NCBI GenBank assembly: GCA_022843945.1
Contig: JALHMR010000025.1
Location: forward strand, 1 to 64,000
DNA: 64,000 nt
Source: Rhodospirillaceae bacterium
GTDB taxonomy: Bacteria; Pseudomonadota; Alphaproteobacteria; CACIAM-22H2
Direction of reading: 5' to 3'
Of the stretch, positions 1 to 64,000 are shown in pieces; the stretch's first letter is position 1, and each line of letters starts with the position of its first letter. A model generated the notes under the pieces. That model searched no databases and was not told the DNA's origin. It saw nothing but the letters and a program-made list of their open reading frames with translations. Made by a program: the position numbers and the translations under genes.

Positions 1-572
1 CGGGCGACGATGGCGGCCGGCGCGGTCGCGACGGGCGGGGTCGCGGCCACCGGCGAGGGTGCGGCAGGAGCCGGGGGCGCGGCCTGGGCAACACTCGGCG
101 GGGTATTCGGCGGGGTACTCGGCGGAGAGCTCGGTGTGGCGCTCGGTGAGGAACTCTTCGGCTCGGGGCTCGGCGGGGCTTCTGCTGCAGCGCTCGGCGG
201 GGTCTTCGGCGGGGTGCCGCTGCTGCGCAGGGCCTGGTCGTCGGCCAGGGCGGCGTCGCGGTCCTTGGTCAGACGCTCGACATCGGCCTGGCGCTGGGCG
301 CGCTGCTCGGGCGTGGTGCGCAGCGGCTTGGGCACGCTGGCGAGGTTGGGATACGGCCGTCCCTCGGCCGGCGGCGCATCGGCGATCGGCGGTGGCTTGT
401 CGCCGCCGAACAGGCTCTCGATGCCGCTGACGGCGCTGCGGCCCCATTCGATCGGGTTGTATTCCTTGGGTGTATCGGCGCAGCCGGCGAGCCAAAAAAA
501 CAGCGCTACACCCGCAAGCCGCCGGGCTGCTGCGTTGCGGCGGGTGCGGCGCAACAAGCGTGGCCTTACCAT
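1..572 (-). CDS. Proline-rich lipoprotein, N-terminal part (runs off the left edge)
   Basis: The minus strand is open from an ATG at 572 to the window edge with no stop, so the C-terminus is missing. The N-terminus has basic residues, a hydrophobic stretch and a lipobox (LAGC), so it is probably an acylated envelope lipoprotein. After it come the segments YPNLASVP and RLTKDRDAAL, then a low-complexity tail rich in TPP/SPP repeats encoded by the degenerate CGGCGGGGT-type repeats at about 90-215. The YPNLASVP segment followed by an Arg/Asp-rich helix is seen in alphaproteobacterial lipoproteins that can carry a C-terminal OmpA-type domain, but that domain is outside the window. The plus-strand ORF over the same bases is a GC-driven shadow. 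It is transcribed away from phaC, so the two genes share the 573-752 intergenic region. Confidence 0.7.
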   Translation of the reverse strand, partial: MVRPRLLRRTRRNAAARRLAGVALFFWLAGCADTPKEYNPIEWGRSAVSGIESLFGGDKPPPIADAPPAEGRPYPNLASVPKPLRTTPEQRAQRQADVERLTKDRDAALADDQALRSSGTPPKTPPSAAAEAPPSPEPKSSSPSATPSSPPSTPPNTPPSVAQAAPPAPAAPSPVAATPPVATAPAAIVA

Positions 573-698
573 GACATCGCCCGACCGCAGGGCAGCATTG
601 CCCGAAAGCACGCCATTTTCCCGGTGCAAAGCCTTTGGCAATCGTATAGAAATGTTAATCATTTCCGGTTCTTATGGGGGGAAGGATCATCGTAAATT

Positions 699-714
699 CA
701 GCGCCTTGGCGCTG
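699..714. promoter_or_regulatory. Perfect palindrome in the phaC leader
   Basis: CAGCGCC-tt-GGCGCTG lies 38 bp upstream of the phaC start codon. It could be an operator or a leader hairpin. Nothing nearby identifies a binding protein. Confidence 0.35.
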
Positions 715-752
715 GATTCGCGACCACGCGTACGGAGCATAGGGTTCGCGTC

Positions 753-2588
753 ATGGCCGATCAATCCAGTCCCGCTCGTCATCTTCCGCCCAAGCCTGAG
801 GCGCCGGCCGACTTGAAACTCCCCGATCCGGTCGAGCTGTCGCGCGTCATGACGCGCATCGCCGAGCAAAGCCAGCAGCTGGTCGCCAATTTCCTCGAGC
901 GCCAGTCGACGCAGGCCCCGCCGAGCCTCGACGCTCACGACCCGCTGAACATCGGCCAGGCCTTCTTCGACATGACCGCGCGCATCATGGCCAACCCGGC
1001 CAAGCTGGTGCAGGCGCAGCTCTCGCTGTGGAGCGACTACATGTCGCTCTGGCAGTCGACCACCCGCAAGATGCTCGGCGAGCCGACCGAGCCGGTCGTC
1101 AAGCCCGCCGCCGACGACCGCCGCTTCAAGGACTCGCTCTGGGACGAGAACTACGTCTTCGACTTCATCAAGCAGTCCTACCTGCTCTCAGCGCGCTGGA
1201 TGCAGTCCACCGTGCGCGACGTCGAGGGCCTCGACGACAAGACGGCCAAGAAGGTCGACTTCTACACCCGCCAGTTCGTCGACGCGATGGCGCCGAGCAA
1301 CTTCGCCATGACCAATCCCGAGGTGCTCAAGCGCACCATCGAGAGCGGCGGCGAGAACCTGCTCAAGGGCCTGTCCAACCTGCTCGACGACCTCGACCGC
1401 GGCAAGGGCAAGCTGGCCATTAAGATGACCGACATGGAGGCGTTTAAGGTCGGCGAGAACATCGCCGTGACGCCCGGCAAGGTCGTCTTCCAGAACGACC
1501 TGATGCAGCTCGTGCAGTACGAGCCGACGACCAACTCGGTCGCCAAGCGGCCGCTGCTGATCATCCCGCCATGGATCAACAAGTTCTACATTCTCGACCT
1601 GCGCGAGAAGAACTCGTTCATCAAATGGGCGGTCGCCCAGGGCCAGACCGTGTTCGTCGTCTCCTGGGTCAACCCGGGTGAGGAGCTCGCCGGCAAGACC
1701 TTCGACGACTACATGGTCGAGGGGCCGCTGGCGGCACTCGACGCCATGGAGAAGGCGACCGGCGAGAAAGAAGCCAACGTCATCGGCTACTGCCTCGGCG
1801 GCACCCTCCTCGCCTCGACGCTCGCCTGGATGCAGGCGCGCAAGGACGACCGCATCAAGAGCGCGACCTTCTTCACCACCATGGTCGATTTCGAGGAGGC
1901 CGGCGAGCTCTCGGTCTTCATCGACGAGGAGCAGCTCGCCTCGCTCGAGGAGAAGATGAGCGAGAAGGGCTATCTCGAAGGCCGCGACATGGCCATGACC
2001 TTCAACATGCTGCGCGCCAACGACCTGATCTGGTCGTTCGTGGTCAACAACTACCTGATGGGCAAGGACCCCTTCCCCTTCGACCTGCTCTACTGGAATT
2101 CCGATTCCACGCGCATGCCGGCGGCGATGCACTCCTTCTACCTGCGCCAGATGTACCAGGAGAACCGCCTGGTCAACGGCGACATCAAGCTGCTCGGCAC
2201 CAAGATCGATCTCTCCAAGATCAAGATCCCGGTCTACATCCTGTCGACGCGCGAGGACCACATCGCGCCCTGGCGCTCGACCTACGCCGCGACCCAGATC
2301 TACAAGGGCCCCCGCGAGTTCGTGCTCTCGGCCTCCGGGCACATCGCCGGCGTGGTCAACCCGCCGGCGGCGCAGAAATACTCGTACTGGACGAATAACA
2401 AGCTGCCGCCGACCCCCGAGGACTGGCTGGCCACGGCCACCCAGAACACGGGCTCATGGTGGCCGCACTGGAACGAGTGGATGAAGAAATACGCCGATGG
2501 CGAGGTCCCGCCACGCAAGCCCGGCGACGGCAAGCTCAAGGTCGTTGAGCCCGCCCCCGGCTCCTATGTGAAGGTGCGGTCGGTCTAG
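753..2588 (+). CDS. phaC: Class I poly(3-hydroxyalkanoate) synthase
   Basis: A 611-residue polymerase that joins (R)-3-hydroxyacyl-CoA units into PHB/PHA storage polymer at the granule surface. The length and N-terminal domain fit class I PhaC, which acts without a PhaE or PhaR partner. The lipase-like box GYCLGG contains the nucleophile Cys347. Downstream are the expected Asp (in STREDHIAPW) and His (in SGHIAGVVNPP) of the catalytic triad. The PWINKFYILDL segment typical of PhaC is also present. The ATG at 753 gives the full-length N-terminus. No phaA, phaB or phasin gene is adjacent, so it stands alone here. Identification is secure from the motifs and full-length similarity to the family. 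Confidence 0.97.
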   Translation: MADQSSPARHLPPKPEAPADLKLPDPVELSRVMTRIAEQSQQLVANFLERQSTQAPPSLDAHDPLNIGQAFFDMTARIMANPAKLVQAQLSLWSDYMSLWQSTTRKMLGEPTEPVVKPAADDRRFKDSLWDENYVFDFIKQSYLLSARWMQSTVRDVEGLDDKTAKKVDFYTRQFVDAMAPSNFAMTNPEVLKRTIESGGENLLKGLSNLLDDLDRGKGKLAIKMTDMEAFKVGENIAVTPGKVVFQNDLMQLVQYEPTTNSVAKRPLLIIPPWINKFYILDLREKNSFIKWAVAQGQTVFVVSWVNPGEELAGKTFDDYMVEGPLAALDAMEKATGEKEANVIGYCLGGTLLASTLAWMQARKDDRIKSATFFTTMVDFEEAGELSVFIDEEQLASLEEKMSEKGYLEGRDMAMTFNMLRANDLIWSFVVNNYLMGKDPFPFDLLYWNSDSTRMPAAMHSFYLRQMYQENRLVNGDIKLLGTKIDLSKIKIPVYILSTREDHIAPWRSTYAATQIYKGPREFVLSASGHIAGVVNPPAAQKYSYWTNNKLPPTPEDWLATATQNTGSWWPHWNEWMKKYADGEVPPRKPGDGKLKVVEPAPGSYVKVRSV

Positions 2589-2613
2589 CCGCGCAGTCGG
2601 AAACGATAGAGGT

Positions 2614-3588
2614 TCACTCCGGCTTAATGCCGGCCTGAGCCGCTACTTTCCCCCAGCGCTCGAGATCAACTGCGATGAGCCGGCGGAGCTCCGCCGCGTC
2701 GGCCGGCGTTATCTCGAAGCCGCTCGGCCCCAACCGCTCTTTCATCTCGGGGTCGCGTGCCGCCTGCAGGACGGCTTCCGAGAGCCTCGCCTGGATCGCT
2801 GGCGACGTGGCCGCGGGCGCCAGGATTCCGTACCAGGCCGTCACCTCGAACCCTGCCACGCCGGCCTCGATGACGGTCGGGATTGCCGGCATGCTGGAGA
2901 TGCGTTGGCGCTCGCCCACGCCCAGTGCCCGGACTCGCTTGCCATCGATGAACGGCATGGCGGCATTGATCGTGGCCAGCATGACCTGCGTCTGTCCCGT
3001 CGAGGTGTCCGTCAGCCCAGGCACCGAACCTCGATAGGGCACGTGCACGATATCGGTGCCGGTGAGCGACTTGAACAGTTCCATGCCAAGGTGATGGGGT
3101 GTCCCTACGCCCGTCGACGCATAGGAGAGCTTACCGGGAGCGGCTTTGGCGTGGGCGACGAGTTCGGCGACTGAGGTCACCGGCAGATCGGGTGAAACCA
3201 CCAGGGCAAAAGGCGTCGAGGCGAGCAGAGCGATCGGCGCGAAATCGGTCTTGATGTCAAAAGGAATGCTCTTCTGCAGGTAGGGATTGATGGTCACGGT
3301 GTTGGTGACCAGAAGGAGCGTGTACCCATCCGGCTGCGATCGGGCAACGAACTCGGCGCCGATGTTCCCGCCGGCACCGGGCTTGTTCTCGACCACCACC
3401 GGCTGGCCCCAGCGCGCGTTGAGCTTGCCGGAGACGTAGCGCGCCAGGAGATCGTTACCGCCGCCCGGGGCGAAGGGAACGACGAGCCGTATCGGCCGGT
3501 TGGGAAACTCGCTTTGTGCCTCTGCCGGGCCAGGTAAGAGCAGCCCCGCGAAGACCGCCAAGCCTGCGATGATCCTGTCGAACCGCAT
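2614..3588 (-). CDS. Bug/TctC-family periplasmic solute receptor
   Basis: A 324-residue tripartite-tricarboxylate-transporter type binding protein. It starts with a clear Sec signal peptide (MRFDRIIAGL..., cleavage near AEA-QS), followed by the family signature FPNRPIRLVVPFAPGGGNDLLAR. It would bind an organic acid or aromatic carboxylate in the periplasm. The open frame extends further upstream into the TetR gene, but the ATG at 3588 is followed at once by the signal peptide and has a GGGAGGC ribosome site, so I take that start. No TctA/TctB membrane genes are next to it, as is common for Bug orphans. It is likely co-transcribed with the TetR gene 16 bp upstream and may serve the divergent dioxygenase operon; the ligand cannot be read from sequence. 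Confidence 0.92.
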   Translation of the reverse strand: MRFDRIIAGLAVFAGLLLPGPAEAQSEFPNRPIRLVVPFAPGGGNDLLARYVSGKLNARWGQPVVVENKPGAGGNIGAEFVARSQPDGYTLLLVTNTVTINPYLQKSIPFDIKTDFAPIALLASTPFALVVSPDLPVTSVAELVAHAKAAPGKLSYASTGVGTPHHLGMELFKSLTGTDIVHVPYRGSVPGLTDTSTGQTQVMLATINAAMPFIDGKRVRALGVGERQRISSMPAIPTVIEAGVAGFEVTAWYGILAPAATSPAIQARLSEAVLQAARDPEMKERLGPSGFEITPADAAELRRLIAVDLERWGKVAAQAGIKPE

Positions 3589-3604
3589 CGTTGCCTCCCT
3601 ATGG

Positions 3605-4270
3605 CTATTCAGCTCGCATTTGTTTTTTCCTGGTGCGTTTTCCATCGGCAACCGAGCCGAGAAGCGTCGCGACCGCGCGCTGGATGCGGGAAGCGCGTTC
3701 GCGGGCGGCAGGTGGTCCAGCCACGCCGAGGAGCAGCCGCAGATGGGCGTAGCCCCGCAGAAGTTCCAGGAATTCCTCCGCCGATCGGCGCGCATCGAGG
3801 ATGGCGATATGCCGGCGCGCGGAAAGAGCGTTGAGGTAGTCCTCAAGAGCGCGGATTGAGGCCTCGGGACCGCTTCGGTAGAACAGGCGTCCCAGCGCCG
3901 GGAAGCGCCGGCTCTCCGCCACGACGATCCGGTGCAGCTCAATCGTCACCGGATCGAAGAGAATGGAAAGGACGCGCTGGGCATAGTCGCGTAAGACCTG
4001 CTCGACATCGCCATCGACGTCGAGGGTCAACGCACCGCCGATCATGCTGGCACAGAGATCCTCGATCAGCCCCTCGAAGAGCTCTTCTTTGGTCTTGAAA
4101 TGCCGATAAAGCGTCATCTTGGAGACGCCCGCCTCGGCGGCAATGGCCTCCATCGAGGCGTTGCCGAAGCCGTCTCTCAGAAAGACCGTCTGCGCCGCCT
4201 TCAGAATCGCGTGGCGCTTCTGTCCGGAACGCTGGTCTCTCCAAATGGCAAGCGGGCTACGGCTGAACAT
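3605..4270 (-). CDS. TetR-family transcriptional repressor
   Basis: A 221-residue regulator. Residues about 15-60 form the TetR helix-turn-helix (AGVSKMTLYRHFKTKEELFEGL), followed by a mostly helical ligand-binding domain of normal size. The longer ORF start at 4351 would overlap the divergent dioxygenase and its operator, so the ATG at 4270 (MFSRSPLAIW) is preferred. It lies divergent from the Rieske dioxygenase operon, and a perfect palindrome sits between them at 4301-4320. The simplest model is a repressor that controls its own operon (with the Bug receptor) and the dioxygenase operon in response to an aromatic or related ligand. That model is inference from arrangement. Confidence 0.92.
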   Translation of the reverse strand: MFSRSPLAIWRDQRSGQKRHAILKAAQTVFLRDGFGNASMEAIAAEAGVSKMTLYRHFKTKEELFEGLIEDLCASMIGGALTLDVDGDVEQVLRDYAQRVLSILFDPVTIELHRIVVAESRRFPALGRLFYRSGPEASIRALEDYLNALSARRHIAILDARRSAEEFLELLRGYAHLRLLLGVAGPPAARERASRIQRAVATLLGSVADGKRTRKKQMRAE

Positions 4271-4300
4271 CGAGGCTCCCTTGACTGGCCTTCGCACAAG

Positions 4301-4320
4301 ACGATACGGTAGAGTATCGT
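4301..4320. promoter_or_regulatory. Probable TetR operator
   Basis: ACGATAC-ggtaga-GTATCGT, a perfect 7-bp dyad with 6-bp spacer, lies in the 79-bp divergent region: 30 bp from the TetR start and 30 bp before the dioxygenase start. Size and location fit a TetR-dimer operator. Confidence 0.7.
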
Positions 4321-4349
4321 ATAGAGGCAAGCCATGCCAGAGGTCGCCC

Positions 4350-5708
4350 ATGGGCGTTGACGCGATGCTGACCCACCAGTCACTGCGCCGTCTCGTCGAG
4401 CCGGGACGGGTGCATCGCTCCCTTTACACAGATCCGCAGATCTTCGCTTTGGAGATGGAGCGCATATTCGGCGCTGCCTGGATTTATGTCGGCCACGAGA
4501 GCCAGGTGCCGCAGGTCGGTGACTTCGTCGCGACCCGCATCGGCCTCAAGCCTATCGTGCTGGTCCGGCACGAAGACGGAAAGGTTTATGCCCTGCACAA
4601 TCAGTGCGCCCATCGCGGCGCCATGGTCGTGGCGCCGGAAGCCGGCAATGCTCACGAGTTCCGCTGCTGCTATCACGGCTGGACCTACCATACCGACGGT
4701 AGGATCAAGAGCATCCCGCTCCAGCACGGCTATCCGGCTTGCCTCGATCCAAAGGATCCGAAGCTAGCGATGGTCCAGGTGCCGAGGGTCACTTCCTACC
4801 GGGGATTCATTTTCGCCAGCTTGGCGACAGATGGTCCCGACCTGCAGGAGTTCCTTGGCTATGCCGCCACATCCCTGGACGACATGGTCGACCGAGCGCC
4901 TGACGGCGAGATCGAAGCGGCCGGCGGTGTGTTCAAGCACGCCTACAACGGCAACTGGAAACTCTACCTCGAGAACCTCTGCGATGCGGCCCATCCGCTG
5001 TTCGTGCATCAGTCCTCGATCGAGGCAGCGAAGGCGCAGGCGGATACGGTCCATTCCGACGGAAGCGGCGAGATCGCCGTGCGGCAGATGCGCCAGAACG
5101 CGGCACCATATAGCTTCTGGGAATCGCAGGTCGGGATCTGGACCTACACCAACGGTCACAGCTTCTTGGGCGACTACCACGATGATGCCAAGCTCGTGGC
5201 GGCGATGAATGATCCCGTGTTCCGGGACTACATCGCGAAGCTTGAGGCCAGGAAGGGCAAGGAACGGGCGAAGAAGATCCTGGAAGTCCGGCGCTGGAAC
5301 ACGAACGTCTATCCCAATCTGTCATTCATGAGCCAGTTCCAGCAACTTCGCGTGGTGCATCCCGTCGCTCCCAACCGCACCGTCGTCTACACCTACAACT
5401 TCAGGCTCAAGGGTGCTCCAGAAGCAATGTTCGAGCAGACGATAGCCTTTGCCAATATCGTCAACGGCACCGGGTCTCTCGTCTTGACCGACGACCTGGA
5501 GACTTACGGGCGGATCGATGCCGGCCTGTCGAGCGAGGGAGCCGAGTGGCTGCAGATCGGGCGCGGCTTCACCAGCGACACGGCCGATGCCACCGGAGGG
5601 GTCAGGGGCAAGAATTCCACCAGCGAGGTCTACATCCGCAACATGTACGACGCATGGCTCACCTACATGACCGGTGAAGGTCAGCCGGTGCGGGCCGCGG
5701 CGCAATGA
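4350..5708 (+). CDS. Rieske-type aromatic-ring hydroxylating dioxygenase, large (alpha) subunit
   Basis: A 452-residue oxygenase subunit. The Rieske [2Fe-2S] motif is intact: Cys86-x-His88, 17 residues, Cys106-x2-His109. The mononuclear iron site is DAAHPLFVH (Asp212-x2-His215-x4-His220), with a DDLE acidic segment further on for the third ligand. The protein would insert O2 into an aromatic ring using electrons from a ferredoxin/reductase pair, which is not encoded nearby. The start at 4350 has AGAGG six bases upstream; 4365 is an alternative. The longer open frame overlaps the TetR gene and is rejected. It shares ATGA with the beta-subunit gene. The substrate is unknown; similarity in layout to benzoate, anthranilate and salicylate-type dioxygenases is only general. 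Confidence 0.95.
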   Translation: MGVDAMLTHQSLRRLVEPGRVHRSLYTDPQIFALEMERIFGAAWIYVGHESQVPQVGDFVATRIGLKPIVLVRHEDGKVYALHNQCAHRGAMVVAPEAGNAHEFRCCYHGWTYHTDGRIKSIPLQHGYPACLDPKDPKLAMVQVPRVTSYRGFIFASLATDGPDLQEFLGYAATSLDDMVDRAPDGEIEAAGGVFKHAYNGNWKLYLENLCDAAHPLFVHQSSIEAAKAQADTVHSDGSGEIAVRQMRQNAAPYSFWESQVGIWTYTNGHSFLGDYHDDAKLVAAMNDPVFRDYIAKLEARKGKERAKKILEVRRWNTNVYPNLSFMSQFQQLRVVHPVAPNRTVVYTYNFRLKGAPEAMFEQTIAFANIVNGTGSLVLTDDLETYGRIDAGLSSEGAEWLQIGRGFTSDTADATGGVRGKNSTSEVYIRNMYDAWLTYMTGEGQPVRAAAQ

Positions 5709-6193
5709 TCGGCGACAGCAGCTCGCGAGAGAAGGCCGAGGCCTTCCTGCTCCGGGAGGCGCGTCTGCTCGACGAAGCGCAGTACGAGCAGTGGCTGGCG
5801 CTGTTCACGCAGGATGCCTGGTACTGGGTGCCTTCACAGGCGGGGCAGACGAGCCCACGCGACACGGTTTCGCTGATCTACGACGATCGGCGCTTGCTCG
5901 AGACCCGGGTGCGCCGACTCCTCAACCCGAGCATTCATGCTCAGAACCCACCATCCCGGTCGAGCCGCATCGTCGCAAACGTCACCCTTGAGACCGACCG
6001 GGACGACGGCATTTTGGAGACGCGGTCTAAGCTGCTCCTGACCGAGTATAGGCGCAACCGGCTGCGGACCTACGCCGGAACGGCATGGCACCGTCTCGTG
6101 AGGGACGGCAAGGCGGCGTTCCGCATCGCATCAAAGCGTGTCGACCTGATCGACTGCGACGGGGAGCTCGAGGGGCTGGTCGTACCCTTGTGA
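5705..6193 (+). CDS. Ring-hydroxylating dioxygenase, small (beta) subunit
   Basis: A 162-residue subunit of the SnoaL-like/NTF2 fold that forms the alpha3beta3 hexamer with the preceding gene. Visible family features are EARLLDEAQYEQWLALFTQDAWYWVP near the N-terminus and the R-I-V-A-N-V-xLE...RSKLLLTEYRR core. The start codon overlaps the alpha-subunit stop (ATGA), so translation is coupled. It has no cofactor and supports structure and substrate fit. Family assignment is firm; substrate specificity is not readable. Confidence 0.93.
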   Translation: MIGDSSSREKAEAFLLREARLLDEAQYEQWLALFTQDAWYWVPSQAGQTSPRDTVSLIYDDRRLLETRVRRLLNPSIHAQNPPSRSSRIVANVTLETDRDDGILETRSKLLLTEYRRNRLRTYAGTAWHRLVRDGKAAFRIASKRVDLIDCDGELEGLVVPL

Positions 6194-6231
6194 GCCGCCC
6201 GCTCAACAAACTCAAGCTGGGGAGGAAAACA

Positions 6232-7230
6232 ATGACGAAATTCAACCTGCCGGCATTTTCAAAGCTTGCACTGACAGCACTGGTTGCCCTGGTCGCAGCG
6301 TCGAGCCTGGCCACCGAGGCGCAGGCTCAAGCCCGCGAGAAGATCACTTATCTGTTTCCTGCGCCCGGACTCCTGCCGGCCTTCTCACCTTTCAATATCG
6401 CCCGGCACAAGGGCTACTACACGGCCGAAGGCATCGATGTTGATTTCCAGGTCGGGCGCGGCGGCGCCGACGTGGCCAAGCAGGTCGGCACCAACAATGT
6501 CGAGCTCGGCGGCGGAATTGGTGACACCCCGATCGTGGTGCGCGCCAACGACGTGCCAGTGAAGGCCGTAGCGATCCTCGGCGGCCGCGGGCTGATCTTT
6601 CTGGTATCGCGCAACGACCGCGGCATCAAAGGCCCGGCCGACCTCAAGGGCAAGAAGGTGACGGTGGCCGGGCTCCAGGACTCGGCCTACTTTGCGCTCC
6701 TCGGCATGCTCGCCACGGTCAACCTGAAGAAATCGGATCTGGAGATACTTCCCGCCGGACCTGCCGGCGTCACGCGGCTGGTGATCGCCGGCGAGGCGGA
6801 TGCCATGGTCGGTGTCCCTGAATGGGCCTACGCCATCGAGCAGGGCGTGCCGGCGACGACCCAGCAGACGGAGCAATACTATCCGTCCATGGCCCAGGCG
6901 ATCCTGGCTTCCGACGACACCATCGCCAAGAAGCCGCAGGCCGTCCGGGCCTTCGTGCGCGCAACGCTGCGGGCGATGAAGGAGGTGATGGACAACCCTC
7001 AGCAGGCGACGGCAGACTTCATCGCTGCCGTGCCGCAGCACAAGGGCAAGGAAGCGGAGATGGAGGAGATCCTCACCCGCTATGCCAAGTTCGTCTATCC
7101 GGGCCAGGCGACGCTCGGCGCCATCGACGAGCGGCGGCTCAAGAACGTCCAGGATTTTCTTGTGAAGGAGGGCATCGTGCAGAAGCCCACGCCTTTGGCC
7201 GACCTCTACACCAACCAGTTCGTGCGGTAG
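6232..7230 (+). CDS. NitT/TauT-type ABC transporter substrate-binding protein
   Basis: A 332-residue periplasmic binding protein of the SsuA/ThiY-like fold. It starts with a signal peptide ending near AQA (about residue 32), and the segments FNIARHKGYYTAEGIDVDFQVG and LKGKKVTVAGLQDSAYFALLGML are typical. A strong GGGGAGGA site precedes the ATG at 6232; the longer frame overlaps the beta-subunit gene and is not used. It lies 38 bp after the dioxygenase beta gene and probably in the same transcript, suggesting it captures the dioxygenase substrate or a precursor. The permease and ATPase partners are not in the window, so it either borrows another transporter or they lie elsewhere. Confidence 0.92.
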   Translation: MTKFNLPAFSKLALTALVALVAASSLATEAQAQAREKITYLFPAPGLLPAFSPFNIARHKGYYTAEGIDVDFQVGRGGADVAKQVGTNNVELGGGIGDTPIVVRANDVPVKAVAILGGRGLIFLVSRNDRGIKGPADLKGKKVTVAGLQDSAYFALLGMLATVNLKKSDLEILPAGPAGVTRLVIAGEADAMVGVPEWAYAIEQGVPATTQQTEQYYPSMAQAILASDDTIAKKPQAVRAFVRATLRAMKEVMDNPQQATADFIAAVPQHKGKEAEMEEILTRYAKFVYPGQATLGAIDERRLKNVQDFLVKEGIVQKPTPLADLYTNQFVR

Positions 7231-7243
7231 TCGCTGCCGTCCG

Positions 7244-8083
7244 ATGTCCACGGTCTTCCGCCACTACACCCAGGCGGAACTCGATCGGAACTATGACCAG
7301 CGCGGCTGGGTAGCGAACGCGGCCGAGGTCATCGCGCGCTACGCCGAGAGCAGTGCGGCGACGCGCCACCGCCGGAAGTTCGAGACGGCTAGCTACGGAC
7401 CCTCCGCCGCCGAGGCGCTCGATATCTTCCCCTGCGGCAAAACGGGGGCGCCGACGCTGATCTTCATCCATGGCGGGGCCTGGCAAAACTTCACAAAGGA
7501 CGACTTTTCCCTGGTCGCCGACGGATTCATGGACCACGGGATCAATGTCGTGGTGGTCAATTTCGCCAAGATTACGGCTGTCAGACTTCCAGGCATGGTC
7601 GAACAGGTGCGGCGGGCCATCGCCTGGACCCGGGCGAACGCCGCGGGGTTCAACGCTGATCCCGAGCGCCTCTACCTCTGCGGCCAGTCCTCCGGCGCGC
7701 ATTTGGCCGCTTCCGCACTGGTGGCGCCCTACGGCAGCCCGGCCGAGGTCCGCGGCCTGACTCTGATCAGCGGCCCCTATGACCTCGAGCCGGTTCTGCT
7801 CAGTGCCCGCTCAAGCTACGTGAAGCTGGATTCCGCCGAAGCGGCCGCGCTCAGCCCTCAACGTCACGTGGCGCGGCTTACCTGCCCGGTACGGATGTTC
7901 TATGGCGAGCATGATACGGACGAGTTCCAGCGCCACTCGCTTGAGATGGCCGAGGCCGCCCGCCTAGCCGGTCGTTTGGCCGGGCTGACGCGGTTGGACG
8001 GGCTGAATCACTTCGAGACTGTGGAGGAGCTGGGACAACCCGACAGCCCTCTCGCCCAAGCGGTCCGAACGACGATGGCCTAG
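7244..8083 (+). CDS. Alpha/beta hydrolase, arylformamidase (KynB-type)-like
   Basis: A 279-residue cytoplasmic esterase/amidase-type hydrolase. HGGAW at residues 76-80 forms the oxyanion hole, GQSSG (147-151) holds the nucleophile Ser149, and GEHDTDEF and LNHFET supply the likely Asp and His. The HGG plus GxSxG pattern and size fit the kynurenine-formamidase/carboxylesterase group. It is 13 bp after the binding-protein gene, so it belongs to the TetR-controlled operon. A plausible role is to release an amine or acid from an amide or ester that feeds, or is made by, the dioxygenase. The true substrate is unknown. Confidence 0.88.
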   Translation: MSTVFRHYTQAELDRNYDQRGWVANAAEVIARYAESSAATRHRRKFETASYGPSAAEALDIFPCGKTGAPTLIFIHGGAWQNFTKDDFSLVADGFMDHGINVVVVNFAKITAVRLPGMVEQVRRAIAWTRANAAGFNADPERLYLCGQSSGAHLAASALVAPYGSPAEVRGLTLISGPYDLEPVLLSARSSYVKLDSAEAAALSPQRHVARLTCPVRMFYGEHDTDEFQRHSLEMAEAARLAGRLAGLTRLDGLNHFETVEELGQPDSPLAQAVRTTMA

Positions 8084-8172
8084 CCAGCGGCGCGGGGCAG
8101 CCGATCCCGCGCCTTGACGCGCCCCCGTCTGGCCTTAGGATGCCCGCCGACACCACGCGGAGCACAGTTTCC

Positions 8173-9027
8173 ATGGATGCCAGCGACGCGGGCCTGGGCA
8201 ATATCGTCAGCCTGGAGCACGTCAACGTCCAGATTCCCGATCAGCTCGTGGCGACGCTGTTCTATGTCAGCGGCCTCGGCCTGACCCGCGACCCCTACCT
8301 GATGACCGGCCTCGACAACATGTGGGTCAATGTCGGGCGCAGCCAGTTCCACCTGCCGACCGGCGAGCCGCAGGTCCAGCGCGGCCATGTCGGCCTGGTC
8401 ATCCCGGACCGCGCTGCGTTGCTGAACCGTCTGGCCAAGGTGCACTCGCGCCTGCCGGAGACGCAGTTCAGCTTCGGCGAGCAGAATGATCACGTGGCGG
8501 TGACGTCGCCCTGGGGCAATCGGCTGCGTATCTTCGAGCCGCAGGAGCGTTTCGGCGCGATCCAGCTGGGCATGCCCTATGTCGAGTTCGAGGTCCCGCC
8601 GGGGACAGCGCCCGGCATCGCCAATTTCTACGAGCAGGCGCTCGACACGCCAGCGACCGCCGCCGACGGTGTGGCGCGGGTAAGCCTGGGATCGGGCCAG
8701 CAACTGGTGTTTCGCGAAACCGACAGGCCGCTACCCGACTACGACGGGCATCATGTCCAGGTCTACGTCGCCGGCTTCGCCTCGACGCGCAAGCGGATGG
8801 AAGCGCTCGGCCTGGTCAGCGAGGATAACGGCCAGCACCAGTTCCGCTTCACCGACATCGTCGACCTCGATACGCGCAGGCCGCTGTTCACCATCGAGCA
8901 TGAGATCCGCGGCCTGCGCCACCCGCTCTATGCCCGCCCGCTGGTCAACCGCAACCCGGCGCAGACCAACATGGGCTACAAGCCAGGCGCCGACGCCCTG
9001 GGTTGGGAACTGGCCAAGTCGCGCTAG
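8173..9027 (+). CDS. VOC-superfamily protein (glyoxalase/extradiol-dioxygenase fold)
   Basis: A 284-residue two-module vicinal-oxygen-chelate protein. The first module begins SLEHVNVQIPDQLVATLFYVSGLG, the usual opening of a VOC beta-alpha-beta unit; a second begins near GMPYVEFEVPPGTAPGIANFYEQAL. Candidate metal-binding residues include His of LEHVN and His in GHHVQVYV plus later acidic residues, but the triad cannot be proved by eye. GGAG ten bases before the ATG at 8173 supports this start over the ATG at 8140. It follows the dioxygenase operon after about 90 bp. It may act on a ring-derived product, but this is only context. Confidence 0.8.
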   Translation: MDASDAGLGNIVSLEHVNVQIPDQLVATLFYVSGLGLTRDPYLMTGLDNMWVNVGRSQFHLPTGEPQVQRGHVGLVIPDRAALLNRLAKVHSRLPETQFSFGEQNDHVAVTSPWGNRLRIFEPQERFGAIQLGMPYVEFEVPPGTAPGIANFYEQALDTPATAADGVARVSLGSGQQLVFRETDRPLPDYDGHHVQVYVAGFASTRKRMEALGLVSEDNGQHQFRFTDIVDLDTRRPLFTIEHEIRGLRHPLYARPLVNRNPAQTNMGYKPGADALGWELAKSR

Positions 9028-9034
9028 CGCCAGT

Positions 9035-9064
9035 CTTCCAGGATCGGGGCTTCCAGGATCGGGG
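9035..9064. repeat. 15-bp perfect tandem duplication
   Basis: CTTCCAGGATCGGGG occurs twice back to back just after the VOC stop codon, running into the GC-rich hairpin. It looks like a recent slippage duplication. Confidence 0.8.
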
Positions 9065-9098
9065 CCCGCGCGACGGTCGCAACCGCAGCGCGGGCCCC
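9061..9098. terminator. Long GC-rich hairpin between convergent genes
   Basis: GGGGCCCGCGC pairs perfectly with GCGCGGGCCCC over a 16-nt loop. There is no T-run, so it may be an imperfect terminator or an RNA-stabilising end for the VOC transcript. Confidence 0.5.
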
Positions 9099-9110
9099 CT
9101 GCTTCGTGCG

Positions 9111-9130
9111 GTCAGTACCCGCGTACTGAC
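9111..9130 (-). terminator. Perfect hairpin right after a small-gene stop
   Basis: GTCAGTAC-ccgc-GTACTGAC starts at the base next to the stop codon of the 47-residue minus-strand gene. No T-run follows. Confidence 0.45.
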
Positions 9131-9274
9131 TTAGGCCTTGTCCGCGCCGCCTTCCGGCTGGCTCGGCATCTCCTTCTTGGGAGCCTGATCGGGAGTCGGG
9201 ACGTTCGGGATGTTCGCCTTGTCCTGATCCTGCTGATCCGGGCGCTTCTCTGAATCCTGGTGCTTGTCGGACAT
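9131..9274 (-). CDS. Small charged hydrophilic protein, 47 residues
   Basis: Reads MSDKHQDSEKRPDQQDQDKA and continues to GGADKA before a TAA. AGGAGA seven bases before the ATG is a strong ribosome site, and the hairpin at 9111-9130 directly follows the stop, so this looks like a real small gene. The product is very rich in Asp, Gln, Lys and Pro and lacks hydrophobic residues, so it is probably intrinsically disordered and soluble. Small proteins of this look can be stress-related, but no family is recognised. It lies between the convergent VOC gene and the AsmA gene. Confidence 0.65.
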   Translation of the reverse strand: MSDKHQDSEKRPDQQDQDKANIPNVPTPDQAPKKEMPSQPEGGADKA

Positions 9275-9363
9275 GAAGGTCTCCTGCGTTGGGTGGTAAC
9301 ACCCCAACACGCAAGCTCAAGCTAGGTTCCTCGGAGGCCGTTGAATCTTCGGAGCGAGCCGGC

Positions 9364-11223
9364 CTAGCGCGGGCAGTTGGCCTGGGCCACCAGCTGCGGC
9401 AGCTCCGGCACCATCCATTCCGGAATGGGATCGGGCTCATCGAGACGCCGCACCAGGGTGCCGAAGGCCGGCCCGATGCGCGGATCGGCGACCGGCCCCG
9501 CGATCTTGATCGGCAGTTTGAGCGCCGCGGCATTCGCCGCGTCGCTGTCGGCCCGCAGCACCATGTCGAGCTGGGCCGAAGGCAGATCGACGAACCCGGC
9601 GGCGCGCAGCGCCGTACGCGGGGTGCGCAGGCGCAACGGGCCGATCTTCGCCAACCCGTCGCGCAGATCGATCACCCCGACCAGGCACTCCAGCGGGACC
9701 CAGCCCTCGCCCCGCCGGAACAGGGCCCGGAGATCCGTCGAGGCCTTCTCCATTAGGTCACGCGCCACCTGTCCGTCGCGCAGCGTCAGCACCGTCTGGC
9801 CGCGGCTGGCCTTGAGCCCATCGGCCAGCGTCTCGCCGGTCAGCTCGATCGTCGACACGGCATTGAGCCTGCCGGTGATCGGTGCCTCCTCGCCGCCGAA
9901 CAGGCGCACAAGCTCGGCTATTTCGGCATTGGAAACCCGGCTGCGGGCGTTGAGCTGCCCCCCGCCCGCCACCGCGCGCAGGCGCCCCGAGGTTTCGACG
10001 CGCCCCCCGGCGGCGCCGAAAGCGAGTCTCGATACCGCAATATCTCCAGGCCGCGTGCGGATCTCGCCCAGGAAATCAGTGACTGCGATCGCGCCATAGA
10101 GCAGCCGTGCCGCCCGCAGGCGCGCCTCGACGACGGCGCCCGGTTTCTCGTCCGGCCGCAAGTTCACGGCATCGAGCTTCGTGTCGCCACCGGCCTTGCG
10201 CTCGCCCAGCAGCGCGGCGACATCGAGAACCGGAAAAGCAAGCGCGGTCACGATGGCGTCCGGCTGGCCGCGAGCCCCTTCGTCCAGCGTCACCTCGCCC
10301 GTGAAGCGGTTACCGGCTACCTGGCCGCGGGCCCCTGCCAGCAGCCAGCGCGCGCCCTGCTTGTCGAACGCCCCGTCCACCTGCAGCGGGAATGTCGCCG
10401 CCAGGTCGACGCCGAACAGGGCCATGAACCGGCCGAGATCGCCGGCCTCGATATGCAGCGGGCCGCGCACGCCTTCGAAATCCGTCGGCTCGGTCATCGT
10501 CCCCCGGAAGCCGAGCGTGCCGCCTTCGGCCGTCATGCGCAGCTCCGTCCCGAAGGGCACGGAATCATCGCGCATGCGCGCGAAGGAATCGGTGGTCCCG
10601 TCCATCCGCACCGGCTTGCCGTTGTAGGCGCCGTCGATCGTCAGGCTCACCGGAGCGTCATCGCCCGACGAACGCACCGCCATCGAGCGGAAGTCGAGGC
10701 GGATATCCTGGCGTCCCTCGGAGCGGTAGATCAGCAGCCCCTCGCCGACGGTGAAATCGATCAGGGTGGGAAACTGGGTTCGGTTCTTGGGCACCACCGC
10801 CAGGCCGCCGCGCGGCGCCGGGCCACCGCCGCCCGGAAAACGCCAGTTGCGCGCCCCGTTCTCATGGCGCTCGAGCAGGATCATCGGCCGCTCGAGGGTC
10901 AGGCGCTCGAAGCGCATGACGCCGCGCAACAGCGAGCCCAGGTCGATCTCCGCCACCACCCGGGCGAAGCGCATCATGTCCGGCTCGCTGCCGCCCGGCA
11001 TGTTGGCGATGCGCACGTCCGCGAGCTCGAACCGTAGAGGGTTGCGCCAGCCGATCACGAGGCTGCCGACGGTCATCTCGCGTTCAAGCGCGCCACCGGC
11101 CTCGCGCTCGACCAGCGGCCGAAAATCGGTGTTGACCACCCACAAGGCGGCAGCGCCAACGGCGACCAGCACAACGCCCAGGAGCGCCGCCAGGACAAGC
11201 CCTATCCGTTTCGCCAACCGCAT
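9364..11223 (-). CDS. AsmA-family inner-membrane-anchored envelope protein
   Basis: A 619-residue protein with an uncleaved N-terminal membrane anchor (about residues 7-29) and a long periplasmic region. The start RIGLVLAALLGVVLVAVGAAALWVV...DFRPLVEREAGGALEREMTVGSL is the AsmA N-terminal pattern, and the C-terminal part carries the beta-rich repeats seen in AsmA/YhdP/TamB-like proteins (for example the RDGLAKIGPLRLRTPRTALRAAGFVDL stretch). Proteins of this family are linked to phospholipid transport or outer-membrane assembly. It is followed at 46 bp by the aldo/keto reductase on the same strand, probably independent. The specific role cannot be deduced. Confidence 0.88.
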   Translation of the reverse strand: MRLAKRIGLVLAALLGVVLVAVGAAALWVVNTDFRPLVEREAGGALEREMTVGSLVIGWRNPLRFELADVRIANMPGGSEPDMMRFARVVAEIDLGSLLRGVMRFERLTLERPMILLERHENGARNWRFPGGGGPAPRGGLAVVPKNRTQFPTLIDFTVGEGLLIYRSEGRQDIRLDFRSMAVRSSGDDAPVSLTIDGAYNGKPVRMDGTTDSFARMRDDSVPFGTELRMTAEGGTLGFRGTMTEPTDFEGVRGPLHIEAGDLGRFMALFGVDLAATFPLQVDGAFDKQGARWLLAGARGQVAGNRFTGEVTLDEGARGQPDAIVTALAFPVLDVAALLGERKAGGDTKLDAVNLRPDEKPGAVVEARLRAARLLYGAIAVTDFLGEIRTRPGDIAVSRLAFGAAGGRVETSGRLRAVAGGGQLNARSRVSNAEIAELVRLFGGEEAPITGRLNAVSTIELTGETLADGLKASRGQTVLTLRDGQVARDLMEKASTDLRALFRRGEGWVPLECLVGVIDLRDGLAKIGPLRLRTPRTALRAAGFVDLPSAQLDMVLRADSDAANAAALKLPIKIAGPVADPRIGPAFGTLVRRLDEPDPIPEWMVPELPQLVAQANCPR

Positions 11224-11268
11224 GTCCCACAGATGTTATCGGGACACCGCGGTATCAATGGCCAGAGG

Positions 11269-12114
11269 TCAGATCATGGGCAGGCTGCGCGGCTTCTTGC
11301 CGCGCGGGAACGCCTCATCGATCCGGGCGATCTCGGCCGCGCTCAGCCGGAGATCGCCGGCGGCGGCGTTGTCGCTGGCATGCTCGGCATGCGCCGCCTT
11401 GGGAATGGCGAAGAGTGCTGGGCTGCGCAGCAGGAAGCGCAGCGCCACCTGGTGAACCGTGGCGTTGTGCGCCAGGGCGACGTCCTGCAGGACCTGGCCG
11501 CCGCGTGTCGAAGGGCCGGGGAAATCGTTGTGGCCGAACGGGCTGTAGGCCACGACGGCGACGCTGTGCTTCTCGCACCAGGGCACGACCGCGTGCTCGA
11601 TGGCCCGCTCCTTGAGGTGATAGAGGACCTGATTGCAGGCGAAGGTCGGCTTGCCGGTCACGGCCAGCAGCTGGTCCAGGTCCGGCACATCGAAATTGCT
11701 GACGCCCCAGGAGAGGATCTTGCCGTCGCGCTGCAGCCGCTCCATGGCGCTGACCGTGTCCGCCAGTGGATGCTCGCCGCGCCAGTGCAGCAGGTAGCAG
11801 TCGAGGTGGTCGGTCTTCAGGCGCTTGAGCGAAGCTTCGCAGGCCGCGACGGTGCCGGATAGCGAGGCGTTGTGGGGCAGCACCTTGGAGACCAGGAAGA
11901 CCTCCGGCCGCCGGCCCTGGATGGCCTCGCCGACGATCTCCTCGGCCGCACCAGAGCCGTACATCTCGGCCGTGTCGATATGGGTCATGCCGAGATCGAG
12001 GCCGCGCCGCAGCGCCGCCAGGGCCCGCGCCTTGTCGGCGCGCTCGATGTACCAGGTCCCCTGCCCGACAACCGAGACGGTGCGCCTGCTCGTCCCGAAG
12101 ACCCGCTGCTCCAT
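11269..12114 (-). CDS. Aldo/keto reductase
   Basis: A 281-residue NADPH-dependent oxidoreductase of the TIM-barrel AKR superfamily. The catalytic tetrad is complete: Asp47 and Tyr52 (HIDTAEMYG), Lys77 (LVSKVLPH) and His110 (YLLHW). The GVSNFDVPDLDQLL segment and the AIPKAAHAEH cofactor segment near the end also fit. It starts five bases after the stop of the upstream ene-reductase gene, so the two are co-transcribed and could act in turn on an unsaturated carbonyl compound. The substrate is unknown. Confidence 0.93.
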   Translation of the reverse strand: MEQRVFGTSRRTVSVVGQGTWYIERADKARALAALRRGLDLGMTHIDTAEMYGSGAAEEIVGEAIQGRRPEVFLVSKVLPHNASLSGTVAACEASLKRLKTDHLDCYLLHWRGEHPLADTVSAMERLQRDGKILSWGVSNFDVPDLDQLLAVTGKPTFACNQVLYHLKERAIEHAVVPWCEKHSVAVVAYSPFGHNDFPGPSTRGGQVLQDVALAHNATVHQVALRFLLRSPALFAIPKAAHAEHASDNAAAGDLRLSAAEIARIDEAFPRGKKPRSLPMI

Positions 12115-12119
12115 AACGC

Positions 12120-13235
12120 TCAGCCTTTCGTCGCCAGGACGGTCCGCGGAACATTGGCGCCGGGGCGCTCGCCGGCGCGCAGATATTGCGGCGGGCAGAA
12201 ATGCTTGGCGCCCAGCGCTTCGGCCGCCCGCCAGACCCAGAACGGCTCTCTCAGATGCCCTCGTCCCACCAGCACGGCGTCCGCCTTTCCGCTCTGAACG
12301 ATCTCGTCGGCCTGCCCGCCGTCGAGGATCATGCCGACGGTGAAGGTCGGCAGGCCGACCTCGGCCTTCACCCGCTCGGCCGACGGCGTCTGGTATCCAG
12401 GGCCGACCTTGACCTTCAGCTTCGACGGCCAGATGCCGCCGCCCGAGATGTCAAAGAAATCGACGCCGATACCTTTGAGTTCCTTGGCGAAGGCCACCGT
12501 GTCGTCGACGGTCATGCCGCCGTCGAGATAGTCCTGGCCCGACAGGCGCAGGCCGAAGGTCTTGTCCTTCGGCCAGACCTTGCGCACCGCCGAGGCGACT
12601 TCGAGCGGAAAGCGCATGCGCTTCTCGCGCGTGCCGCCATAGGCGTCGCTGCGATGGTTGGAGATCGGCGACAGAAAGGTATGGATGAGGTAGCCGTGGG
12701 CGCCGTGCAGTTCCATCACCTCGAAGCCCGCCGCCAGCGCCCGCTTGGCGCTGGCCACGAAGGCCTCGACGAGGCCGGGCAACTCGCCGGCATCGAGGGC
12801 GCGCGGGGTCGGCCAGCCCTCGTCGTGCGGCAGGGCGCTGGGCGCGACCGTCTCCCAGGCAGTGTGGTCCTTGAGCGGATGTCCGCCCTTCCACGGCAGG
12901 TCGGCCGAGCCCTTGCGGCCGGAATGAGCGAGCTGGATGCCCAGCTTGACCTCAGGATCGACGCTGCGAATGGAGCGCAGGATGCGCGCCAGCCCCTCGC
13001 CCTGCTCGTCGGTCCACAGGCCGAGGCAGCCCGGAGTGATCCGCCCGTCGCGCGTCACGTGCGTCGCCTCGGTGAAAATTACGCCGAGGCCCGCGGCGGC
13101 GAAGCGGCCGAGATGGACCTGATGCCAGTCGTTGGGCACGCCTTCCACGGCGCTGTACTGGCACATCGGAGAGAGACCGATGCGGTTGCGCAGGGTCAGG
13201 CCGCCCATCGGCAGCGGATCGAAAAGATGGGGCAT
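12120..13235 (-). CDS. NADH:flavin oxidoreductase, Old Yellow Enzyme family (YqjM-like)
   Basis: A 371-residue FMN ene-reductase. The N-terminus MPHLFDPLPMGGLTLRNRIG leads into the YqjM-type MCQYSA with Cys25 and Tyr27 near the flavin, and LHGAHGYLIHTFLSP carries the substrate-binding His pair. Later GGGIWPS and DAVLVGRGHLREPFW fit the phosphate-binding end of the barrel. These enzymes reduce activated C=C bonds with NAD(P)H. The longer ORF start at 13322 adds residues unlike the family, so the ATG at 13235 is used. It is the first gene of a two-gene operon with the aldo/keto reductase. Confidence 0.94.
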   Translation of the reverse strand: MPHLFDPLPMGGLTLRNRIGLSPMCQYSAVEGVPNDWHQVHLGRFAAAGLGVIFTEATHVTRDGRITPGCLGLWTDEQGEGLARILRSIRSVDPEVKLGIQLAHSGRKGSADLPWKGGHPLKDHTAWETVAPSALPHDEGWPTPRALDAGELPGLVEAFVASAKRALAAGFEVMELHGAHGYLIHTFLSPISNHRSDAYGGTREKRMRFPLEVASAVRKVWPKDKTFGLRLSGQDYLDGGMTVDDTVAFAKELKGIGVDFFDISGGGIWPSKLKVKVGPGYQTPSAERVKAEVGLPTFTVGMILDGGQADEIVQSGKADAVLVGRGHLREPFWVWRAAEALGAKHFCPPQYLRAGERPGANVPRTVLATKG

Positions 13236-13357
13236 ACTTGAACTCAGCAGTGAGGGAACGCGGGAGATACCAAATACAGGATTCAGGTCAACGCCTACCT
13301 CTTTTTTGCCACAGGCCACCACTTTTCACCCATAGCAGCCATGCTAAACCGGTGGCC

Positions 13358-13906
13358 ATGAGCGACTACGCACTCGACGAGATCCTCGCCCGCGCGGTCA
13401 CCGACAGTGGCGCCGATATGGGCAATATCCAGCTGCTCAACGCGGCAGGGCAGCTGCAGATCGTGACCAGCCTCGGCTTCGACTGGCGATTCCTGAGTCA
13501 TTTCGACAGCGTCCAGGAAGGTCACGCGGCCTGCGGCGGTGCGCTCGAAAGCGCCACCCGGATCGTCGTCGAGAACGTCGCCAGCAGCCCTATCTTCGAT
13601 GAGAAGTCACGACGCGTCATGCTGGCCGCCCGTGCCCTCGCCTGCCAATCGACCCCCCTGCAAGATACAGCAGGCCGGGTGATCGGCATGCTCTCTACCC
13701 ATCGCCGGGTGGTTGGCGCCTTTGCCGCCGATATCTGGACGAAGGTCGACGCGCTCGCGGCAAAAGCGGCCGAGACTGTGCAACAGGCCAAGATCGTCCC
13801 CGGCAGCCTCTCATGGTCGACGGCGCGCAGCAGGCTCCTGATCGACAGCGTGCAGGAGCTGTTCGACGCGTCGTCCCCGCGGCCCGTCCCTTCCAGGACC
13901 TCCTAG
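13358..13906 (+). CDS. GAF-domain protein
   Basis: A 182-residue soluble protein whose body is one GAF domain: LDEILARAVTDSGADMGNIQLLNAAGQLQIVTSLGF then HAACGGALESATRIVVENVASSPIF and QSTPLQDTAGRVIGMLSTH. GAF domains bind small ligands such as cyclic nucleotides, tetrapyrroles or flavonoids. There is no fused output domain, only a helical C-terminal tail, so it may be a ligand-binding partner of a separate kinase or cyclase. The ATG at 13358 lets the domain start directly; the longer frame upstream overlaps the divergent ene-reductase. Function beyond ligand sensing is unknown. Confidence 0.82.
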   Translation: MSDYALDEILARAVTDSGADMGNIQLLNAAGQLQIVTSLGFDWRFLSHFDSVQEGHAACGGALESATRIVVENVASSPIFDEKSRRVMLAARALACQSTPLQDTAGRVIGMLSTHRRVVGAFAADIWTKVDALAAKAAETVQQAKIVPGSLSWSTARSRLLIDSVQELFDASSPRPVPSRTS

Positions 13907-13908
13907 CC

Positions 13909-14113
13909 CTACTCCACCTTGATGCCGAGCTGCTTGATCAGCTTGCCCCAGCGATCGATCTCGGCCTGGATGAACTCCCGCAGCTCCTCGGGCGAGGAGC
14001 TGACGACTGGATGGCGTTCAACCGGTCACCCAGATTCTCCTGCCCGATAATCCGCCGCATCTCGGCATTGAGCTTGTCGACGATCGGCCGCGGCGTCCGG
14101 GCGGGGCGCCCTC
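13909..14113 (-). pseudogene. Decayed C-terminus of a Bug/TctC-family receptor gene
   Basis: On the minus strand, one frame reads TPRPIVDKLNAEMRRIIGQE and on to DRLNAI. After a frame shift near 14020, another frame reads SSPEELREFIQAEIDRWGKL and ends LIKQLGIKVE before TAG. Together these match the typical last 60 residues of Bug-family proteins (compare the end of the intact receptor at 2614-3588: AELRRLIAVDLERWGKVAAQAGIKPE). A small deletion broke the frame, and the 5' part has been lost against the quinone oxidoreductase gene. It is therefore a relic, not a functional gene. Confidence 0.8.
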
Positions 14114-15092
14114 AGGGCGTGATCACCACCGCCCCTTGCGTCTTGCGGCTCTCGACGGCGCGGTGAGCGGCGACGATCTCGTCCAATTTGAAGCGCGCGC
14201 CTATTTCGACATCGACATGGCCGGCGGCGATCGCCTCGAACAGGTCCTTCGCATTCGCCCGCAGGGTCGCAGCGTCGGCGTTGTGCGGAAACACTGATGG
14301 CCGGGTGAGAAACAGGCAGCCCTTCTTGTTGAGCAGCTCCGGCTCGATCGCTGGTGCGGGTCCCGAGGCGGCGCCGAACAGCACCACGTAACCGAAGGGC
14401 GCCGCGCAATCGAGCGACTGCAGGAAGGTGTCCTTGGCCACCGAGTCATAGACCACGTTGGCCTTGCGCCCGCCCGTCGCCTCGAGAAATGCCTTGGGCC
14501 AGTCCGGCTTCGCGTAGTCGATCACATGGTCGGCGCCTGCCTTCTTCGCCGCCGCGCGCTTGGCCTCACCGCCCACGGTGCCGATGACCGTGGCGCCCAG
14601 CCCCTTGCCCCAGCGGCAGAGGATCTGTCCCACACCGCCCGCCGCGGCATGCACGAGGATGAGGTCGCCCTTGCCCACTCTGTAGGTCTTGCGCAGCAGG
14701 TACTGTGCGGTCAGGCCCTTGAACAGGATGGCCGCCGCCTTGTCGTCTGCCATGCCGGCCGGGAGGGGCAGCAGCTTGTCGGCGGCGACGTTGCGGCGAT
14801 CGGCATAGGCGCCGAGCCCGGCATTGATGTAGCCCACGCGATCGCCGGGCTTGACGTCGCGCACGCCCGGGCCGACGGCCTCGACCACGCCCACCGCCTC
14901 GTGGCCCAGGCCGGTAGGCAGCGGCAGCGGATAGCGGCCGCTGCGCTGGTAGATGTCGATGAAGTTGAAGCCGATCGCGGTCTGGCGGAGCTGCGCCTCG
15001 CCGGCCTGCGGCGCCGGCAGGTCGATGGTCTCCACGCGCATGACCTCGGCCGCGCCCGGCTCATGCATCCGCACCACTCTTGCCTGGGTCAT
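14112..15092 (-). CDS. NADPH:quinone oxidoreductase, zeta-crystallin type
   Basis: A 326-residue zinc-free medium-chain reductase. The N-terminal GroES-like part (GFNFIDIYQRSGRYPLPLPTGLGHEAVGVVEAVG) is followed by a Rossmann fold with AAAGGVGQ for NADPH. It lacks the zinc-binding cysteines of alcohol dehydrogenases, in keeping with quinone reductases. It would reduce quinones or other unsaturated carbonyls. The start at 15092 has GGGAGGGA upstream; the longer frame overlaps the SDR gene. It follows the SDR gene by 17 bp, so they form an operon. The stop touches the Bug relic downstream. Confidence 0.93.
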   Translation of the reverse strand: MTQARVVRMHEPGAAEVMRVETIDLPAPQAGEAQLRQTAIGFNFIDIYQRSGRYPLPLPTGLGHEAVGVVEAVGPGVRDVKPGDRVGYINAGLGAYADRRNVAADKLLPLPAGMADDKAAAILFKGLTAQYLLRKTYRVGKGDLILVHAAAGGVGQILCRWGKGLGATVIGTVGGEAKRAAAKKAGADHVIDYAKPDWPKAFLEATGGRKANVVYDSVAKDTFLQSLDCAAPFGYVVLFGAASGPAPAIEPELLNKKGCLFLTRPSVFPHNADAATLRANAKDLFEAIAAGHVDVEIGARFKLDEIVAAHRAVESRKTQGAVVITP

Positions 15093-15109
15093 CACGTCCC
15101 TCCCTCGGT

Positions 15110-15862
15110 TCACTCGTAGATCATTTTGACCGTCATGCCACCATCGACGGTGACCGTCTGCCCGGTCATGAAACCGGCATGGGCGACATAGAAACAGGCC
15201 TCGGCGATGTCCGGCGGCGTGCCGACCCGGCCCACCGGATGCTGCTCGCGATCGGCCTTGGAGTGCCTCGGCTCCTTCGCCTGAGAGGCCTTCTTCCACT
15301 CCGCCGTCTCGATCCAGCCCGGCGCAATGGCGTTTACCCGGATCCCCTGCGGTCCCAGGCTCACCGCCATGCCATGGGTCAGCGCCACGATGCCGCCCTT
15401 CGACGCCGTATAGGCCTCCGTCCCCGGCTCCGACATGAAGGCGCGGGTGGAGCTGATGTTGACGATCGAACCGCCGCGGCCGCGCCTGACCATGTGGCGG
15501 GCGACTTCCTGCGAGCAGCGGAAGGTGCCGCGCAGATTGACCGCGATGACCCGGTCGAAATCCCGGGGCCGCAGCTTGAGGAACGGCACCGATCTGCCGA
15601 TGCCGGCGTTGTTGACCAGCACGTCGGGTACACCGAGCTCTTTGACCGTGCGCGCCACCCAGCGCCTGATATCGGCGTCGCGTCCCACATCGGTGCGCAC
15701 GAACAGCGCCTTTGCCCGGCGCTCGGCCAGAGCCGCCGCCACCTCGCGCCCCGCCTGGGTGTCGGGATCGGCGATCGATACGGCGTAACCCGCCTCGGCG
15801 AAGCGATGGGCGATGGCCCGGCCGATGCCCTGCCCGCCTCCGGTGATCGCGGCAACCTTCAT
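15110..15862 (-). CDS. Short-chain dehydrogenase/reductase
   Basis: A 250-residue classical SDR. The cofactor loop TGGGQGIG (residues 7-14), the NNAG motif, the catalytic Ser in NISS and the YTASK Tyr/Lys pair are all present, and the C-terminus ends in the usual TGQTVTVDGG. It oxidises or reduces a hydroxyl or keto group with NAD(P)(H). GGGAGAACAAGG precedes the ATG at 15862, which is preferred to the longer frame. It is the first gene of an operon with the quinone oxidoreductase. The substrate is unknown; FabG-like or sugar/steroid-type activities are all possible. Confidence 0.94.
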   Translation of the reverse strand: MKVAAITGGGQGIGRAIAHRFAEAGYAVSIADPDTQAGREVAAALAERRAKALFVRTDVGRDADIRRWVARTVKELGVPDVLVNNAGIGRSVPFLKLRPRDFDRVIAVNLRGTFRCSQEVARHMVRRGRGGSIVNISSTRAFMSEPGTEAYTASKGGIVALTHGMAVSLGPQGIRVNAIAPGWIETAEWKKASQAKEPRHSKADREQHPVGRVGTPPDIAEACFYVAHAGFMTGQTVTVDGGMTVKMIYE

Positions 15863-15946
15863 CCTTGTTCTCCCGCAGATTAGACAGGCGGCTCGTGCGG
15901 CGGGTAAATTGGCCGCTGACGGCAGGACCGTCATATTGGGTCGCTC

Positions 15947-16282
15947 ATGCGCGCGTCAAATCCTGTAATAGGCCTTTGCCTGCTGGCCGGCACCGCCGCC
16001 GGCTACCTGGCCACGGCTGCCTGGGCGGCCGACCTACGCGTGGCCCAGAAAAACCGCGTCTTCGCGGTCAGCCAGATCGAGATCGCCCGCGGCGACACGG
16101 TGCAGTTCACCAACGACGACGAGTTCCTGCACCATATCTACGTCAGGTCCGCCGACCTGAATTTCGATTCCAGCGAGCAGGCGCCCGGCCAGATCGTCGA
16201 GGTCCGCTTCCGCAACGCCGGCAGTTACGACGTGCGCTGCCGCATCCACCCGAAGATGTTGTTGGTCGTCACCGCCCGCTAA
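15947..16282 (+). CDS. Periplasmic cupredoxin (plastocyanin/pseudoazurin-like)
   Basis: A 111-residue exported blue-copper-type protein. A signal peptide ends near AWA (about residue 27), leaving a small beta-barrel. The probable type-1 copper ligands are His62 or His63 (EFLHHIYV), Cys98, His101 and Met104 (C-x2-H-x2-M). It would shuttle electrons in the periplasm. It resembles the methylamine-utilisation-type cupredoxins by size, but no partner dehydrogenase is nearby. It stands alone, divergent from the SDR gene. Ligand assignment is by motif only. Confidence 0.85.
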   Translation: MRASNPVIGLCLLAGTAAGYLATAAWAADLRVAQKNRVFAVSQIEIARGDTVQFTNDDEFLHHIYVRSADLNFDSSEQAPGQIVEVRFRNAGSYDVRCRIHPKMLLVVTAR

Positions 16283-16452
16283 CACCACCTGGCGGACGCC
16301 CCTGCCTCTTTTGTCGGCTCCGTTGTGTTATCGTTCCGGCGCTTCGTAACCGGGTGTTAACCAATTAAATCAATAATTTAACCATCTACGCCGCGCATAG
16401 TCTTTGACCCGCAACGCGCTCAAAGCGCGACAGGGAGACAAGGCCTTCCGCC

Positions 16453-18384
16453 ATGGCGGTACGCATCAGAGGCTCGATCGGGAGCACGATATTCGGCGCC
16501 TTCGTCGCCATGAGCGTCATCACCGGTACCCTCGGCGCTCTGGGCATCTATATCCTGTCCCTGGCCGGCAACTTTGTCGCCGACACGTATGATGGGCCGC
16601 TGATGGCGGTCAACTACGCCCGCTCGGCCAGCCTCGACTTCGCGCAGATGGACAAGGAACTCCTCCACCGGGATCTCGTCCCGGAGAGCGAGCGCGCCGC
16701 CATCGACCGCCGGCTGACTCAGCTGACGGCCACGTTCTTCGAGGATCTGGCGATTGCCGACGAGCGGTCGCTGGCCGGCGACGTGCACGTGGTCATCGCC
16801 GAGATCAGGCAGCTGGTGACGGAGTGGGACGAGCTGCGACGACGCGGCGGCGCCGGAACGATCTCCGCCCAGCTCAACAGCCTGTCCGAGAAGGTCATCC
16901 AGCGCTTCGACCTGCTGACCGAGCTGACCGTCGGCCATACCTTCGTCACGCGCCGCAAGGCCGCGTCGGCCATGGACGACTTCCGGACAATCAGCATTAC
17001 CGCCATCGCGCTCGCCCTGCTGCTCTCCGCCGGGATCACCTTGCTGCTCGCCCGGCGCATCGTGGCGCCGCTCTCCGCCGCGGCGGCCGTGGCCGACCGT
17101 ATCGCGGGAGGCGAGTTCGAGACGCCCATTCCTTCCGGCGGCCGCGACGAGACCGGCAAGCTGCTGCATTCGATGGCCGTGATGCAGGACAATGTCCGCG
17201 TCATGATGGAGCGCGAGAAAGCCGGTCGCCAGTCGGCGCAGGACCGCCTGATTGCGGCGCTCGAAAGCTCCCACGATGCGATGGTGCTGGTCGATGCCAG
17301 CGGCCGCGTGGTCACGGCAAACAGCCAGCTCACCGTCTTCTTTCCGCCGCTGGCCCGGCAGATCAGCGGCGCGGGCAACTTCGCCACGATTTTCAAGGAG
17401 GTCGCTGACCGCCTGGTCACCCGGATCGTGGTGCCCAATGAGGCGCGCAGCGAGGTGGACTGGAGCGATCTCCTCGCCGTCGGCGGCGAGTTCCAGCTCG
17501 CCGACGGCCGGTGGCTCCGGGCCAGCCGCAGCAGCACGCCGGACGGCGGCTTCTTCCTCGTGCTCAGCGACTTCTCCGCGATCAAGGAGCGCGAAGAGCG
17601 CCTGAAGGAGGCAAAACTGCAAGCCGAAGCCGCAAGCGCGGCAAAGAGCAACTTCCTCGCCAACATGTCGCACGAGCTGCGTACACCGCTCAACGCAATC
17701 ATCGGTTTCGCCGACATCATCTCCCGCCAGGTCCTCGGCGGCATCGGCAACCCCAGGTACCGTGACTACGCAACCGATATCGTACGCAGCGGCCAGCACC
17801 TGCTTGAGGTCATCAACAGCGTCCTCGACGTCGCGAAAAGCCAGGCGGGAAAACTTCAGCTCAATGCCGAAACGGTCGACCTGAGCCACATCTTCGACGA
17901 TTGCATTGCCATGATGCGCGAGCAGTGCGAGCGCGCGCAGCTTCATCTCGTCGTCGAGCGCCCCCACCAGCCGCTGCTGGCCTGGGCCGAGCCGGCGAAG
18001 CTGCGCCAGATCATCCTCAATCTTCTGTCCAATGCGGTGAAGTTCACCGATCCCGGCGGCACGGTTTCCCTGGTCGCCAGCCCGCCCTTTGCCGGCGTCA
18101 TCAACGTGCGGATCACCGATACCGGCATCGGCATGTCGCCCGAGCACATCGCCATTGCGCTAACGCCGTTCAGCCAGGTCGACAACCGCCTGGCGCGCCG
18201 CTACGAGGGCACCGGCCTGGGATTGCCTCTGACCAAGGCGCTGGTCGAGCTGCACGGCGGCGAAATGACCATCGTCAGCAAGCTGGGCGTGGGAACCGAA
18301 GTGACGTTCTCGCTGAAGGACTTGTCCGCCGGCCGCGACGCGGGCCCTCAGCTGACCTCAGATGCGACCGCCAAGACCGGTTGA
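16453..18384 (+). CDS. Membrane sensor histidine kinase (HAMP-PAS-HisKA-HATPase)
   Basis: A 643-residue kinase. It has two membrane segments (about residues 12-38 and 178-202) around a helical periplasmic sensor, a HAMP linker (ARRIVAPLSAAAAVADRIAGGEFETPI), a PAS-like region, then the dimerisation/phosphoacceptor box SHELRTPLN with His407. The ATP-binding domain shows NLLSNAVKFT (N box), DTGIGM (G1) and GTGLGLPLTKALVELHGG (G2). All catalytic parts are present. There is no receiver domain and no response-regulator gene next to it, so its partner is elsewhere. The following porin-like gene may or may not be in the same transcript (95-bp gap). Confidence 0.94.
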   Translation: MAVRIRGSIGSTIFGAFVAMSVITGTLGALGIYILSLAGNFVADTYDGPLMAVNYARSASLDFAQMDKELLHRDLVPESERAAIDRRLTQLTATFFEDLAIADERSLAGDVHVVIAEIRQLVTEWDELRRRGGAGTISAQLNSLSEKVIQRFDLLTELTVGHTFVTRRKAASAMDDFRTISITAIALALLLSAGITLLLARRIVAPLSAAAAVADRIAGGEFETPIPSGGRDETGKLLHSMAVMQDNVRVMMEREKAGRQSAQDRLIAALESSHDAMVLVDASGRVVTANSQLTVFFPPLARQISGAGNFATIFKEVADRLVTRIVVPNEARSEVDWSDLLAVGGEFQLADGRWLRASRSSTPDGGFFLVLSDFSAIKEREERLKEAKLQAEAASAAKSNFLANMSHELRTPLNAIIGFADIISRQVLGGIGNPRYRDYATDIVRSGQHLLEVINSVLDVAKSQAGKLQLNAETVDLSHIFDDCIAMMREQCERAQLHLVVERPHQPLLAWAEPAKLRQIILNLLSNAVKFTDPGGTVSLVASPPFAGVINVRITDTGIGMSPEHIAIALTPFSQVDNRLARRYEGTGLGLPLTKALVELHGGEMTIVSKLGVGTEVTFSLKDLSAGRDAGPQLTSDATAKTG

Positions 18385-18478
18385 GCCTCGGCTCGCACCG
18401 ACCGGACCTGGCACCGGGATATGATATCGTTCGCTCACGATCAGGGGACTCGTCCGCGATGATGGGGGTCGATGCGGC

Positions 18479-19702
18479 ATGAGACGCGCGCTGCTCGCTT
18501 TTGCCGCGCTGCAATCCGCCGTGGTCACCGGGCCGATCCAGGCCCAGCAGCTCAGCCTCAACGGCCTGGCTGATCTCCGGCTGATCCGGCCCTCCGATCA
18601 GCGCTCGTGGATGGACGGCGGCCTGGGCAAGTTCAACTTTCCCGGCGGCAGCGATCATGATCCCGACATTCGTCTGGGCGGCCTGTTCGTCGATGGCAAG
18701 CTGACCTTCACCCCGGAGCTCGACCTCTTCGCCACGCTGCGCCACGACCCGCGCCAGGAGCGGACGCTCGACTTCCTCGAAGCCTATGCCCGCTATCGCC
18801 CCGCTTCCGATGGCGCCATGCAGGGCACGCTGAAGCTGGGCGCCTTCTTCCCGCCGATTTCACTGGAGAACGAGGGCGTCGGCTGGACCAGCCCGTGGAC
18901 CATCAGCTCGTCCGCCATCAACACCTGGGTCGGCGAGGAGCTGCGTACCGTCGGCGGCGAAGGCACGCTCGAATGGCGCACCGACAGCGGCGCCCTGCAG
19001 CTGGTCGGCGCGCTGTTTGGTTACAACGGCCCGGCCGGCACTTTGCTCTCCTATCGCGGCTGGTCGATCGGCGACCGGGCCGTCGGTCTTCTGGACAAGA
19101 ACCGGCAGCCGGATACGGTTGCCCGGCGTAACAACCACGCAATCCCGATGAAGAGCGAGCCCTGGGTGCAGATCGGCGGCTCCGTGAGCTGGTACGGCGG
19201 CATCGCCTGGCGCGAGGAGGATCTCGGGCGGATGATGCTGCTCTACTGGGACAACAAGGCCGACCCGCGCGAGTTCAAGCATGACGAGTTCGGCTGGGAG
19301 ACGAAGTTCACCAGCCTCGCGGTCGAGACCTATATCGGCGAGACCACGATTCTGGCCCAGGCCATGGCCGGCACCACGGAGTTCGGTCCCTCCGCCACCT
19401 TCACCAGCCTGACACGCTTCCAGTCGGCCTACCTGCTGGCGGGCCGCTACTTCGGCGACTGGAGCGTCGCCGGCCGCATCGACGTCTTCGCCACCCAGGA
19501 GGACCATACCGGCCGGCGGCTCGATCTCAGCGAGCGCGGCCATGCGCTGACCGCCGCCGTCAACTGGCGGCCGGTGCGCTGGCTGCGCCTCACCGCCGAG
19601 GCCTTACGCGTCGACAGCTATCGCGGCGACCGCGTCAATGACGGGGTCGCGCCGCGCGCCATCGAGAACCAGTTCCAGCTGGCGACACGCATCTTCTTCT
19701 GA
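18479..19702 (+). CDS. Outer-membrane porin-like beta-barrel protein
   Basis: A 407-residue exported protein with a signal peptide ending near IQA. The mature part alternates polar and hydrophobic residues in strands (for example GLFVDGKLTFTPELDLFATLRHD, YARYRPASDGAMQGTLKLGAFFPP, AVNWRPVRWLRLTAEALRVDSY) and ends in the sequence QLATRIFF, a terminal Phe being the usual BAM recognition signal. This fits a 16- or 18-strand outer-membrane barrel. No family with known substrate is recognised. It may supply an outer-membrane channel; the upstream kinase offers a possible regulator but nothing proves it. Confidence 0.8.
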   Translation: MRRALLAFAALQSAVVTGPIQAQQLSLNGLADLRLIRPSDQRSWMDGGLGKFNFPGGSDHDPDIRLGGLFVDGKLTFTPELDLFATLRHDPRQERTLDFLEAYARYRPASDGAMQGTLKLGAFFPPISLENEGVGWTSPWTISSSAINTWVGEELRTVGGEGTLEWRTDSGALQLVGALFGYNGPAGTLLSYRGWSIGDRAVGLLDKNRQPDTVARRNNHAIPMKSEPWVQIGGSVSWYGGIAWREEDLGRMMLLYWDNKADPREFKHDEFGWETKFTSLAVETYIGETTILAQAMAGTTEFGPSATFTSLTRFQSAYLLAGRYFGDWSVAGRIDVFATQEDHTGRRLDLSERGHALTAAVNWRPVRWLRLTAEALRVDSYRGDRVNDGVAPRAIENQFQLATRIFF

Positions 19703-19759
19703 CGCCAGCCGGCCTCATGCTACCGTCCCTGCCGAAAAGGACAGGGAGGACTATCGAGC

Positions 19760-20869
<1,110 letters not shown>

Positions 20870-21196
20870 CCGCATTAAGCAGAAGCGGCCTGACCAATTT
20901 CCGAATCCTGGCAATGCTGCGCTGCGATGTCGCGGCGCAGCACGGCGTTATCCACAAAAACTGCGCTCCTTGCGGAGTAATCGGGTGATCAACACCACGA
21001 ATCGCTAGCGCCCCTATTACGATATGGGTAGGTTTTCGAAAATCGTCGGAACACTATCTAAGCTCTATCCTGCGGCCCACTTTTTGCGACGCTGAAACAA
21101 ATATCGGGCGCATATGTCACGCTTCCGGCCGCGGCACATCCCTTAGCTTGTCACCCTTTATCCGAGCCTCGCATGCGTAGCTCCGCAGGAGACGTT
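20870..21196. other. Intergenic region before pckG
   Basis: About 330 bp without a credible gene. It contains one perfect DnaA-type 9-mer (TTATCCACA at 20948-20956), an AT-rich stretch around 21020-21110 that probably holds the pckG promoter, and the GCAGGAGA ribosome site of pckG. No RNA gene is recognised. Confidence 0.5.
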
Positions 21197-23020
21197 ATGA
21201 ACATGCACACCCCGCGTCGCACCAACAACGCCCGGCTTCTGAGCTGGGTCGATGAGATGGCGGCGCTGTGCAAGCCCGACAAGATCTACTGGTGCGATGG
21301 CTCGCAGGAAGAATACGACCGGCTGTGCGAGGAGATGGTGCAGAAGGGCACGCTGATCCGGCTCAACCCGGAGAAGCGCCCGAACTCCTTCCTTGCCCGC
21401 TCCGACGCCGGCGACGTGGCGCGCGTCGAGGATCGCACCTTCGTCTGCACCAGGACGAAGGAAGACGCCGGCCCGAACAACAACTGGATCGATCCCGAGG
21501 AGATGAAGCGCACGCTGAAGCCGCTGTTCGACGGCTGCATGCGCGGGCGCACGATGTACGTCATCCCCTTCAGCATGGGCCCGCTCGGCTCGCCGATCGC
21601 CCAGATCGGCGTGCAGCTCACCGATTCAGCCTATGCCGTGGTCAACATGCGGATCATGACCCGCATCGGCCAGAAGGTGCTCGACGTGCTCGACGGCCAC
21701 GAATTCGTGCCCTGCCTGCACTCGGTCGGCCAGCCGCTCAAACCGGGCGAGAAGGATTCCGTCTGGCCGAGCAACGAGACCAAGTACATCGTCCAGTTCC
21801 CCGAGGAGCGGACGATCTGGTCGTTCGGCTCGGGCTACGGCGGAAACGCGCTGCTCGGCAAGAAATGCTTCGCGCTGCGCATCGCCTCGGCGATGGCCAA
21901 GGACGAAGGCTGGCTGGCCGAGCACATGCTCATCCTCGGCGTGGAAGATCCGAAGGGCGAGACGACCTACGTCGCCGCCGCCTTCCCCTCCGCCTGCGGC
22001 AAGACCAATTTCGCCATGATGATCCCGCCCGACAGCTTCAACGGCTGGAAAGTGCGCACAGTCGGCGAGGACATCGCCTGGATCAAGAAGGACAAGGATG
22101 GCCAGCTCCGCGCCATCAATCCGGAGAACGGCTGCTTCGGGGTCGCCCCCGGCACGTCCTACAAGACCAATCCCAACGCGATGAAGATGCTCGAGCGCGA
22201 CACCATCTTCACCAACGTCGCCCTGACCGACGATGGCGACGTGTGGTGGGAAGGCATGGACGGTCCGCCGCCCAAGCACGCCATCGACTGGCGCGGCCGC
22301 GACTGGACGCCGGAGAGCAAGGAAAAGGCCGCACATCCCAACTCGCGCTTCACCGTGCCGACCTCGCAATGCCCGAGCGCCGATCCGAAGTGGGAAGATC
22401 CCGCCGGCGTGCCGATCTCGGCTTTCATCTTCGGCGGCCGCCTGTCCAAGACCTTCCCGCTGGTCTTCCAGGGCTTCGACTGGGCGCACGGCGTCTACAT
22501 GGGAGCCACGCTCGGCTCCGAAGCGACGGCCGCGGCGGTCAACCAGGCGGCGATCCGCCGTGATCCGATGGCGATGCTGCCCTTCTGCGGCTACAACATG
22601 GCCGATTACTGGGGGCACTGGCTGAAGATCGGCCAGGGCCTCAAGAACCCGCCTGCCATCTTCCGCGTGAACTGGTTCCGCAAGGACGACAAGGGCGGCT
22701 TCCTCTGGCCGGGCTTCGGCGAGAACATGCGCGTCCTCAAGTGGATCGTCGACCGCGTGCGCGGTCGTGGCGAGGCGGTGAAGAGCCCGTTCGGCTTCAT
22801 GCCGCGCTACCAGGACATCAGCTGGGACGGTCTCAAGTTCGACCGCGACGCCTTCCACGCCGTCACCGACATCGACCGCGAGGAAGCCAGGCGCGAAGCC
22901 GAGGACCAGAAGGAGCTGTTCGCCCGCTTCGGCGCGCGGCTACCGAAGGAGATGGAAGAGCAGCGCCGGCAGCTGGCGGCCCGCGCCGACGCGGCACCGG
23001 CCACCTGGCGGGCGGAGTAG
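21197..23020 (+). CDS. pckG: Phosphoenolpyruvate carboxykinase (GTP)
   Basis: A 607-residue gluconeogenic enzyme that converts oxaloacetate plus GTP to PEP, CO2 and GDP. The kinase loop [16 protein letters not shown] carries Cys267 and Lys269 of the GTP-type enzyme; the [30 protein letters not shown] and [14 protein letters not shown] segments are also characteristic. The length is normal for the GTP form (the ATP form is shorter and unrelated). The ATG at 21197, preceded by GCAGGAGA, is chosen over 21173. Many alphaproteobacteria use the ATP enzyme, so the GTP form is a useful taxonomic clue. It stands alone. Confidence 0.97.
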
Positions 23021-23049
23021 CGCCGAGGCGCTTAGCCCGCCACCATCTC

Positions 23050-23180
23050 GGTTGTCATCCCGGACAAGCCGCGTCTTCGCGGCGCGATCCGGGATCCATC
23101 GGGCCACCGGCACCATGGACCCCGGCTTTCGCCGGGGTGACATCGTATTATTGGCTTCGCCGCTTGTCCGGGACGACGAT
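23050..23180. repeat. Intergenic palindromic repeat, copy A
   Basis: Contains GTCATCCCGGACAAGC, GCGATCCGGGATCCATC and ATGGACCCCGGCTTTCGCCG in order, with several inner palindromes. A second copy lies reversed at 51369-51485. This is the style of alphaproteobacterial dispersed intergenic (REP/BIME-like) repeats. It lies between convergent pckG and the LysE gene and may form the 3' end of either transcript. Confidence 0.75.
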
Positions 23181-23194
23181 AGTGAGTGCGGCTC

Positions 23195-23818
23195 CTAAGC
23201 CGCCTTCTTCCAGCCCACCGCCAGCAACCCTGAGCCGATCAGCAGTGAGCCGCCGACGCGGTTGACGGCGCGCTGTACGCCCACGCTGCGGATGGCGCCG
23301 CGCGCCGCCGAGGCGAGCAGCGCAAAGCCCAGCGCGTTGATCGCCGCCATCACCACGAACGTGGCGCCGAGAATCATCATCTGGCCAATGGCCGGCGCCG
23401 CCGGATCGAGGAACTGCGGCAGGAAGGCGACGAAGAAGATCGTGGCCTTGGGATTGAGCGCCGTCACCAGATAAGCGTGGCCAAACATGTGCAGGGGCCG
23501 CGTCTCGCTATCCGGCTGCATCTCCGCCGGCACCACCGGAGCGCGCCACAGCCTGATGCCGAGATAGATCAGGTAGGCCGCCCCGACCCAGCGCAGCGCG
23601 GTGAACAACTCCGCCGAGGTTGCCAGCAAGGCGCCGAGGCCGAGCATGGCGAGAGTCACCGACGTCAGGTCGCCCAGCGCCACGCCAGCCACCGTCGCCA
23701 GCGCCGAGCGCTGCCCCTGCCCCAAAGCATAGGAGACGACCAGCAGCACCGTCGGTCCGGGGATCAGCAGCACCACCGCCGACGCGGCGACGAAGGCCAG
23801 CCAGAGTTCGAGCGGCAT
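23195..23818 (-). CDS. LysE/RhtB-family amino-acid exporter
   Basis: A 207-residue inner-membrane protein with about six membrane segments. The N-terminus LWLAFVAASAVVLLIPGPTVLLVVSYALGQGQRSALATVAGVALGD carries the family's PGP motif and GxxxGxxxGD region. Members export amino acids such as homoserine, threonine or lysine, or related metabolites. Its neighbours do not point to a substrate. It is read toward pckG, with 11 bp after it to the next upstream gene (23830-24219), which may be in the same transcript as argC. Confidence 0.92.
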   Translation of the reverse strand: MPLELWLAFVAASAVVLLIPGPTVLLVVSYALGQGQRSALATVAGVALGDLTSVTLAMLGLGALLATSAELFTALRWVGAAYLIYLGIRLWRAPVVPAEMQPDSETRPLHMFGHAYLVTALNPKATIFFVAFLPQFLDPAAPAIGQMMILGATFVVMAAINALGFALLASAARGAIRSVGVQRAVNRVGGSLLIGSGLLAVGWKKAA

Positions 23819-23829
23819 AGGGCTGTCGG

Positions 23830-24219
23830 TTACTGTGGCAAAGACGTGGCGGCGGCGCCCCGGCCGATGACGATCGGATCAAAGCCGTGAACGCGGCGGT
23901 AGATCCAAAGCAGCCCCGGCGCCGCGGTCGAGGCGACGCCGCAGCCCGCGGCAAATCCGGCCGCTGCGATGGGAATGATGACAGGAATGCTGGCCCCGCC
24001 GGTCGCCGCCGCGATGAGCTCCGAGTAAGTCGCGACGCCGACCATCGCCGCCGCCCCGCCGATCAGGCAGGCCATTCCCTGGAACTCGGCATAGGTGAAG
24101 GTCGCCGGCAGGTCGCCGGCCGCAGGCGGAACCTGGTTGCGCTGCGTCTGCGCCGAGAGCGGGCCGGCGCCCGTCGCGAACATCAATACCAGGGTCGCGA
24201 TGAACGCCAGTCGCTTCAT
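23830..24219 (-). CDS. Small exported/membrane protein of unknown function
   Basis: 129 residues. It has a signal peptide (MKRLAFIATLVLMFATGAGPLSAQ) and two hydrophobic glycine/alanine-rich stretches (ACLIGGAAAMVGVATYSELIAAA and IPVIIPIAAAGFAAGCGVASTAAPGLLWIYR) that could span the inner membrane or pack against it. Its start codon overlaps the argC stop (ATGA on the minus strand), so translation is coupled to argC. Glycine-zipper-like composition suggests a membrane-associated structural protein. No family is recognised. Confidence 0.7.
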   Translation of the reverse strand: MKRLAFIATLVLMFATGAGPLSAQTQRNQVPPAAGDLPATFTYAEFQGMACLIGGAAAMVGVATYSELIAAATGGASIPVIIPIAAAGFAAGCGVASTAAPGLLWIYRRVHGFDPIVIGRGAAATSLPQ

Positions 24220-25271
24220 GGAAAAAGTGCCTCCTGCATAAGGCCCGTCGTCTCCGGCAGGCCGGTCATCAGATTCATGTTCTGGATCGCCTGCCCCGAG
24301 GCCCCCTTGACCAGGTTGTCCTCGACGCAGAGCAGGATGACCCGGCCCGGCACCCGGTCGGCGAACACGCCGATCAGCACCCGGTTGGAGCCTCGCACAT
24401 GCCGGGTGGCCGGCGATACACCTTCCGCGACGACGTGGACGAAGGGCTCGTCGGCATAGCGTTTCTCGAGCGTGGCCCGCAGATCGGCCGCCTTGGCGCC
24501 GTTGGCGAGGCGCACGTAGATCGTCGACAGGATGCCGCGGTTCATCGGCATCAGGTGCGGCGTGAAGTTAACCAGGATCGGCCGCCCCGCTGCCTTCGAC
24601 AGGCCCTGCTCGATCTCCGGCGCGTGGCGGTGCTTGGCCACGCCGTAGGCATGGATGCCCTCGGCGACCTCGCTATAGAGCATCTCCTCCTTGGCGGCAC
24701 GGCCGGCGCCAGTCATACCGGACTTGGCGTCGATGATGATGTCGTCGAGCTCGATCTGCTTCGCCTCGATCAGCGGGATCAGCGGCAGCTGCGCCGAGGT
24801 CGGGTAGCAACCGGGATTGGCGACCAGCCGCGCGGCTTTCACCGCCGGGCGCTCGATCTCGGTGAGGCCATAGACTGCCTCTTTCTGGAGCTCGGGCGCC
24901 TTGTGCGCGTGGCCGTACCACGTCGCATAGGTCTCCAGGTCGTAGAGCCGGAAATCGGCCGACAGGTCGACCACTTTGAGGTTGCGCGGTAGCCTGGCGA
25001 TCACCTCCTGCGTCGTGCCGTGCGGCAGGGCGCAGAAAACGACATCGAGGCCGCTCCAGTCGGCATCCTCGACCTTGATCAGGGTCGGCAGCTTGAGATG
25101 CGCCAGATGCGGAAATACCGCACCCAGTTTCTTGCCGGCGGCGCGGTCGCCGGTCAGCAGCGACATTGTCACCTGCGGATGCTGGGCCAGCAGCCGGATC
25201 AGCTCGGAGCCGGTATACCCGGAGGCCCCGAGGATGCCGACCCGGATGTTGTTCGACGGAATCGCGTTCAT
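24216..25271 (-). CDS. argC: N-acetyl-gamma-glutamyl-phosphate reductase
   Basis: A 351-residue enzyme of arginine biosynthesis that reduces N-acetylglutamyl phosphate to the semialdehyde with NADPH. VGILGASGYTGSELIRLL is the cofactor fold, ANPGCYPTS carries the active-site Cys, and GVAKHRHAPEIEQ and FTPHLMPMNRGILSTIYV are family segments. The start at 25271 is followed directly by the fold; the longer frame is not needed. In related genomes rplM-rpsI stands close upstream of argC; here that link is split by the island at 25911-47722. Confidence 0.97.
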   Translation of the reverse strand: MNAIPSNNIRVGILGASGYTGSELIRLLAQHPQVTMSLLTGDRAAGKKLGAVFPHLAHLKLPTLIKVEDADWSGLDVVFCALPHGTTQEVIARLPRNLKVVDLSADFRLYDLETYATWYGHAHKAPELQKEAVYGLTEIERPAVKAARLVANPGCYPTSAQLPLIPLIEAKQIELDDIIIDAKSGMTGAGRAAKEEMLYSEVAEGIHAYGVAKHRHAPEIEQGLSKAAGRPILVNFTPHLMPMNRGILSTIYVRLANGAKAADLRATLEKRYADEPFVHVVAEGVSPATRHVRGSNRVLIGVFADRVPGRVILLCVEDNLVKGASGQAIQNMNLMTGLPETTGLMQEALFP

Positions 25272-25313
25272 GGCTAAAACCTTACTTCCGAAAAGGGGAA
25301 AATCCAAACGGGC

Positions 25314-25820
25314 TCAAACCGCGGCTGGCGCCCGTCGTCGGAAGAACGTCGTGTCCACAGTCATGCGCGGGAACGCCGCCGGCAGCTCGGCTTCGGCGAT
25401 CTCCACGAAACCGTTGCGCCGGTAGAAATGCTGGGCGGCGACGAACTTGTCGATCGTCCCCAGCACGATCTCGGTCATGCCGTGCCGCGCGGCGTGAGCC
25501 AGCAGCGCATCGAGCAGGCCCTGGGCGACGCCCTTCTCGCGCCCCCGCCAGGCGGGGTGGACGAACATCTTGCGCAAGGCCCCCCTGCCCTCGCCGATAT
25601 CGAGCAGGCCGATCGCGCCGACAGGCTTGTCGCCCGCGCTGGCCACCCAGAACTCGCCGCTGCCCTTACGGAAGAAGCCGGCGATGTCCACCAGGTCCGG
25701 CTGCGCCTCGAGCGTGACCGGAATGCCGAATTCGCGCCGCTGAATGCCCAGCACGAGCGTGGCCACGGCGCGGCGCTGCACGGCGGTGAACGGCTCGATG
25801 GTGAAAGCGGCGGTCGACAT
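25314..25820 (-). CDS. GNAT-family N-acetyltransferase
   Basis: A 168-residue acetyltransferase. Core motif A is GALRKMFVHPAWRGREKGVAQGLLDALLAHA, with the acetyl-CoA-binding R-G-R-x-K-G loop, and motif B ends in the FYRRNGFVEI beta-bulge segment. The start at 25820 is followed directly by the domain; the longer frame runs back through the rpsI terminator. Members acetylate amines of proteins or small molecules; the substrate is unknown. It sits between the original rpsI terminator and argC, 42 bp upstream of argC, possibly co-transcribed with it. Confidence 0.9.
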   Translation of the reverse strand: MSTAAFTIEPFTAVQRRAVATLVLGIQRREFGIPVTLEAQPDLVDIAGFFRKGSGEFWVASAGDKPVGAIGLLDIGEGRGALRKMFVHPAWRGREKGVAQGLLDALLAHAARHGMTEIVLGTIDKFVAAQHFYRRNGFVEIAEAELPAAFPRMTVDTTFFRRRAPAAV

Positions 25821-25847
25821 GGGTCCTGCTGCCTGGCGGTAAAGAAA

Positions 25848-25873
25848 AAGGGCGCCCCGCGAGGGGCGCCCTT
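25848..25873 (-). terminator. Original rpsI-operon terminator, now cut off from rpsI
   Basis: AAGGGCGCCCC-gcga-GGGGCGCCCTT; on the minus strand it is followed by TTTTTCTTT. It lies about 40 bp past the old rpsI stop left at the island's left end, so it once ended the rplM-rpsI transcript and now follows the island. Confidence 0.85.
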
Positions 25874-25910
25874 CGGCTTGGAACCCCCTCGGGGGGCTGA
25901 GAGCAAGCTC

Positions 25911-25925
25911 AGCGCTTCGAGAACT
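25911..25925. repeat. Left attachment core (attL), old rpsI 3' end
   Basis: AGCGCTTCGAGAACT. On the minus strand it reads the last rpsI codons, F-S-K-R, then TGA. It is identical to 47708-47722. Sequence on the argC side of it is the native rpsI downstream region with its terminator. Confidence 0.9.
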
Positions 25926-25977
25926 CGACGCTCTCCAAACCGTTGATACGGCAGGGGAAATAACGTCGAAAAATTTT

Positions 25978-25994
25978 GGTGAATGATTGGTGAA
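25978..25994. repeat. Arm-type repeat near attL
   Basis: GGTGAATGATTGGTGAA: two GGTGAA hexamers 11 bp apart, same strand. It recurs at 47571-47587 and 47624-47640 with one base change. Likely integrase arm or excisionase binding sites. Confidence 0.7.
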
Positions 25995-26066
25995 CGGTTG
26001 CGGCGGGCGCCATTGCGGCGTCACCACTGGGCAAAGCGCTGCAAGACGCGGACAGGACCAACATGG

Positions 26067-27242
26067 TTACACCCGGATGGTAGTGGCGCTGAACGGCTGC
26101 GAAGGTGCGCCGTCTATCATAAGTCGCAGGTAAATATCGTGATTTGCCAAGTTGAGCAAGTCCGTAGGCTCCAGGCGTCCCTTGAACTCCCTGCCGAGGA
26201 CTACCGCGTCTTCCGGCCCTACCCGGAACGCAATGAGGGTGCCCCGGTTGCCGAGGACGGCATGGCGGATATCGTCCTGGAGCTGATGCAGGTACTGGTG
26301 CGCCAGGACAAGTCCGACGCCATACTTACGTAGTTCTGAGGCCATACTGGCGATGAAGTGGGTGGTGAACGCCTGGAATTCGTCGATGTAGACGAAGAAT
26401 GACCGCCGGGCGGCTTCCGGCATGTCGGCGCGGCTGAAGGCCGCGAGCCCTATCGTGGTAACGAGCAAGCTCCCGAGAAGCGAGGCGCTGTCCTCGCCGA
26501 TGCGCCCCTTGGCGAGGTTGATAATCACTGCCCCGCCCTCGTCCATGACTCGTCGGAAGCTGATCGGCCGCTCGGGGTCTACCAGGACACGATAGAGGAG
26601 CGGATCGGCCAGGAACGCCCCAACCTTGTTCTGTATGGGCGCGATGCTTTCGGTTCGGTACCGCTTCGGGTAGCTCTCGTATTCCTCAAGCCAGAATGCC
26701 TTGACCTGCGGATTGTCTGAACTCGCGGCGCATTGCCGCCGATACCCATCATCGATAAGAAGCCGAAGCACGTCCGGTAGTGCTGCCGCCGGCTGCTCTA
26801 GGAGCAACAGGAGAGCATTGCGGAGCGTGTGCTCCATACGAACGCCCCAAGCATCGGACCAAATGCTCTTGAACGTCTCCAACAGTCCGGATGCCGCAAG
26901 CGAGCGGCGCTCGCGGACAACGCGCCGCAGCGGGTTATATCCAAACGGCTGCACGGGATCGGGAACGTTGAAATACTGCACCTGCTCCCTTTGGTCGGCC
27001 CGCACGCGCCCGTATAAGCGGTCTGCCAGGTCGCCGTGCGGGTCTATCAAACAGAAGCCGCGGCCTGACTGGAGATCCTGCGCGGCCATAGTCTCGATGA
27101 GCGTCGTCTTACCGGCCCCTGTCTCGCCAATGACATGCATGTGGAATAGGCGATCAGATTGTTTGATGCCGAAACGACGATAGTCGTTCCGAAAATTGGT
27201 TCGGGCAAAGTAGGAAATTGGATTGCTGCCGCATCGCTGCAT
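26067..27242 (-). CDS. VirD4/TraG/HerA-like P-loop ATPase (coupling-protein type)
   Basis: A 391-residue ATPase (from the ATG at 27242; an upstream in-frame start at 27407 gives 446 but overlaps the divergent gene). Walker A is GETGAGKT (residues 39-46), followed by LIDPHGDLADRL, and Walker B is FFVYIDEFQAF; GVGLVLAHQYLHQLQDDI and GTLIAFRVGPEDA match the sensor/arginine-finger part of the TraG-type DNA-translocating ATPases. Such proteins couple DNA to a transfer channel or move DNA in other contexts. It is a distant paralogue of the product at 41094-42824. No membrane anchor is seen. It is read outward toward attL and lies alone. Confidence 0.85.
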   Translation of the reverse strand: MQRCGSNPISYFARTNFRNDYRRFGIKQSDRLFHMHVIGETGAGKTTLIETMAAQDLQSGRGFCLIDPHGDLADRLYGRVRADQREQVQYFNVPDPVQPFGYNPLRRVVRERRSLAASGLLETFKSIWSDAWGVRMEHTLRNALLLLLEQPAAALPDVLRLLIDDGYRRQCAASSDNPQVKAFWLEEYESYPKRYRTESIAPIQNKVGAFLADPLLYRVLVDPERPISFRRVMDEGGAVIINLAKGRIGEDSASLLGSLLVTTIGLAAFSRADMPEAARRSFFVYIDEFQAFTTHFIASMASELRKYGVGLVLAHQYLHQLQDDIRHAVLGNRGTLIAFRVGPEDAVVLGREFKGRLEPTDLLNLANHDIYLRLMIDGAPSQPFSATTIRV

Positions 27243-27399
27243 AGCCCAAGGCTTGCGCGTTTGAGCATCGAACGCACGACGTGCAATTATGACGCAGCGG
27301 CAACCGAGATTCTGGCGCACGACTACCCGGCATAAATCCGAAGCGCCGTGTTGATGTAGAATGGTTGACGCCTTCCCATAGCAGCCCGGATTCAAAGTG

Positions 27400-28365
27400 A
27401 TGCACATGGCAGTCTTCCCGTCAGTCCTTCAAGCCGCCCTCGACCAATTCGATGGACGGTCCGAGCAGCAGTTATTAGAGGCCCGGGAAGCGACGAAGAT
27501 TACGGCGCCGCTCTATCACTATACCGATGCAGCAGGTCTACTCGGCATCGTTGGGAACCAACACTTCCGGTTCACCAGCTATTTGCATTTAAATGATCCG
27601 AGCGAACTGAGATACGGAATTGACGTTGCAACTGAGGTACTGGAAGAAATTGGAACCGCGGAGGGAATCGTTAAACTGTTCTGCGGGATGGTCGCTGATC
27701 TTTTTAAGCACCAAAATCTTAGCGATACCTTTGGCTTCTTTGTTGGCAGCTTTAGTCGCGCGCGAGACGACCTTGGCCAATGGCGATCGTACGGCGACAA
27801 TGGACGGGGGTTTGCGATTGGCCTATCCCCTGACCTCTTCCAGATAGAAGACAAGCCCGACCGCAAGCCACACGAGAACGTCTTTGTTGCGCCCGTCGTG
27901 TACGGCAGCGTCGGCACGCGCCAGCGCCATCACGATGCAATTCGGACAGCAGCGAACATCCTGACGACGGCCAGGGATCAACATGCCGACATTTTGCGAG
28001 ATAAAACGGTCGGCATTCCCTTTTTACGAGCGATGGCCGACTCTCTCATGGCATCCCAGCTCGTGTGGAACTGCTTAACCTCAAAACACGAGGCCTATAA
28101 CCGTGAGCAAGAAGTCCGTCTGGTCATCTTGGGTACGCTGGAGACCCTGCAACCCCACATCGACACACGGACACGCAAGGGCGAGGTTGTTCCGTTTATT
28201 CGCAGCGCGATGCCTCTTCAGAAGAAGGGCGGGATTGTCGAAGTAGTAGTTGGCCCTTCGGCGCCTCCCAATGCGGAGGATTCTGTCAGGACGTTTTTGA
28301 GATCATTCGATGTCGATGACCACATTCCAGTCCGACGCTCAACCATTCCATATCGGGCGCTCTGA
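27400..28365 (+). CDS. DUF2971-family protein
   Basis: About 321 residues, soluble. LYHYTDAAGLLGIVGNQHFRFTSYLHLNDPSELRYG, then FGFFVGSFSRARDDLGQWRSYGDNGRGFAIGL, are the hallmark blocks of DUF2971, and EAYNREQEVRLVIL is a later one. The biochemical role of this family is not established; it recurs in mobile elements and near defence genes, and its His/Tyr pattern recalls ADP-ribosyltransferase-like folds, though that is a suggestion. Starts at 27397 (GTG), 27400 and 27406 are all possible. It is divergent from the ATPase gene and ends 82 bp before the inverted-repeat cassette. Confidence 0.85.
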   Translation: MHMAVFPSVLQAALDQFDGRSEQQLLEAREATKITAPLYHYTDAAGLLGIVGNQHFRFTSYLHLNDPSELRYGIDVATEVLEEIGTAEGIVKLFCGMVADLFKHQNLSDTFGFFVGSFSRARDDLGQWRSYGDNGRGFAIGLSPDLFQIEDKPDRKPHENVFVAPVVYGSVGTRQRHHDAIRTAANILTTARDQHADILRDKTVGIPFLRAMADSLMASQLVWNCLTSKHEAYNREQEVRLVILGTLETLQPHIDTRTRKGEVVPFIRSAMPLQKKGGIVEVVVGPSAPPNAEDSVRTFLRSFDVDDHIPVRRSTIPYRAL

Positions 28366-28419
28366 CTCCCAACCTGCGTAGAACAGTGGTACTTACTAAA
28401 CGTGGGTCGAGTATACCTG

Positions 28420-28425
28420 TATAAT
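28420..28425 (+). promoter_or_regulatory. Perfect -10 box outside the invertible cassette
   Basis: TATAAT 35 bp before the recombinase start and 22 bp outside the left inverted repeat. The -35 region is weak (no close TTGACA at 17 bp). The region 28405-28445 is very AT-rich and holds further TATA-like boxes. Confidence 0.55.
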
Positions 28426-28446
28426 TTACTCATATACAATAATAAC

Positions 28447-28471
28447 TGAACAAAATGGGCTATTTTGTTTA
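28447..28471 (+). repeat. Left inverted repeat / recombination core
   Basis: Arms AACAAAA (28449-28455) and TTTTGTT (28463-28469) around the spacer TGGGCTA. The recombinase ATG (28455-28457) spans the arm-spacer border. Exact reverse complement of 30230-30254. Confidence 0.9.
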
Positions 28472-29096
28472 TGAAGGCAAGTCGAATTCTACTTACACGC
28501 GCACGTCCGGAGCGTCCTTCCTTTATGACGTTGAGGGGAATCGAAAATATCTGACGCAGTCGGAACGGACCGCGTTTCTCGCTGCCGCTTCTCGAATGCT
28601 CCCAGAAGTCAGCACCTTCTGCCTAACTCTCGCCTACACCGGTGCTCGCATTTCGGAAGTTCTGGCGCTCACGTCACAGCGGATCGACACGTCCGCGCGC
28701 ATTGTCATTATCGAGAGCTTGAAGAAGCGGCGTCGAGGCGTCTATCGAGCGGTTCCCATTCCGCTTGCGCTAATCAAGGAGTTGGAGCGAGTGCATGGCC
28801 TACGAGCGGCAACGCAGGATTCCGATCGCGCCAACGAACGACTATGGTGCTGGAGCCGGACGACCGCATGGAGTTGGATCAAAACCTGCATGAGGCTAGC
28901 GCGCATTGCCGGGACCCCCGCGAGTCCGAAGGGGCTGCGCCATGCATTCGGGGTCGGCGCTCTGCAGTCTGGCGTACCTATAAACCTTGTCCGCAAGTGG
29001 CTCGGCCACGCTCGTCTCAGTACAACTGAAATCTACACCAACGCCGTTGGCGACGAAGAGCACGCAATCGCGGACAGGTTTTGGAGAACCTTTTGA
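28455..29096 (+). CDS. Minimal tyrosine recombinase (FimB/XerD-like catalytic domain)
   Basis: A 213-residue recombinase made almost only of the catalytic domain, the size of FimB/FimE invertases. Catalytic residues: Arg65 (YTGARISE), Lys90 (SLKKR), Arg162 (GLRHAFG), His185 (GHARL) and the nucleophile Tyr194 (TTEIYTN). The box II histidine is replaced by Lys159 (SPKGLRH). There is no separate core-binding domain beyond about 60 N-terminal residues. Its first codons, MGYFV, are written in the left inverted repeat, so the start moves with the site. No good ribosome site precedes the ATG, which may mean weak or leaderless-like translation. It probably acts on the two repeats of its own cassette. 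Confidence 0.9.
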   Translation: MGYFVYEGKSNSTYTRTSGASFLYDVEGNRKYLTQSERTAFLAAASRMLPEVSTFCLTLAYTGARISEVLALTSQRIDTSARIVIIESLKKRRRGVYRAVPIPLALIKELERVHGLRAATQDSDRANERLWCWSRTTAWSWIKTCMRLARIAGTPASPKGLRHAFGVGALQSGVPINLVRKWLGHARLSTTEIYTNAVGDEEHAIADRFWRTF

Positions 29097-29238
29097 GTTT
29101 CTATGCCGCCGTAACTGGCATCTTCTCTGAAGGTCGCCATCAATATCGGACCGCCGGCAAACTAATTCAAGAAGCTCTCGCTATAGTTGAGAATATAGGA
29201 GTAGCATTTGGCATTTGTGGGCAGCAGTCGGGGGCGAT

Positions 29239-30120
29239 ATGCGCCGAGTCATTATCACAGTCGCTGGATTGCTGGCGGCGGCAGTGGTGCTTACGGGGGT
29301 GCTAGTTGCAATCTGGATAGATGACGTTGCGAGCCGGTTCGTTGACTTCAAAGTATCGATGCTCGCCTCGCTTGCTGAGGATGTTTTGTTTTTCATGATC
29401 GTCGGTCTTGGCCTAGCGATAGTCACCCTCCGCCATCCAAAGCATGACTCGCTGGAGACGAAACTCAGATATTTCTTTCCGGACAGCCGTCCTTCTCTCC
29501 CGTTCTTGGATTTCGCTCGGCAGGAGATATGTCGGTTAGCTGGCCTTTGCGCCGAGGCCGTGCAGTCGATCAAGGTCGAGGAATTCGACTCGTCGTATAA
29601 CGCCTATCGCGTTGTGTTTCACTATCGCTACCGACTTCGAAACATGTTCTCTACGCACGACTACGAGGATGTGTACCAAGCCTTTGTTATGCCAGACAGA
29701 CCGCCGCCCAACGTGCCGGCCCCCAAGGTCTTAGGTCAGATCCTTGAGCTGACGTTCAAACCTTTTGAGGGACATGGCACAGATTATGTGATCCACCCCA
29801 TTGATCTCGTGCACGCTGATTTTGATCGAGACATTCCGCTGCGTTTGCCTCCGCACCAAGAAGGCGAAATCACTTTCAAGTTTTGGCTTTGGTGCCGCCT
29901 TAATGAGGAGCATTTCGTCAGAGCGAAAAGGTTCGTGCAGGACTTTAGCTCTACCATTGAAAACGCATCAGAAGGCGCGGTATTGGTTTCGCTGGATGGG
30001 AAGCTCGAGAACGCGGTTACTGTGCTTCCTAGGCAGACGCTCATATTGGCAAAGCTGCACAATTTGAAACCGCGCTATTTCTTTTCGGTGTGGTTGCACA
30101 AACCCAACGACACGGTATGA
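29239..30120 (+). CDS. Two-span membrane protein of unknown function (cassette cargo)
   Basis: About 293 residues from the ATG at 29239 (GGGGG upstream; another start at 29215 is possible). Two N-terminal membrane segments (about residues 1-27 and 40-63) are followed by a soluble domain of 220 residues with many aromatic and charged strands (IKVEEFDSSYNAYRVVFHYRYRLRNMFS, then EGEITFKFWLWCRLNEEHFVRAKRFV). The soluble part should be cytoplasmic by charge. No family is recognised. It is the only other gene in the inverted-repeat cassette and reads the same way as the recombinase, so any inversion would flip its expression. Confidence 0.75.
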   Translation: MRRVIITVAGLLAAAVVLTGVLVAIWIDDVASRFVDFKVSMLASLAEDVLFFMIVGLGLAIVTLRHPKHDSLETKLRYFFPDSRPSLPFLDFARQEICRLAGLCAEAVQSIKVEEFDSSYNAYRVVFHYRYRLRNMFSTHDYEDVYQAFVMPDRPPPNVPAPKVLGQILELTFKPFEGHGTDYVIHPIDLVHADFDRDIPLRLPPHQEGEITFKFWLWCRLNEEHFVRAKRFVQDFSSTIENASEGAVLVSLDGKLENAVTVLPRQTLILAKLHNLKPRYFFSVWLHKPNDTV

Positions 30121-30229
30121 TTTTCGTATATGAGCGACAGCGGCACTCAGACTCCATAAGCTCGGATAGGGTGCTTCAGTCTACGCAGCTTGCGTCTGCG
30201 AGTGTTTTGCTTTCCCGTTCCAGAGTCAC

Positions 30230-30254
30230 TAAACAAAATAGCCCATTTTGTTCA
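30230..30254 (-). repeat. Right inverted repeat / recombination core
   Basis: Exact reverse complement of 28447-28471. Read from outside on the minus strand it gives ATG-GGC-TAT-TTT-GTT-TAG, a five-codon ORF, in place of the recombinase. It ends 26 bp before the lipoprotein start. Confidence 0.9.
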
Positions 30255-30280
30255 CCTCCAAGCTGTCGAGGGGGTGAACC

Positions 30281-30793
30281 ATGCGCCACGCACTTATTGC
30301 CGTCGTCGCCTTTCCGTTCCTTCTTGCCGCCTGCGAGACCGGACCGTCCGGTTCGCAGTCTGGCAACCAGCCAACCACCACAGCCGCAGCGCCGGTGCAG
30401 ACGGCGCAATCAGGAGGCGGGTGCCTCACACGCCTCTACAACAACGCGAAGATCAATCCGCCCGCCGCCGACACACCGGAAGATCTGCGTCGCTGGTCCG
30501 GCCTCTATGGCGGCGACCGCTGGGACGGCGTGCTGTGCAACTCCCTCGCGGTTCTCCAAGTGAATAAGGACGGCTCGGCGCGGGTGCAGTATGCCTTTGG
30601 CACGGCCCCGTCCTGGGGCATCCAACAGCCAGGCGCCTACGAGTACCCGGCAAAGATCAATGGCGACACGCTCACGTTCGCGGTGCCCGCCCTTGGCGCA
30701 AACGCTACCTACAAGCTCTCGGGCGACAAGCTTTCTGGTACTTGGTCATCCCGCAACGGCACGAACCGGACAACGATCACCAGGGCGCCCTAG
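30281..30793 (+). CDS. Lipoprotein with one beta-rich repeat domain
   Basis: A 170-residue protein. The lipobox LLAAC at residues 14-18 follows a short signal, so the mature protein is lipid-anchored. After a disordered Gly/Ser/Thr/Pro linker comes a domain beginning RRWSGLYGGDRWDGVLCNSLAVLQV and ending KLSGDKLSGTWSSRNGTNRTTI. The same pattern (FxGxWxGxW, a strand, YxxG, then LSG) occurs three times in the lipoprotein at 32139-33341. No function is known. GAGGGGGTG precedes the ATG. The gene starts 26 bp after the right inverted repeat, so its promoter must lie in or beyond the cassette. Confidence 0.8.
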   Translation: MRHALIAVVAFPFLLAACETGPSGSQSGNQPTTTAAAPVQTAQSGGGCLTRLYNNAKINPPAADTPEDLRRWSGLYGGDRWDGVLCNSLAVLQVNKDGSARVQYAFGTAPSWGIQQPGAYEYPAKINGDTLTFAVPALGANATYKLSGDKLSGTWSSRNGTNRTTITRAP

Positions 30794-30819
30794 CGTCACG
30801 AATAATGCGAGGAGATGTC

Positions 30820-31389
30820 ATGCCTATGATGGTGACGCGGCGGGCCTTGCTCCAGACCTTTTCCGGCGGCATCGCGGCCGGCATCGCCGACCCACAGAGC
30901 CTTTGGGCACAGCCTGCGGAAGGCACGAACAAGGGCATGCTGTTCCCTGACATCGTGTATCGAACGACTGACGGAGAAACCCGAAGCATCGCCGATGCGC
31001 GCGGGAAGCTGGTTCTCGTATATCTATGGGCGTCCTGGTGCCCCATCTGCGCGCAGGACTTGAAGCATATTCAGGCGTACTATGATCGCTTCAAAGAGAG
31101 TCCAAGGTTTTCCGCCATCATTCTCAACTTCATGGACCCGTACGATCGCGGGGTGAAGTGGGCAGAGGGGCTGGGCTTCAAGCTCCCGTTTGCGAACAGC
31201 AATATAGCTAGTCGCAATCCTGTCGCGGCAACGACGCGCGGCACCTATACGCTTCCCAGATACACGCCATTATTTTACATTTTGGACGGAAACGGCGTCG
31301 TTCTCGAAGCCACCGCTGCCCAGCAGAACGCCGACCGAAACATTCCTCGCATGATTGAGTCCGTGATTGGCTCGCTCCAGAAGAGCTGA
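30820..31389 (+). CDS. TlpA/ResA-like thiol-disulfide oxidoreductase
   Basis: A 189-residue thioredoxin-fold protein. A twin-arginine-like leader (TRRALLQTFSGGIAAG) suggests Tat or Sec export. The fold shows LVYLWASWCPICAQDLKHIQAYYDRF with the redox pair CPIC, and the cis-Pro segment RYTPLFYILDGNG. It would reduce or oxidise disulfides in the periplasm. GAGGAG five bases before the ATG at 30820 decides this start over the longer frame. It follows the lipoprotein by 26 bp and overlaps the rhodanese gene, so the three form an operon for envelope sulfur/thiol chemistry. The partner protein is unknown. Confidence 0.88.
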   Translation: MPMMVTRRALLQTFSGGIAAGIADPQSLWAQPAEGTNKGMLFPDIVYRTTDGETRSIADARGKLVLVYLWASWCPICAQDLKHIQAYYDRFKESPRFSAIILNFMDPYDRGVKWAEGLGFKLPFANSNIASRNPVAATTRGTYTLPRYTPLFYILDGNGVVLEATAAQQNADRNIPRMIESVIGSLQKS

Positions 31390-31798
31390 GTTCGTCTATG
31401 CGTTCGCCTTGGTCCTGTGCGCCTGCACCACGCCTGTCCCGCATGAGGACCTCGTTTCGTTTGACGCCGTTCAGATGCATCAACGAGGCGAGATCAAGGT
31501 GATCGATGTCCGTTCGGCGGACGAAAGACATGGTCGGTTGTCCAAATTGTCGATGCCGCATATTCAATTTGGCCCGGACGGGTGGACCGGCCGGGTGGAC
31601 GAAGAAGAGATCGCGGCCTTTGCAGAGCGAGTAAAGGCCGTTGGTCAGGGCACAAAGCCCGTAGCGCTTCTGTGTCAGCAGGGCGTGCGGTCCGGGTACG
31701 CGGCTGACGCGCTAAAAAGACACGGCCTCAACGTAACCAGCGTCGTGGACGGCTATCTAGGGAACGGCCGCGGACCGGGATGGAAAGCTTGGGAATGA
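31367..31798 (+). CDS. Rhodanese-domain lipoprotein
   Basis: 143 residues from a TTG start inside the end of the TlpA-like gene (23-nt overlap). A short hydrophobic leader ends at a lipobox-like LCAC, so it is probably a periplasm-facing lipoprotein. The rest is a single rhodanese domain: IKVIDVRSADERH, then the active loop LLCQQGVRSG with the catalytic Cys, and ending GYLGNGRGPGWKAWE. It could carry a persulfide or regulate a thiol partner. The TTG start and the overlap are unusual but give a coherent product. Coupling with the TlpA-like protein suggests they act together. Confidence 0.75.
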   Translation: MARSRRAEFVYAFALVLCACTTPVPHEDLVSFDAVQMHQRGEIKVIDVRSADERHGRLSKLSMPHIQFGPDGWTGRVDEEEIAAFAERVKAVGQGTKPVALLCQQGVRSGYAADALKRHGLNVTSVVDGYLGNGRGPGWKAWE

Positions 31799-31881
31799 TC
31801 CAATATCATCTCCGCCACTAGACCGACAACCCGCGTTCGCATGTCGAACCGGTTGGATGAGATTTGCGCTAAGGCTCCGAC

Positions 31882-32049
31882 ATGCTGCGAACTCACGTAT
31901 GGATAGTATTGTTGGTCTCCGCGGGCCTAAGCGCGTGTACGGCGGACAAGCAATCGATCACGACGGGGGCGGAAGGCGAGCGTCTCGGTGAGCTGACTGC
32001 TGAGGCCTTGTTGGACGAACCGTACCTAGCTCTCTGCGAATGGCACTAA
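31882..32049 (+). CDS. Small lipoprotein, 55 residues
   Basis: Reads MLRTHVWIVLLVSAGLSACT and continues to LCEWH before TAA. A signal segment is followed by a clear lipobox (GLSAC), leaving a mature peptide of only about 36 residues (acidic, ending LCEWH). No strong ribosome site is seen. It fits the envelope-lipoprotein theme of its neighbours, but its small size leaves room for doubt. Function unknown. Confidence 0.55.
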   Translation: MLRTHVWIVLLVSAGLSACTADKQSITTGAEGERLGELTAEALLDEPYLALCEWH

Positions 32050-32092
32050 CCGGACGACACTAATCAAGGCGCAGTAGCGCCACAGCTTCCAG

Positions 32093-32123
32093 CGGATTAC
32101 GATGCGGGTAGCATCGTAATCCG
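32093..32123. promoter_or_regulatory. Perfect 13-bp hairpin just before a ribosome site
   Basis: CGGATTACGATGC-gggta-GCATCGTAATCCG ends two bases before the GGGAGAGG ribosome site of the three-repeat lipoprotein gene. It may be an operator, a terminator of the upstream small gene, or a leader structure that limits translation. Confidence 0.6.
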
Positions 32124-32138
32124 TCGGGAGAGGTGAAC

Positions 32139-33341
32139 ATGCGTCGTAACGGCCGCCGTTGCGTCGGACATTGCCTGCAAGTCCTGGCAGGGGCTCTCCT
32201 CCTTCTTGCATCCTGCAAAAGCGGTCCATCTGGGTCCGCCGGCATGGTTCAAAACCTGCAAGTGCCGCCCACCGCTCGCATCAGGGAGCCGGGCCTAGAC
32301 GTTCCAGCGGCACTCGCGGCCTTCTCCGGTGTCTGGGGCGGCCGGTGGCACGGCGTGTCATACGGACAAGACTGGTCCGTGGACAGTTTAGTTATCGTCG
32401 AGCGGATCAGTGCCAACGGCGACGTTCAAGGCGCCTACGTTCTGGGCGATGCTCCTCCGTACCTGCGTGCCGGGTCATGGAAGTTCGCGGGAAAGATCGC
32501 GGACGGCAAGCTGACGTGGGTGTGGAACAAGAATCGTTTTGTGTACTCGATGGACGGCAACGGAATTCTTAGCGGCCGGAGGTACGTAAGCGACGTTCAG
32601 GACTCGTCCCAGATCATGATGAGGAAAATGTCCGGGATTGCCACTAACAGCCAACCACCCTACTTCTTATCCGCTATCGTCGTTGCCGCACTCGACCCCG
32701 CGATCCCGCCCGAGCTCGCTGTATTCAACGGCAAATGGGAAGGGGTGACAGGCGACGGCCGCGAACGGGTGATGGTCGTTGACCAGATCACGCCGGCCGG
32801 AGACGCGGCTGTAATACACGCGTGGGATGATGTTACTCGTCCGGAAGGTTTCAGGCCCTGGGGATATGCCGGACGAATCCATAACGGCGTCCTCGTGTTT
32901 TCCGGTGGCGGCGACACGTACCAGTTCACCAAGGCATCAGACGGAACTCTCAGTGGTATAATGGTTCGAAACGGAGCGGAACATTCGGCGGGTGTCATAA
33001 CCATGACGACCGTCTCTATTGATCCGAGCCAGCCTCGGCCCAAGCATTGGCTTGTCGGACTCTGGAAAGGCAGCATTGCAGGATATACGCCGCCAGAAGG
33101 CCCCGCCCGCACTTTGAATGTCGCGGGTGTTGCCGATGGCGGCATCGCTACAGCCGCGTGGGGACTGCAGACGGCACGAAACTTCGGAAGCACAAACGTC
33201 ACCGTGAATGGCGACAATGTGACAGTGACGACGAGCGCCAACAGCCGCGTGGAGCTGCGCCGCGATGGTAACCAGCTCGTGGGTACGTTTACTCTCGTGA
33301 ACGGGCGAGCGTATGAAGTCGTGCTGTCGCGGATTGAGTGA
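32139..33341 (+). CDS. Lipoprotein with three beta-rich repeat domains
   Basis: A 400-residue protein with lipobox LLASC. Three repeats follow: FSGVWGGRWHGVSYGQDWSV..., FNGKWEGVTGDGRERVMVVD..., and LVGLWKGSIAGYTPPEGPART.... Each has a G-x-W-x-G start, a hydrophobic strand, an aromatic/Gly middle and a closing LSG or LxGTF strand; the same domain occurs once in the lipoprotein at 30281-30793. The domain has a lipocalin-like or beta-sandwich look, but no family is recognised. GGGAGAGG six bases before the ATG at 32139 decides the start over the GTG at 32133. It is the last gene of the envelope cluster. Confidence 0.8.
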   Translation: MRRNGRRCVGHCLQVLAGALLLLASCKSGPSGSAGMVQNLQVPPTARIREPGLDVPAALAAFSGVWGGRWHGVSYGQDWSVDSLVIVERISANGDVQGAYVLGDAPPYLRAGSWKFAGKIADGKLTWVWNKNRFVYSMDGNGILSGRRYVSDVQDSSQIMMRKMSGIATNSQPPYFLSAIVVAALDPAIPPELAVFNGKWEGVTGDGRERVMVVDQITPAGDAAVIHAWDDVTRPEGFRPWGYAGRIHNGVLVFSGGGDTYQFTKASDGTLSGIMVRNGAEHSAGVITMTTVSIDPSQPRPKHWLVGLWKGSIAGYTPPEGPARTLNVAGVADGGIATAAWGLQTARNFGSTNVTVNGDNVTVTTSANSRVELRRDGNQLVGTFTLVNGRAYEVVLSRIE

Positions 33342-33394
33342 TGATCAAAAGGATACGGGACTTCAGGGACGTTGTAGCAAGCGTATGTGCTGTG

Positions 33395-34954
33395 TCAGGC
33401 CACTTTTTTCATATCACCACGATCTCCATTCGTCGTCACGGCAGATATTTGTTCCCGCCCGGCAACCACCATCAAAATATCGAACAACTGCCTACTGGCG
33501 GTTCCAAGCGTCCCACAAGATGGTTCACCGACAAGCGATTTTCGCCAGTTTACGATCTCCTGGTACGGAGATTTCAGCGTAATTGCTGGGTTTTTTCCGT
33601 GTACCTCAAAGTTCCAAGTGACAACTTCGGCAATATCTCTGCGCTCACTTGGAATCGCGATTTTGTAGCTTGATTCCTTGATATCTCGGAGTTCCAAGTA
33701 ACGCAGCACGCCCTCGGCCGGAGCCTGGATTGCATCGGGCGTCGACAGCGTCTCAAGGATGCTCTGTCGCTCACGAAGAACGGCATGTCTACGCTCTTCG
33801 AATACATCCTTTGTGATCAGTCCGTCGAGTAAGGCATCCGTGAGCCGAGCAAGCCGCTCATCGAACGTCGCTAGTCGCATTCGTAGCCCATTGCGGTGGT
33901 TTTCAATATCCGCTTCTCGATGCTTTAGGTGCCTCGTTGCAAAGCCCCCAATGTCCCTGATCTCCGTCGTTGATAGCCGGACATAGCCCAAAAGCTCTTC
34001 GAACGCGGCATCAACGTCCTGCTCTCGCATGACAGCGCCTCGGCAGGCAGCGTTGAAGCAACGGTAATAAACGTACCTGCCCTTCTTTCGCTCGCCGACG
34101 AGGTGATACTTGCAGCCGCCACATCGTATGAACCGGCGGAACGTGAAGTCGTGCCTGACTACTTTTCCATACGTCTTGCACTTGAGTATCGTTTGAACAC
34201 GGTCAAACAAGGCCATCGGTACAATGGGCGTGTGGATGCCGGGAAACGTCTCGTTCGTCCGCTTGATGCGGACAAGGCCGACATAGAACGGATTGTGCAG
34301 CATCTTGGAAAGCCCGTTCAGGCTCAGCGTCTCTCCCGACCGCCCTCGTAGTCCGCGCCGCGTCAATTCTGCATGCAGATCCCAAAGGCTCATTCGGTTT
34401 TGGCCGTACAGCTCGAAGGCTTGACGAACGAGGGGTGCCTTGACGGGATCAGGGACTTTCGCCTGCGCCTTGCCCCGATCAAGATAGCCAGGGGGCGCAG
34501 GCAACGGATAGAACCCCTGCTTCAAACGGCCATAAAACCCCTTCCGTACTTCATCGCGCAGGTTGCGAATGAAGTCGGCGGCAACGACCGCCTGGATGTC
34601 CGCTGACAATCGGCCGCCGCGGGACCGAAGATCGAGATTGTCATGGACAAACTTCACGTCAATACCGCGGTCAATGAGATCGCCGAGGTTTGCCCAATCC
34701 CGTAAGTTGCGGGCGCTCCGATCTATCTTATGGATGATGACGCCATCGGCCTCATTTTGGGAAAGCCGGTCGAGCATCCGGCTAAACAATCGCCGGCCTT
34801 GCTTGGCGGCAGTCTCCTTCTCCTCAAACCACGCCCCGATATGCAGGCTATTGCGTACCGCAAAAGCTTCAATTGCGGCGCGTTGCTCCGGCAACGATGA
34901 ACCGTCCCCTTGCTTTACAGATGAGACACGAATGTAGGCAAAATAGCTTTTCAT
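33395..34954 (-). CDS. Large serine recombinase
   Basis: A 519-residue site-specific recombinase. Residues 1-150 are the resolvase catalytic domain (YIRVSSVKQGDGSSLPEQRAAI with the nucleophile Ser, and IIHKIDRSARNLRDW). Then come the recombinase domain (PPGYLDRGKA...NRMSLWDLHAELTRRGLRGRSG), a zinc ribbon (FIRCGGCKYHLVGERKKGRYVYYRCFNAACRG) and a coiled-coil region. It would insert or excise DNA at att sites. Its presence besides the tyrosine integrase means either a nested element or a second recombination function. No flanking att repeat was found by eye. It overlaps the preceding small gene by 4 bp. Confidence 0.92.
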   Translation of the reverse strand: MKSYFAYIRVSSVKQGDGSSLPEQRAAIEAFAVRNSLHIGAWFEEKETAAKQGRRLFSRMLDRLSQNEADGVIIHKIDRSARNLRDWANLGDLIDRGIDVKFVHDNLDLRSRGGRLSADIQAVVAADFIRNLRDEVRKGFYGRLKQGFYPLPAPPGYLDRGKAQAKVPDPVKAPLVRQAFELYGQNRMSLWDLHAELTRRGLRGRSGETLSLNGLSKMLHNPFYVGLVRIKRTNETFPGIHTPIVPMALFDRVQTILKCKTYGKVVRHDFTFRRFIRCGGCKYHLVGERKKGRYVYYRCFNAACRGAVMREQDVDAAFEELLGYVRLSTTEIRDIGGFATRHLKHREADIENHRNGLRMRLATFDERLARLTDALLDGLITKDVFEERRHAVLRERQSILETLSTPDAIQAPAEGVLRYLELRDIKESSYKIAIPSERRDIAEVVTWNFEVHGKNPAITLKSPYQEIVNWRKSLVGEPSCGTLGTASRQLFDILMVVAGREQISAVTTNGDRGDMKKVA

Positions 34955-35178
34955 AAAGGCGGGCCACGCAAGCCACCTTCCGACTCTACCTCCCCATTCC
35001 CGTTCCCGCGACTCGCCTTCTCCACAGCTTCCCGATGAAGCCGCTCATCTATGCGAAGCAGTACGAGCACAAGTGCCTCTAAATTTTTTCGCGCGGCCTC
35101 CCGCTCCTCGTACGGCGCATTTGGCATATATCGATCAAGAATGAGATCGCCTGGCTGTCGTTCCTTTGTAGCCTTCAT
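34951..35178 (-). CDS. Small partner of the serine recombinase
   Basis: 75 residues; its stop overlaps the recombinase start (ATGA), so the two are translated together. Reads MKATKERQPGDLILDRYMPN, then EEREAARKNLEALVLVLLRIDERLHREAVEKA, an amphipathic helical stretch, and a Gly/Asn-rich tail. The helical part could dimerise or bind the recombinase, as recombination directionality factors or control proteins do. This is inference from gene coupling; no family is recognised. Confidence 0.7.
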   Translation of the reverse strand: MKATKERQPGDLILDRYMPNAPYEEREAARKNLEALVLVLLRIDERLHREAVEKASRGNGNGEVESEGGLRGPPL

Positions 35179-35302
35179 GCCAGAAGCTTTGCTCGCCGAC
35201 CGATAGGGAGAAAAGACGCAAACAGTTGACCGGGCGGAAAAGGAGACGACTCAGCACAATAATTGGTCTTGGCTGCGCGAATGCGTTTGCAAGACTAGGG
35301 GC

Positions 35303-36625
35303 ATGATCGACAGGCCCGAAACTCACGACCAGCCGATTCCGACCGTCTCCCGCGTCGTCGGCGACACAATTATCGAATTGGTCTACGACGCAGATCGACG
35401 GAAGACGGCGCTCGCCGTCTCTCGCTTCGGTGGCCTCTGGAATGTCGAGCAGCAGATTCAGATCGAAACCGGAGAAATCTTGGTACCGTATTCCGCGCGC
35501 AACAATCTCATTACGAACGAATGCGTACTGTTGCCGTCACAGCCGGAACACCACGGCAACAAAAGAGAGCTGCTAGCTGATATCGAAGCCTTCTTGCATC
35601 GCTACGTTGATCTTTCGCCTCTCTTCGAGAGGATTGCAGCTCACTATGTCCTGCTATCGTGGGTGCACGATCCGTACAATGAAATTCCGTATCTCCGGCT
35701 AAAGGGTCCTCTCGGCCGTGGAAAAACGCGTGGCCTGCTCGCTATTGGCTCGCTTTGCTATAAGCCCTTCTTCGCGAGCGGCGCGTCCACGATATCGCCG
35801 ATATTCCATACACTCGACAACTTTGGCGGCACGCTTGTCCTCGACGAGGCGGATCTTCGCTTCAGCAACGCCACGAGCGACCTGGTCAAGCTGTACAACA
35901 ACGGCGCGACGCGCGGCCTGCCTGTTCTGCGCACGATGCCGAACAGGCATCGCGAGTTCAACCCAAGAGCTTTTCGCGTGTTCGGACCGAAAATCATTGC
36001 CATGCGCGGCTCATTCGAGGATCAAGCTCTTGAAAGCCGGTTTTTCACCGAGGAAATGGGAGGGCGAGCACTCCGGCCGAACATTCCGATTTCGCTTCCA
36101 GCGTCGTTTAAAGCCGAAGCGCTCGCCCTCCGCAATCGTCTCCTCCATTTCCGTTTTTGTCACCTGCTCAGCGTGAAGCCGGACGCTGGCCACCCAAGGG
36201 ATGACGTTGAGCCACGCTTGAACCAAATGGCGCTGCCGCTCCTGAGCCTTATCGACGATGCAGACCTTGCGAATGAACTCTGCACACTTCTCGCGGCGAA
36301 AAGTGCGACTAAACAGGAGCAGTGTCGTAATTCCGTCGAAGGACAACTTCTGTCCGCAGTCTGTAGAGTTCTTGCCGCGGCGCCGGGTCAACCGGCTGGC
36401 GTTGGCGCGGTCACAGAGCAGTTCAACAGCGCGCAAGCTGCCGACTATCGTCATGCCGTCTCAAGCAAGTGGGTCGGCCACATGCTGCGCCATCGGTTGA
36501 GACTGGTGACTAACAAATCGAACGGGATCTACGTGATCCCGGTCTTTGAGCGGCCGAAGATCGATGCGCTCGCAGCGTCGTACGGCATTGATCAACACGA
36601 AATACACACCAGCCTTGCTGCGTAG
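35303..36625 (+). CDS. P-loop ATPase, primase/helicase-like
   Basis: 440 residues. Walker A is GPLGRGKT (135-142) and Walker B is LVLDEAD (178-184); the segment LYNNGATRGLPVLRTMPN follows, and FNPRAFRVFGPKIIAMRG resembles the sensor region of replication ATPases. A C-terminal winged-helix-like part (SSKWVGHMLRHRLRLVTNKSNGIYVIPV) may bind DNA. Proteins of this type in plasmids, phages and islands act in replication. It begins a plus-strand block with an XRE regulator and a RuvC-like gene, and may help the excised island replicate. No exact family name is claimed. Confidence 0.78.
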   Translation: MIDRPETHDQPIPTVSRVVGDTIIELVYDADRRKTALAVSRFGGLWNVEQQIQIETGEILVPYSARNNLITNECVLLPSQPEHHGNKRELLADIEAFLHRYVDLSPLFERIAAHYVLLSWVHDPYNEIPYLRLKGPLGRGKTRGLLAIGSLCYKPFFASGASTISPIFHTLDNFGGTLVLDEADLRFSNATSDLVKLYNNGATRGLPVLRTMPNRHREFNPRAFRVFGPKIIAMRGSFEDQALESRFFTEEMGGRALRPNIPISLPASFKAEALALRNRLLHFRFCHLLSVKPDAGHPRDDVEPRLNQMALPLLSLIDDADLANELCTLLAAKSATKQEQCRNSVEGQLLSAVCRVLAAAPGQPAGVGAVTEQFNSAQAADYRHAVSSKWVGHMLRHRLRLVTNKSNGIYVIPVFERPKIDALAASYGIDQHEIHTSLAA

Positions 36626-36766
36626 TGCCTCGTTCAAAGTACAATTATCCACACATATCCCATTACAACGTGCGAGGTGTTGACGACACGGCAATAAGTC
36701 GCGTCTTTTTGTTCTTTTTGCGCCCTGGAATCATGCCTACACGCCGCCACGCGCGGCACGCCACGC

Positions 36767-37114
36767 ATGACCCGCCCTCTTCCCACATACCTTCGCGCCA
36801 TCCGCAAACGTCACGCGCTCACGCAGGCGGAGCTTGGGCTTCTCCTTGGATATTCAAAGTCGGCCATTTCAAAGTTTGAAACACGCAGCAGGCCGCCGAC
36901 CGTTGATCTAATTCTTGGCTGCGAAGTGATTTTCGGAGGAGGTGCACGCGAGCTCTTTCCAGCGATGTATCGAGAAATAGAGGACGCCATCATGCGCCGC
37001 GCGAAGGAGCTGTACGAGCGGCTCGAGAAGCGGAACGACCTTGCTTCGCTCGATAAGATGCAACTCCTCCTGGACATGATCCATCGCGTCGAAAGCGACA
37101 CCTTTCAAGTATGA
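36767..37114 (+). CDS. XRE-family helix-turn-helix regulator
   Basis: 115 residues. The Cro/C1-type domain occupies residues 5-65 (LRAIRKRHALTQAELGLLLGYSKSAISKFETRSRPPTVDLIL), followed by a helical C-terminal part with many Glu, Lys and Arg. It probably controls the island block that follows. Its last four bases overlap the RuvC-like gene (ATGA). A perfect DnaA 9-mer (TTATCCACA, 36645-36653) lies in the spacer upstream. Confidence 0.9.
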   Translation: MTRPLPTYLRAIRKRHALTQAELGLLLGYSKSAISKFETRSRPPTVDLILGCEVIFGGGARELFPAMYREIEDAIMRRAKELYERLEKRNDLASLDKMQLLLDMIHRVESDTFQV

Positions 37115-37620
37115 CGGAGAAGCGATCAAGGGATCTCGTGTGCGCAATTCACCCCACGCCGCGAGGCTTTGGCTGGTCAGTGTTTGAAGCGCCTCTTTCC
37201 CCCGTCGACTGGGGCATAGCGAGCGCTAAGCCGGGTCGCAATTCTCGATCTATGGCGCGTTTCGAGCGCCTGCTTAACAGATACGAACCATGCATCGTTA
37301 TCTTCGAGGAATTCGAGCAGCATCCAGCACGCCGAGGCGAGCGAATCAAAAAACTCTGCCGCGCAATGATGCACTTGGCGAATACGCGCGGCGCTCACAC
37401 TCCCATCTACAGCCGCGAAGCTATCCGAACGTGCTTTTCGAGTATCGGGGCGACGACCCGATACGAGATTGCGCAAGCGATAGCGCAGCACGTTCCCGTA
37501 TTCCGGAGACACTTACCCAAAGAGCGGAAACCATGGATGTCTGAGGATTTCCGGCAGTGCCTGTTCGACTCTGCTGCGCTGGCCCTGACGCACTTTGCGG
37601 TTACCGGCATGAGCACCTAG
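37111..37620 (+). CDS. RuvC/RNase H-fold-like protein with altered first catalytic site
   Basis: 169 residues. The layout matches RuvC-like resolvases: a first strand LVCAIHPTPRGFGWSVFE in place of the usual GIDPGL...GWxVxE, then a second acidic strand CIVIFEEFEQHPAR, and a C-terminal helix FRQCLFDSAALALTHF that resembles the hDAadAlAHA end of RuvC. The first catalytic Asp position is His14. Either the site is remodelled or the protein binds junctions without cutting. It is translationally coupled to the XRE gene, an arrangement of regulator plus junction-processing protein. The fold assignment is by pattern and should be treated as probable. Confidence 0.65.
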   Translation: MTEKRSRDLVCAIHPTPRGFGWSVFEAPLSPVDWGIASAKPGRNSRSMARFERLLNRYEPCIVIFEEFEQHPARRGERIKKLCRAMMHLANTRGAHTPIYSREAIRTCFSSIGATTRYEIAQAIAQHVPVFRRHLPKERKPWMSEDFRQCLFDSAALALTHFAVTGMST

Positions 37621-37691
37621 TCCTCGCTCCCGTGCATCCGGGAGCGCCGGAATATCTTTTCCGACGCTCCCACTCTGCAAGGGAGACCACG

Positions 37692-38033
37692 ATGGAAGTT
37701 ATAAACGGGAGAAAAGTGGCGCGTATCCGCTATCTCAATGACCTTTTGCGCTGCCAGGGTATCGGCGGCCAGGTGATGGTGACCGCGGGCATTGATGCAC
37801 TCGGGCCGGAAACCGTGTTGCGGATACTGAAAGCGGTCGCCGATTTTACTGACTTCGACCCGCACAACGATCCGCACGGTGAGCGGGACTGCGCGATGCT
37901 GACCGTCGACGGGTTGTCCATTTTGTTCAAGCTCGACTACTTCGACACGACGCTCACGATGCATTCGTCCGACCCTGCCGATCCAGCAGCAACGTGTCGC
38001 GTTTTGACCGTAATGCGCGCTAACGAATACTGA
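37692..38033 (+). CDS. DUF3768-family small protein
   Basis: A 113-residue protein with the DUF3768 blocks IRYLNDLLRCQGIGGQVMVTAGI, VADFTDFDPHNDPHGERDCAML and LFKLDYFD. Such proteins are frequent on alphaproteobacterial plasmids and islands, with no known role. AAGGGAGACC precedes the ATG at 37692; the longer frame overlaps the previous gene. It follows the RuvC-like gene after 71 bp. Confidence 0.85.
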   Translation: MEVINGRKVARIRYLNDLLRCQGIGGQVMVTAGIDALGPETVLRILKAVADFTDFDPHNDPHGERDCAMLTVDGLSILFKLDYFDTTLTMHSSDPADPAATCRVLTVMRANEY

Positions 38034-38169
38034 TCTCTAGGCCGCCTCTACCTAGGCGCGGCGGATCATACTCTAGCGGGATGAGTACCGACCGTTGAGA
38101 ACGTCAAGTGCCCGACGACCGGACCACCGGTGCACACTCACCAGCGCGGCTTAGCAACTCAACAGCCTC

Positions 38170-38838
38170 TCATAGGGGCTGTTCTTCTTGGACTTGCGTG
38201 CCAATGCTTTGGTTACTCGCATTGTAGGCGTCGCTCCAAACCTTCAGCATCCTCGCTTTTGCCATGTGGGCTTCTGTTGGGTTGCTTGGACCAGGATACG
38301 TGTGAATCGAGATCAGCTCACCAGTCTTCACGTTGTGCTCGACGTGGTGCTCAACGGCTTCAATAGTCTTCTTCACTCGGCGGATAAAAGTAAGCGCTTC
38401 CTCTCGCGGATCCCGATGATCTCCTTTGAGATTATCTTCGAGGGCTCGCCGCTCATCGGACGCCATTTGCGTGAACAACAGAAACAGTCCCGTTGGCAGC
38501 CCCACGAACTCGGCGAAAGCTCTTAGGTGGAAGAACTGCACGCCTTCCTTGCCGTTGCTTATCCGGTGAATCATCCTCGCGATCCCGCCAGGCTTTTTTG
38601 GCTTCTTTATAATGCCCGCATAGTGATTCGCGACCTTCGAATACACCTCGATAAAGTTCCCGCCAGCACAGAAGTCTTCCGGTTTTAGAAACTCGTCGGC
38701 GCCGTTGGTCAGAGACAGCCAATAGTTCTGAATCGCGAGCACCGTGGCCGAGATGCCCGTCGGAAATATCTTTTCGTCGTCCCCATCGGGCCGCACCTTT
38801 GTCGTTGTGCGTGGGCGTTTTCTCGGTACTTTTGCCAT
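38170..38838 (-). CDS. Unknown island protein, possibly DNA-binding
   Basis: 222 residues from the ATG at 38838 (GAGGA seven bases upstream). Basic N-terminus (MAKVPRKRPRTTTKVRPDGD), then a region VYSKVANHYAGIIKKPKKPGGIARMIHRISNGKEGVQFFHLRAFAEFVGLP that resembles a divergent Cro/XRE-type helix-turn-helix, and a helical C-terminal half. No family is recognised. A dyad (CATTCC-tcattca-GGAATG, 38845-38863) and a strong terminator hairpin (38881-38905) lie just upstream; the dyad is a candidate autoregulatory operator. Alone on the minus strand. Confidence 0.7.
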   Translation of the reverse strand: MAKVPRKRPRTTTKVRPDGDDEKIFPTGISATVLAIQNYWLSLTNGADEFLKPEDFCAGGNFIEVYSKVANHYAGIIKKPKKPGGIARMIHRISNGKEGVQFFHLRAFAEFVGLPTGLFLLFTQMASDERRALEDNLKGDHRDPREEALTFIRRVKKTIEAVEHHVEHNVKTGELISIHTYPGPSNPTEAHMAKARMLKVWSDAYNASNQSIGTQVQEEQPL

Positions 38839-38880
38839 CAAATCATTCCTCATTCAGGAATGGCCGAGTGGTGGCGAAAA

Positions 38881-38905
38881 AAAGCCCGGGTTAAACCCGG
38901 GCTTT
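38881..38905. terminator. Bidirectional intrinsic terminator
   Basis: AAAGCCCGGGT-taa-ACCCGGGCTTT with T- and A-runs on both sides. It lies between the minus-strand gene start and the 2OG-Fe gene promoter and insulates them. Confidence 0.8.
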
Positions 38906-38938
38906 TAGCTGTTTGTGATTAAAAAACGTCTGTTGATC

Positions 38939-38966
38939 TTGACGCGCGAATTGGTCTCAGGATAAT
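38939..38966 (+). promoter_or_regulatory. Sigma-70-type promoter of the 2OG-Fe gene
   Basis: TTGACG, a 16-bp spacer, then GATAAT. Predicted start near 38973, giving a leader of about 90 nt before the ATG at 39061. Confidence 0.7.
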
Positions 38967-39060
38967 TACACCTAGGTCGGAGTCTGCCACCAGGGTCTTG
39001 CACACCCCGGCGGACGACGGTCAAAGCGAGTGGCTACCAACCTACACAAGGGAGACCCTC

Positions 39061-40041
39061 ATGCTTCGCCAAGACGCAGTCTCAGACTCCTTTACACCAG
39101 CCACCGGAGAGGTGGCCGAACTCGGTCGAACCGCATTCCTCAAACAGGAACGGTCCGATTCCGCTGGTCAGAATACACCCCGCGGCGGCGTTGTCAACTT
39201 CTCCGAAGGGGAAAAAACTCAATGCCGTGAACCGGCTAAGGACTTGGCGCGACTCGGCTACGCGGTCGTTCCCCGGGGGTCGCTCGGCATCCACACGTTG
39301 CACTGGCCGGCGCTAAACGCGTTCCTCGCCAGCGTGCCGAGCAGCCTCGCCTATGACCCGTACGATGCCAACCAGGCGAGGGCGCGTCGGTACGGTGCGT
39401 TCCTCTTCGATCCGAGCAGCGGCCTTCTGCAGCCGTTCGGTCGCCGCTACGACCCGACCGGTGCCCCGCTCGGAGAGTATTACCAGGACGCGATCTATAA
39501 TCCGGACCCCACGGCAGCGGGGGTGCGGCGGGTGTTTGCCGGGCTTCGCGACGACCAGATCAACAGCCGCGGCCTGCACGAACTGATCCGGGCTGATTTC
39601 GCCATTGCCGAAGCTGCCGGTGTCCTTCCGGGCTCGGCCGCGTATCTGGCGGGCGTGCACCTCATCGCCGTCATGCCACGGCCGAACCACCCGGCGGTGT
39701 CGTCGCCCGACGAACTGCACTGCGACGGCGAGCCCGTCACGGCGGTCCACCTGGTCGAAAGGCGCAACGTCACGGGTGGCGAAAACACCGTTTCGGCGGT
39801 CGCAAACACGGGCAAGCACCCCAAGAGCCTGCCGGCAGGGGAAATCATTGAGCAGTTCACGCTCACGACGCCGCTCGACGGCTTCATCGTCGATGATCGG
39901 CGGGTCTCCCACCACGTCGCCGAAGTGCAGGTCATGGACCCCGACTTCCCGGCCGGGCGCACCGTCGTCCTGATCGACTTCCGTCCGATGAAACCGCTGT
40001 CAAACGACGATCTCCCTAAGGCAAGCGCGCCGACATCCTGA
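39061..40041 (+). CDS. 2-oxoglutarate/Fe(II) dioxygenase family protein (2OG-Fe_Oxy_2-like)
   Basis: A 326-residue enzyme with the metal motif ELHCDGEP (His220-x-Asp222) and distal His284/285 (RRVSHHVAEV), followed by a conserved Arg segment (GRTVVLIDFRP) for 2-oxoglutarate. The pattern fits the 2OG-Fe_Oxy_2 group that includes bacterial isoleucine hydroxylases. It would hydroxylate an amino acid or related molecule, product unknown. GGGAGA precedes the ATG at 39061; the longer frame is not needed. A good promoter lies upstream and a terminator directly after, so it is a self-contained single-gene cargo unit. Confidence 0.85.
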   Translation: MLRQDAVSDSFTPATGEVAELGRTAFLKQERSDSAGQNTPRGGVVNFSEGEKTQCREPAKDLARLGYAVVPRGSLGIHTLHWPALNAFLASVPSSLAYDPYDANQARARRYGAFLFDPSSGLLQPFGRRYDPTGAPLGEYYQDAIYNPDPTAAGVRRVFAGLRDDQINSRGLHELIRADFAIAEAAGVLPGSAAYLAGVHLIAVMPRPNHPAVSSPDELHCDGEPVTAVHLVERRNVTGGENTVSAVANTGKHPKSLPAGEIIEQFTLTTPLDGFIVDDRRVSHHVAEVQVMDPDFPAGRTVVLIDFRPMKPLSNDDLPKASAPTS

Positions 40042-40064
40042 CAGCGCATCCGATTTAGAACGGA

Positions 40065-40089
40065 TGCCCCGCCCAAGGCGGGGCATTTT
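40065..40089 (+). terminator. Intrinsic terminator of the 2OG-Fe gene
   Basis: TGCCCCGCC-caa-GGCGGGGCA followed by TTTT, 24 bp past the stop. A second, overlapping hairpin (GCATCCG 40046-40052 with CGGATGC 40061-40067) competes with its left arm. Confidence 0.88.
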
Positions 40090-40113
40090 CTTATGTGTGT
40101 GTCACGCAGATTA

Positions 40114-41088
40114 CTACCGCATAAGGCGAATGCTGCTGCCCGCCGCGTCGATGATATCCGTCTGCGCCACCTCCTTCTCCGACTTCACGCCAAACAGCAG
40201 AATCCCCGACGGCACCTTCCGCTCTTTCACCACCAGTTCATGCGCCGCCTCCCGTATCGCCTTCGCCCGCGCAACGCTCGTCGTCAACATCAACATCCGA
40301 GGAGCGAGAAGATCGAGATGTGTGCGATGGCATTCCTGCTGCCAACTCTCCGCGTAGGCGACGAGCTTCCGCAGAACGCTTGAACGATGCAGGAACGCGT
40401 CGCTTTCGCGCACCCGCTCTGCAGGTGCGATCGTCATGGTACCGCGATCGATTTCGAGGAAGATGTAGCTCACGCGAAACGTGCCATCAGGACTCCTTAG
40501 ACGCAGCCCAAAGATAGCGTCCGGCGCGAGATACACCGTGCCGCGCGCCCCGTAGTAGTGAACTGAAACGGACCAGCGGCTAGGTAATGGTGAGCGCCGC
40601 GTTTCCTCGGGTGCACGTTTTAGAATATCCTCGAATGGGATCAGGGTAAGGTCATCACGCGAGCGGCACGCTAGCTCCACGTCAATCATGAACCGCGAGA
40701 CGGCGAGCGTGTGATCCAGGTTCTCCCGCGTATACGAGCGATTACGCGACCGCCAGTTGGCCACGCCGATATTCGCACCGAACATTTCCTTCATATAGCG
40801 GGCGCCGGTCGTGTCGAGGCCGTACACGAGCGCCTGCGAACCGCCCCTGCCGAACCGATCTATCTGCGCTATCGGCCGGTCTAGGAAGCCAGCACGATAC
40901 AAGAGCGTGAGCCGTCGCGAGAGGCGGTCGGGCGAACGGTCAGGGAACAGGCGATAGAGGTCGTCGGCGCGGACGAATCGATGGCGATAGATACACTGGA
41001 TGATGGCAACATCATCGGAAGTAAGCTCAATAGGAGGAGCTTCGCCTTCGCGTTTGAACCTCGGATACGACCGACGTGCCCCCGCCAT
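40114..41088 (-). CDS. Replication-relaxation family protein
   Basis: 324 residues of the Replic_Relax type: an N-terminal winged helix (LTSDDVAIIQCIYRHRFVRADDLYRLFPDRSPDRLSRRLTLLYRAGFLDRP), a middle alpha/beta part (HTLAVSRFMIDVELACR, PDAIFGLRL, FLEIDRGTM) and a C-terminal helical stretch. Members accompany TraG-type ATPases in mobile elements and are thought to act in DNA processing or relaxation for transfer or replication; the exact activity is not established. It is the last gene of a four-gene operon, five bases after the ATPase gene. Confidence 0.85.
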   Translation of the reverse strand: MAGARRSYPRFKREGEAPPIELTSDDVAIIQCIYRHRFVRADDLYRLFPDRSPDRLSRRLTLLYRAGFLDRPIAQIDRFGRGGSQALVYGLDTTGARYMKEMFGANIGVANWRSRNRSYTRENLDHTLAVSRFMIDVELACRSRDDLTLIPFEDILKRAPEETRRSPLPSRWSVSVHYYGARGTVYLAPDAIFGLRLRSPDGTFRVSYIFLEIDRGTMTIAPAERVRESDAFLHRSSVLRKLVAYAESWQQECHRTHLDLLAPRMLMLTTSVARAKAIREAAHELVVKERKVPSGILLFGVKSEKEVAQTDIIDAAGSSIRLMR

Positions 41089-41093
41089 TCTCG

Positions 41094-42824
41094 TTAACGG
41101 GGTTCCTGTTCCTCGCGCCAGAACGTGGCTTCGCCGCGTGCGTTCCCGTTATCGGAGGAGAGCGCCACCTGCCGCGCAATTATTTCCGCCTCGGCCATCG
41201 CAATGCCCGAGATAAATGCGCTTCTCTCGGATGTCGAGGCTCGAAACCGCTCTATGATTCCCGCCGCCCTAAGCACCGGCTTCACCTCCGCAGTCTCGAT
41301 CCGAATTGTTCGCTGCCCCCTGCGCTTCACGATGGCCGCACGATCCGGCAGATTGCGCAGTTTCAGTTGCGCCAGGTGCAAACTTTCGTCGAGAGAATAG
41401 AAATGCGTTGGTCGTTCTTCTCGCACCGCGCGCAATGTCTGTGACCGCCCTCGCGTCTCGCTATGACTGCGCGAGTGCCCCTCCGTTATCGAAAAAGATT
41501 CCGTCACGATACTGCTTGCAGTGCTTACCGAACTCTCGCTCATACCCCGCTGTTCCGGTGTCTCGCCCTCTCGGGCGTCGTAGCCGATGCTTGTGCCCGT
41601 CGAGACCGTAGTGCCTTCGCTGGTACTCACACTGCGCGTAGCAGAGCTGCTTGTGGCATAGGCGCTAGAGGCACTTTCGGATTCGAGCCAGAACGGCTCC
41701 TCATCAACGATTGCGGGCGCCGTGATGCCTTGCTTGGGTCGTTCAAGATCAATATCCCCGCGCATAATCTCACGGGCCATGATCGCAGCGTCGTCGTCGG
41801 AAAGACCTCCGAGCACGATCTTGGTCTGAGTTCCACCCATCACGGCGTTGTAGATCCCCTCGCCCCGCTCCTTTAGCTGACCGATTCGTTGGTGCGCGAG
41901 CACGGCGTGCAGACCAAACTTCCGTGTCTGATCCAAAACACGCTCGATGTCCCCTGAAAGGAAGTCGTACGCTTCGTCGACATACAGTGTGAATGGCTTG
42001 CGACGTGCTACAGCCTGGTCGCGGCCCAGCGCCGTGAGGAATAGATCATTGATGAGTAACGTGCCGAGAACCCGCGCATTCTCATACGAGAAGGAATGAT
42101 GCGAGCCGAGATTCACAAGCACAATTTCGCTCCGGTCCATTGCCGAACGGAAATCTATAACTCGCTCCTTTTGCCCAACGACAAGCCGCATTGATGGTGC
42201 GGACAGAAACTTAGACAGCCGCGTGATGGTGCTCTCGACATGCTCAGCAAATTCCCGCCTCGGCAGGGCACTGAGCTCGTCCCATGTGATTTGAAACATG
42301 GGGTTGGGTAGCCCTTCGGTCAGCATCCGGCGCACACCTTCCGGATCGCGCGCTTGGAGCAAGGCTGGTCCCTCGGCAAGCGTCAGGCCGCGGACCGCAA
42401 GCGCATAGAAGACTGCGCGAAGGATCTTCTCGAGGCGCGGGGTCTCGTTCATATCGCGGGCGCCCCACGCCTGCGCGCACGCCCCCACCATGGCATCCAC
42501 CCGCACGGACAGAGATTCACCCGGAACCGTGCGGAGCGGATTGAAGCCGGGAACTAGCGTTTCGTCCCCGGGACGGATCAGGTGGATTCGACGTATCTTT
42601 GCGAAACCCCGGACCGCACACCACTCTTCGATGTCGTCACAGAGCGTTCCATGCGGATCAAGCAGGCACAGCCCACGGCCGCGAGCGATGTCCTGCCGAA
42701 TCATGTGCTCTAAAAGCTTTGACTTGCCAGTCCCGATAGAGCCAAGCACATGGACGTGTCGTGAGCGCTCTCTATCGGTGAGCGCAAGTTTCCGGCCGCG
42801 GCGAGTGGTGCCGATCTCAAGCAT
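41094..42824 (-). CDS. TraG/VirD4-type coupling ATPase with Ser-rich insert
   Basis: A 576-residue P-loop ATPase. Walker A is GSIGTGKS (residues 28-35), followed by LLDPHGTLCDDI; Walker B is FTLYVDEAYDF; GLHAVLAHQRIGQLKERG follows. A low-complexity Ser/Thr-rich stretch lies at about residues 390-480, then a helical C-terminal part. It belongs to the same large ATPase family as the product at 26067-27242 but has a longer tail. Its start overlaps the stop of the coiled-coil gene (TAATG), so translation is coupled. It probably moves or couples the island's DNA together with the replication-relaxation and coiled-coil partners. Confidence 0.87.
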   Translation of the reverse strand: MLEIGTTRRGRKLALTDRERSRHVHVLGSIGTGKSKLLEHMIRQDIARGRGLCLLDPHGTLCDDIEEWCAVRGFAKIRRIHLIRPGDETLVPGFNPLRTVPGESLSVRVDAMVGACAQAWGARDMNETPRLEKILRAVFYALAVRGLTLAEGPALLQARDPEGVRRMLTEGLPNPMFQITWDELSALPRREFAEHVESTITRLSKFLSAPSMRLVVGQKERVIDFRSAMDRSEIVLVNLGSHHSFSYENARVLGTLLINDLFLTALGRDQAVARRKPFTLYVDEAYDFLSGDIERVLDQTRKFGLHAVLAHQRIGQLKERGEGIYNAVMGGTQTKIVLGGLSDDDAAIMAREIMRGDIDLERPKQGITAPAIVDEEPFWLESESASSAYATSSSATRSVSTSEGTTVSTGTSIGYDAREGETPEQRGMSESSVSTASSIVTESFSITEGHSRSHSETRGRSQTLRAVREERPTHFYSLDESLHLAQLKLRNLPDRAAIVKRRGQRTIRIETAEVKPVLRAAGIIERFRASTSERSAFISGIAMAEAEIIARQVALSSDNGNARGEATFWREEQEPR

Positions 42825-43486
42825 TAGAGCGCCGCATCTCCCGCCTTCTTGGAAATGAACGATTGCAGCATGGCGTCGAACAGCTCGCACACCTGCTGCT
42901 GTGCCTCGGTGAGCTTGTCTGCACCACCAGCGTCCTTAATGATCTGCTCCTTTGCCGCCTCGACCGCCTTCACAATGTCCGGCATTTTGCCGAGATCGCT
43001 CATGAATGATTCGAATTCGTCAGACTTCACGCCATCGTTGCCGTTTCTACCTCCCGCTTTCTTGAGCTTTCCGCGCGCCTCAGCTTCTGCGAGCTGTTCC
43101 TTTGCCTCAAGCAGTTCGAGCTTCCGGCGAACCCGCGCGATCTCCGCAAACGCGTCAAATTCTTCTTCCGCGACCTTGAGACGCTTGCTTGCAAGCATGA
43201 TGCGTCTGCGCTCGTCTTCCCGGATGGTCGGCAGCTCCCCAAGCTGCACTTCCATCTGCTCGCGGCGGATGATCGCCGCACCGACGGCCACGCCCGCGTC
43301 GATGCCAGCGGCCTTGGCGCGGAGCGCTTGTTCGTACCCTTCGAGTACCCGCCGGATAGCGTTGAATCTCATTCGTCCGAGGATGCCGAGCCCGAGCGGG
43401 GTTCCATTCGGCATCGTGAGCCGAGTAGCATCCGACCGCGGCGGCACTATTTCGCCATGAAGCACACCCTCGTCTTTGTCAGTCAT
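42824..43486 (-). CDS. Coiled-coil protein of the transfer-like operon
   Basis: 220 residues, mostly alpha-helical: RRIMLASKRLKVAEEEFDAFAEIARVRRKLELLEAKEQLAEAEARGKL is a long charged coiled coil, and the C-terminal part (LTEAQQQVCELFDAMLQSFI) is amphipathic. No catalytic motif. It overlaps the membrane-protein gene by four bases and the ATPase gene by one, so it is made together with both and may link the membrane protein to the ATPase. That role is inference. Confidence 0.75.
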   Translation of the reverse strand: MTDKDEGVLHGEIVPPRSDATRLTMPNGTPLGLGILGRMRFNAIRRVLEGYEQALRAKAAGIDAGVAVGAAIIRREQMEVQLGELPTIREDERRRIMLASKRLKVAEEEFDAFAEIARVRRKLELLEAKEQLAEAEARGKLKKAGGRNGNDGVKSDEFESFMSDLGKMPDIVKAVEAAKEQIIKDAGGADKLTEAQQQVCELFDAMLQSFISKKAGDAAL

Positions 43487-44526
43487 GCCGCTTTCTCCCG
43501 AACCGACCGGCTTGCTTCATGGGCTGCTTTCGCGCGCTCAAGCGCCACGGCAGCGAGGCCAATGGCCTCTTGGATGCTAATGAACGCCGCCCGCTCATAG
43601 TCCGTCCTCGCGCGGGCCAAGTCCTCTCGAATCAGCCGCTCGCTTACGCGCTTCATCCTTGCGACAAGCCGCTCACCCTGCACTATCCGCACTTCGCGCA
43701 AGATGCGGTTGTTTGGCGGCACCTCGCGAAGGGCCGCCGCAAGCGCATTGCCGTCCAGCATATGATCCAAATTGAGCGCCGAACGCACTATCGGCTCGAC
43801 GGGGTGCGGATGAAAGGTGAAGTAATACCAGCGAAGGATCGGCTCGCGTATTTTTACGAAGACAATTACGGCAACAAGTAAGACAGCGAGATAGCCCATC
43901 ATCTGCAGGAAATCCTGCACCGACGCCCAAAACTCCTCGCTTTCTTTCTGCTGTTGCCGAAGCCAGGCTTGTCGCTGCGCCTCCCGCTCACGCTCTACCG
44001 CTGCGGCAGCTTCACGCGCTCGTTGTTCGGCACCGACGTTCTCCACCGCCTGCCAAGCGTAAGACGAACCCGGATGAAATGCGCTGTCGCCTCTAAAGGA
44101 GTGCGCCCGGATCGCAAGCATGCCGTTTGGCAGGTACAGCTCGACGGAGCCAACGTCCAGGCGAAGCTCCGATGTTTCTCTAACACCGAAGATGAAACGC
44201 AGCGGACATGCCTGCCACGCGAACTCCACGGCGCGGCGCAGTACCGATTCAACCACCAACGCGTTGTCGTACTCGGATTTTTCGCTTACGACGCGGACGC
44301 CCCGCGCAATATTGCCGATGCCTATGTGCCGGCAATCGGTCACCGAAAAGGTGAGGCGACCAAGAGCGCGCGCCACCTGTTCATCGGTCGCGAATCCATA
44401 ACCGAACGCTGCCCGATACTGAATCCCGCCGACGTTCATGCTCGTCTGCGCACGACTTTCAGTCGCACCGAACATGAAGGCCGCTATGACAGCTGCTGAG
44501 ATCGCAAGTGCGCGGGAGAAAGTCAT
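43483..44526 (-). CDS. Exported/membrane protein of the transfer-like operon
   Basis: 347 residues from the ATG at 44526. A signal peptide (MTFSRALAISAAVIAAFMFGATESRA) leads to a periplasmic part of about 190 residues with a coiled-coil segment (EQRAREAAAAVEREREAQRQAWLRQQQKE). One membrane segment (YLAVLLVAVIVFVKI) then leads to a C-terminal helical domain facing the cytoplasm. It is first in the operon with the coiled-coil protein, the TraG-like ATPase and the replication-relaxation protein. It could be the membrane anchor of that complex. No family is recognised. Confidence 0.75.
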   Translation of the reverse strand: MTFSRALAISAAVIAAFMFGATESRAQTSMNVGGIQYRAAFGYGFATDEQVARALGRLTFSVTDCRHIGIGNIARGVRVVSEKSEYDNALVVESVLRRAVEFAWQACPLRFIFGVRETSELRLDVGSVELYLPNGMLAIRAHSFRGDSAFHPGSSYAWQAVENVGAEQRAREAAAAVEREREAQRQAWLRQQQKESEEFWASVQDFLQMMGYLAVLLVAVIVFVKIREPILRWYYFTFHPHPVEPIVRSALNLDHMLDGNALAAALREVPPNNRILREVRIVQGERLVARMKRVSERLIREDLARARTDYERAAFISIQEAIGLAAVALERAKAAHEASRSVREKAA

Positions 44527-44646
44527 AGCCACCCTAACCGCCGGTTGCACCCCTATGTAGCACAAGCCGAAGATTGCGGTCATCGACAGAGAGCACCGCC
44601 CGGGTAGCCTTGTACACAGGGCGGCCAGCCGCTCGGGGGCGCGCGA

Positions 44647-44662
44647 GTTAAGATTTATTAAC
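44647..44662. promoter_or_regulatory. Dyad in divergent intergenic region
   Basis: GTTAA-gattta-TTAAC between the transfer-like operon and the small coiled-coil gene. A possible operator for both. Another hairpin, GGCGG-cttgt-CCGCC, ends five bases before the plus-strand ATG. Confidence 0.35.
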
Positions 44663-44681
44663 GGCGGCTTGTCCGCCCTCT

Positions 44682-45155
44682 ATGGCTTTCTTCGAGAGAT
44701 TCCGCGCGAGATCCGGTCCAAGCTCCGAGCAGCTTGCGTTGTCTTCTGCAATTGGCCGCGTTCGCGATGCTCAAGAAAGCGTCACCGAAGCGGGGCGTCG
44801 CAGCGGTTACACCAACGCGCAACTCACCGAGCTGCTGCCCGACATCAAGGAGGAAGCGAGGCTAGAGATAGCTGAGCGCTCCGTCCGGGAACAGCTTGAA
44901 GGCAACCGGGAACGCCAGGCGGGCCTGCGAAAACTGCTTGGCCTCGTCCGACAGGTGCAGGCCCGCCAGCCGAGCGAGGAGTACGCTACAAAGGAGCGGA
45001 AAGCCGCCGCAGAACTGGAGCAGCTTGAGGCCGAAGAAAAGACGCTGGCCACCGAGCACGAAGCCCAAGCAACGCGCCTTGCTACAGTACGAAGCAAGCT
45101 AGCCGAAAAGGACAAGGATCTGCGAAAACGCTTTGGTCTGCCCGACCAGGACTAA
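44682..45155 (+). CDS. Small coiled-coil protein
   Basis: 157 residues, nearly all helical: the C-terminal half (KERKAAAELEQLEAEEKTLATEHEAQATRLATVRSKLAEKDKDLRKRF) is a long coiled coil. The N-terminus is short and basic (MAFFERFRARSG). It is soluble with no catalytic motif. It is divergent from the transfer-like operon and could interact with its coiled-coil member, though this is only proximity. A strong intrinsic terminator follows. Confidence 0.72.
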   Translation: MAFFERFRARSGPSSEQLALSSAIGRVRDAQESVTEAGRRSGYTNAQLTELLPDIKEEARLEIAERSVREQLEGNRERQAGLRKLLGLVRQVQARQPSEEYATKERKAAAELEQLEAEEKTLATEHEAQATRLATVRSKLAEKDKDLRKRFGLPDQD

Positions 45156-45157
45156 AC

Positions 45158-45182
45158 CGCCGCCTCTTCAGGCGGCGCTTTT
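45158..45182 (+). terminator. Intrinsic terminator
   Basis: CGCCGCCT-cttc-AGGCGGCG then CTTTT, two bases past the stop of the coiled-coil gene. Confidence 0.88.
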
Positions 45183-45192
45183 AATAATTGAG

Positions 45193-45594
45193 GGCGGCAT
45201 CTTCATGCCGACCACCTGGGGCGTCGGCCGAGACGCCCCCCTGCGAAGCGAAACCTTCGTCTGGCGTCCGCGTCAGGCGAACCTCCCCGCAACCGTCGGG
45301 CGCCGCTGTCCGCCCAGGAGACCGGCGGGGTCCTTCCCCGCCGAAGCGACTGGCTGCGGCAGCGAGCGTCCGACTTCGACCGTTTCGGGTGAGTGGTGGC
45401 CGTTCGCTAGTGCCGCCACGAACCCCGCAGCGACAGCGGAGCCGAAGTGGAGAGGCAGCACCCCTGCCCCCACGAGGGAAACGGTCGAAGTCGGGCGTGT
45501 GCGCCCGACGGTTGCGGGAGAATTTTCCGTTGCGAAGCAACGGCTTTGCGGACGTTCCGATGACCGCAAACCCGCCAATTCATGATTGGCGGGT
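45193..45594. ncRNA. Putative large structured RNA (or structured DNA element)
   Basis: About 400 bases that no believable gene explains. Perfect helices: outer 45286-45303 with 45501-45518 (18 bp); inner 45370-45386 with 45478-45494 (17 bp, 21 with G-U pairs out to 45366/45498). The inner helix closes hairpins at 45393-45419, 45425-45439 and 45447-45473; the outer one also encloses 45304-45308/45360-45364 and the hairpin 45323-45343. Upstream hairpins: 45195-45210, 45218-45239, 45244-45259, 45261-45276. Downstream: 45527-45543, 45545-45570, 45571-45593. Helices abut as in compact multi-branch RNAs. The strand is not certain. An oriT or single-strand origin is another possibility. Confidence 0.6.
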
Positions 45595-45602
45595 CTATTG
45601 GG

Positions 45603-46232
45603 CTATGGGCTTTGCTTCGGAGCTATGTCCTTGGTGGTCAGCCGGGGAGGCAGACTCACTAACTCCTCCCAAAAAGTGCGGGTACCGTTCCTGTCGGACA
45701 CGGTCTCTTCGAGACGTACCCACCGTCCGAGCTCCGGGACATACCAGCGAAGAGCGCATCCTGAGCTTCTGCCAACCCGTTCCCAGCAGTAGGAAATGAC
45801 AAACGCGTCGAATTCTCCTGCGAGAACGCGCACACGTTCTTTCCGAAGCACCGAGAGCTTCTCCGTGCCTGGATAGGCGCGACCATTCACAACGGAACGG
45901 ACCGCCAAGGTCTTCCCGACCGTGAGAGGAAAGAAATCGCTGAAGTCGGTTTCATGCCTGTACTCTGTGTTTCCGTCACGGAGGTAAACCAGATCGGCCC
46001 ACCGCATGATTACGGTGTCGGTACCAAGGTTCCGTTCGGTCGTAACCGCGCCGTTGACCTCCAGAACGATGCGCCAGAAATACTTGCTCGCAGAGTTTCG
46101 GTAGTTGTATTCATCGCCGGCGACCGGTGCGACGTATCCTGGCAGCGACTTCGGGAGTTCGGGGAAGGTAGCGCAGGCCGGGAGGACTATTGCTACTATA
46201 AGTAACGTGCAGCTCCGCCGAACGCGCTTCAT
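45603..46232 (-). CDS. Lipoprotein of unknown function
   Basis: 209 residues with lipobox LPAC after a short signal (MKRVRRSCTLLIVAIVLPAC). The mature part is beta-rich (VLEVNGAVTTERNLGTDTVIMRWADLVYLRDGNTEYRHETDFSDFFPL, VRVLAGEFDAFVISYCWE, GCALRWYVPELGRWVRLEE). The strand pattern and closing RWYVPELGRWVRLE resemble periplasmic DUF3108-type proteins, but this is not firm. It lies 10 bp before the integrase stop on the same strand and may be co-transcribed with the integrase. Another envelope lipoprotein among the island cargo. Confidence 0.7.
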   Translation of the reverse strand: MKRVRRSCTLLIVAIVLPACATFPELPKSLPGYVAPVAGDEYNYRNSASKYFWRIVLEVNGAVTTERNLGTDTVIMRWADLVYLRDGNTEYRHETDFSDFFPLTVGKTLAVRSVVNGRAYPGTEKLSVLRKERVRVLAGEFDAFVISYCWERVGRSSGCALRWYVPELGRWVRLEETVSDRNGTRTFWEELVSLPPRLTTKDIAPKQSP

Positions 46233-46242
46233 GACGATCCCC

Positions 46243-47553
46243 CTAAGCCGATACAGACTTGGCGTCTGTCTGCACCCTAAATTTTTTCGTGCGCAGCTGC
46301 TTGGCCTGCATGACGGTCAGCACATGCGAGTAGTGCTGCTCGATGTAGGCGATGGACGTTCCCATGTTCTTGGCGAGGACGTGGATCGGCACGCCCGAGA
46401 GAAGCGATTGGGTGCAATAGAAATGGCGGAGGCTGTACACCGTGCGCCGTTTTCCCCAACGGTCGTCGAGGAGCTTCAAACCCCGTAGAACCTTGGCGAA
46501 CGTCTTGTTGAAATTGTCGATCGGCTCGCCGTCATAGCCGCAGAACACGAAATGGTCCGGGTTCGTGTGCTTCGAGAGCTTCTTGAGCCGATCCAGATAG
46601 AATTCCGTGCCTTCGCGGCACACGACGGTGCGCGCCCCGGTCTTGGTCGTCGGCGCGACTTCCACGACAAGCGCGGGCTTGCCGTCTTCGTCCTCCTCGA
46701 GCCGCAGATCCCTCCAGAGGAGCTGACGTGCTTCGTTCGGACGCAAGCCGCTGTTGGCCATGAACAGCAGATAGTTGCGCAGCAGCTCGCGCTGAAAACG
46801 ATGAAGCGCATGCGGTCCTGACCGATGGAGCGTCCCGCCGTTCTCGGCCGCGCTCGTTACGCGGTCTTCCTTCACCCATTCACGCAGGTGTTCATACACC
46901 CGCTTCCATTCAGCCTCCGTGAAGCTGGGGCGACGCTCAACACCCTTAGAGTGCTTCACCTTTACAGCCTTTATCCAAGGCTCCCGCTTCACGAAGCCTA
47001 CGCGCTTGCCCCAGCGAAATATCTGCCGAAGCATCCCGGCTTCCATATCGAGCGTCTTTTGCGCGGGTATGCGAGCGGCGTTCGCCGGAATGGGTTCGCC
47101 GTCCGCTTCGGCGCACTCGGGATTGTAGAAATTGACGCGCCAGTCCCAGTACTTCTCCACGAAGGCGTCCGGCATATCGGCAACGCGCTGCTCGCCGAAA
47201 TACGGCTTGAAGTATTTGGCGGCGATGAACTTGTGGAGGCGCTGCCGATGCACGGACAATCCCGCCTCATGCGCGGCGTAGAAGCGCGTCCAGAAATCCT
47301 TGAACTTCAGATTGCCCGCCGTCTTTACGTCGAGCCCCTGCTTCTGCTCGGCGCGAAGCGCGTAGAAGAGATCTTCAGCTTCGGTAATCGCGGCGTTGAA
47401 GTCGCCGGTCTTGAGCGACTTGATGACGTAACCGAGAACGCCGGGGATTTTGAGACGCACCTGATAGGTGGTCTTTTTGCGGCCGGAGCGCGTGTAGAGG
47501 AGAATCGCCCCGTCACGCAGCCGGTGCGCGTTTTCGTAGAACCCGACAGCCAC
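46243..47553 (-). CDS. Tyrosine-family integrase of the island
   Basis: A 436-residue phage-type integrase. An N-terminal arm-binding/DUF-like part (YTRSGRKKTTYQVRLKIPGVLGYVIKSLKTGD) and a core-binding domain precede the catalytic domain: Arg in NSGLRPNEAR, YSLRHFY (Tyr in place of the first box II His), and the nucleophile Tyr in IEQHYSHVLT. It lies beside attR and reads toward the island interior, with two arm-type repeats between its start and the att core. It is the likely enzyme for integration at rpsI. Its preference for a protein gene 3' end is like that of integrases that use essential housekeeping genes. Confidence 0.94.
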   Translation of the reverse strand: MAVGFYENAHRLRDGAILLYTRSGRKKTTYQVRLKIPGVLGYVIKSLKTGDFNAAITEAEDLFYALRAEQKQGLDVKTAGNLKFKDFWTRFYAAHEAGLSVHRQRLHKFIAAKYFKPYFGEQRVADMPDAFVEKYWDWRVNFYNPECAEADGEPIPANAARIPAQKTLDMEAGMLRQIFRWGKRVGFVKREPWIKAVKVKHSKGVERRPSFTEAEWKRVYEHLREWVKEDRVTSAAENGGTLHRSGPHALHRFQRELLRNYLLFMANSGLRPNEARQLLWRDLRLEEDEDGKPALVVEVAPTTKTGARTVVCREGTEFYLDRLKKLSKHTNPDHFVFCGYDGEPIDNFNKTFAKVLRGLKLLDDRWGKRRTVYSLRHFYCTQSLLSGVPIHVLAKNMGTSIAYIEQHYSHVLTVMQAKQLRTKKFRVQTDAKSVSA

Positions 47554-47570
47554 CGCCGCCCCCGCTTTTC

Positions 47571-47587
47571 GGTGAACGATTGGTGAA
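47571..47587. repeat. Arm-type repeat near attR, copy 1
   Basis: GGTGAACGATTGGTGAA, 17 bp before the integrase start side. See 47624-47640 and 25978-25994. Confidence 0.75.
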
Positions 47588-47594
47588 AAACGAT

Positions 47595-47609
47595 AACTGG
47601 AAGCTGCGG
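47595..47609. repeat. Internal copy of an rpsI fragment
   Basis: AACTGGAAGCTGCGG is identical to the rpsI 3' codons at 47719-47733, on the same strand. It lies inside the island 110 bp from attR, so it is a captured or leftover target fragment. Confidence 0.8.
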
Positions 47610-47623
47610 AGCTTACAAGGAGT

Positions 47624-47640
47624 GGTGAACGATTGGTGAA
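47624..47640. repeat. Arm-type repeat near attR, copy 2
   Basis: Identical to 47571-47587, same orientation, 53 bp apart. It lies 68 bp from the att core, matching the 53-bp distance at the left end. Confidence 0.75.
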
Positions 47641-47643
47641 TGC

Positions 47644-47680
47644 AAAACAGCGGCTAGGATTTCTCCTAAGCCGCTGTTTT
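47644..47680 (-). terminator. Terminator supplied to rpsI by the island
   Basis: AAAACAGCGGCT-AGGA with TCCT-(A)-AGCCGCTGTTTT around a TTTC loop. It lies just inside the island, 26 bp beyond the new rpsI stop, and replaces the lost terminator at 25848. Confidence 0.85.
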
Positions 47681-47705
47681 TAAACGAAAACTTAAAGGTA
47701 CCGGA

Positions 47706-48254
47706 CTAGCGCTTCGAGAACTGGAAGCTGCGGCGCGCCTTGGCGCGGCCGTACTTCTTACGCTCGACGACGCGGCTGTCGCGGGTCAGGAAGCCGACCT
47801 TCTTGAGCATCGGCCGCAGGACCGGCTCGAAATAGGTCAGCGCCTTGGAGATGCCATGACGCACCGCGCCGGCCTGGCCCGACAGCCCGCCGCCGGTGAC
47901 GGTGGCGAAGACGTCGAACTGCTCGGTGCGGTTGGCCACCAGGAAGGGCTGGCGGATCAGCATGCGCAGCACCGGCCGGGCGAAATAGGTGTTGCCGTCG
48001 CGGCCGTTGACCATGAACTGGCCCTTGCCAGGCTTGATCCAGACGCGGGCCACGGCGTTCTTGCGCTTGCCGGTGGCGTAGGAGCGGCCTTGCGCGTCCT
48101 TCTGGGGCGCGGGCAGGTCGACGACGGCCGGAGCGGCAACCGTCTGCGCGACAGCCGCCTGGTTGAGCTCGGCCATGCTGCGGATGGGGGACGCGGACGG
48201 ACGCCGGTCGCGATCGCCGCGCGGTCCGCCGCTGCGGGTGGGACGTTCCGCCAT
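47706..48254 (-). CDS. rpsI: 30S ribosomal protein S9
   Basis: 182 residues. The S9 core starts at about residue 58 ([31 protein letters not shown]) and ends with the universal SFQFSKR. The N-terminal extension is Arg/Ser/Pro-rich, longer than usual; an internal ATG at 48176 (MAELNQ) is a possible start, but GAGGAG before 48254 and the TAA-GCC-ATG coupling with rplM favour the longer form. The last bases belong to the island's att core: the stop is TAG, while the displaced native end at 25911 has TGA. The protein sequence is unchanged by the insertion. Confidence 0.97.
47708..47722. repeat. Right attachment core (attR) within rpsI
   Basis: AGCGCTTCGAGAACT, identical to 25911-25925. It encodes the last residues of S9 on the minus strand and overlaps the TAG stop. 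Confidence 0.9.
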
Positions 48255-48257
48255 GGC

Positions 48258-48731
48258 TTAGTCGCTCCTCTTGTTCTTCGGATTGAGCTTCGCCAGATCG
48301 ATCGTCTGCGGGCTCTGAGCCTCGTGCGGGTGCGCCGCGCCGGCGTAGACCTTGAGGTTCTTCATCTGCTTGCGGGCCAGCGGGCTGTCCTTTTTCATCA
48401 TCCGCTCGACAGCGCGCGTGACGAGCGCGCCGGGATTCTTGCGGCCCAGCGTCTCCTTGGGGGAGCGCTCCTTGATGCCGCCGGCATAGCCGGTGTGCCA
48501 GTAGAAGACGCCGTCGGTCATCTTGCGCCCGGTCAGGCGCACTTTCTCGGCGTTGATGATGACGACATTGTCGCCGCAATCGACATGCGCGGTGAAGCTG
48601 GTCTTGTGCTTGCCCTTGAGACGCAGGGCGACGAACGAAGCCAGGCGGCCCAGAACGACGCCATCGGCATCGATCAGGATCCACTTCTTCGCCTTCGCCG
48701 CTTGCGCGGGGCTCAACGATACGGTGGCCAT
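48258..48731 (-). CDS. rplM: 50S ribosomal protein L13
   Basis: 157 residues. [73 protein letters not shown] is the L13 core, and the end [32 protein letters not shown] is normal. It binds 23S rRNA early in 50S assembly. It is the first gene of the rplM-rpsI operon (three bases between them). A good promoter (TTGACA-17-GATATT on the minus strand) and a hairpin with T-run lie just upstream. Confidence 0.98.
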
Positions 48732-48750
48732 AGGGGGTCCTAAAAAATAA

Positions 48751-48772
48751 CGACGGGCAAAACGGCCCGTCG
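48751..48772 (-). promoter_or_regulatory. Leader hairpin with U-run at the 5' end of the rplM mRNA
   Basis: On the minus strand CGACGGGC-cgtttt-GCCCGTCG followed by TTATTTTTT and then AGGA before the ATG. The promoter at 48783-48811 puts the transcript start at about 48776, so the hairpin begins at the very start of the leader. It may be an attenuator or autoregulatory site. Confidence 0.65.
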
Positions 48773-48782
48773 AACGCGGCGG

Positions 48783-48811
48783 AATATCGTGGTTTAGCCG
48801 CGCGCTGTCAA
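48783..48811 (-). promoter_or_regulatory. Sigma-70-type promoter of rplM-rpsI
   Basis: Minus strand TTGACA (48811-48806), 17-bp spacer, GATATT (48788-48783). Confidence 0.75.
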
Positions 48812-49251
48812 TCTCTGTAATCTGTCGCGAAATCAGTAAGTTTGATTAGCGGTATTATATTACTCCCAGCTACCTCGTTGCCCGCAAAGGCTTGGGAATG
48901 CAGGTTCTCGCTTTCACGCCGAGAGGCAAAGAAGGGGCGATACGAGGCTCTCGTGCGTCTGCATCGGCCCTTGAAGCGGCGTCTCGAACACCCACATGTA
49001 ATACATATTGTCTAGATTACAACCGCCACGAAAAAGTTAACGCGACCCTGATAATATGATTTATTTACAAATTGATAGGCCATCCTGCGTGCTCCGTAGT
49101 CTAGCCATTATGTCCAACACCCGAAGCGCGCCGGCCCCGCTTTTTCATCGCGAGGACAGCAGGTTGCGGGCCTTCGAGCGAGGCGCTCTGCCGCCACGAG
49201 AATTTATTTCGCGGTTTCGTGGAATCAAAGGCTAAGCGGCGCTTTTCCGCC
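48812..49251. other. Intergenic region without a recognised gene
   Basis: About 440 bp with AT-rich patches (48835-48865, 48990-49090). Two short dyads are visible: CGAGAG...CTCTCG (48920-48953) and CCACGA...TCGTGG (49194-49222). No coding frame with a ribosome site is convincing, and no known RNA is recognised. It could hold a promoter for an untracked RNA or be a decayed gene. Confidence 0.4.
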
Positions 49252-49710
49252 TCAGCGCGACGCGCGGGACGTGCGGCGCAGCTGGGGCTGTTGGGCCTGG
49301 ACCGGCACCGAGTAGGTCGAGGTGACGTGGGCAACCGGCTCGGGGTCGCCTTCCGAGTAGAGCATCACCTCGCCATAGGCCAGGCGCCGGCCGCAGCGCA
49401 GGAGTACCGCTTCGGCCAGCACATCGCGAGCGGCGGGCCGGCGCAGGAACACCGTGTTGAGCGAGGCGGTCACCGACTTATCGCCGTCGGGCAGGATGCT
49501 CATGATCGCACCGTAGAGCGCGTAATCGGCGACGGCCATCAGGATCGGGCCGGCCACCGTGCCGCCATCGCGGGTGAATTCCGGCCGGAAGGGGACCCGC
49601 ACCGTGCAGCGCCCTCCCCCCAGTTTCTCGGCCTTGAAGCCGAAGAGCGCCGCAATGGGCGTGGTCTGGTGGGTTAGGCGGGTGAACTCCCGCGCCGTCA
49701 GCGTGGCCAT
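49252..49710 (-). CDS. PaaI-family hotdog thioesterase
   Basis: 152 residues of the hotdog fold: VRVPFRPEFTRDGGTVAGPILMAVADYALYGAIMSIL, then TASLNTVFLRRPAARDVLAEAVLLRCGRRLAYGEVMLYSEGD. The segment GGTVAGPILMAVADYALY corresponds to the active helix, with Asp in the middle. It hydrolyses an acyl-CoA thioester; the substrate may be aromatic or medium-chain. The ATG at 49710 (MATLTAREF) is preferred to 49728. It is divergent from a TetR gene with two crotonases, so an acyl-CoA breakdown theme is plausible. Confidence 0.87.
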   Translation of the reverse strand: MATLTAREFTRLTHQTTPIAALFGFKAEKLGGGRCTVRVPFRPEFTRDGGTVAGPILMAVADYALYGAIMSILPDGDKSVTASLNTVFLRRPAARDVLAEAVLLRCGRRLAYGEVMLYSEGDPEPVAHVTSTYSVPVQAQQPQLRRTSRASR

Positions 49711-49776
49711 GGCCGTGATACTAAACATTGATATAAAAATTGAACAGCGTTAAAATTTTTAGATGGAGGTGCTTTG

Positions 49777-50409
49777 ATGGATGGCGCCATGCCCGCCAAC
49801 CGGCGGGAAACCAACCGGAAATTCCGTCAGGACGCGGTGCTGGCGGCGGCCCAGCAGGTCTTCGGCGAGCAGGGGCTCGAGGGCGCCACGATGCGCGCCA
49901 TCGCCCAGGCGGCCGGGTATACGGCCGGCGCGGTCTATTCGTACTACCCGACCAAGGAGACGATCTACGCCGAGATCCTCGCCCACTCCCTCGCCGAGCT
50001 GCGCACCGGGATCGCCGCCGCCATCGCCGCCGAGAAGACCGACGAGGGCCGCCTACGCGCCGCCATCCGCGCCGTCTACGCCTTCTACCGCTCGCGCCCC
50101 CAGGATCTCGACCTCGGCCTCTACGTCTTCCAGGGCCTGCGGCCGCGCGGCCTTGGCCCCGAACTCGACCGCCAGCTCAATTCGCGGCTGATCATGGCCC
50201 TGCAGAAGATCGCCGGCACCATCGCCCGCCTCGGCGGCCTGACCCCGCTCGCGGCGCATCGCGAGACCGTGGCCGCGATCTGTCACCTGTTCGGCGTCCT
50301 GGTCCTGGCCGGCACCGGGCGGCTCAAAATTCTCGACAGCGACCCCGAAATCCTGATCGATCATTATCTCGACGGGCTGGTGGCACGCCTGAAACGCCTA
50401 CCGGGTTAG
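49777..50409 (+). CDS. TetR-family regulator
   Basis: 210 residues. The helix-turn-helix is at about residues 12-60 (VLAAAQQVFGEQGLEGATMRAIAQAAGYTAGAVYSYYPTKETIYAEIL). The remaining domain is helical. GGAGG eight bases upstream supports the ATG at 49777 (TTG at 49774 is less likely). An AT-rich promoter-like stretch with AACAGCGTTAAAATTTTTAG lies before it. It faces the thioesterase and precedes a crotonase, suggesting it controls acyl-CoA or fatty/aromatic acid breakdown. Confidence 0.92.
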   Translation: MDGAMPANRRETNRKFRQDAVLAAAQQVFGEQGLEGATMRAIAQAAGYTAGAVYSYYPTKETIYAEILAHSLAELRTGIAAAIAAEKTDEGRLRAAIRAVYAFYRSRPQDLDLGLYVFQGLRPRGLGPELDRQLNSRLIMALQKIAGTIARLGGLTPLAAHRETVAAICHLFGVLVLAGTGRLKILDSDPEILIDHYLDGLVARLKRLPG

Positions 50410-50500
50410 GACTTCTCAGGCGACGGGCAAGAAAGCCTCGCTTGCAGCCATCGTCACGACGCGGCCAAGTTACGAGCACACACCAGGGGAGAGACGTTCG

Positions 50501-51340
50501 ATGAGTAACGCCAAGCGCAAGACCAGTGGCGCCAAGAAGCCGCTCGTCCTTGTCGAGAAGGACGGGCCGGTCACCACGATCATCATCAACCGGCCCGAGG
50601 TCCGGAACTGCGTCGACCAGCCGACCGGCAAAGCGCTGGTCAAGGCCTTCCTCGACTTCGAGGCCGACCCCGAGGCGACCGTCGCCGTGTTCTGGGGAAC
50701 GGGCGGCGCCTTCTGCGCCGGCGGCGACCTCAAGGCCCTGTCGAGCACCGACGGCAAGCAATGGATGAACGACATGCGCTTCGAGGAGGACGGCAACGGC
50801 AACCTGCCGCCCGGCCCGCTCGGGCCTTCGCGCCTGCAGCTCTCCAAGCCGGTGATCGCCGCGGTCGCCGGCCCGGCCGTGGCCGGCGGCATGGAACTCG
50901 CCATCTGGTGCGACCTGCGCGTCATGGAGGCCGACGCCTATTTCGGCGTCTACTGCCGGCGCTGGGGCGTGCCGCTGATCGACGGCGGCACGGTGCGCCT
51001 GCCCCGCCTGGTCGGCATGGGTCGCGCCCTCGACATCATCATGACCGGCCGCCAGGTGAAGGCGAAGGAAGCGCTGGCCATCGGCATGTGCGACCGCGTC
51101 GTGCCCAAGGGCAAGGCGCGGCAGGCCGCCGAGGCTCTGGCCCACGAGATCGCCCGCTTCCCGCGCGAATGCATGCTCGCCGACCGCAACTCGGCGCACC
51201 GCGCCTGGGGCAAGCCGACGCGCGAAGCCATGCGCGAGGAATACTGGTTCGGCCAATCCTGCCTGAAGAACGAAGGTGTGGGCGGCGCCACCCGCTTCGC
51301 CAAGGGTAAGGGCCGGCATGGCGACTACAAGGACATCTGA
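50501..51340 (+). CDS. Enoyl-CoA hydratase/isomerase (crotonase) family protein
   Basis: 279 residues. NRPEVRNCVDQPTGKALVKAFLDFEADPEATVAVFWGTGGAFCAGGDLKAL is the crotonase oxyanion-hole region, and KPVIAAVAGPAVAGGMELAIWCDLRVMEADAYFGV the second. Of the two classic glutamates, one is not obvious (RWGVPLIDGGTVRLPRLVG), so isomerase, hydratase or hydrolase activity cannot be fixed. A short basic N-terminal extension precedes the domain. It follows the TetR gene after 91 bp with GGGGAGAG before the ATG. Confidence 0.92.
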   Translation: MSNAKRKTSGAKKPLVLVEKDGPVTTIIINRPEVRNCVDQPTGKALVKAFLDFEADPEATVAVFWGTGGAFCAGGDLKALSSTDGKQWMNDMRFEEDGNGNLPPGPLGPSRLQLSKPVIAAVAGPAVAGGMELAIWCDLRVMEADAYFGVYCRRWGVPLIDGGTVRLPRLVGMGRALDIIMTGRQVKAKEALAIGMCDRVVPKGKARQAAEALAHEIARFPRECMLADRNSAHRAWGKPTREAMREEYWFGQSCLKNEGVGGATRFAKGKGRHGDYKDI

Positions 51341-51368
51341 ACCAAGTGCCCCCCTTCGCCCGCTCACA

Positions 51369-51485
51369 TCTGACCGTCACCCCGGCCAAGCGGCGATAGC
51401 CGCGCGAGCCGGGGTCCATCGTGCCGCCTGCGAGATGGATCCCGGATCGCGCGGCATAAGAATGCCGCTTGTCCGGGATGACGAG
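51369..51485. repeat. Intergenic palindromic repeat, copy B
   Basis: Reversed relative to copy A at 23050-23180: its reverse complement has GTCATCCCGGACAAGC, GCGATCCGGGATCCAT and ATGGACCCCGGCT in the same order and spacing. It lies between the two crotonase genes. Confidence 0.75.
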
Positions 51486-51556
51486 CGCAAGACGGGTCTT
51501 GCACCTGCCCGCTCCTCGCCGCAGATTCAAAGGATGATCTCGTTCCGGAGAATGAC

Positions 51557-52357
51557 GTGACCGCCGTTCCGAAAGCCGCCGAGCCGCTGCTCCTTCGCCA
51601 CGACCGTGACGGCGTGGCCACGCTCACGCTCAACCGCCCGGCGCAGCGCAATGCATTGTCCGTCGGACTGATGGCGGCGCTGCAGGCCGAGCTCGAGGCC
51701 ATCGCCAGCGACAAGGCTGTGAAAGTCGTGGTCATCGCCGGCGCCGGCCCGGGCTTTTGCGGCGGCCATGATCTGAAGGAGATGCGTGCCACACCCAAGC
51801 GCCAGGCCTACGAAGCGCTGTTCGCCCAGTGCAGTAAACTGATGCTGTCGATCACCCGCCTGCCCCAGCCGGTGATCGCGCGCGTGCATGCCGTGGCCGC
51901 CGCGGCCGGCTGCCAGCTGGTCGCCACCTGCGATCTCGCCATCGCCGCGGACAGCGCGCGCTTCGCGGTCAACGGCGTGAACATCGGCCTGTTTTGCTCG
52001 ACGCCCATGGTGGCCCTGACCCGGGCCATCGGCCGCAAGCCGGCCATGGAGATGCTGCTCACCGGCGACCTGATCGACGCCCAGACAGCCCTGTCCTATG
52101 GGCTGGTCAACAAGGTGGTGCCCGGCGCCGAGCTCGACGCGGCGGTCGGGGCGCTGGCGGCAAAGATCGTCGCCAAGTCCCCCTATGCGCTGAAGGTCGG
52201 CAAGGAGGCATTCTACCGGCAGGCGGAGCTCGATCTGGAGCAGGCCTATGCCTACGCCAGCGGGGTAATGACCGCCAACATGCTGTCGCGCGACGCAGAA
52301 GCCGGCATCGACGCTTTCCTGGCCAAAAAGCCGACCCCGACCTGGGAAGGCCGGTAA
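51557..52357 (+). CDS. Enoyl-CoA hydratase/isomerase family protein (second crotonase)
   Basis: 266 residues from a GTG start (CCGGAG seven bases upstream). NRPAQRNALSVGLMAALQAELEAIASDKAVKVVVIAGAGPGFCGGHDLKEM is the first oxyanion strand and QPVIARVHAVAAAAGCQLVATCDLAIAADSARFAVNGVNIGLFCSTP the second. The classic glutamates are not both clear. The family acts on acyl-CoA substrates in beta-oxidation or related paths. The repeat at 51369-51485 separates it from the first crotonase; the two may not be one transcript. Confidence 0.92.
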   Translation: MTAVPKAAEPLLLRHDRDGVATLTLNRPAQRNALSVGLMAALQAELEAIASDKAVKVVVIAGAGPGFCGGHDLKEMRATPKRQAYEALFAQCSKLMLSITRLPQPVIARVHAVAAAAGCQLVATCDLAIAADSARFAVNGVNIGLFCSTPMVALTRAIGRKPAMEMLLTGDLIDAQTALSYGLVNKVVPGAELDAAVGALAAKIVAKSPYALKVGKEAFYRQAELDLEQAYAYASGVMTANMLSRDAEAGIDAFLAKKPTPTWEGR

Positions 52358-52380
52358 GTGCGCCCGGGCCTGTGGACAAT

Positions 52381-52416
52381 CGCGCTAAGCCCTTCTTGTC
52401 CAAGGGCCTTAGCGCG
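52381..52416 (+). terminator. Long hairpin after the second crotonase
   Basis: CGCGCTAAG-CCCTT pairs with AAGGG-(C)-CTTAGCGCG. No T-run. Likely transcript end. Confidence 0.6.
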
Positions 52417-52525
52417 GCCATATCGTAACCAATATTAAACAGCGTTTTTGTTAAAATTTTAGATGAGTTACCCTAGGTCGATTCGCACCTTCTAGGGCGA
52501 TTCGAGGCTGTCCGAGACGAGAACG

Positions 52526-53812
52526 ATGCCACCTGATCGCAAGGTCCTGCTCACGCCCGCCTCGCGCACCCAGCGCCAGGTCGTGCGGCCGCGCGTGTCC
52601 CAGGAGGAACTCGACAAGGCGGCGCAGCTGCATCAGGACTTCACCTTCTCGCGCCGCGGCGGTGCACGCATGCACTTCGCCGGCCGCGACCTGTCGCTGC
52701 TCAACTTCTCCGGCATCAACCTGGCGGGCGCCGTCTTCACCGGCTCGGCCTTTCATCACGCCAATCTGACGGACACGGTCCTCGACTCCAGCATCCTCTT
52801 CGGCTGCGACCTGAGCGACGCCAACATGCAAGGCGTCAGCCTGCGCGATGCCGATCTGCGCGGCGCCTTCTTCCGGCGCACCAACCTTGCCGGCGCCAAT
52901 CTCTCCGGCGCCGACCTGCGCGAAGGCCGCCTGGCGCATGGCGACCGTGAGAAGGGCTTCAAGGAAGTCGTCTACGACGAGGTCGATGCCGCCAATATGG
53001 AGGGCGCCAACCTGACCGGCGCCAACCTGTCACTGTCGCGCCTTGCCGCGACCGTGGCCGACCGGGCCGACTTCACCGACGCCAACATGCGTGGCGCCAA
53101 GCTGCCGCGCGCCAACCTCAAGCGGGCGATCCTCAAGGGCGCCAACCTGTCGTATGCCGATCTTTCCAGCGCCAACCTGCGCGGCGCCAACCTGCGCTAC
53201 GCCGTGCTGATCGGCGTCTCCCTCGCCACCTCGGACCTGACCGACGCGGACATGACTGGCGTGCTGACCGATGCCGCCGTCGGCAAGCCGATGGAAGATC
53301 TGCCCCGGCCGCTCGACGAGCTGCTCGCCGATCACGACCGCTTCGTGCGCTCGGGCGGTAGCGAGGGCCGCATCCTCGACATTTCCGGCTACGATCTGCG
53401 CAAGGCGACCGACCTCACCCGCTTCTCGCTGGCCACGGTCAAGGCGCAGGGCACCGTGTTCTACGGCCTCGATCTGCAGAACGTGCGCATGCAGGCTGCC
53501 CATCTCGAGGGCGCCGATTTCCGTGCCTGCCGCCTGGCCGGCGCCGATCTGCGCGGCGCCAACCTGACAGAAGCCCTGCTGTCGCACGCCGACCTGCGAG
53601 ACTGCGACTTCAGCGCCATCATGGTGCGGGACGGCGTTTCGCTGCCGACCAAGATGATCCAGGCCGAGCTGCGTGGCGCGGATCTGCGCGGCGCCAAGCT
53701 CAGTGGCGCATCGCTGCGCGGCGCCGACCTCACCGGGGCGCGGCTCGAAGGCGCCCTGATCGACGGCGTCGACTTCGCTCACGCGGTCGGAGCGCCCGGA
53801 GCCAGGAAATGA
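52526..53812 (+). CDS. Pentapeptide-repeat protein
   Basis: 428 residues. Two blocks of A(D/N)LXX repeats (about residues 55-245 and 310-425) form right-handed quadrilateral beta-helices, for example LRGANLRYAVLIGVSLATSDLTDADMTG and AELRGADLRGAKLSGASLRGADLTGARLEGALIDG. A 60-residue linker separates the blocks, and a short basic N-terminal helix precedes them. Such proteins act as DNA mimics or protein-protein scaffolds in some cases; no role can be fixed here. It overlaps the next gene by four bases, so they are coupled. An AT-rich promoter-like segment lies upstream. Confidence 0.9.
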   Translation: MPPDRKVLLTPASRTQRQVVRPRVSQEELDKAAQLHQDFTFSRRGGARMHFAGRDLSLLNFSGINLAGAVFTGSAFHHANLTDTVLDSSILFGCDLSDANMQGVSLRDADLRGAFFRRTNLAGANLSGADLREGRLAHGDREKGFKEVVYDEVDAANMEGANLTGANLSLSRLAATVADRADFTDANMRGAKLPRANLKRAILKGANLSYADLSSANLRGANLRYAVLIGVSLATSDLTDADMTGVLTDAAVGKPMEDLPRPLDELLADHDRFVRSGGSEGRILDISGYDLRKATDLTRFSLATVKAQGTVFYGLDLQNVRMQAAHLEGADFRACRLAGADLRGANLTEALLSHADLRDCDFSAIMVRDGVSLPTKMIQAELRGADLRGAKLSGASLRGADLTGARLEGALIDGVDFAHAVGAPGARK

Positions 53813-54321
53813 GCGCGGCGCCGGCGATGGCCGGGACCGGCCACGACTATTACAGCGACGAGCTCCTGCGCGACGTGCTGCGCCGGGTGCGCATCATCGC
53901 CATGGTCGGCGCCAGCCCCAACTGGAACCGGCCGAGCTACTTCGCCATGAAGTATCTCCAGCACAAGGGGTACCGCGTGATTCCGGTCAATCCCGGTGCC
54001 GCCGGCCAGACCATTCTCGGCGAAAAAGCCTACGCCAGCCTCAAGGAGATCCCGGAGAAGGTCGACATGGTCGACGTCTTCCGCAATTCCGAAGCGGCCG
54101 GCCCGATCGCCGACGAGGCGATCGCCATCGGGGCCAGAGTCCTGTGGATGCAGCTGGGCGTGCGCAACGATGCGGCGGCGAAGCGTGCCGAGGCGGCCGG
54201 CCTCACGGTGGTGATGAACCGCTGCCCGAAGATCGAGTACGGCCGGCTGCACGGCGAGCTGGCCTGGAGCGGCATCAACTCCGGCATCATCTCCGCACGC
54301 CGCATGCGGATGGTGCGTTAG
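53809..54321 (+). CDS. CoA-binding domain protein (YccU-type)
   Basis: 170 residues. RIIAMVGASPNWNRPSYFAMKYLQHKGYRVIPVNPGAAGQTILGEKAYASLKEIPEKVDMVDVF is a Rossmann-like CoA-binding domain of the type found alone in YccU-family proteins, with the GAS-N-x-x-R-P nucleotide loop and ending RCPKIEYGRLHGE. The function of stand-alone members is poorly known; CoA binding is inferred. The start overlaps the pentapeptide-protein stop (ATGA). Its last four bases overlap the convergent sensor gene. Confidence 0.9.
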   Translation: MSAAPAMAGTGHDYYSDELLRDVLRRVRIIAMVGASPNWNRPSYFAMKYLQHKGYRVIPVNPGAAGQTILGEKAYASLKEIPEKVDMVDVFRNSEAAGPIADEAIAIGARVLWMQLGVRNDAAAKRAEAAGLTVVMNRCPKIEYGRLHGELAWSGINSGIISARRMRMVR

Positions 54322-56519
54322 CGCCGGATTCCCAGCCGCGCACGCCCGTCATCGGCCGCCGGCTCGCGGGCCGTCACATCAGTCGAGATCGTCAGACAGC
54401 CGCCGTCGGGCATGCGCTGATCGCGGATCACATGGCGTCGGCCGAGGCGGGTCATCTCCATCGGCTCGCCGGTCCCGCGGCGATGCATCTCGAGCCGGTG
54501 CAGGACCAGTGCTTCGATGTCCCCGTCCGGTCCGGGCGCGTACTCGCCAAGCCGAAGTCCTTCCCGCACGAAGGTTTCAAAGGCAACGCCAGGCTCGAGG
54601 AGCCGGCCGCAGGCGCCCGCGCGCACGCGGTACTGCTCGTTGCACAGGACGAGGCGATCATCACGATCCCAGAGGGCAAAACCGTCATCGCTGTGCTCGA
54701 TCGCGGCAAGGAACTGCTGGCGCGAATGCAGCGCCGCGTCCTGCGCGGCACGAAGCTCAGCCTCCTGGGTCTTCAGCGCCGTGATGTCCGTCCACACGGT
54801 CAGCGTGCCACCGTTGGGCGTACGCTGATCGCGGATCAGCCGCCATTCGCCGCCATGCTCGATCTCGTACGGGGCACCGGAAGCAGCCTGGTGCCGCTCC
54901 AGACGTCCGGCGAGGGTTTCCGCCGCCTTGCCCGGCGGCACGGGAATATCGCCGAGCCGGATCGCTTCCCAGAAGTATCGCTCGAAGGCCACGCCCGGAA
55001 TGAGGAAGCGCGCCGCGCGTCCCGCACTCTTGCGATAACGCTCGTTGCACAGGACGAAGTGGTCCTCCGAATCCCAGAAAGCGATGCCGTCGTGGCTGTT
55101 CTCGATGGCATGGAGAAAGCGCATGTTGGCCTGCGCCGAGGCACTGCGGGCCTCGACCTCGCTCGTGATGTCGCGCGCCACGCCACGATAGCCGCAAAAA
55201 GCACCGCGCCCGTCGACATGAGGCCGGCCGCTGATATTGACGTGACGAAGCCGGCCCGCCGGCGTGCGGACCAGGCAAAGGAAATCGCGGAACGCAACGC
55301 GGGCCTCGATATCGGCCTCGAAGCGTGGCCAGGTCTCGTCACCGGGCAGAGTGACGATGAGGTCCGCGAAGGTCCTGCCGATCGCTTCCTGAACCGCAAT
55401 ATCGGCGCCGCCCCGGCCAACCCGCGACACGTAGGTGAAGCGCAGCTCGGTATCCGTCTCCCAGTACCAGTCGGAGACCGAGCCGGCAAAATCCCGGAAA
55501 CGGGATTCGCTTCTCTCCCGCCGCCGGATCTGGATCACCAGGATGGCGAGCAGCGCCGCGATCACCGCATCGGCCGCCAGCAGCCCGGCACCCACGGCAA
55601 AAGCCTGCCGCCGCCAGCCGGTAAGCACCACATCCTTGTCCGCAAAGGTGACGAGCACGAGAGGATAGGCATCGAGAGCCGCGTAGCCATGCAGCCGCTC
55701 GACGCCGTCGAACGGGCTGACGGCAGGGAAGGTCCCGGTCTTCTCGCGATCGAGCCGGTCCAGCAGTGCCTGGCTGCCGGGAACCACGCGTCCGGTGGCG
55801 GACTCGATCCAGGGATAGCGCGACAACAGGGTGCCCCGGCGGTCGATCAGCAGGATGCCCGCCCCGGGCCCCATTTCGATCGCGGAGTAAAACCGTGCGA
55901 GATAGGCCGGATTGACATCGGCGGCGATGACGCCGTCGAACCGTCCGTCGGGCGTTTCCAGCCGACGCGTCATGACGATCGACCAGCGCCCGTCGATGCG
56001 GTTGCGGAAGGCGGAGGTGAAATAGGCGCCCTCATGCCCTTCCTTGTGCTCGGAAAAGAACGGCCGGTCGGCAACCGAGATACGCGGTGGCGGATGGCTG
56101 CGGGCGCTGGCGGCGTTGTTGCCGTCCTTGTCGATGACGAACAGGTTCTGGATCTGGGGCACCGTGGCGACGACGCCCTTCATCTCCTTGTGCAGCGTGT
56201 AGCGCTCCTGATCGGCATCGCGCGGGGAGTCCATCAGAGTCCTCAGCGCGAAATCGATCCCCTGGATCGCCGCCAGGGTCTGCTCGCCCAGAACCAGGGC
56301 GAAGCGCCGCAGGTCGGTCTCCGCCCGCGAAATCGTCGCCGCGCGCATCTGCCACAGGACGGCCGCGCCGGCGATCAGCGAGCCCGCGATGAGCGCCGCT
56401 CCCAGGCCGATCAGAAACCGGCTGGTGCGATACGGACCGCCAAAAAACCGGCCCGTCGCGGCGGGCGGCGGGGGCGGCACGGGCCGTCTGGCATCGTTGA
56501 GAAAACCGTCATCGGGCAT
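54318..56519 (-). CDS. Membrane sensor with dCache-like and three PAS domains, no output domain
   Basis: 733 residues. A first membrane segment (about residues 33-57) and a second (about 305-325) frame a periplasmic dCache-type sensor (PDC-like: NLFVIDKDGNNAAS, DRPFFSEHKEGHEGAYFTSAFRN). Then come three cytoplasmic PAS domains: FAGSVSDWYWETDTELRFTYVS..., FLHAIENSHDGIAFWDSEDHFVLCNERYRKSAG... and FLAAIEHSDDGFALWDRDDRLVLCNEQYRVRAG.... The protein stops a few residues after the third PAS (TDVTAREPAADDGRARLGIRR). No histidine-kinase, GGDEF, EAL or methyl-accepting domain follows. It therefore either lost its output or signals through partner proteins. Confidence 0.85.
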   Translation of the reverse strand: MPDDGFLNDARRPVPPPPPAATGRFFGGPYRTSRFLIGLGAALIAGSLIAGAAVLWQMRAATISRAETDLRRFALVLGEQTLAAIQGIDFALRTLMDSPRDADQERYTLHKEMKGVVATVPQIQNLFVIDKDGNNAASARSHPPPRISVADRPFFSEHKEGHEGAYFTSAFRNRIDGRWSIVMTRRLETPDGRFDGVIAADVNPAYLARFYSAIEMGPGAGILLIDRRGTLLSRYPWIESATGRVVPGSQALLDRLDREKTGTFPAVSPFDGVERLHGYAALDAYPLVLVTFADKDVVLTGWRRQAFAVGAGLLAADAVIAALLAILVIQIRRRERSESRFRDFAGSVSDWYWETDTELRFTYVSRVGRGGADIAVQEAIGRTFADLIVTLPGDETWPRFEADIEARVAFRDFLCLVRTPAGRLRHVNISGRPHVDGRGAFCGYRGVARDITSEVEARSASAQANMRFLHAIENSHDGIAFWDSEDHFVLCNERYRKSAGRAARFLIPGVAFERYFWEAIRLGDIPVPPGKAAETLAGRLERHQAASGAPYEIEHGGEWRLIRDQRTPNGGTLTVWTDITALKTQEAELRAAQDAALHSRQQFLAAIEHSDDGFALWDRDDRLVLCNEQYRVRAGACGRLLEPGVAFETFVREGLRLGEYAPGPDGDIEALVLHRLEMHRRGTGEPMEMTRLGRRHVIRDQRMPDGGCLTISTDVTAREPAADDGRARLGIRR

Positions 56520-56648
56520 GGAGCCATCATGCCCGAACCGCGGCCGTTGTCACGACCTCCGGTCGTAGGGGGAGCGCCCCTGCCACAATCGTCTGCTCCG
56601 TGTTAATAACCCTTCGCAGCGAGTACTGACGCCAGGACGGAGACATCC

Positions 56649-57947
56649 ATGCCGGAGAACAAGCCCAAGACGTTCGGTTTCGAGACGCGCGCCGTCCATG
56701 CCGGCGCCATGCCCGATCCAACGACGGGCGCCCGCAGCGTACCCATCTACCAGACCACCGCCTATGTCTTCGACGATGTCGACCACGCCGCCTCGCTCTT
56801 CAACCTCCAGACCTTCGGCTACATCTACAGCCGTCTGACCAACCCGACCGTCGCCTCGCTTGAGGAGCGCATCGCCAGCCTGGAAGGCGGGCGTGGCTGC
56901 GTCTGCGCATCCTCGGGCCACGCGGCGCAGCTCCTGGCCTTCTTCACCCTGATGGAAAGCGGCGACGAGTTCATCGCCAGCCGCAACCTTTACGGCGGAT
57001 CGATCACGCAGTTCGCGCACAGCTTCAAGAAATTCGGCTGGACGGTGCACTTCGTCGATCCGCACGACCCGAAGAATTTCGAGGCGGCGCTGACGCCGAA
57101 ATGCAAGGCGATCTTCGTGGAGAGCCTGTCCAACCCGGCGGCCGTCGTCGTCGATCTCGAGGCCATCGCCGCCATCGCCAGAAAGGCCGGCATTCCGCTG
57201 ATGGTCGACAACACGATGGCCAGCCCCTATCTCTGCCGCCCCTTCGAATGGGGCGCCGACCTGGTCCTCCATTCGACGACCAAGTTCATTTCCGGCCACG
57301 GCAACTCGATGGGCGGGGCGGTCGTCGAATCCGGCAAGTTCGACTGGGCCAAGAGCGGCAAGTTCCCCTCGATGACCGAGCCCGACCCCGCCTATCACGG
57401 CCTGACCTTCAACGAGACCTTCGGCGACTTCGGCTACACGATGAAGACGCGGGCGGTCGGTCTGCGCGACCTCGGGCCGAGCATGGCCCCGTTCAACGCC
57501 TTCCTCACTATCACTGGCGCCGAGACGCTGCATCTGCGCATGGCACGCCATGTCGAGAACGCCGAGGCGATCGCCGAATTCCTGGAGAAGCACCCGGCCG
57601 TCGCCTGGGTGTCCTATCCCGGCCTGAAATCGAGCCGCTATTACGCGCTGGCGAAGAAATACCTGCCGCGCGGCGCCGGCTCGGTGTTCACCTTTGGCGT
57701 CAAGGGCGGCTACAAGGCCGGCGTCAAGGTGGTGGAGACCGTCGATCTCTTCTCGCACCTCGCCAATGTCGGCGATACGCGCTCGCTGATCATCCATCCC
57801 GCCTCGACCACGCATCGCCAGCTCACCGAGGAGCAGCAGGTCAAGGCTGGCGCCGGGCCGGATGTCGTGCGGCTGTCGATCGGCATCGAGAGCGTCGACG
57901 ACCTGATCGCCGACCTCGACAAGGCGCTGCGCGCCGCCTCGGTCTGA
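56649..57947 (+). CDS. metY: O-acetylhomoserine aminocarboxypropyltransferase (sulfhydrylase)
   Basis: 432 residues of the Cys/Met-metabolism PLP family. It forms homocysteine from O-acetylhomoserine and sulfide in direct-sulfhydrylation methionine synthesis. FGFETRAVHAGAMPDPTTGARSVPIYQTTAYVF and LTNPTVASLEERIASLEGG are signature segments. The Schiff-base lysine is Lys212 in LHSTTKFISGHGNSMGG. The length (about 430) and the KFPSMTEPDPAYHG insert favour MetY over MetZ or MetB. It stands alone and converges on the MFS gene. Confidence 0.95.
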   Translation: MPENKPKTFGFETRAVHAGAMPDPTTGARSVPIYQTTAYVFDDVDHAASLFNLQTFGYIYSRLTNPTVASLEERIASLEGGRGCVCASSGHAAQLLAFFTLMESGDEFIASRNLYGGSITQFAHSFKKFGWTVHFVDPHDPKNFEAALTPKCKAIFVESLSNPAAVVVDLEAIAAIARKAGIPLMVDNTMASPYLCRPFEWGADLVLHSTTKFISGHGNSMGGAVVESGKFDWAKSGKFPSMTEPDPAYHGLTFNETFGDFGYTMKTRAVGLRDLGPSMAPFNAFLTITGAETLHLRMARHVENAEAIAEFLEKHPAVAWVSYPGLKSSRYYALAKKYLPRGAGSVFTFGVKGGYKAGVKVVETVDLFSHLANVGDTRSLIIHPASTTHRQLTEEQQVKAGAGPDVVRLSIGIESVDDLIADLDKALRAASV

Positions 57948-57948
57948 A

Positions 57949-59172
57949 CTATTCCGCCGCCTGGGGAATGGCGGCCGGCGCCGGGCCACGCTCGGCGCGG
58001 TCGTTGGGCATCAGCAGCGCCACGACCGTGACGATGCTCGCGAGAATGCCCAGCACGATGTAGAGCAGCGTGAAGCCGCCGGTGGTGTCGTGGATCCAGC
58101 CGATCACCGGGATCGAGGTCGCCGCGACACCCAGCGCCAGCACGAACTTGGCGCCGTAGGCCGTCGCTCGCCACTTGCCGGGCGTGAAATGGGCCAGCAG
58201 CCCGTTCTCGGCCGGCGTGGCGATGACCTGGAAGAAAACGATGGTCACGGTCAGCGGCAGCAGCGCCCAGCCGTCGACGGCGATAGCGAGGAAGAGCAGC
58301 GGCACCTGCACGGCAAAGCCGGTGATGTAGACGTACTTCATGGCGTAACGGTCGCAGGCCCGGCCGCCGACATACTGAGCCAGCGCCGCGAACAGGTAGA
58401 CCACCGTAACCATGGCGCCGGCGCCCAGCACGCCGCCCTGCAGCACGCCGCCCATGCCATTGGCGAAGATCTTGGGCAGCGCCACCATGTAGGCGCTGCT
58501 GACGAAGCCAGTGCACAGCATGGTGACCGACAGGATGAAGAAGGCGCGCACGGCATCGCCGCGCGTCGGGGCGGGCTGCGGCTTGATGTCGACCTTGCTC
58601 TCGCGTACCAGGCCCATCGCCCAGGCGACGGCGAGGGCGATGCCGAACAGCGCCGCCGTGGCGCCGGGGATGATGAAGGCCGCGCGCCACGAGATCAGAT
58701 CCGTGAGCAGACCGGCGATGATCGGCCCCGAAGCCAGGCCGAGGGCGCCGAAGATACCGTTGATGCCCAGCGCCTTGCCGCGATTGACCGCCTCGCGCAC
58801 CAGCCAGGCCATGCCGACCGGATGATAGATCGAGGCGAAGGCACCGATCAGCCCCATGCCGACGGCGATCTCCAGCGGACCGCGCGCCAGGCCGGTGAGC
58901 ACGGCGGCGACGCCGGAGCCGAGGAAGAAGAGCACCATCATGCCGACCATCGACCAGCGATCGCCCAGCCAGCCCGCCGGCAGGGCCGCGGCGCCGAACA
59001 GGATCTGGCCCGCCAGCATGAGCGCGATCAGCTCGCCATAGGTCATGCCCCAGGCCGGCTCGAGGGCGAGCACGACCGTCGGGTAAAGGATGGTCAGGAT
59101 GTGAGAGTAGCTGTGGCCGACGTTAGAGAAGGCCTGGGCCAAGGCGGCCGACGGTTTGCTCATGATACCCAT
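57949..59172 (-). CDS. MFS transporter (fosmidomycin-resistance/NarK-like group)
   Basis: 407 residues with twelve membrane segments. The signature loop after segment 2 reads GWLGDRWSMVGMM, and a second is in the middle (ARACDRYAMKYVYI). HPVGMAWLVREAVNRGKALGINGIFGALGLASGPIIAGLL is a typical helix 4-5 region. The group includes exporters of fosmidomycin-like and other small compounds. Starts at 59172, 59163 and the longer 59283 are possible; 59172 is preferred. The convergent metY stop is one base away. The substrate is not predictable. Confidence 0.88.
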   Translation of the reverse strand: MGIMSKPSAALAQAFSNVGHSYSHILTILYPTVVLALEPAWGMTYGELIALMLAGQILFGAAALPAGWLGDRWSMVGMMVLFFLGSGVAAVLTGLARGPLEIAVGMGLIGAFASIYHPVGMAWLVREAVNRGKALGINGIFGALGLASGPIIAGLLTDLISWRAAFIIPGATAALFGIALAVAWAMGLVRESKVDIKPQPAPTRGDAVRAFFILSVTMLCTGFVSSAYMVALPKIFANGMGGVLQGGVLGAGAMVTVVYLFAALAQYVGGRACDRYAMKYVYITGFAVQVPLLFLAIAVDGWALLPLTVTIVFFQVIATPAENGLLAHFTPGKWRATAYGAKFVLALGVAATSIPVIGWIHDTTGGFTLLYIVLGILASIVTVVALLMPNDRAERGPAPAAIPQAAE

Positions 59173-59242
59173 CGTGCCATCACCCCCGACCGGGGAAAAG
59201 GCCGCAGCCTTCAAAACAGGCATGCGCCAGAAGCTGGGCTGA

Positions 59243-59578
59243 TCAGGGCTTGGTTGGTGATGGTTGGGCGGTCTCGGCAGCAAGCCAGTCCAGATAGGCC
59301 GGGTTTCCGGCCAGGATCGGCAGGGCGACGACGCAGGGGACAGTATAGCTGTGGAGCTGCTTCACCCGCTCGGTCAAGGCCGGCAGCAGCTCCGCCCGTG
59401 TCTTGGCGATGAGCACCGCTTCACGATCCTCGGTCAGCTTGCCCTGCCACCAGTAAACCGATTCCATGCCGTCGATGACGTTGGCGCAGGCGGCCAGGCG
59501 CTCCTCGACCAGGGCGCGCCCGATCTTCCTGGCTTCCTCGCGCGAGGCGGCGGTCATATAGACAAGTCGCATATCCAT
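59243..59578 (-). CDS. cutA: Divalent-cation tolerance protein
   Basis: 111 residues of the CutA1 trimer family. RLVYMTAASREEARKIGRALVEERLAACANVIDGMESVYWWQGKLTEDREAVLIAKTRAELLPALTERVKQLHSYTVPCVVALPI is the whole fold, with the HSYTVPCV segment of the core. It is linked to copper and other metal tolerance in E. coli, though its mode of action is uncertain and many CutA proteins have other roles. It starts 71 bp after the MFS gene's first codon on the same strand. Confidence 0.95.
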   Translation of the reverse strand: MDMRLVYMTAASREEARKIGRALVEERLAACANVIDGMESVYWWQGKLTEDREAVLIAKTRAELLPALTERVKQLHSYTVPCVVALPILAGNPAYLDWLAAETAQPSPTKP

Positions 59579-59656
59579 GGCGGCTCTCCCTGGCCGCCAG
59601 ACTAGTGCAAGCGGCGGCCTCGACGAAACCCGCCGAAGGCAATAGGGTTGCCGGTC

Positions 59657-60001
59657 ATGGGCAACCCCTCGGACCCGATTCCCTTTCCGCGCCGACCGGT
59701 GCGCGGCGGGGCGTTGGCCGAGGAAACGCCCGCTCCCCGCCCCAAGCCCAAGCCGCGCGGCCTGCCGACGGCACCCGGCCAGCCGACCGACGTACAGCGG
59801 ACCTGGCTGGCGCGCGGTCTCGACCAGCCCGGCGGCAAGCTGCCGCTGTTCGACGACGCCGGTAAGCGCATCGATGCCCGCACCATCCGCTCGTGCATCG
59901 ATCAGGGCTGGGCGGAACCGTGGTTCGCCAACCCGCTCAAACCGGATTGGCTGGTCTGCCGGCTCACCGATGCCGGCCGCGCTCTCGTCGCCGGAGACTA
60001 A
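59657..60001 (+). CDS. Small protein of unknown function
   Basis: 114 residues from the ATG at 59657 (a TTG at 59648 is possible). The first half is Pro/Arg-rich and disordered (PRRPVRGGALAEETPAPRPKPKPRGLPTAPG). The second half is a compact domain TDVQRTWLARGLDQPGGKLPLFDDAGKRIDARTIRSCIDQGWAEPWFANPLKPDWLVCRLTDAGRALVAGD. This has the helix-turn-helix-wing look of a small winged helix, ending in the LTDAGRxL segment. No family is recognised. The MFS gene follows three bases on, so they are coupled. Confidence 0.7.
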   Translation: MGNPSDPIPFPRRPVRGGALAEETPAPRPKPKPRGLPTAPGQPTDVQRTWLARGLDQPGGKLPLFDDAGKRIDARTIRSCIDQGWAEPWFANPLKPDWLVCRLTDAGRALVAGD

Positions 60002-60004
60002 CTC

Positions 60005-61264
60005 TTGATTCCCGCGACCGATGCGGCGGCCGAGCGGCCGGCGGGTTTCTTGCGCGCCGTTCTCGCCTGCTTCGCGCCTTTCGCGGCGGGCTATTTCATC
60101 AGCTTCATCTTCCGCACCATCAACGCGGTCGCCGGGCCGGATATCGTCGCCGAGCTCGGCCTCGACGCCGCCCAGCTCGGCCTGCTGACCGGCGCTTACT
60201 TTCTCGCTTTCGCGGCCATGCAGCTGCCGGTCGGCATGGCGCTCGATCGCTTCGGCCCACGGCGGGTCGAGGCGGCGCTGCTGCTGGTGGCGTCACTGGG
60301 CGCCCTGGTCTTCGCCCAGGCCGACGGCCTCGGCGGATTGACGTTCGGCCGCGCCCTGCTCGGGCTCGGCGTATCGGGCTGCCTGATGGGCGCGATCAAG
60401 GCCAATGTGATGTTCTGGCCACGCGAGCGCCTGCCCCTGCTCAACGGCCTGATCATGGGCTTCGGCGGGCTCGGCGCCATGGCGGCGGCCCTGCCCATCG
60501 AATGGCTGCTGCAGGCCAGCGGCTGGCGCACGGTGTTCGTGCTGCTCTCGCTGCCCACCGCCGCCGTCGCCGCGCTGATCTTCTTCCTCGTACCCGAGCG
60601 GCGCAGCGAGACTCACACCGGCCTCGTCGAGCTCGTGCGCGGGCTGGGCCTGGTCTACCGCTCACGTGTATTCTGGCGCATCGCCCCGTCGGCGGCCCTC
60701 GGCCAGGCGGTGTTCATGGCCTATCACAGCCTGTGGGCGGGGATGTGGCTGCGCGACGTGGTCGGCCTGGAGCGCGGCGCGGTGGCCGCGCAGCTCTCGC
60801 TTTTCGCCATCGCCATGATCCCGAGCTATGTGTTCGGGGGTGCGGCGGCCGGCGACTTGCTGCGTCGCGGCTTCAGCGGGCCCGGCATCTTCACCTGGTT
60901 CGTCGCTGCCTATGTCGTGGTCCAGGCGGCGATCCTCATGCTGCCCGGTCAGCCGCTCCTGTGGATTGCCTACAGCATTACCGGCACGGGCATGGTGCTG
61001 TCTTTCGCGCTGCTCACGCCGTCCTTCGCGCCGACGCTGGCGGGCCGCGTCAACACCGCGCTCAACCTCCAGGTCTTCATCATCGCCTTCCTCATCCAGA
61101 CCGGGGTCGGGGCGCTGGTCGGCGCACTCGCCGACGGCGCCGGCGGAGCGGTGACCGGTCATCGCCTGGCCTTCGGCGGGCTCCTCGCCCTGCAGGGCGC
61201 CGCCCTGGCTTGGCTGCTCTGGGCCACCAAAGCGGCGGTAGACACCTCGGAGGATGGCCGTTAA
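60005..61264 (+). CDS. MFS transporter
   Basis: 419 residues with twelve membrane segments and the loop motif GMALDRFGPRRVE after segment 2. The N-terminus is SFIFRTINAVAGPDIVAELGLDAAQLGLLTGAYFLAFAAMQLPVG. The start codon is TTG at 60005, three bases after the stop of the small gene; no better start is in view. The profile is general MFS (NNP/ACS-like), and the substrate is unknown. The next gene (61307) may be part of the same transcript. Confidence 0.87.
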   Translation: MIPATDAAAERPAGFLRAVLACFAPFAAGYFISFIFRTINAVAGPDIVAELGLDAAQLGLLTGAYFLAFAAMQLPVGMALDRFGPRRVEAALLLVASLGALVFAQADGLGGLTFGRALLGLGVSGCLMGAIKANVMFWPRERLPLLNGLIMGFGGLGAMAAALPIEWLLQASGWRTVFVLLSLPTAAVAALIFFLVPERRSETHTGLVELVRGLGLVYRSRVFWRIAPSAALGQAVFMAYHSLWAGMWLRDVVGLERGAVAAQLSLFAIAMIPSYVFGGAAAGDLLRRGFSGPGIFTWFVAAYVVVQAAILMLPGQPLLWIAYSITGTGMVLSFALLTPSFAPTLAGRVNTALNLQVFIIAFLIQTGVGALVGALADGAGGAVTGHRLAFGGLLALQGAALAWLLWATKAAVDTSEDGR

Positions 61265-61306
61265 GTTTCGGGCGAGTCGGGCACTCACCAGAACGGTTAA
61301 CGCACG

Positions 61307-61525
61307 ATGATTCCCAAGCGTTTCGAAGTGGCGATCTTCAACCAAGAGGTCAAGAAGTCCGTACGCGAGGCGGAGAAGAACCGCACCGGCTTGTCGGACG
61401 ACTGGGCTGATACCCGTTACATCGAGGTCAAGGCGGATTCTCCCGATGGCGCCAAGGCGAAGATTCTGGCGCGCTATCCGGCTGAGCGAGGCTTCGTCGT
61501 CCTCGAGGTCCGCGAGATTCCCTGA
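61307..61525 (+). CDS. Small conserved-looking alpha/beta protein
   Basis: 72 residues: MIPKRFEVAIFNQEVKKSVREAEKNRTGLSDDWADTRYIEVKADSPDGAKAKILARYPAERGFVVLEVREIP. The spacing of strands and helices (FEVAIF, EVKA, AKAKILARYP, FVVLEVREI) gives a compact beta-alpha-beta fold. No family is recognised. It lies 42 bp after the MFS gene and before the convergent tRNA. Confidence 0.7.
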   Translation: MIPKRFEVAIFNQEVKKSVREAEKNRTGLSDDWADTRYIEVKADSPDGAKAKILARYPAERGFVVLEVREIP

Positions 61526-61585
61526 ATTCGCGCCGCCGCTGAATTCACACCCCGTTGAGGATCCGGCGGGAGTGCGGAGAGGAAA

Positions 61586-61662
61586 TGGTCGGAGCGACGG
61601 GATTTGAACCCGTGACCCCCAGTCCCCCAGACTGATGCGCTACCGGGCTGCGCTACGCTCCG
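61586..61662 (-). tRNA. tRNA-Pro (anticodon GGG)
   Basis: A 77-nt tRNA including the encoded CCA end. The acceptor CGGAGCG pairs with CGCTCCG, the anticodon stem is TCAGT/ACTGG with loop CTGGGGG (GGG at 34-36), and GGTTCAAATCC forms the T-loop region. It reads CCC (and CCU) proline codons. Confidence 0.97.
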
Positions 61663-61768
61663 ACCGAGCGACAAATTCCGCGCCTGTTTGAGGGGGCACG
61701 GTGCCGCGCGGCGCACTATACGCACAAAAGCCGGAACTTCAAGGTCGCGGGACCAGGGTCGGAAAGGG

Positions 61769-62287
61769 TCAGCGCCGGACGCGTTTGAGCAGTTCGCGGA
61801 TGGACTGGAGGTCGCTAATCGCCGTCTCCAGGGCCTCGCGCGACGGCGCGTCGGCGGCCAGCGAGCGCTCCTCCTCCGCGGCGTCGGCCGGGAGATCGGC
61901 TTCGGCTTCCGCCTCGACCGCCCCCCCTTCATCGCCGTCCGGCCGGCGGCCACCGGCGTCGCGCAACAGGCGTTGCACGCCCTTGATCGTATAGCCGTTG
62001 TTGTAGAGCAGCTCGCGGATGCGACGCAGCAGTTCGATGTCCTCGGGCCGGTAGTAGCGCCGGCCGCCGGCCCGCTTGAGCGGCCGGATCTGGGCAAAGC
62101 GCGTTTCCCAGAAGCGCAGCACGTGCTGCGGCACGTTGAGGTCGGTGGCCACTTCGCTGATGGTGCGAAAGGCGCCCGCCGCCTTGCCGGAGCGAGCCCG
62201 GCCAAGCGCGTCCGGAGGGCTCAAGCCGCCGGATGGGCCGCCGGCCAAATACCAGCCCGGAGTCCCGCGATCCATGGGAACCGTCAT
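61769..62287 (-). CDS. MerR-family regulator
   Basis: 172 residues. The winged-helix domain is [74 protein letters not shown], followed by an acidic, Ala/Glu-rich linker and a short helix. It lacks the metal-binding cysteines of MerR itself. The N-terminal 40 residues are Gly/Pro-rich. In many alphaproteobacteria a regulator of this type sits between a tRNA-Pro and ihfA-fabH, as here, which points to a conserved but poorly known housekeeping role. Confidence 0.92.
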
Positions 62288-62324
62288 TTAGGAGTGATCC
62301 ACGCCGCCGGCCGCTGCCCGCGGC

Positions 62325-62696
62325 TCAGCTCTTGGGGGCGGAGGATGTGGCGCCGGCGGGCGTCGGCGCCGCCGGGGCGGCGGCCTTGGCCGCCGCCTTC
62401 GACAGGGCGCGATTGATCTTGTTCTTGAGCACGTGCGAGGCCCGGAAGACCAGGACCTTGCGCGGCAGGATCGGGACCTCCTCGCCGGTCTTGGGATTTC
62501 GGCCGATCCGCTGGCCCTTCTGGCGCACCGAGAAGCTGCCGAAGGACGAGATCTTAACCGTCTCCCCCCGGGTCAGCGACTCGACCATTTCATTAAGGAT
62601 CGTCTCAACCAGATTGGCCGAGTCATTCCGCGACAGGCCGACCTCCTGGTAGACGGCTTCGCTAAGGTCTGCCCGCGTAACGGTAGTTCCGGACAT
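62325..62696 (-). CDS. ihfA: Integration host factor, alpha subunit
   Basis: 123 residues. The HU/IHF fold is complete: [91 protein letters not shown], including the RNPKTGEE beta-ribbon tip that bends DNA. A Lys/Ala/Pro tail of about 25 residues follows, typical for alphaproteobacterial IhfA. It pairs with IhfB. The start at 62696 is preferred to 62720. Adjacent to fabH, as is usual in this class. Confidence 0.95.
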
Positions 62697-62855
62697 TCGT
62701 CCCTCCCCGCTCTCGGCCACTTAAAGGCTGGTTTCGACCTAAAACCTACCTCAAGCCAAGAAACCCGTCAATTACAGGGGGATGGGCGGCTTAGTTGAGT
62801 GGATTCTGAACGCCGGGGTGGGAGTCCTTGAGCGAAGCGCGATTAGCGCGACCGG

Positions 62856-63842
62856 TTACCAGCGAATAACGCTCGCGCCCCAAGCCAAGCCGCCGCCGAT
62901 TGCTTCGAGAAGCACGACCTGGCCGGGCTTGAGACGCCCGTCATCCACGGCTTCGGCCAATGCCAACGGGATGGAAGCCGCCGAGGTGTTGGCGTGATGA
63001 TCGACAGTGATCACCACGCGGTTACTACCCAGGCCAAGCTTGCGGGCCATGCCATCGATGATCCGCTTGTTGGCCTGGTGCGGTACCAGCCAATCGATAT
63101 CGGCGCCCGTCATGCCGTTGGCGGCCAGCGCCTCCTCGACCACACTCGTCAGCTTCTCGACGGCGTGGCGGAAAACCTCTTTGCCTTCCATGCGCAGATG
63201 GCCGACCGTGCCCGTCGATGACGGGCCGCCATCCACGTAGAGCGAGTCATGGAACCGGCCGTCGGCGTGCAGATGCGTCGACAGGATGCCGCGGCCGTCG
63301 CCATTGACCGGCATGGCGCGCAGCACGACCGCGCCGGCACCATCCCCGAAAAGCACGCAGGTGCCGCGATCCTCCCAGTCGAGGATCCGCGAGAACGTCT
63401 CGGCGCCGATCACCAGGGCGGTCTTGGCCTGCCCGACCTTGAGAAAATTGTCGGCGGTCGCCAGCGCGTAGATGAAGCCGCTGCACACCGCCTGCATGTC
63501 GAAGACGATCGCATCGTTGATGCCCAGGCGCGCCTGGATGCGCGTTGCCGTCGCCGGAAAGGTCTCGTCGGGCGTGCTGGTCGCGCAGATGATCAGGTCG
63601 ACCTCGGTGGCATCGATGCCGGCATTCTGCAAGGCGCGTCGCGCCGCGTGCACGCCGAGATCCGAGGTCAACTCTCCTTCGGCCGCGATATGGCGCTGCT
63701 TGATGCCGGTGCGCTCGGTGATCCATTCATCGGAAGTATCGAGCCGTGCCGCCAGCTCCTTGTTCGAAACCACGCGCTGCGGCAGGTAAGCGCCGACGCC
63801 CAAGACCGTCGAGCGCAGCGGCGAAGCCCCGTTCACTCCCAT
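62856..63842 (-). CDS. fabH: Beta-ketoacyl-ACP synthase III
   Basis: 328 residues. It starts fatty-acid chains by condensing acetyl-CoA with malonyl-ACP. The catalytic Cys is in [13 protein letters not shown], the His in [13 protein letters not shown] and the Asn in [50 protein letters not shown] is the usual opening. Its start overlaps the plsX stop (TGATG), so the two are co-translated, and ihfA follows. Confidence 0.98.
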
Positions 63843-64000
63843 CAGCCACTCACCGCTTGAGGTGGCTTGGCGGCGGCGGCGCCAGCATGCAGATGCGCGA
63901 TTTCGTCCCGGATACGCGTATTGAAATCGTTGGCTGCCATGTCGACCGCCACGCCGATGGCATTGGCAAAGCCGAGCGCGTCGGTGCCGCCATGGCTTTT
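63842..64000 (-). CDS. plsX: Phosphate acyltransferase, C-terminal end (truncated by the window)
   Basis: The last 52 residues only: [23 protein letters not shown] and then [29 protein letters not shown]. The SHGGTDAxGFxxAIxxA block is the PlsX C-terminal signature. PlsX makes acyl-phosphate for phospholipid synthesis. The gene continues past the right edge. It is followed directly by fabH, as usual. Confidence 0.92.

What the first reader, a model, noticed from the sequence alone, without database searches (positions are those of the whole stretch)
26067..44526. Two coupling-protein-like ATPases and a replication-relaxation operon without a type IV secretion channel
The operon 44526-40114 (membrane protein, coiled coil, TraG-like ATPase, Replic_Relax protein, all overlapping) looks like a DNA-handling machine, and a second ATPase lies at the left end. 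No VirB4, VirB6, VirB10 or known relaxase was recognised. This may be a mobilization set that borrows a channel, or a DNA-processing or defence system of a different kind. The Ser-rich insert of the large ATPase is also odd.
Basis: partly seen in the sequence, partly recalled or inferred. Interest (0 to 1): 0.7.

Follow-up and report, generated by a model that had tools for sequence, protein, structure and literature searches.

The report
Hitchhiking mobile island with own relaxase
A 21.8-kb mobile DNA island in an alphaproteobacterium carries what looks like a complete kit for nicking its own DNA and delivering it to a secretion channel, but no channel genes, so it probably hitchhikes through another element's channel; it belongs to a family widespread in alphaproteobacteria for which I found no published description.

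Summary
The overlapping operon 44526/44583-40114 (-) encodes a membrane protein, a coiled-coil protein, a T4CP-like ATPase and a Replic_Relax protein; a second T4CP-like ATPase closes the left end (26067-27242). No T4SS channel gene was found in the island. The "no known relaxase" part is wrong: Replic_Relax (PF13814) is the published MOBC relaxase family. Here it has a predicted winged-helix domain plus a PD-(D/E)XK-type nuclease domain with invariant H, PD, E, S and Y, as expected of MOBC. A same-genus empty site puts the island at 25911-47729 (21,797 bp), inserted at the 3' end of rpsI.

Eighty loci (Alphaproteobacteria, Patescibacteria) hold relatives of the small ATPase. In alphas it recurs with a large serine recombinase, an HTH/160-aa gene pair, DUF3768 and the ATPase-Replic_Relax pair, in the window's gene order. 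The same genome carries two complete-looking Trb-type conjugation systems elsewhere, so candidate helper channels exist.

Best reading: a MOBC integrative mobilizable element with its own coupling protein (CloDF13 logic), variant in having two ATPases and split-off membrane/coil partners. A strongly folding non-coding block beside the operon (45160-45600) is a candidate transfer origin. New variant of a known kind; transfer untested.

The parts
25911..25932 (.). attL: 22-bp copy of the rpsI 3' end (2 mismatches to attR)
   Evidence: Direct repeat with 47708-47729; in same-genus locus L111 window 25399-25932 is joined directly to 47708 onward, sharing these 22 bp
47708..47729 (.). attR at the 3' end of rpsI
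26067..27242 (-). Small T4CP-like ATPase, 391 aa (ORF 26067-27407; start inferred at 27242)
   Evidence: Pfam TrwB_AAD_bind 7.8e-9; 83% identical to own-genome copy on C18; 80 relatives returned; 27.8% over 371 aa, 8e-32, to a Bacillus plasmid coupling protein
33395..34954 (-). Large serine recombinase, 519 aa, conserved neighbour of the small ATPase
   Evidence: Pfam Resolvase 5.4e-25, Recombinase, Zn_ribbon_recom; homologues in 54 of 80 loci, within 1 kb and on the same strand as the small ATPase in 42
36767..37114 (+). HTH regulator, 115 aa, conserved element backbone
   Evidence: HTH families; relatives in 35 ORFs of the loci
37111..37620 (+). Conserved ~160-aa protein, no Pfam hit, overlaps the HTH gene by 4 nt
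   Evidence: cluster present in 40 loci; no Pfam match
37557..38033 (+). DUF3768-family protein, conserved element backbone
   Evidence: cluster in 29 loci; cluster member matches PF12599 at 1e-35
40114..41088 (-). Replic_Relax protein, predicted MOBC-type relaxase, 324 aa
   Evidence: PF13814 3.9e-19; invariant H126, P189, D190, E212, S237, Y245 in 25 homologues; model pLDDT 82.8, nuclease domain 92.5; structural neighbours
41094..42890 (-). T4CP-like ATPase, 598 aa, with Ser-rich insert
   Evidence: Pfam; homologues at 37-41% identity in three other alphaproteobacterial genomes, with Ser-rich inserts
42824..43486 (-). Coiled-coil partner, 220 aa
   Evidence: Counterpart by position and composition in L107 (224 aa) and L109 (306 aa, phmmer E 0.0014); overlaps both neighbours
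43483..44583 (-). Membrane partner: N-terminal hydrophobic segment (signal-peptide-like) plus one TM segment near residue 225
   Evidence: Kyte-Doolittle segments at 18 and 225; membrane proteins occupy the same place in L107 (194 aa) and L109 (TM+coil fused)
44682..45155 (+). Divergent 157-aa coiled-coil gene between the operon and the structured block
   Evidence: ORF, no Pfam hit; a divergent 161-aa gene sits in the same position in L109
45160..45600 (.). Non-coding block with nested hairpins: candidate cis site (oriT / single-strand origin), inferred
   Evidence: ssDNA fold -154 kcal/mol, z -11.8; unique in genome; last 115 nt 79% identical to DNA beside a truncated Replic_Relax gene in G004; same-position block in L109, z -17.7
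46243..47553 (-). Tyrosine integrase next to attR; presumed integrase for the rpsI site
   Evidence: Pfam Phage_integrase 1.5e-10; relatives in L036, L054, L064
27397..28365 (+). Cargo: DUF2971 protein (candidate-defence profile PDC-S31)
   Evidence: PF11185 1.3e-8; PADLOC 6e-7
28447..30254 (.). Segment bounded by perfect 25-bp inverted sites, holding a small tyrosine recombinase (28455-29096) and one ORF (29215-30120)

Best explanation
A 21.8-kb integrative mobilizable element inserted at the 3' end of rpsI. Shown: integration with an empty site in a relative; an operon of membrane protein, coiled coil, coupling-type ATPase and MOBC-family protein; a second coupling-type ATPase beside a conserved serine-recombinase backbone; no channel genes in the island; two complete-looking Trb-type systems elsewhere in the genome. 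Inferred: after excision the Replic_Relax protein binds a cis site (perhaps the structured block 45160-45600) through its winged helix and nicks one strand with its PD-(D/E)XK domain. The 598-aa ATPase, which has no TM segment of its own, is tied to the inner membrane by the separately encoded coil and membrane proteins, and hands the nicked strand to the channel of a co-resident conjugative element. The role of the second, 391-aa ATPase is open; it may be a second coupling/pumping ring or assist recombination or excision.
For: PF13814 match 3.9e-19. PF13814 equated with MOBC, and MOBC with PD-(D/E)XK nucleases bearing an N-terminal winged helix in TraX (PMC5357655, PMC12857230). Predicted model: winged helix with MarR-type Z about 10, and a C-terminal domain whose structural neighbours are mostly PD-(D/E)XK nucleases (EndoMS, BstEII, FokI, MunI, Can2, Z 4-6.4). 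CloDF13-type MobC and Gram-positive Replic_Relax proteins share the H...PD...ExE/D...K/R...Y pattern. In 18 of 24 relatives the Replic_Relax gene directly follows an ATPase of the same family. The same pair sits inside full conjugation operons on Bacillus and Embleya plasmids. The ATPase-Replic_Relax elements carry integrases, and no VirB4 was found within 10 kb. Empty site at rpsI. Two Trb systems with MOBP relaxases in the same genome. VirB4 in 11 of 20 host genomes against 82 of 385 in the class. Published precedent: the few mobilizable plasmids with their own VirD4 are MOBC, and two Streptococcus IMEs pair VirD4 with MobC (PMC5704250).
Against: No oriT, nicking or transfer has been shown. 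Direct profile similarity to CloDF13-type MobC is weak (hmmsearch E 0.038; hhalign probability 1.3). The ATPases are closer to a Gram-positive plasmid coupling protein than to VirD4 or MobB of Gram-negatives, so docking on a Trb channel is assumed. Nine of 20 host genomes of relatives have no PF03135 VirB4. PD-(D/E)XK Z-scores are all under 8, where chance similarity is common, and come from a Foldseek-preselected set.
Confidence: 0.7

Rival explanations
1. Channel-independent DNA donation: the membrane protein, coil and ATPase(s) form their own inner-membrane DNA pump, with Replic_Relax as the DNA-cutting partner, as in the ICEth1/TdtA 'transjugation' element of Thermus, which has a HerA-type hexamer, a NurA-like nuclease and a restriction enzyme and no T4SS.
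For: Same general design: a 14.9-kb integrated element, HerA/FtsK-type ATPase plus nucleases, no described relaxase or T4SS (PMC5365140). Membrane and coil partners are encoded in the operon and recur in L107 and L109. Nine of 20 relatives' hosts lack VirB4. CedD and CedB profiles hit the small ATPase weakly.
Against: Replic_Relax is a conjugative relaxase family, and the same pair sits in full T4SS operons in Gram-positives. No outer-membrane component is encoded. A diderm donor would need an exit path.
Confidence: 0.12
2. Degenerate remnant of an ICE or conjugative plasmid that has lost its channel genes.
For: Mosaic island with cargo; G004 carries a truncated Replic_Relax; rpsI-like remnants near the right end suggest repeated integration.
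Against: All four operon genes are intact and tightly packed; the channel-less architecture recurs in many genera with the same backbone, so it is the stable state.
Confidence: 0.1
3. Anti-phage or anti-plasmid defence module of the HerA-ATPase plus nuclease type (compare HerA-Sir2, MADS mad8).
For: Both ATPases hit PADLOC mad8 (4e-17, 7.5e-16). The islands carry defence-like cargo: DUF2971 here, type I restriction-modification genes on C18.
Against: No other MADS gene convincingly matched among the ten island proteins scanned; the ATPase-Replic_Relax pair travels with integrases and relaxase-type features; Replic_Relax had no PADLOC hit.
Confidence: 0.06

Closest known systems
CloDF13 mobilization module (MobB coupling protein + MobC relaxase, MOBC)
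   Same: A coupling-type ATPase gene immediately upstream of a MOBC/PF13814 relaxase gene; no channel genes; CloDF13 uses the R388 channel (PMC7431656). Shared H, PD, ExE/D, Y pattern in the relaxase.
   Different: Integrated island, not a plasmid; ATPase not recognisably MobB-like and without its own TM domain; separate coil and membrane genes; second ATPase; weak direct sequence similarity.
MOBC + VirD4 integrative mobilizable elements of Streptococcus (e.g. IME_SsalCCHSS3_ND)
   Same: IME with its own VirD4-type coupling protein and Replic_Relax relaxase (PMC5357655, PMC5704250).
   Different: Firmicutes; no second ATPase or serine-recombinase/HTH/DUF3768 backbone described there.
Gram-positive plasmids with the ATPase-Replic_Relax pair (Bacillus licheniformis 27.7-kb plasmid, Embleya plasmid)
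   Same: DUF87/T4CP-like ATPase directly followed by a replication-relaxation gene; Bacillus ATPase matches the window's small ATPase at 8e-32.
   Different: They carry VirB4-like, membrane and hydrolase genes of a channel; the window does not. Their ATPase is one 800-885 aa protein with an extra N-terminal region.
Thermus ICEth1 / TdtA transjugation element
   Same: Small integrated island with HerA/FtsK-class ATPase, nuclease partner and restriction cargo, no T4SS (PMC5365140).
   Different: NurA-like nuclease rather than Replic_Relax; no coil/membrane operon described; no direct sequence comparison made here.
MADS mad8 ATPase
   Same: PADLOC mad8 profile matches both ATPases.
   Different: No other MADS component convincingly matched among the proteins scanned.

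Membership tests
MOBC relaxase (PF13814) | Profile match to Replic_Relax above the curated cut-off | tested here: met
   69.9 bits against a cut-off of 25.3
MOBC relaxase (PF13814) | PD-(D/E)XK-type nuclease core with conserved acidic residues | tested here: met
   PD189-190 and E212 invariant in 25 homologues, D214 frequent; model neighbours mostly PD-(D/E)XK nucleases, Z 4-6.4, individually weak
MOBC relaxase (PF13814) | N-terminal winged helix as in TraX | tested here: met
   residues 21-105 match MarR-type winged helices, Z about 10, rmsd 2-3 A over about 77 residues
MOBC relaxase (PF13814) | Direct sequence similarity to the prototype CloDF13 MobC | tested here: inconclusive
   hmmsearch E 0.038, hhalign probability 1.3, both against a Klebsiella CloDF13-type MobC; motif pattern alignable
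MOBC relaxase (PF13814) | Strand- and site-specific nicking at oriT | not testable with these tools
   needs biochemistry
Integrative mobilizable element | Delimited integrated element with integrase and att repeats | tested here: met
   empty site in L111 and 22-bp repeat; tyrosine integrase 46243-47553
Integrative mobilizable element | Own relaxase but no mating channel | tested here: met
   Replic_Relax present; no T4SS channel hit in the island
Integrative mobilizable element | Transfer in trans by a helper | not testable with these tools
   candidate helpers in the same genome: Trb systems on C21 and C12
Type IV coupling protein (VirD4/TrwB class) | Nucleotide-binding domain related to TrwB/TraG | tested here: met
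   TrwB_AAD_bind above cut-off for both ATPases
Type IV coupling protein (VirD4/TrwB class) | N-terminal transmembrane domain in the same polypeptide | tested here: not met
   no N-terminal TM-like segment in either ATPase; membrane segments lie in the separate 366-aa protein
Autonomous ICE | Encodes VirB4 and other channel components | tested here: not met
MADS defence system | Eight-gene mad1-mad8 set | tested here: not met
   significant hits to mad8 only (a weak mad3 P-loop match, E 0.013) among ten island proteins scanned

The most novel reading that the evidence does not exclude
A widespread alphaproteobacterial mobile-element family moves DNA with a self-contained inner-membrane pump (membrane anchor + coil + ATPase ring + MOBC nuclease, with a second ATPase ring tied to the serine recombinase) that needs no type IV secretion channel, starting from a large folded single-strand DNA origin beside the operon.
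Probability: 0.1. Interest if true: 0.88.

Novelty: new variant of a known kind. Interest (0 to 1): 0.52.

Why it matters
Relaxase-based classification of alphaproteobacterial islands rarely reports MOBC elements; a survey of 41 Mesorhizobium genomes described mainly MOBF and a few MOBQ mobilizable elements (PMC8627217). This family shows a recurrent backbone (small ATPase, serine recombinase, HTH/160-aa pair, DUF3768, ATPase-Replic_Relax), explains how such islands may spread, and gives concrete tests: which of the two coupling-type ATPases is needed, whether a TM-less coupling protein works through separate membrane and coil partners, and whether the folded block is the transfer origin. PLSDB/MOB-suite typed as non-mobilizable the Bacillus and Embleya plasmids carrying the ATPase-Replic_Relax pair and a Sulfitobacter plasmid carrying the small ATPase, so such elements may be under-counted.

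Tried and rejected
Searching genome contigs with the distant Replic_Relax alignment failed for lack of conserved stretches, so the small ATPase was used instead. The phage collection gave nothing for the 598-aa ATPase; plasmids gave one remnant-like Replic_Relax hit in Bradyrhizobium. CloDF13's own record could not supply intact MobB/MobC reading frames, so a Klebsiella relative was used. Profile comparison of the 14-sequence alignment with MobC was not significant. The full-length model's fold search was filled by winged-helix proteins, so the nuclease domain was modelled alone; Foldseek on it gave no E below 0.001. No solved structure was found by sequence. No Rfam family in the island. Covariation support for the folded HTH-upstream regions of relatives is weak (3 of 32 pairs with double changes), so the RNA-versus-DNA question is open. 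Considered and rejected: full ICE (no channel genes) and MADS (only mad8-like). I suspected from the residue pattern that the 160-aa protein is RuvC-like, but no profile supports it, so I do not claim it.
Full report
WHAT IS THERE. The window lies on contig C25 of a 5.4-Mb alphaproteobacterial genome. GC content drops from about 66% to 53-61% between about 26 and 48 kb. The four-gene operon and the second ATPase of the finding are present at the stated places. The left ATPase ORF 26067-27407 most likely starts at 27242, giving 391 aa, because an 83% identical protein of exactly that length exists elsewhere in the genome.

BOUNDARIES. A 22-bp repeat of the rpsI 3' end lies at 25911-25932 and 47708-47729. 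In the nearest same-genus genome (locus L111), DNA matching window 25399-25932 is joined directly to DNA matching 47708 onward, and the two matches share exactly those 22 bp. That is an empty site, so the island is a 21,797-bp insertion at the end of rpsI. A tyrosine integrase (46243-47553) sits at the rpsI side. A second rpsI-like fragment (47591-47612) and repeated 17-mers near both ends (25978, 47571, 47624) suggest an earlier integration or integrase-binding sites.

THE RELAXASE. Replic_Relax is not an unknown protein: Coluzzi et al. 2017 (PMC5357655) list PF13814 as the MobC/MOBC relaxase, and the 2025 T4SS review (PMC12857230) describes MOBC as related to PD-(D/E)XK restriction enzymes, with a winged helix in TraX of pAD1. 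The window's protein meets this. Pfam score is 69.9 bits against a cut-off of 25.3. H126, P189, D190, E212, S237 and Y245 are invariant in 25 homologues. The predicted structure (pLDDT 82.8; nuclease domain alone 92.5) has an N-terminal winged helix (Z about 10 to MarR-type proteins) and a C-terminal domain whose best structural neighbours are mostly PD-(D/E)XK nucleases: EndoMS, BstEII, FokI, MunI, Can2, Cap4, EcoO109I (Z 4-6.4). Each of those Z values is modest; the consistency of the class is the argument. Direct profile comparison with the CloDF13-type MobC is not significant, though the motif pattern aligns.

THE ATPASES. Both carry the TrwB-type domain. They are distinct from each other (32% identity) and are closer to the coupling protein of a Gram-positive plasmid (8e-32 for the small one) than to the host's own VirD4 or to MobB. 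Neither has an N-terminal TM-like segment. In the nearest relatives the anchoring role seems to be taken by neighbours. Nitratireductor sp. XY-223 (L107) has a 194-aa membrane protein, a 224-aa coil, a 561-aa ATPase and a 335-aa Replic_Relax gene in one overlapping run. The Mesorhizobium genome behind L109 has a 306-aa TM-plus-coil fusion before a 584-aa ATPase.

A FAMILY OF ELEMENTS. A scan of bacterial and archaeal genomes with the small ATPase returned 80 loci, in Alphaproteobacteria and Patescibacteria. Clustering their neighbours shows a recurrent backbone in alphas: small ATPase, large serine recombinase (54 loci; within 1 kb and same strand in 42), HTH gene, 160-aa gene, DUF3768, and a larger ATPase followed by Replic_Relax (18 of 24 Replic_Relax genes directly adjacent). 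Read in reverse, the window has the order ATPase-Replic_Relax ... DUF3768, 160-aa, HTH ... serine recombinase ... small ATPase, end; this matches the order in Hyphomicrobiales bacterium OFTM377 (L108), with different cargo between. The own genome carries a second, different element on C18 with the same small ATPase (83%), another ATPase-Replic_Relax pair and type I restriction-modification genes. In an even sample of the class, 10 of 385 genomes (the window's own included) have the small ATPase at E below 1e-40.

CHANNEL. No channel genes were found in the window island. Within 10 kb of the relatives no VirB4 appeared; one locus (L089) has TrbB/TrbG/TrbI-like genes. The window's genome has two VirB4 genes on other contigs, each inside a complete-looking Trb operon with VirD4 and a DUF3363/MOBP relaxase, so possible helpers exist in the same cell. 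Eleven of 20 genomes of Replic_Relax-bearing relatives have VirB4 against 82 of 385 in the class sample; this is suggestive only, because genome size and sampling differ, and nine hosts have none. In Bacillus and Embleya plasmids the same ATPase-Replic_Relax pair is embedded in operons with VirB4-like, membrane and hydrolase genes, which ties the pair to conjugation.

HOW IT MOST LIKELY WORKS. Shown here: integration at rpsI, empty site, intact operon, family context, absence of channel genes, presence of possible helpers. Inferred from known MOBC systems: the protein binds a cis site and nicks one strand without a detected covalent link (PMC12857230), and the coupling ATPase, as MobB does for CloDF13 with R388 (PMC7431656), brings the strand to the channel of a resident conjugative element. 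The 391-aa ATPase has no assigned role; its tight link to the serine recombinase suggests it belongs to the older backbone of the element.

A FOLDED BLOCK. The non-coding block 45160-45600 is the most strongly folding stretch of the island (ssDNA -154 kcal/mol, z -11.8). It is unique in the genome, and its last 115 nt are 79% identical to DNA beside a truncated Replic_Relax gene in another family of the class. In L109 a block with z -17.7 lies in the same position, separated from the operon by a divergent 161-aa gene as here by a divergent 157-aa gene. In 15 of 35 other loci the most structured window lies upstream of the HTH gene, against 1.06 expected (binomial about 3e-14). These regions are partly conserved at DNA level, but covariation is weak. 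I propose an origin of transfer or single-strand origin; this is inference.

VERDICT. A MOBC integrative mobilizable element of a recurrent alphaproteobacterial family, a new variant of a known kind. Literature searches in the open library found no description of this family, which does not prove that none exists.

Noticed in passing
window 28447-28471 and 30230-30254: Perfect 25-bp inverted sites, each itself a near-palindrome (10-bp arms, 5-bp spacer GGGCT, lox/Xer-like), frame a small tyrosine recombinase and one ORF; the left site overlaps the recombinase start codon. The C18 element (L003 17797 / 19769) has the same layout with different cargo. Possibly an invertible or cassette-like segment.
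   Followed up: partly
window 45160-45600; L109 8350-9050: Very strongly folding non-coding blocks in the same place beside the relaxase operon (z -11.8 and -17.7).
   Followed up: partly
L020-L099, upstream of the ~117-aa HTH gene: The region between the divergent HTH/160-aa genes and the serine recombinase or small ATPase is the most structured 300-nt window of the locus in 15 of 35 loci (1.06 expected), with a conserved GGAGGGGTGAAACCCCTCC hairpin (one base differs in L056) inside a longer stem in at least four loci (L029, L036, L056, L065).
   Followed up: partly
G000:C18 27500-47400 (L003): A second element in the same genome with integrase, a 1361-aa HTH protein, a 696-aa ATPase, Replic_Relax, the 83% identical small ATPase and type I restriction-modification genes.
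   Followed up: partly
L025-L027, L031-L032, L040, L044, L047, L052-L053, L058, L062, L073: Patescibacteria encode relatives of the small alphaproteobacterial ATPase at 43-47% identity, in several loci directly preceded by a ~430-aa gene (cluster 12) resembling part of the Bacillus plasmid coupling protein.
   Followed up: no
window 30281-30793 and 32133-33341: Two related lipoprotein-like genes (phmmer 1.6e-6) in the cargo; a similar gene follows the right inverted site in the C18 element.
   Followed up: no
window 38998-40041: 2OG-Fe dioxygenase gene (PF10014, 6.6e-28) carried as cargo; a weak relative lies in the L107 element.
   Followed up: no
L104 2905-4128 (G000:C12): TIR-domain protein gene between the relaxase and VirD4 genes of a Trb-type conjugative element.
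   Followed up: no

Follow-up and report, generated by a model that had tools for sequence, protein, structure and literature searches.

Two identical 25-bp sequences in opposite orientation enclose a small tyrosine recombinase gene and one further open reading frame in the genome of a Rhodospirillaceae bacterium, and the start codon of the recombinase lies inside one of them. This arrangement, found within the 64,000-nucleotide stretch of DNA analysed here (the window), raises the question of whether the enzyme inverts the very segment that encodes it, and of what such an inversion would do to its own expression. The answer that we consider quite probable is that the cassette is an invertible segment whose internal recombinase acts on the terminal inverted 25-bp sites and so flips its own expression and that of its cargo. 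The enclosed enzyme would act on both end sites, and recombination would turn the recombinase gene and the cargo as one unit against the outside sequence. Since the start codon lies in the left site and any leader must be outside, each flip would exchange the transcription and translation signals ahead of the recombinase, which would thereby switch its own expression along with the cargo. Judged from sequence, the family as a whole makes a good case for inversion, which is also likely in the window; the activity of the window copy, its ON and OFF expression and its ON orientation we infer.

The window cassette and its paralogue

The two sites, separated by an interval of 1758 nt (Table 1), form the longest exact inverted repeat with arms less than 5 kb apart in the window, where the chance expectation from 100 shuffles was 0.01 matches with three or fewer mismatches. 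No further AACAAAAT-N5-ATTTTGTT with exact arms was found in the 5.38-Mb assembly beyond this pair, and the predicted pair of identical, opposed 25-bp sites was borne out by a match that is exact and unique in the genome. The predicted anatomy stood only in part: a single site is indeed a near-palindrome, but the 7-bp arms and 7-bp spacer first proposed are better described as 8-bp arms (AACAAAAT/ATTTTGTT) around the 5-nt spacer GGGCT, a register that is consistent throughout the recombinase family.

Table 1. Positions in the window of the cassette and of the signals next to it
Feature	Position	Strand	Remarks
TATAAT box outside left site	28420..28425	+	also upstream of paralogue L038
Left recombination site	28447..28471	+	TGAACAAAATGGGCTATTTTGTTTA, core AACAAAAT-GGGCT-ATTTTGTT
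Tyrosine recombinase, 213 aa	28455-29096	+	Phage_integrase E 5e-20; without N-terminal SAM-like domain
Cargo ORF, 301 aa	29215..30120	+	TTG start; 293 aa from in-frame ATG 29239
Right recombination site	30230..30254	-	exact reverse complement of left site
GGAGGT before right-site ATG	30254..30259	-	conserved in L038
Ribosome-binding site AGGGGGTG and lipoprotein gene (ATG 30281)	30269..30793	+	outside cassette; conserved with paralogous locus

The recombinase ATG inside the left site, as predicted, is the sole upstream in-frame start. The protein scores 72 bits against Pfam PF00589 (cut-off 27), which places it in the tyrosine recombinase superfamily; alignments supply the catalytic set R65, K90, K159 (at the His position), R162, H185 and Y194, and its profile matches XerD/XerA structures. 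The original prediction had called the enzyme FimB-like, and this holds for its size and not for its sequence: the NCBIfam models PRK09870 and PRK09871 give 39.5 and 38.7 bits against cut-offs of 221 and 222, and membership of FimB/FimE was rejected by layout as well, the window gene lying between its sites and not outside the element. Assignment to XerC, XerD or XerA was likewise rejected, at 50-73 bits against NCBIfam equivalog cut-offs of 220-335, with matches that start past the N-terminal part of the models. The second gene between the sites encodes a protein without known relatives, matching no family in Pfam, NCBIfam, PHROGs, PADLOC, PDB sequences or plasmids. A very low-confidence structural model (pLDDT 43), too poor for a fold search, contains two putative N-terminal membrane helices.

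When the inversion was computed, the left flank was joined to ...GTTTAGTGACTCTGG and read ATG GGC TAT TTT GTT TAG, reproducing the predicted short frame MGYFV followed by a stop, while the intact 213-codon recombinase gene came to lie on the minus strand.

The same genome contains a paralogous cassette, L038, whose recombinase is 67% identical to that of the window and whose layout runs in the same order: a start codon in the left site, cargo, the right site and then a related lipoprotein gene. In the position of the cargo it carries an unrelated 409-aa coiled-coil protein. Both loci have TATAAT and AATAATAAC ahead of the left site, and beyond the right site both have CACCTCCAA-n7-AGGGGGTGAACCATG; the module is therefore larger than its repeats. 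The two cassettes stand in the same orientation, and the left site of L038 has lost its arm symmetry (ATTCAGTT), as might be expected if a once-invertible cassette were now fixed in one orientation as an inactive remnant. We regard this as unlikely for the window, where the recombinase is intact and the sites are identical over all 25 bp.

Genes for HerA/TraG-like ATPases are present at both own-genome loci (window 26067-27407; L038 1-542; PADLOC mad8-like), and both cassettes therefore seem to reside in related islands. In the L038 island, inspection by eye showed genes for type I restriction, for a helicase and for a TIR-like protein. In the window, a DUF2971 protein gene (27397-28365) with a weak PADLOC match to the candidate defence protein PDC-S31 lies a short distance upstream of the left site, and positions 33395-34954 encode, on the minus strand, a large serine recombinase of 519 aa that is a candidate island integrase.

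The signals outside the sites bear on which orientation would be expressed. The original prediction took the present orientation to be ON, reading from the TATAAT box outside the left site. The box is there, but neither a sigma-70 pair with an acceptable -35 element at this box nor a Shine-Dalgarno sequence was found in the left flank. On the other side, the minus strand of the right site carries GGAGGTGAACAAAATGGG, conserved in the paralogue, and GGAGGTGAACAAAATGGG, with its GGAGGT, would become the ribosome-binding site of the recombinase after inversion of the cassette; no promoter for the flipped gene was recognised on the minus strand of the right flank. The present orientation may thus permit transcription but poor translation of the recombinase. 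Since the left flank offers a TATAAT without a -35 element or Shine-Dalgarno sequence and the right flank offers GGAGGTGAACAAAATGGG without a recognised promoter, we accept self-switching as a likely consequence of inversion and leave its ON orientation unnamed. The lipoprotein gene begins 26 nt past the right site, in agreement with the original prediction, whose proposal that this operon also switches is a conjecture.

Inverted sites across the recombinase family

Among 385 genomes of the class, 16 had relatives of the recombinase, as did 15 of the 398 in a phylum sample, with the window genome counted in both; the other 22 genomes of the order had none. They also occur in 41 PLSDB plasmid records (Komagataeibacter, Gluconobacter, Shewanella and others). 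A phage collection and IMG/VR contained no relatives, and a search of IMG/VR with the site consensus returned three single sites without partner or recombinase. Near-identical copies in the other orientation were absent from PLSDB for the window cassette, L063 and L065.

Strand exchange between inverted sites would enforce agreement of their spacers in inverted orientation, whereas mere binding would not. At 38 loci with a palindromic site near the recombinase start, a partner was therefore sought by its arms alone, and the spacers were compared last. In 26 of the 38, a second site within 7 kb carried the exact reverse complement of the spacer, and in none was the same spacer found in direct orientation; chance agreement is 1/1024 per pair. 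In two of the 26 (L095 and L104) another weak arm match ranked equal or higher, and two further inverted-site cases were recognised by eye (L065, with a perfect 24-nt inverted repeat, and L102). The spacers vary among elements (GGGCT, GGGGT, GGCGA, GAGCA, GGTAC and TACCA, for example) and agree within each. The inverted pairs at 26 loci speak for the original prediction. About one third of the tested loci, most of them on plasmids or at the ends of contigs, lack a spacer-matched second site; the family may therefore have roles besides inversion, and its ancestral role may have been a different one.

Two principal layouts recur. The first has the recombinase between its sites (the window, L038, L039, L033, L034, L063, L065, L094, L100 and L123-L128); the second has the pair of sites, 129-144 nt apart, upstream of the gene (L041, L043, L044, L095, L096, L102-L106 and L119). 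At L129 and L130 both sites are also upstream, at distances of 580-1000 nt. A start codon within the site is shared with L038, L039, L041 and L042 and is not a feature of all relatives.

The plasmid relatives raise the alternative of a plasmid or island resolution enzyme, akin to XerCD or a resolvase, whose inverted sites would be vestigial or would serve in regulation as a double-binding site. The nearest of them, among the 41 PLSDB records, often lie beside ParA or RepA genes, and the approximately 200-aa plasmid "site-specific integrase" found beside parA/repA is a homologous recombinase (up to 55% identity) that in several cases has a similar palindromic site upstream of its gene. No spacer-matched second site was found for these plasmid loci in the stretches examined, and dimer resolution is their probable function. 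For the window, resolution seems to us very unlikely: binding needs no agreement of a spacer that is not contacted, yet the spacers agree in inverted and never in direct orientation, and the window and L038 are chromosomal-island loci with no parA or repA recognised nearby. On the Komagataeibacter plasmids L052-L055 the recombinase recurs in a module between a WGR-domain protein and either ParA or a toxin-antitoxin pair; none of these recombinase starts showed an adjacent palindromic site.

Cassette orientation and neighbouring genes

In the tree, the window and L038 belong to a clade of eight (support 99/97), in every member of which the recombinase lies between its sites. Within this clade L125 (genome G493) and L126 (G564) are sisters (support 100/100) that have in common a flank of about 950 bp, 82% identical, which contains a conserved gene, is continuous into the site and carries a promoter, TTGACA-17-TTATCT, 67-68 nt from the site and directed at the cassette. 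In G493 and G522 (L121) this flank precedes the recombinase on its 5' side, and in G564 it follows on the 3' side, so that the cassette, 84% identical between the sisters, is reversed in G564 relative to the other two. The simplest reading of these sequences would be an inversion since the common ancestor, and together with the spacer test the reversal supports the predicted reaction. The case in G564 is a single one, however, and could represent an independent insertion in the opposite orientation. At L123 (G436, 5887-6841) the exact 96-bp left outer flank is repeated, inverted, beyond the right site; this may reflect an assembly that combines both orientations, or else a genuine duplication, and we draw no proof from it.

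More generally, the repeats might be the ends of a minimal, transposon-like mobile element and the differences in orientation the outcome of separate insertions. Such an element would fit the patchy distribution of the family (16/385 genomes of the class against 0/22 others of the order), the recombinase-only units of about 670 bp in varied surroundings, and the cassettes L120 and L124, which are alike (96%) up to the right site and differ in the flank beyond. The signals outside both sites that the window shares with L038, however, imply a unit that exceeds the repeats, and L125, L121 and L126 share a flank that in the sister pair has diverged about as far as the cassette. Conservative recombination between spacer-matched inverted sites allows no excision of a circle, which also argues against mobility of this kind, and we hold a mobile element to be distinctly unlikely; inversion in place remains our preferred reading.

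The gene neighbourhoods of family members suggest a link with surface or exported functions. The neighbours of L065 are a fimbrial usher operon and an EAL gene, lipoprotein-like genes adjoin the cassettes of the window, L038, L039 and L100, and at L127 (3-1193, minus strand) a gene for a DUF4347 protein, a candidate phase-variable surface protein, begins about 70 nt past the right site.

A conserved small exported protein (about 105-140 aa, ...AE-F-S-DFLTW...) is encoded divergently from the recombinase at L044, L105, L106 and L119, where the inverted site pair lies at the intergenic region between the two genes; the one such protein tested had no Pfam match. The Rhodobiaceae cassette L033 is adjoined by a 5-hmdU DNA kinase helical-domain protein (4631-5698; PF18723, E 1e-102).

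Relation to known inversion systems

Tentatively, as a view on which we are almost evenly divided, we suggest that small tyrosine recombinases of the Pseudomonadota have repeatedly adopted inverted-site layouts that disconnect and reconnect recombinase and promoter, either by a flip of the gene (as in the window) or by a flip of an upstream segment of about 110-145 bp, and that these serve as self-limiting, heritable memory switches toggling exported proteins, adhesins, fimbriae or cargo without an assigned function. If a flip severs the recombinase from its start signals, the switch would set its own rate; flipped cells would stop producing the enzyme and hold their state, which would amount to a simple natural DNA memory. 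The many independent copies, each with its own spacer, make specificity, self-limitation and cargo control directly testable, and compact orthogonal invertases may come from the family. The original prediction knew of no description of a self-flipping unit with its start codon in the site, and we found no start codon inside a recombination site in the open literature that we searched, which does not prove its absence; nor did we find there an account of a family in which inverted sites repeatedly enclose the recombinase gene or the region upstream of it.

The broader elements of the arrangement are already known, namely a recombinase inside its invertible segment (Hin) and a tyrosine recombinase that inverts its own locus (PsrA). 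The gene for the Hin serine invertase lies within its own invertible segment (PMC5903667). The window cassette resembles Hin, Gin and Cin in having the recombinase gene inside the segment and differs from them in that its enzyme is a tyrosine and not a serine recombinase. Hin, moreover, has its own promoter inside the segment, whereas the window recombinase gene starts within the site and would have its leader outside. The tyrosine recombinase PsrA/CreX of the pneumococcal hsdS inversions likewise recombines inverted repeats that lie at its own locus (PMC7096588; PMC11868660). There, in contrast to the window, it is hsdS coding sequence that is shuffled. To our knowledge, PsrA/CreX are not arranged to separate the recombinase from its own start signals.

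With the FimB/FimE system of E. coli and other tyrosine invertons the window cassette shares a tyrosine recombinase of about 200 aa without N-terminal domain, inverted sites and, probably, promoter switching, and the second layout, with sites 129-144 nt apart upstream of the gene (for example at L105, L106 and L119), resembles a promoter inverton. The fimB and fimE genes, however, lie outside the fimS switch, whereas the window recombinase lies inside its segment and scores far under the FimB/FimE cut-offs. In having inverted sites with matching spacers around a segment, the window cassette agrees with an inverton in the broad sense, a switch that would also occur in both orientations and alter gene expression on inversion.
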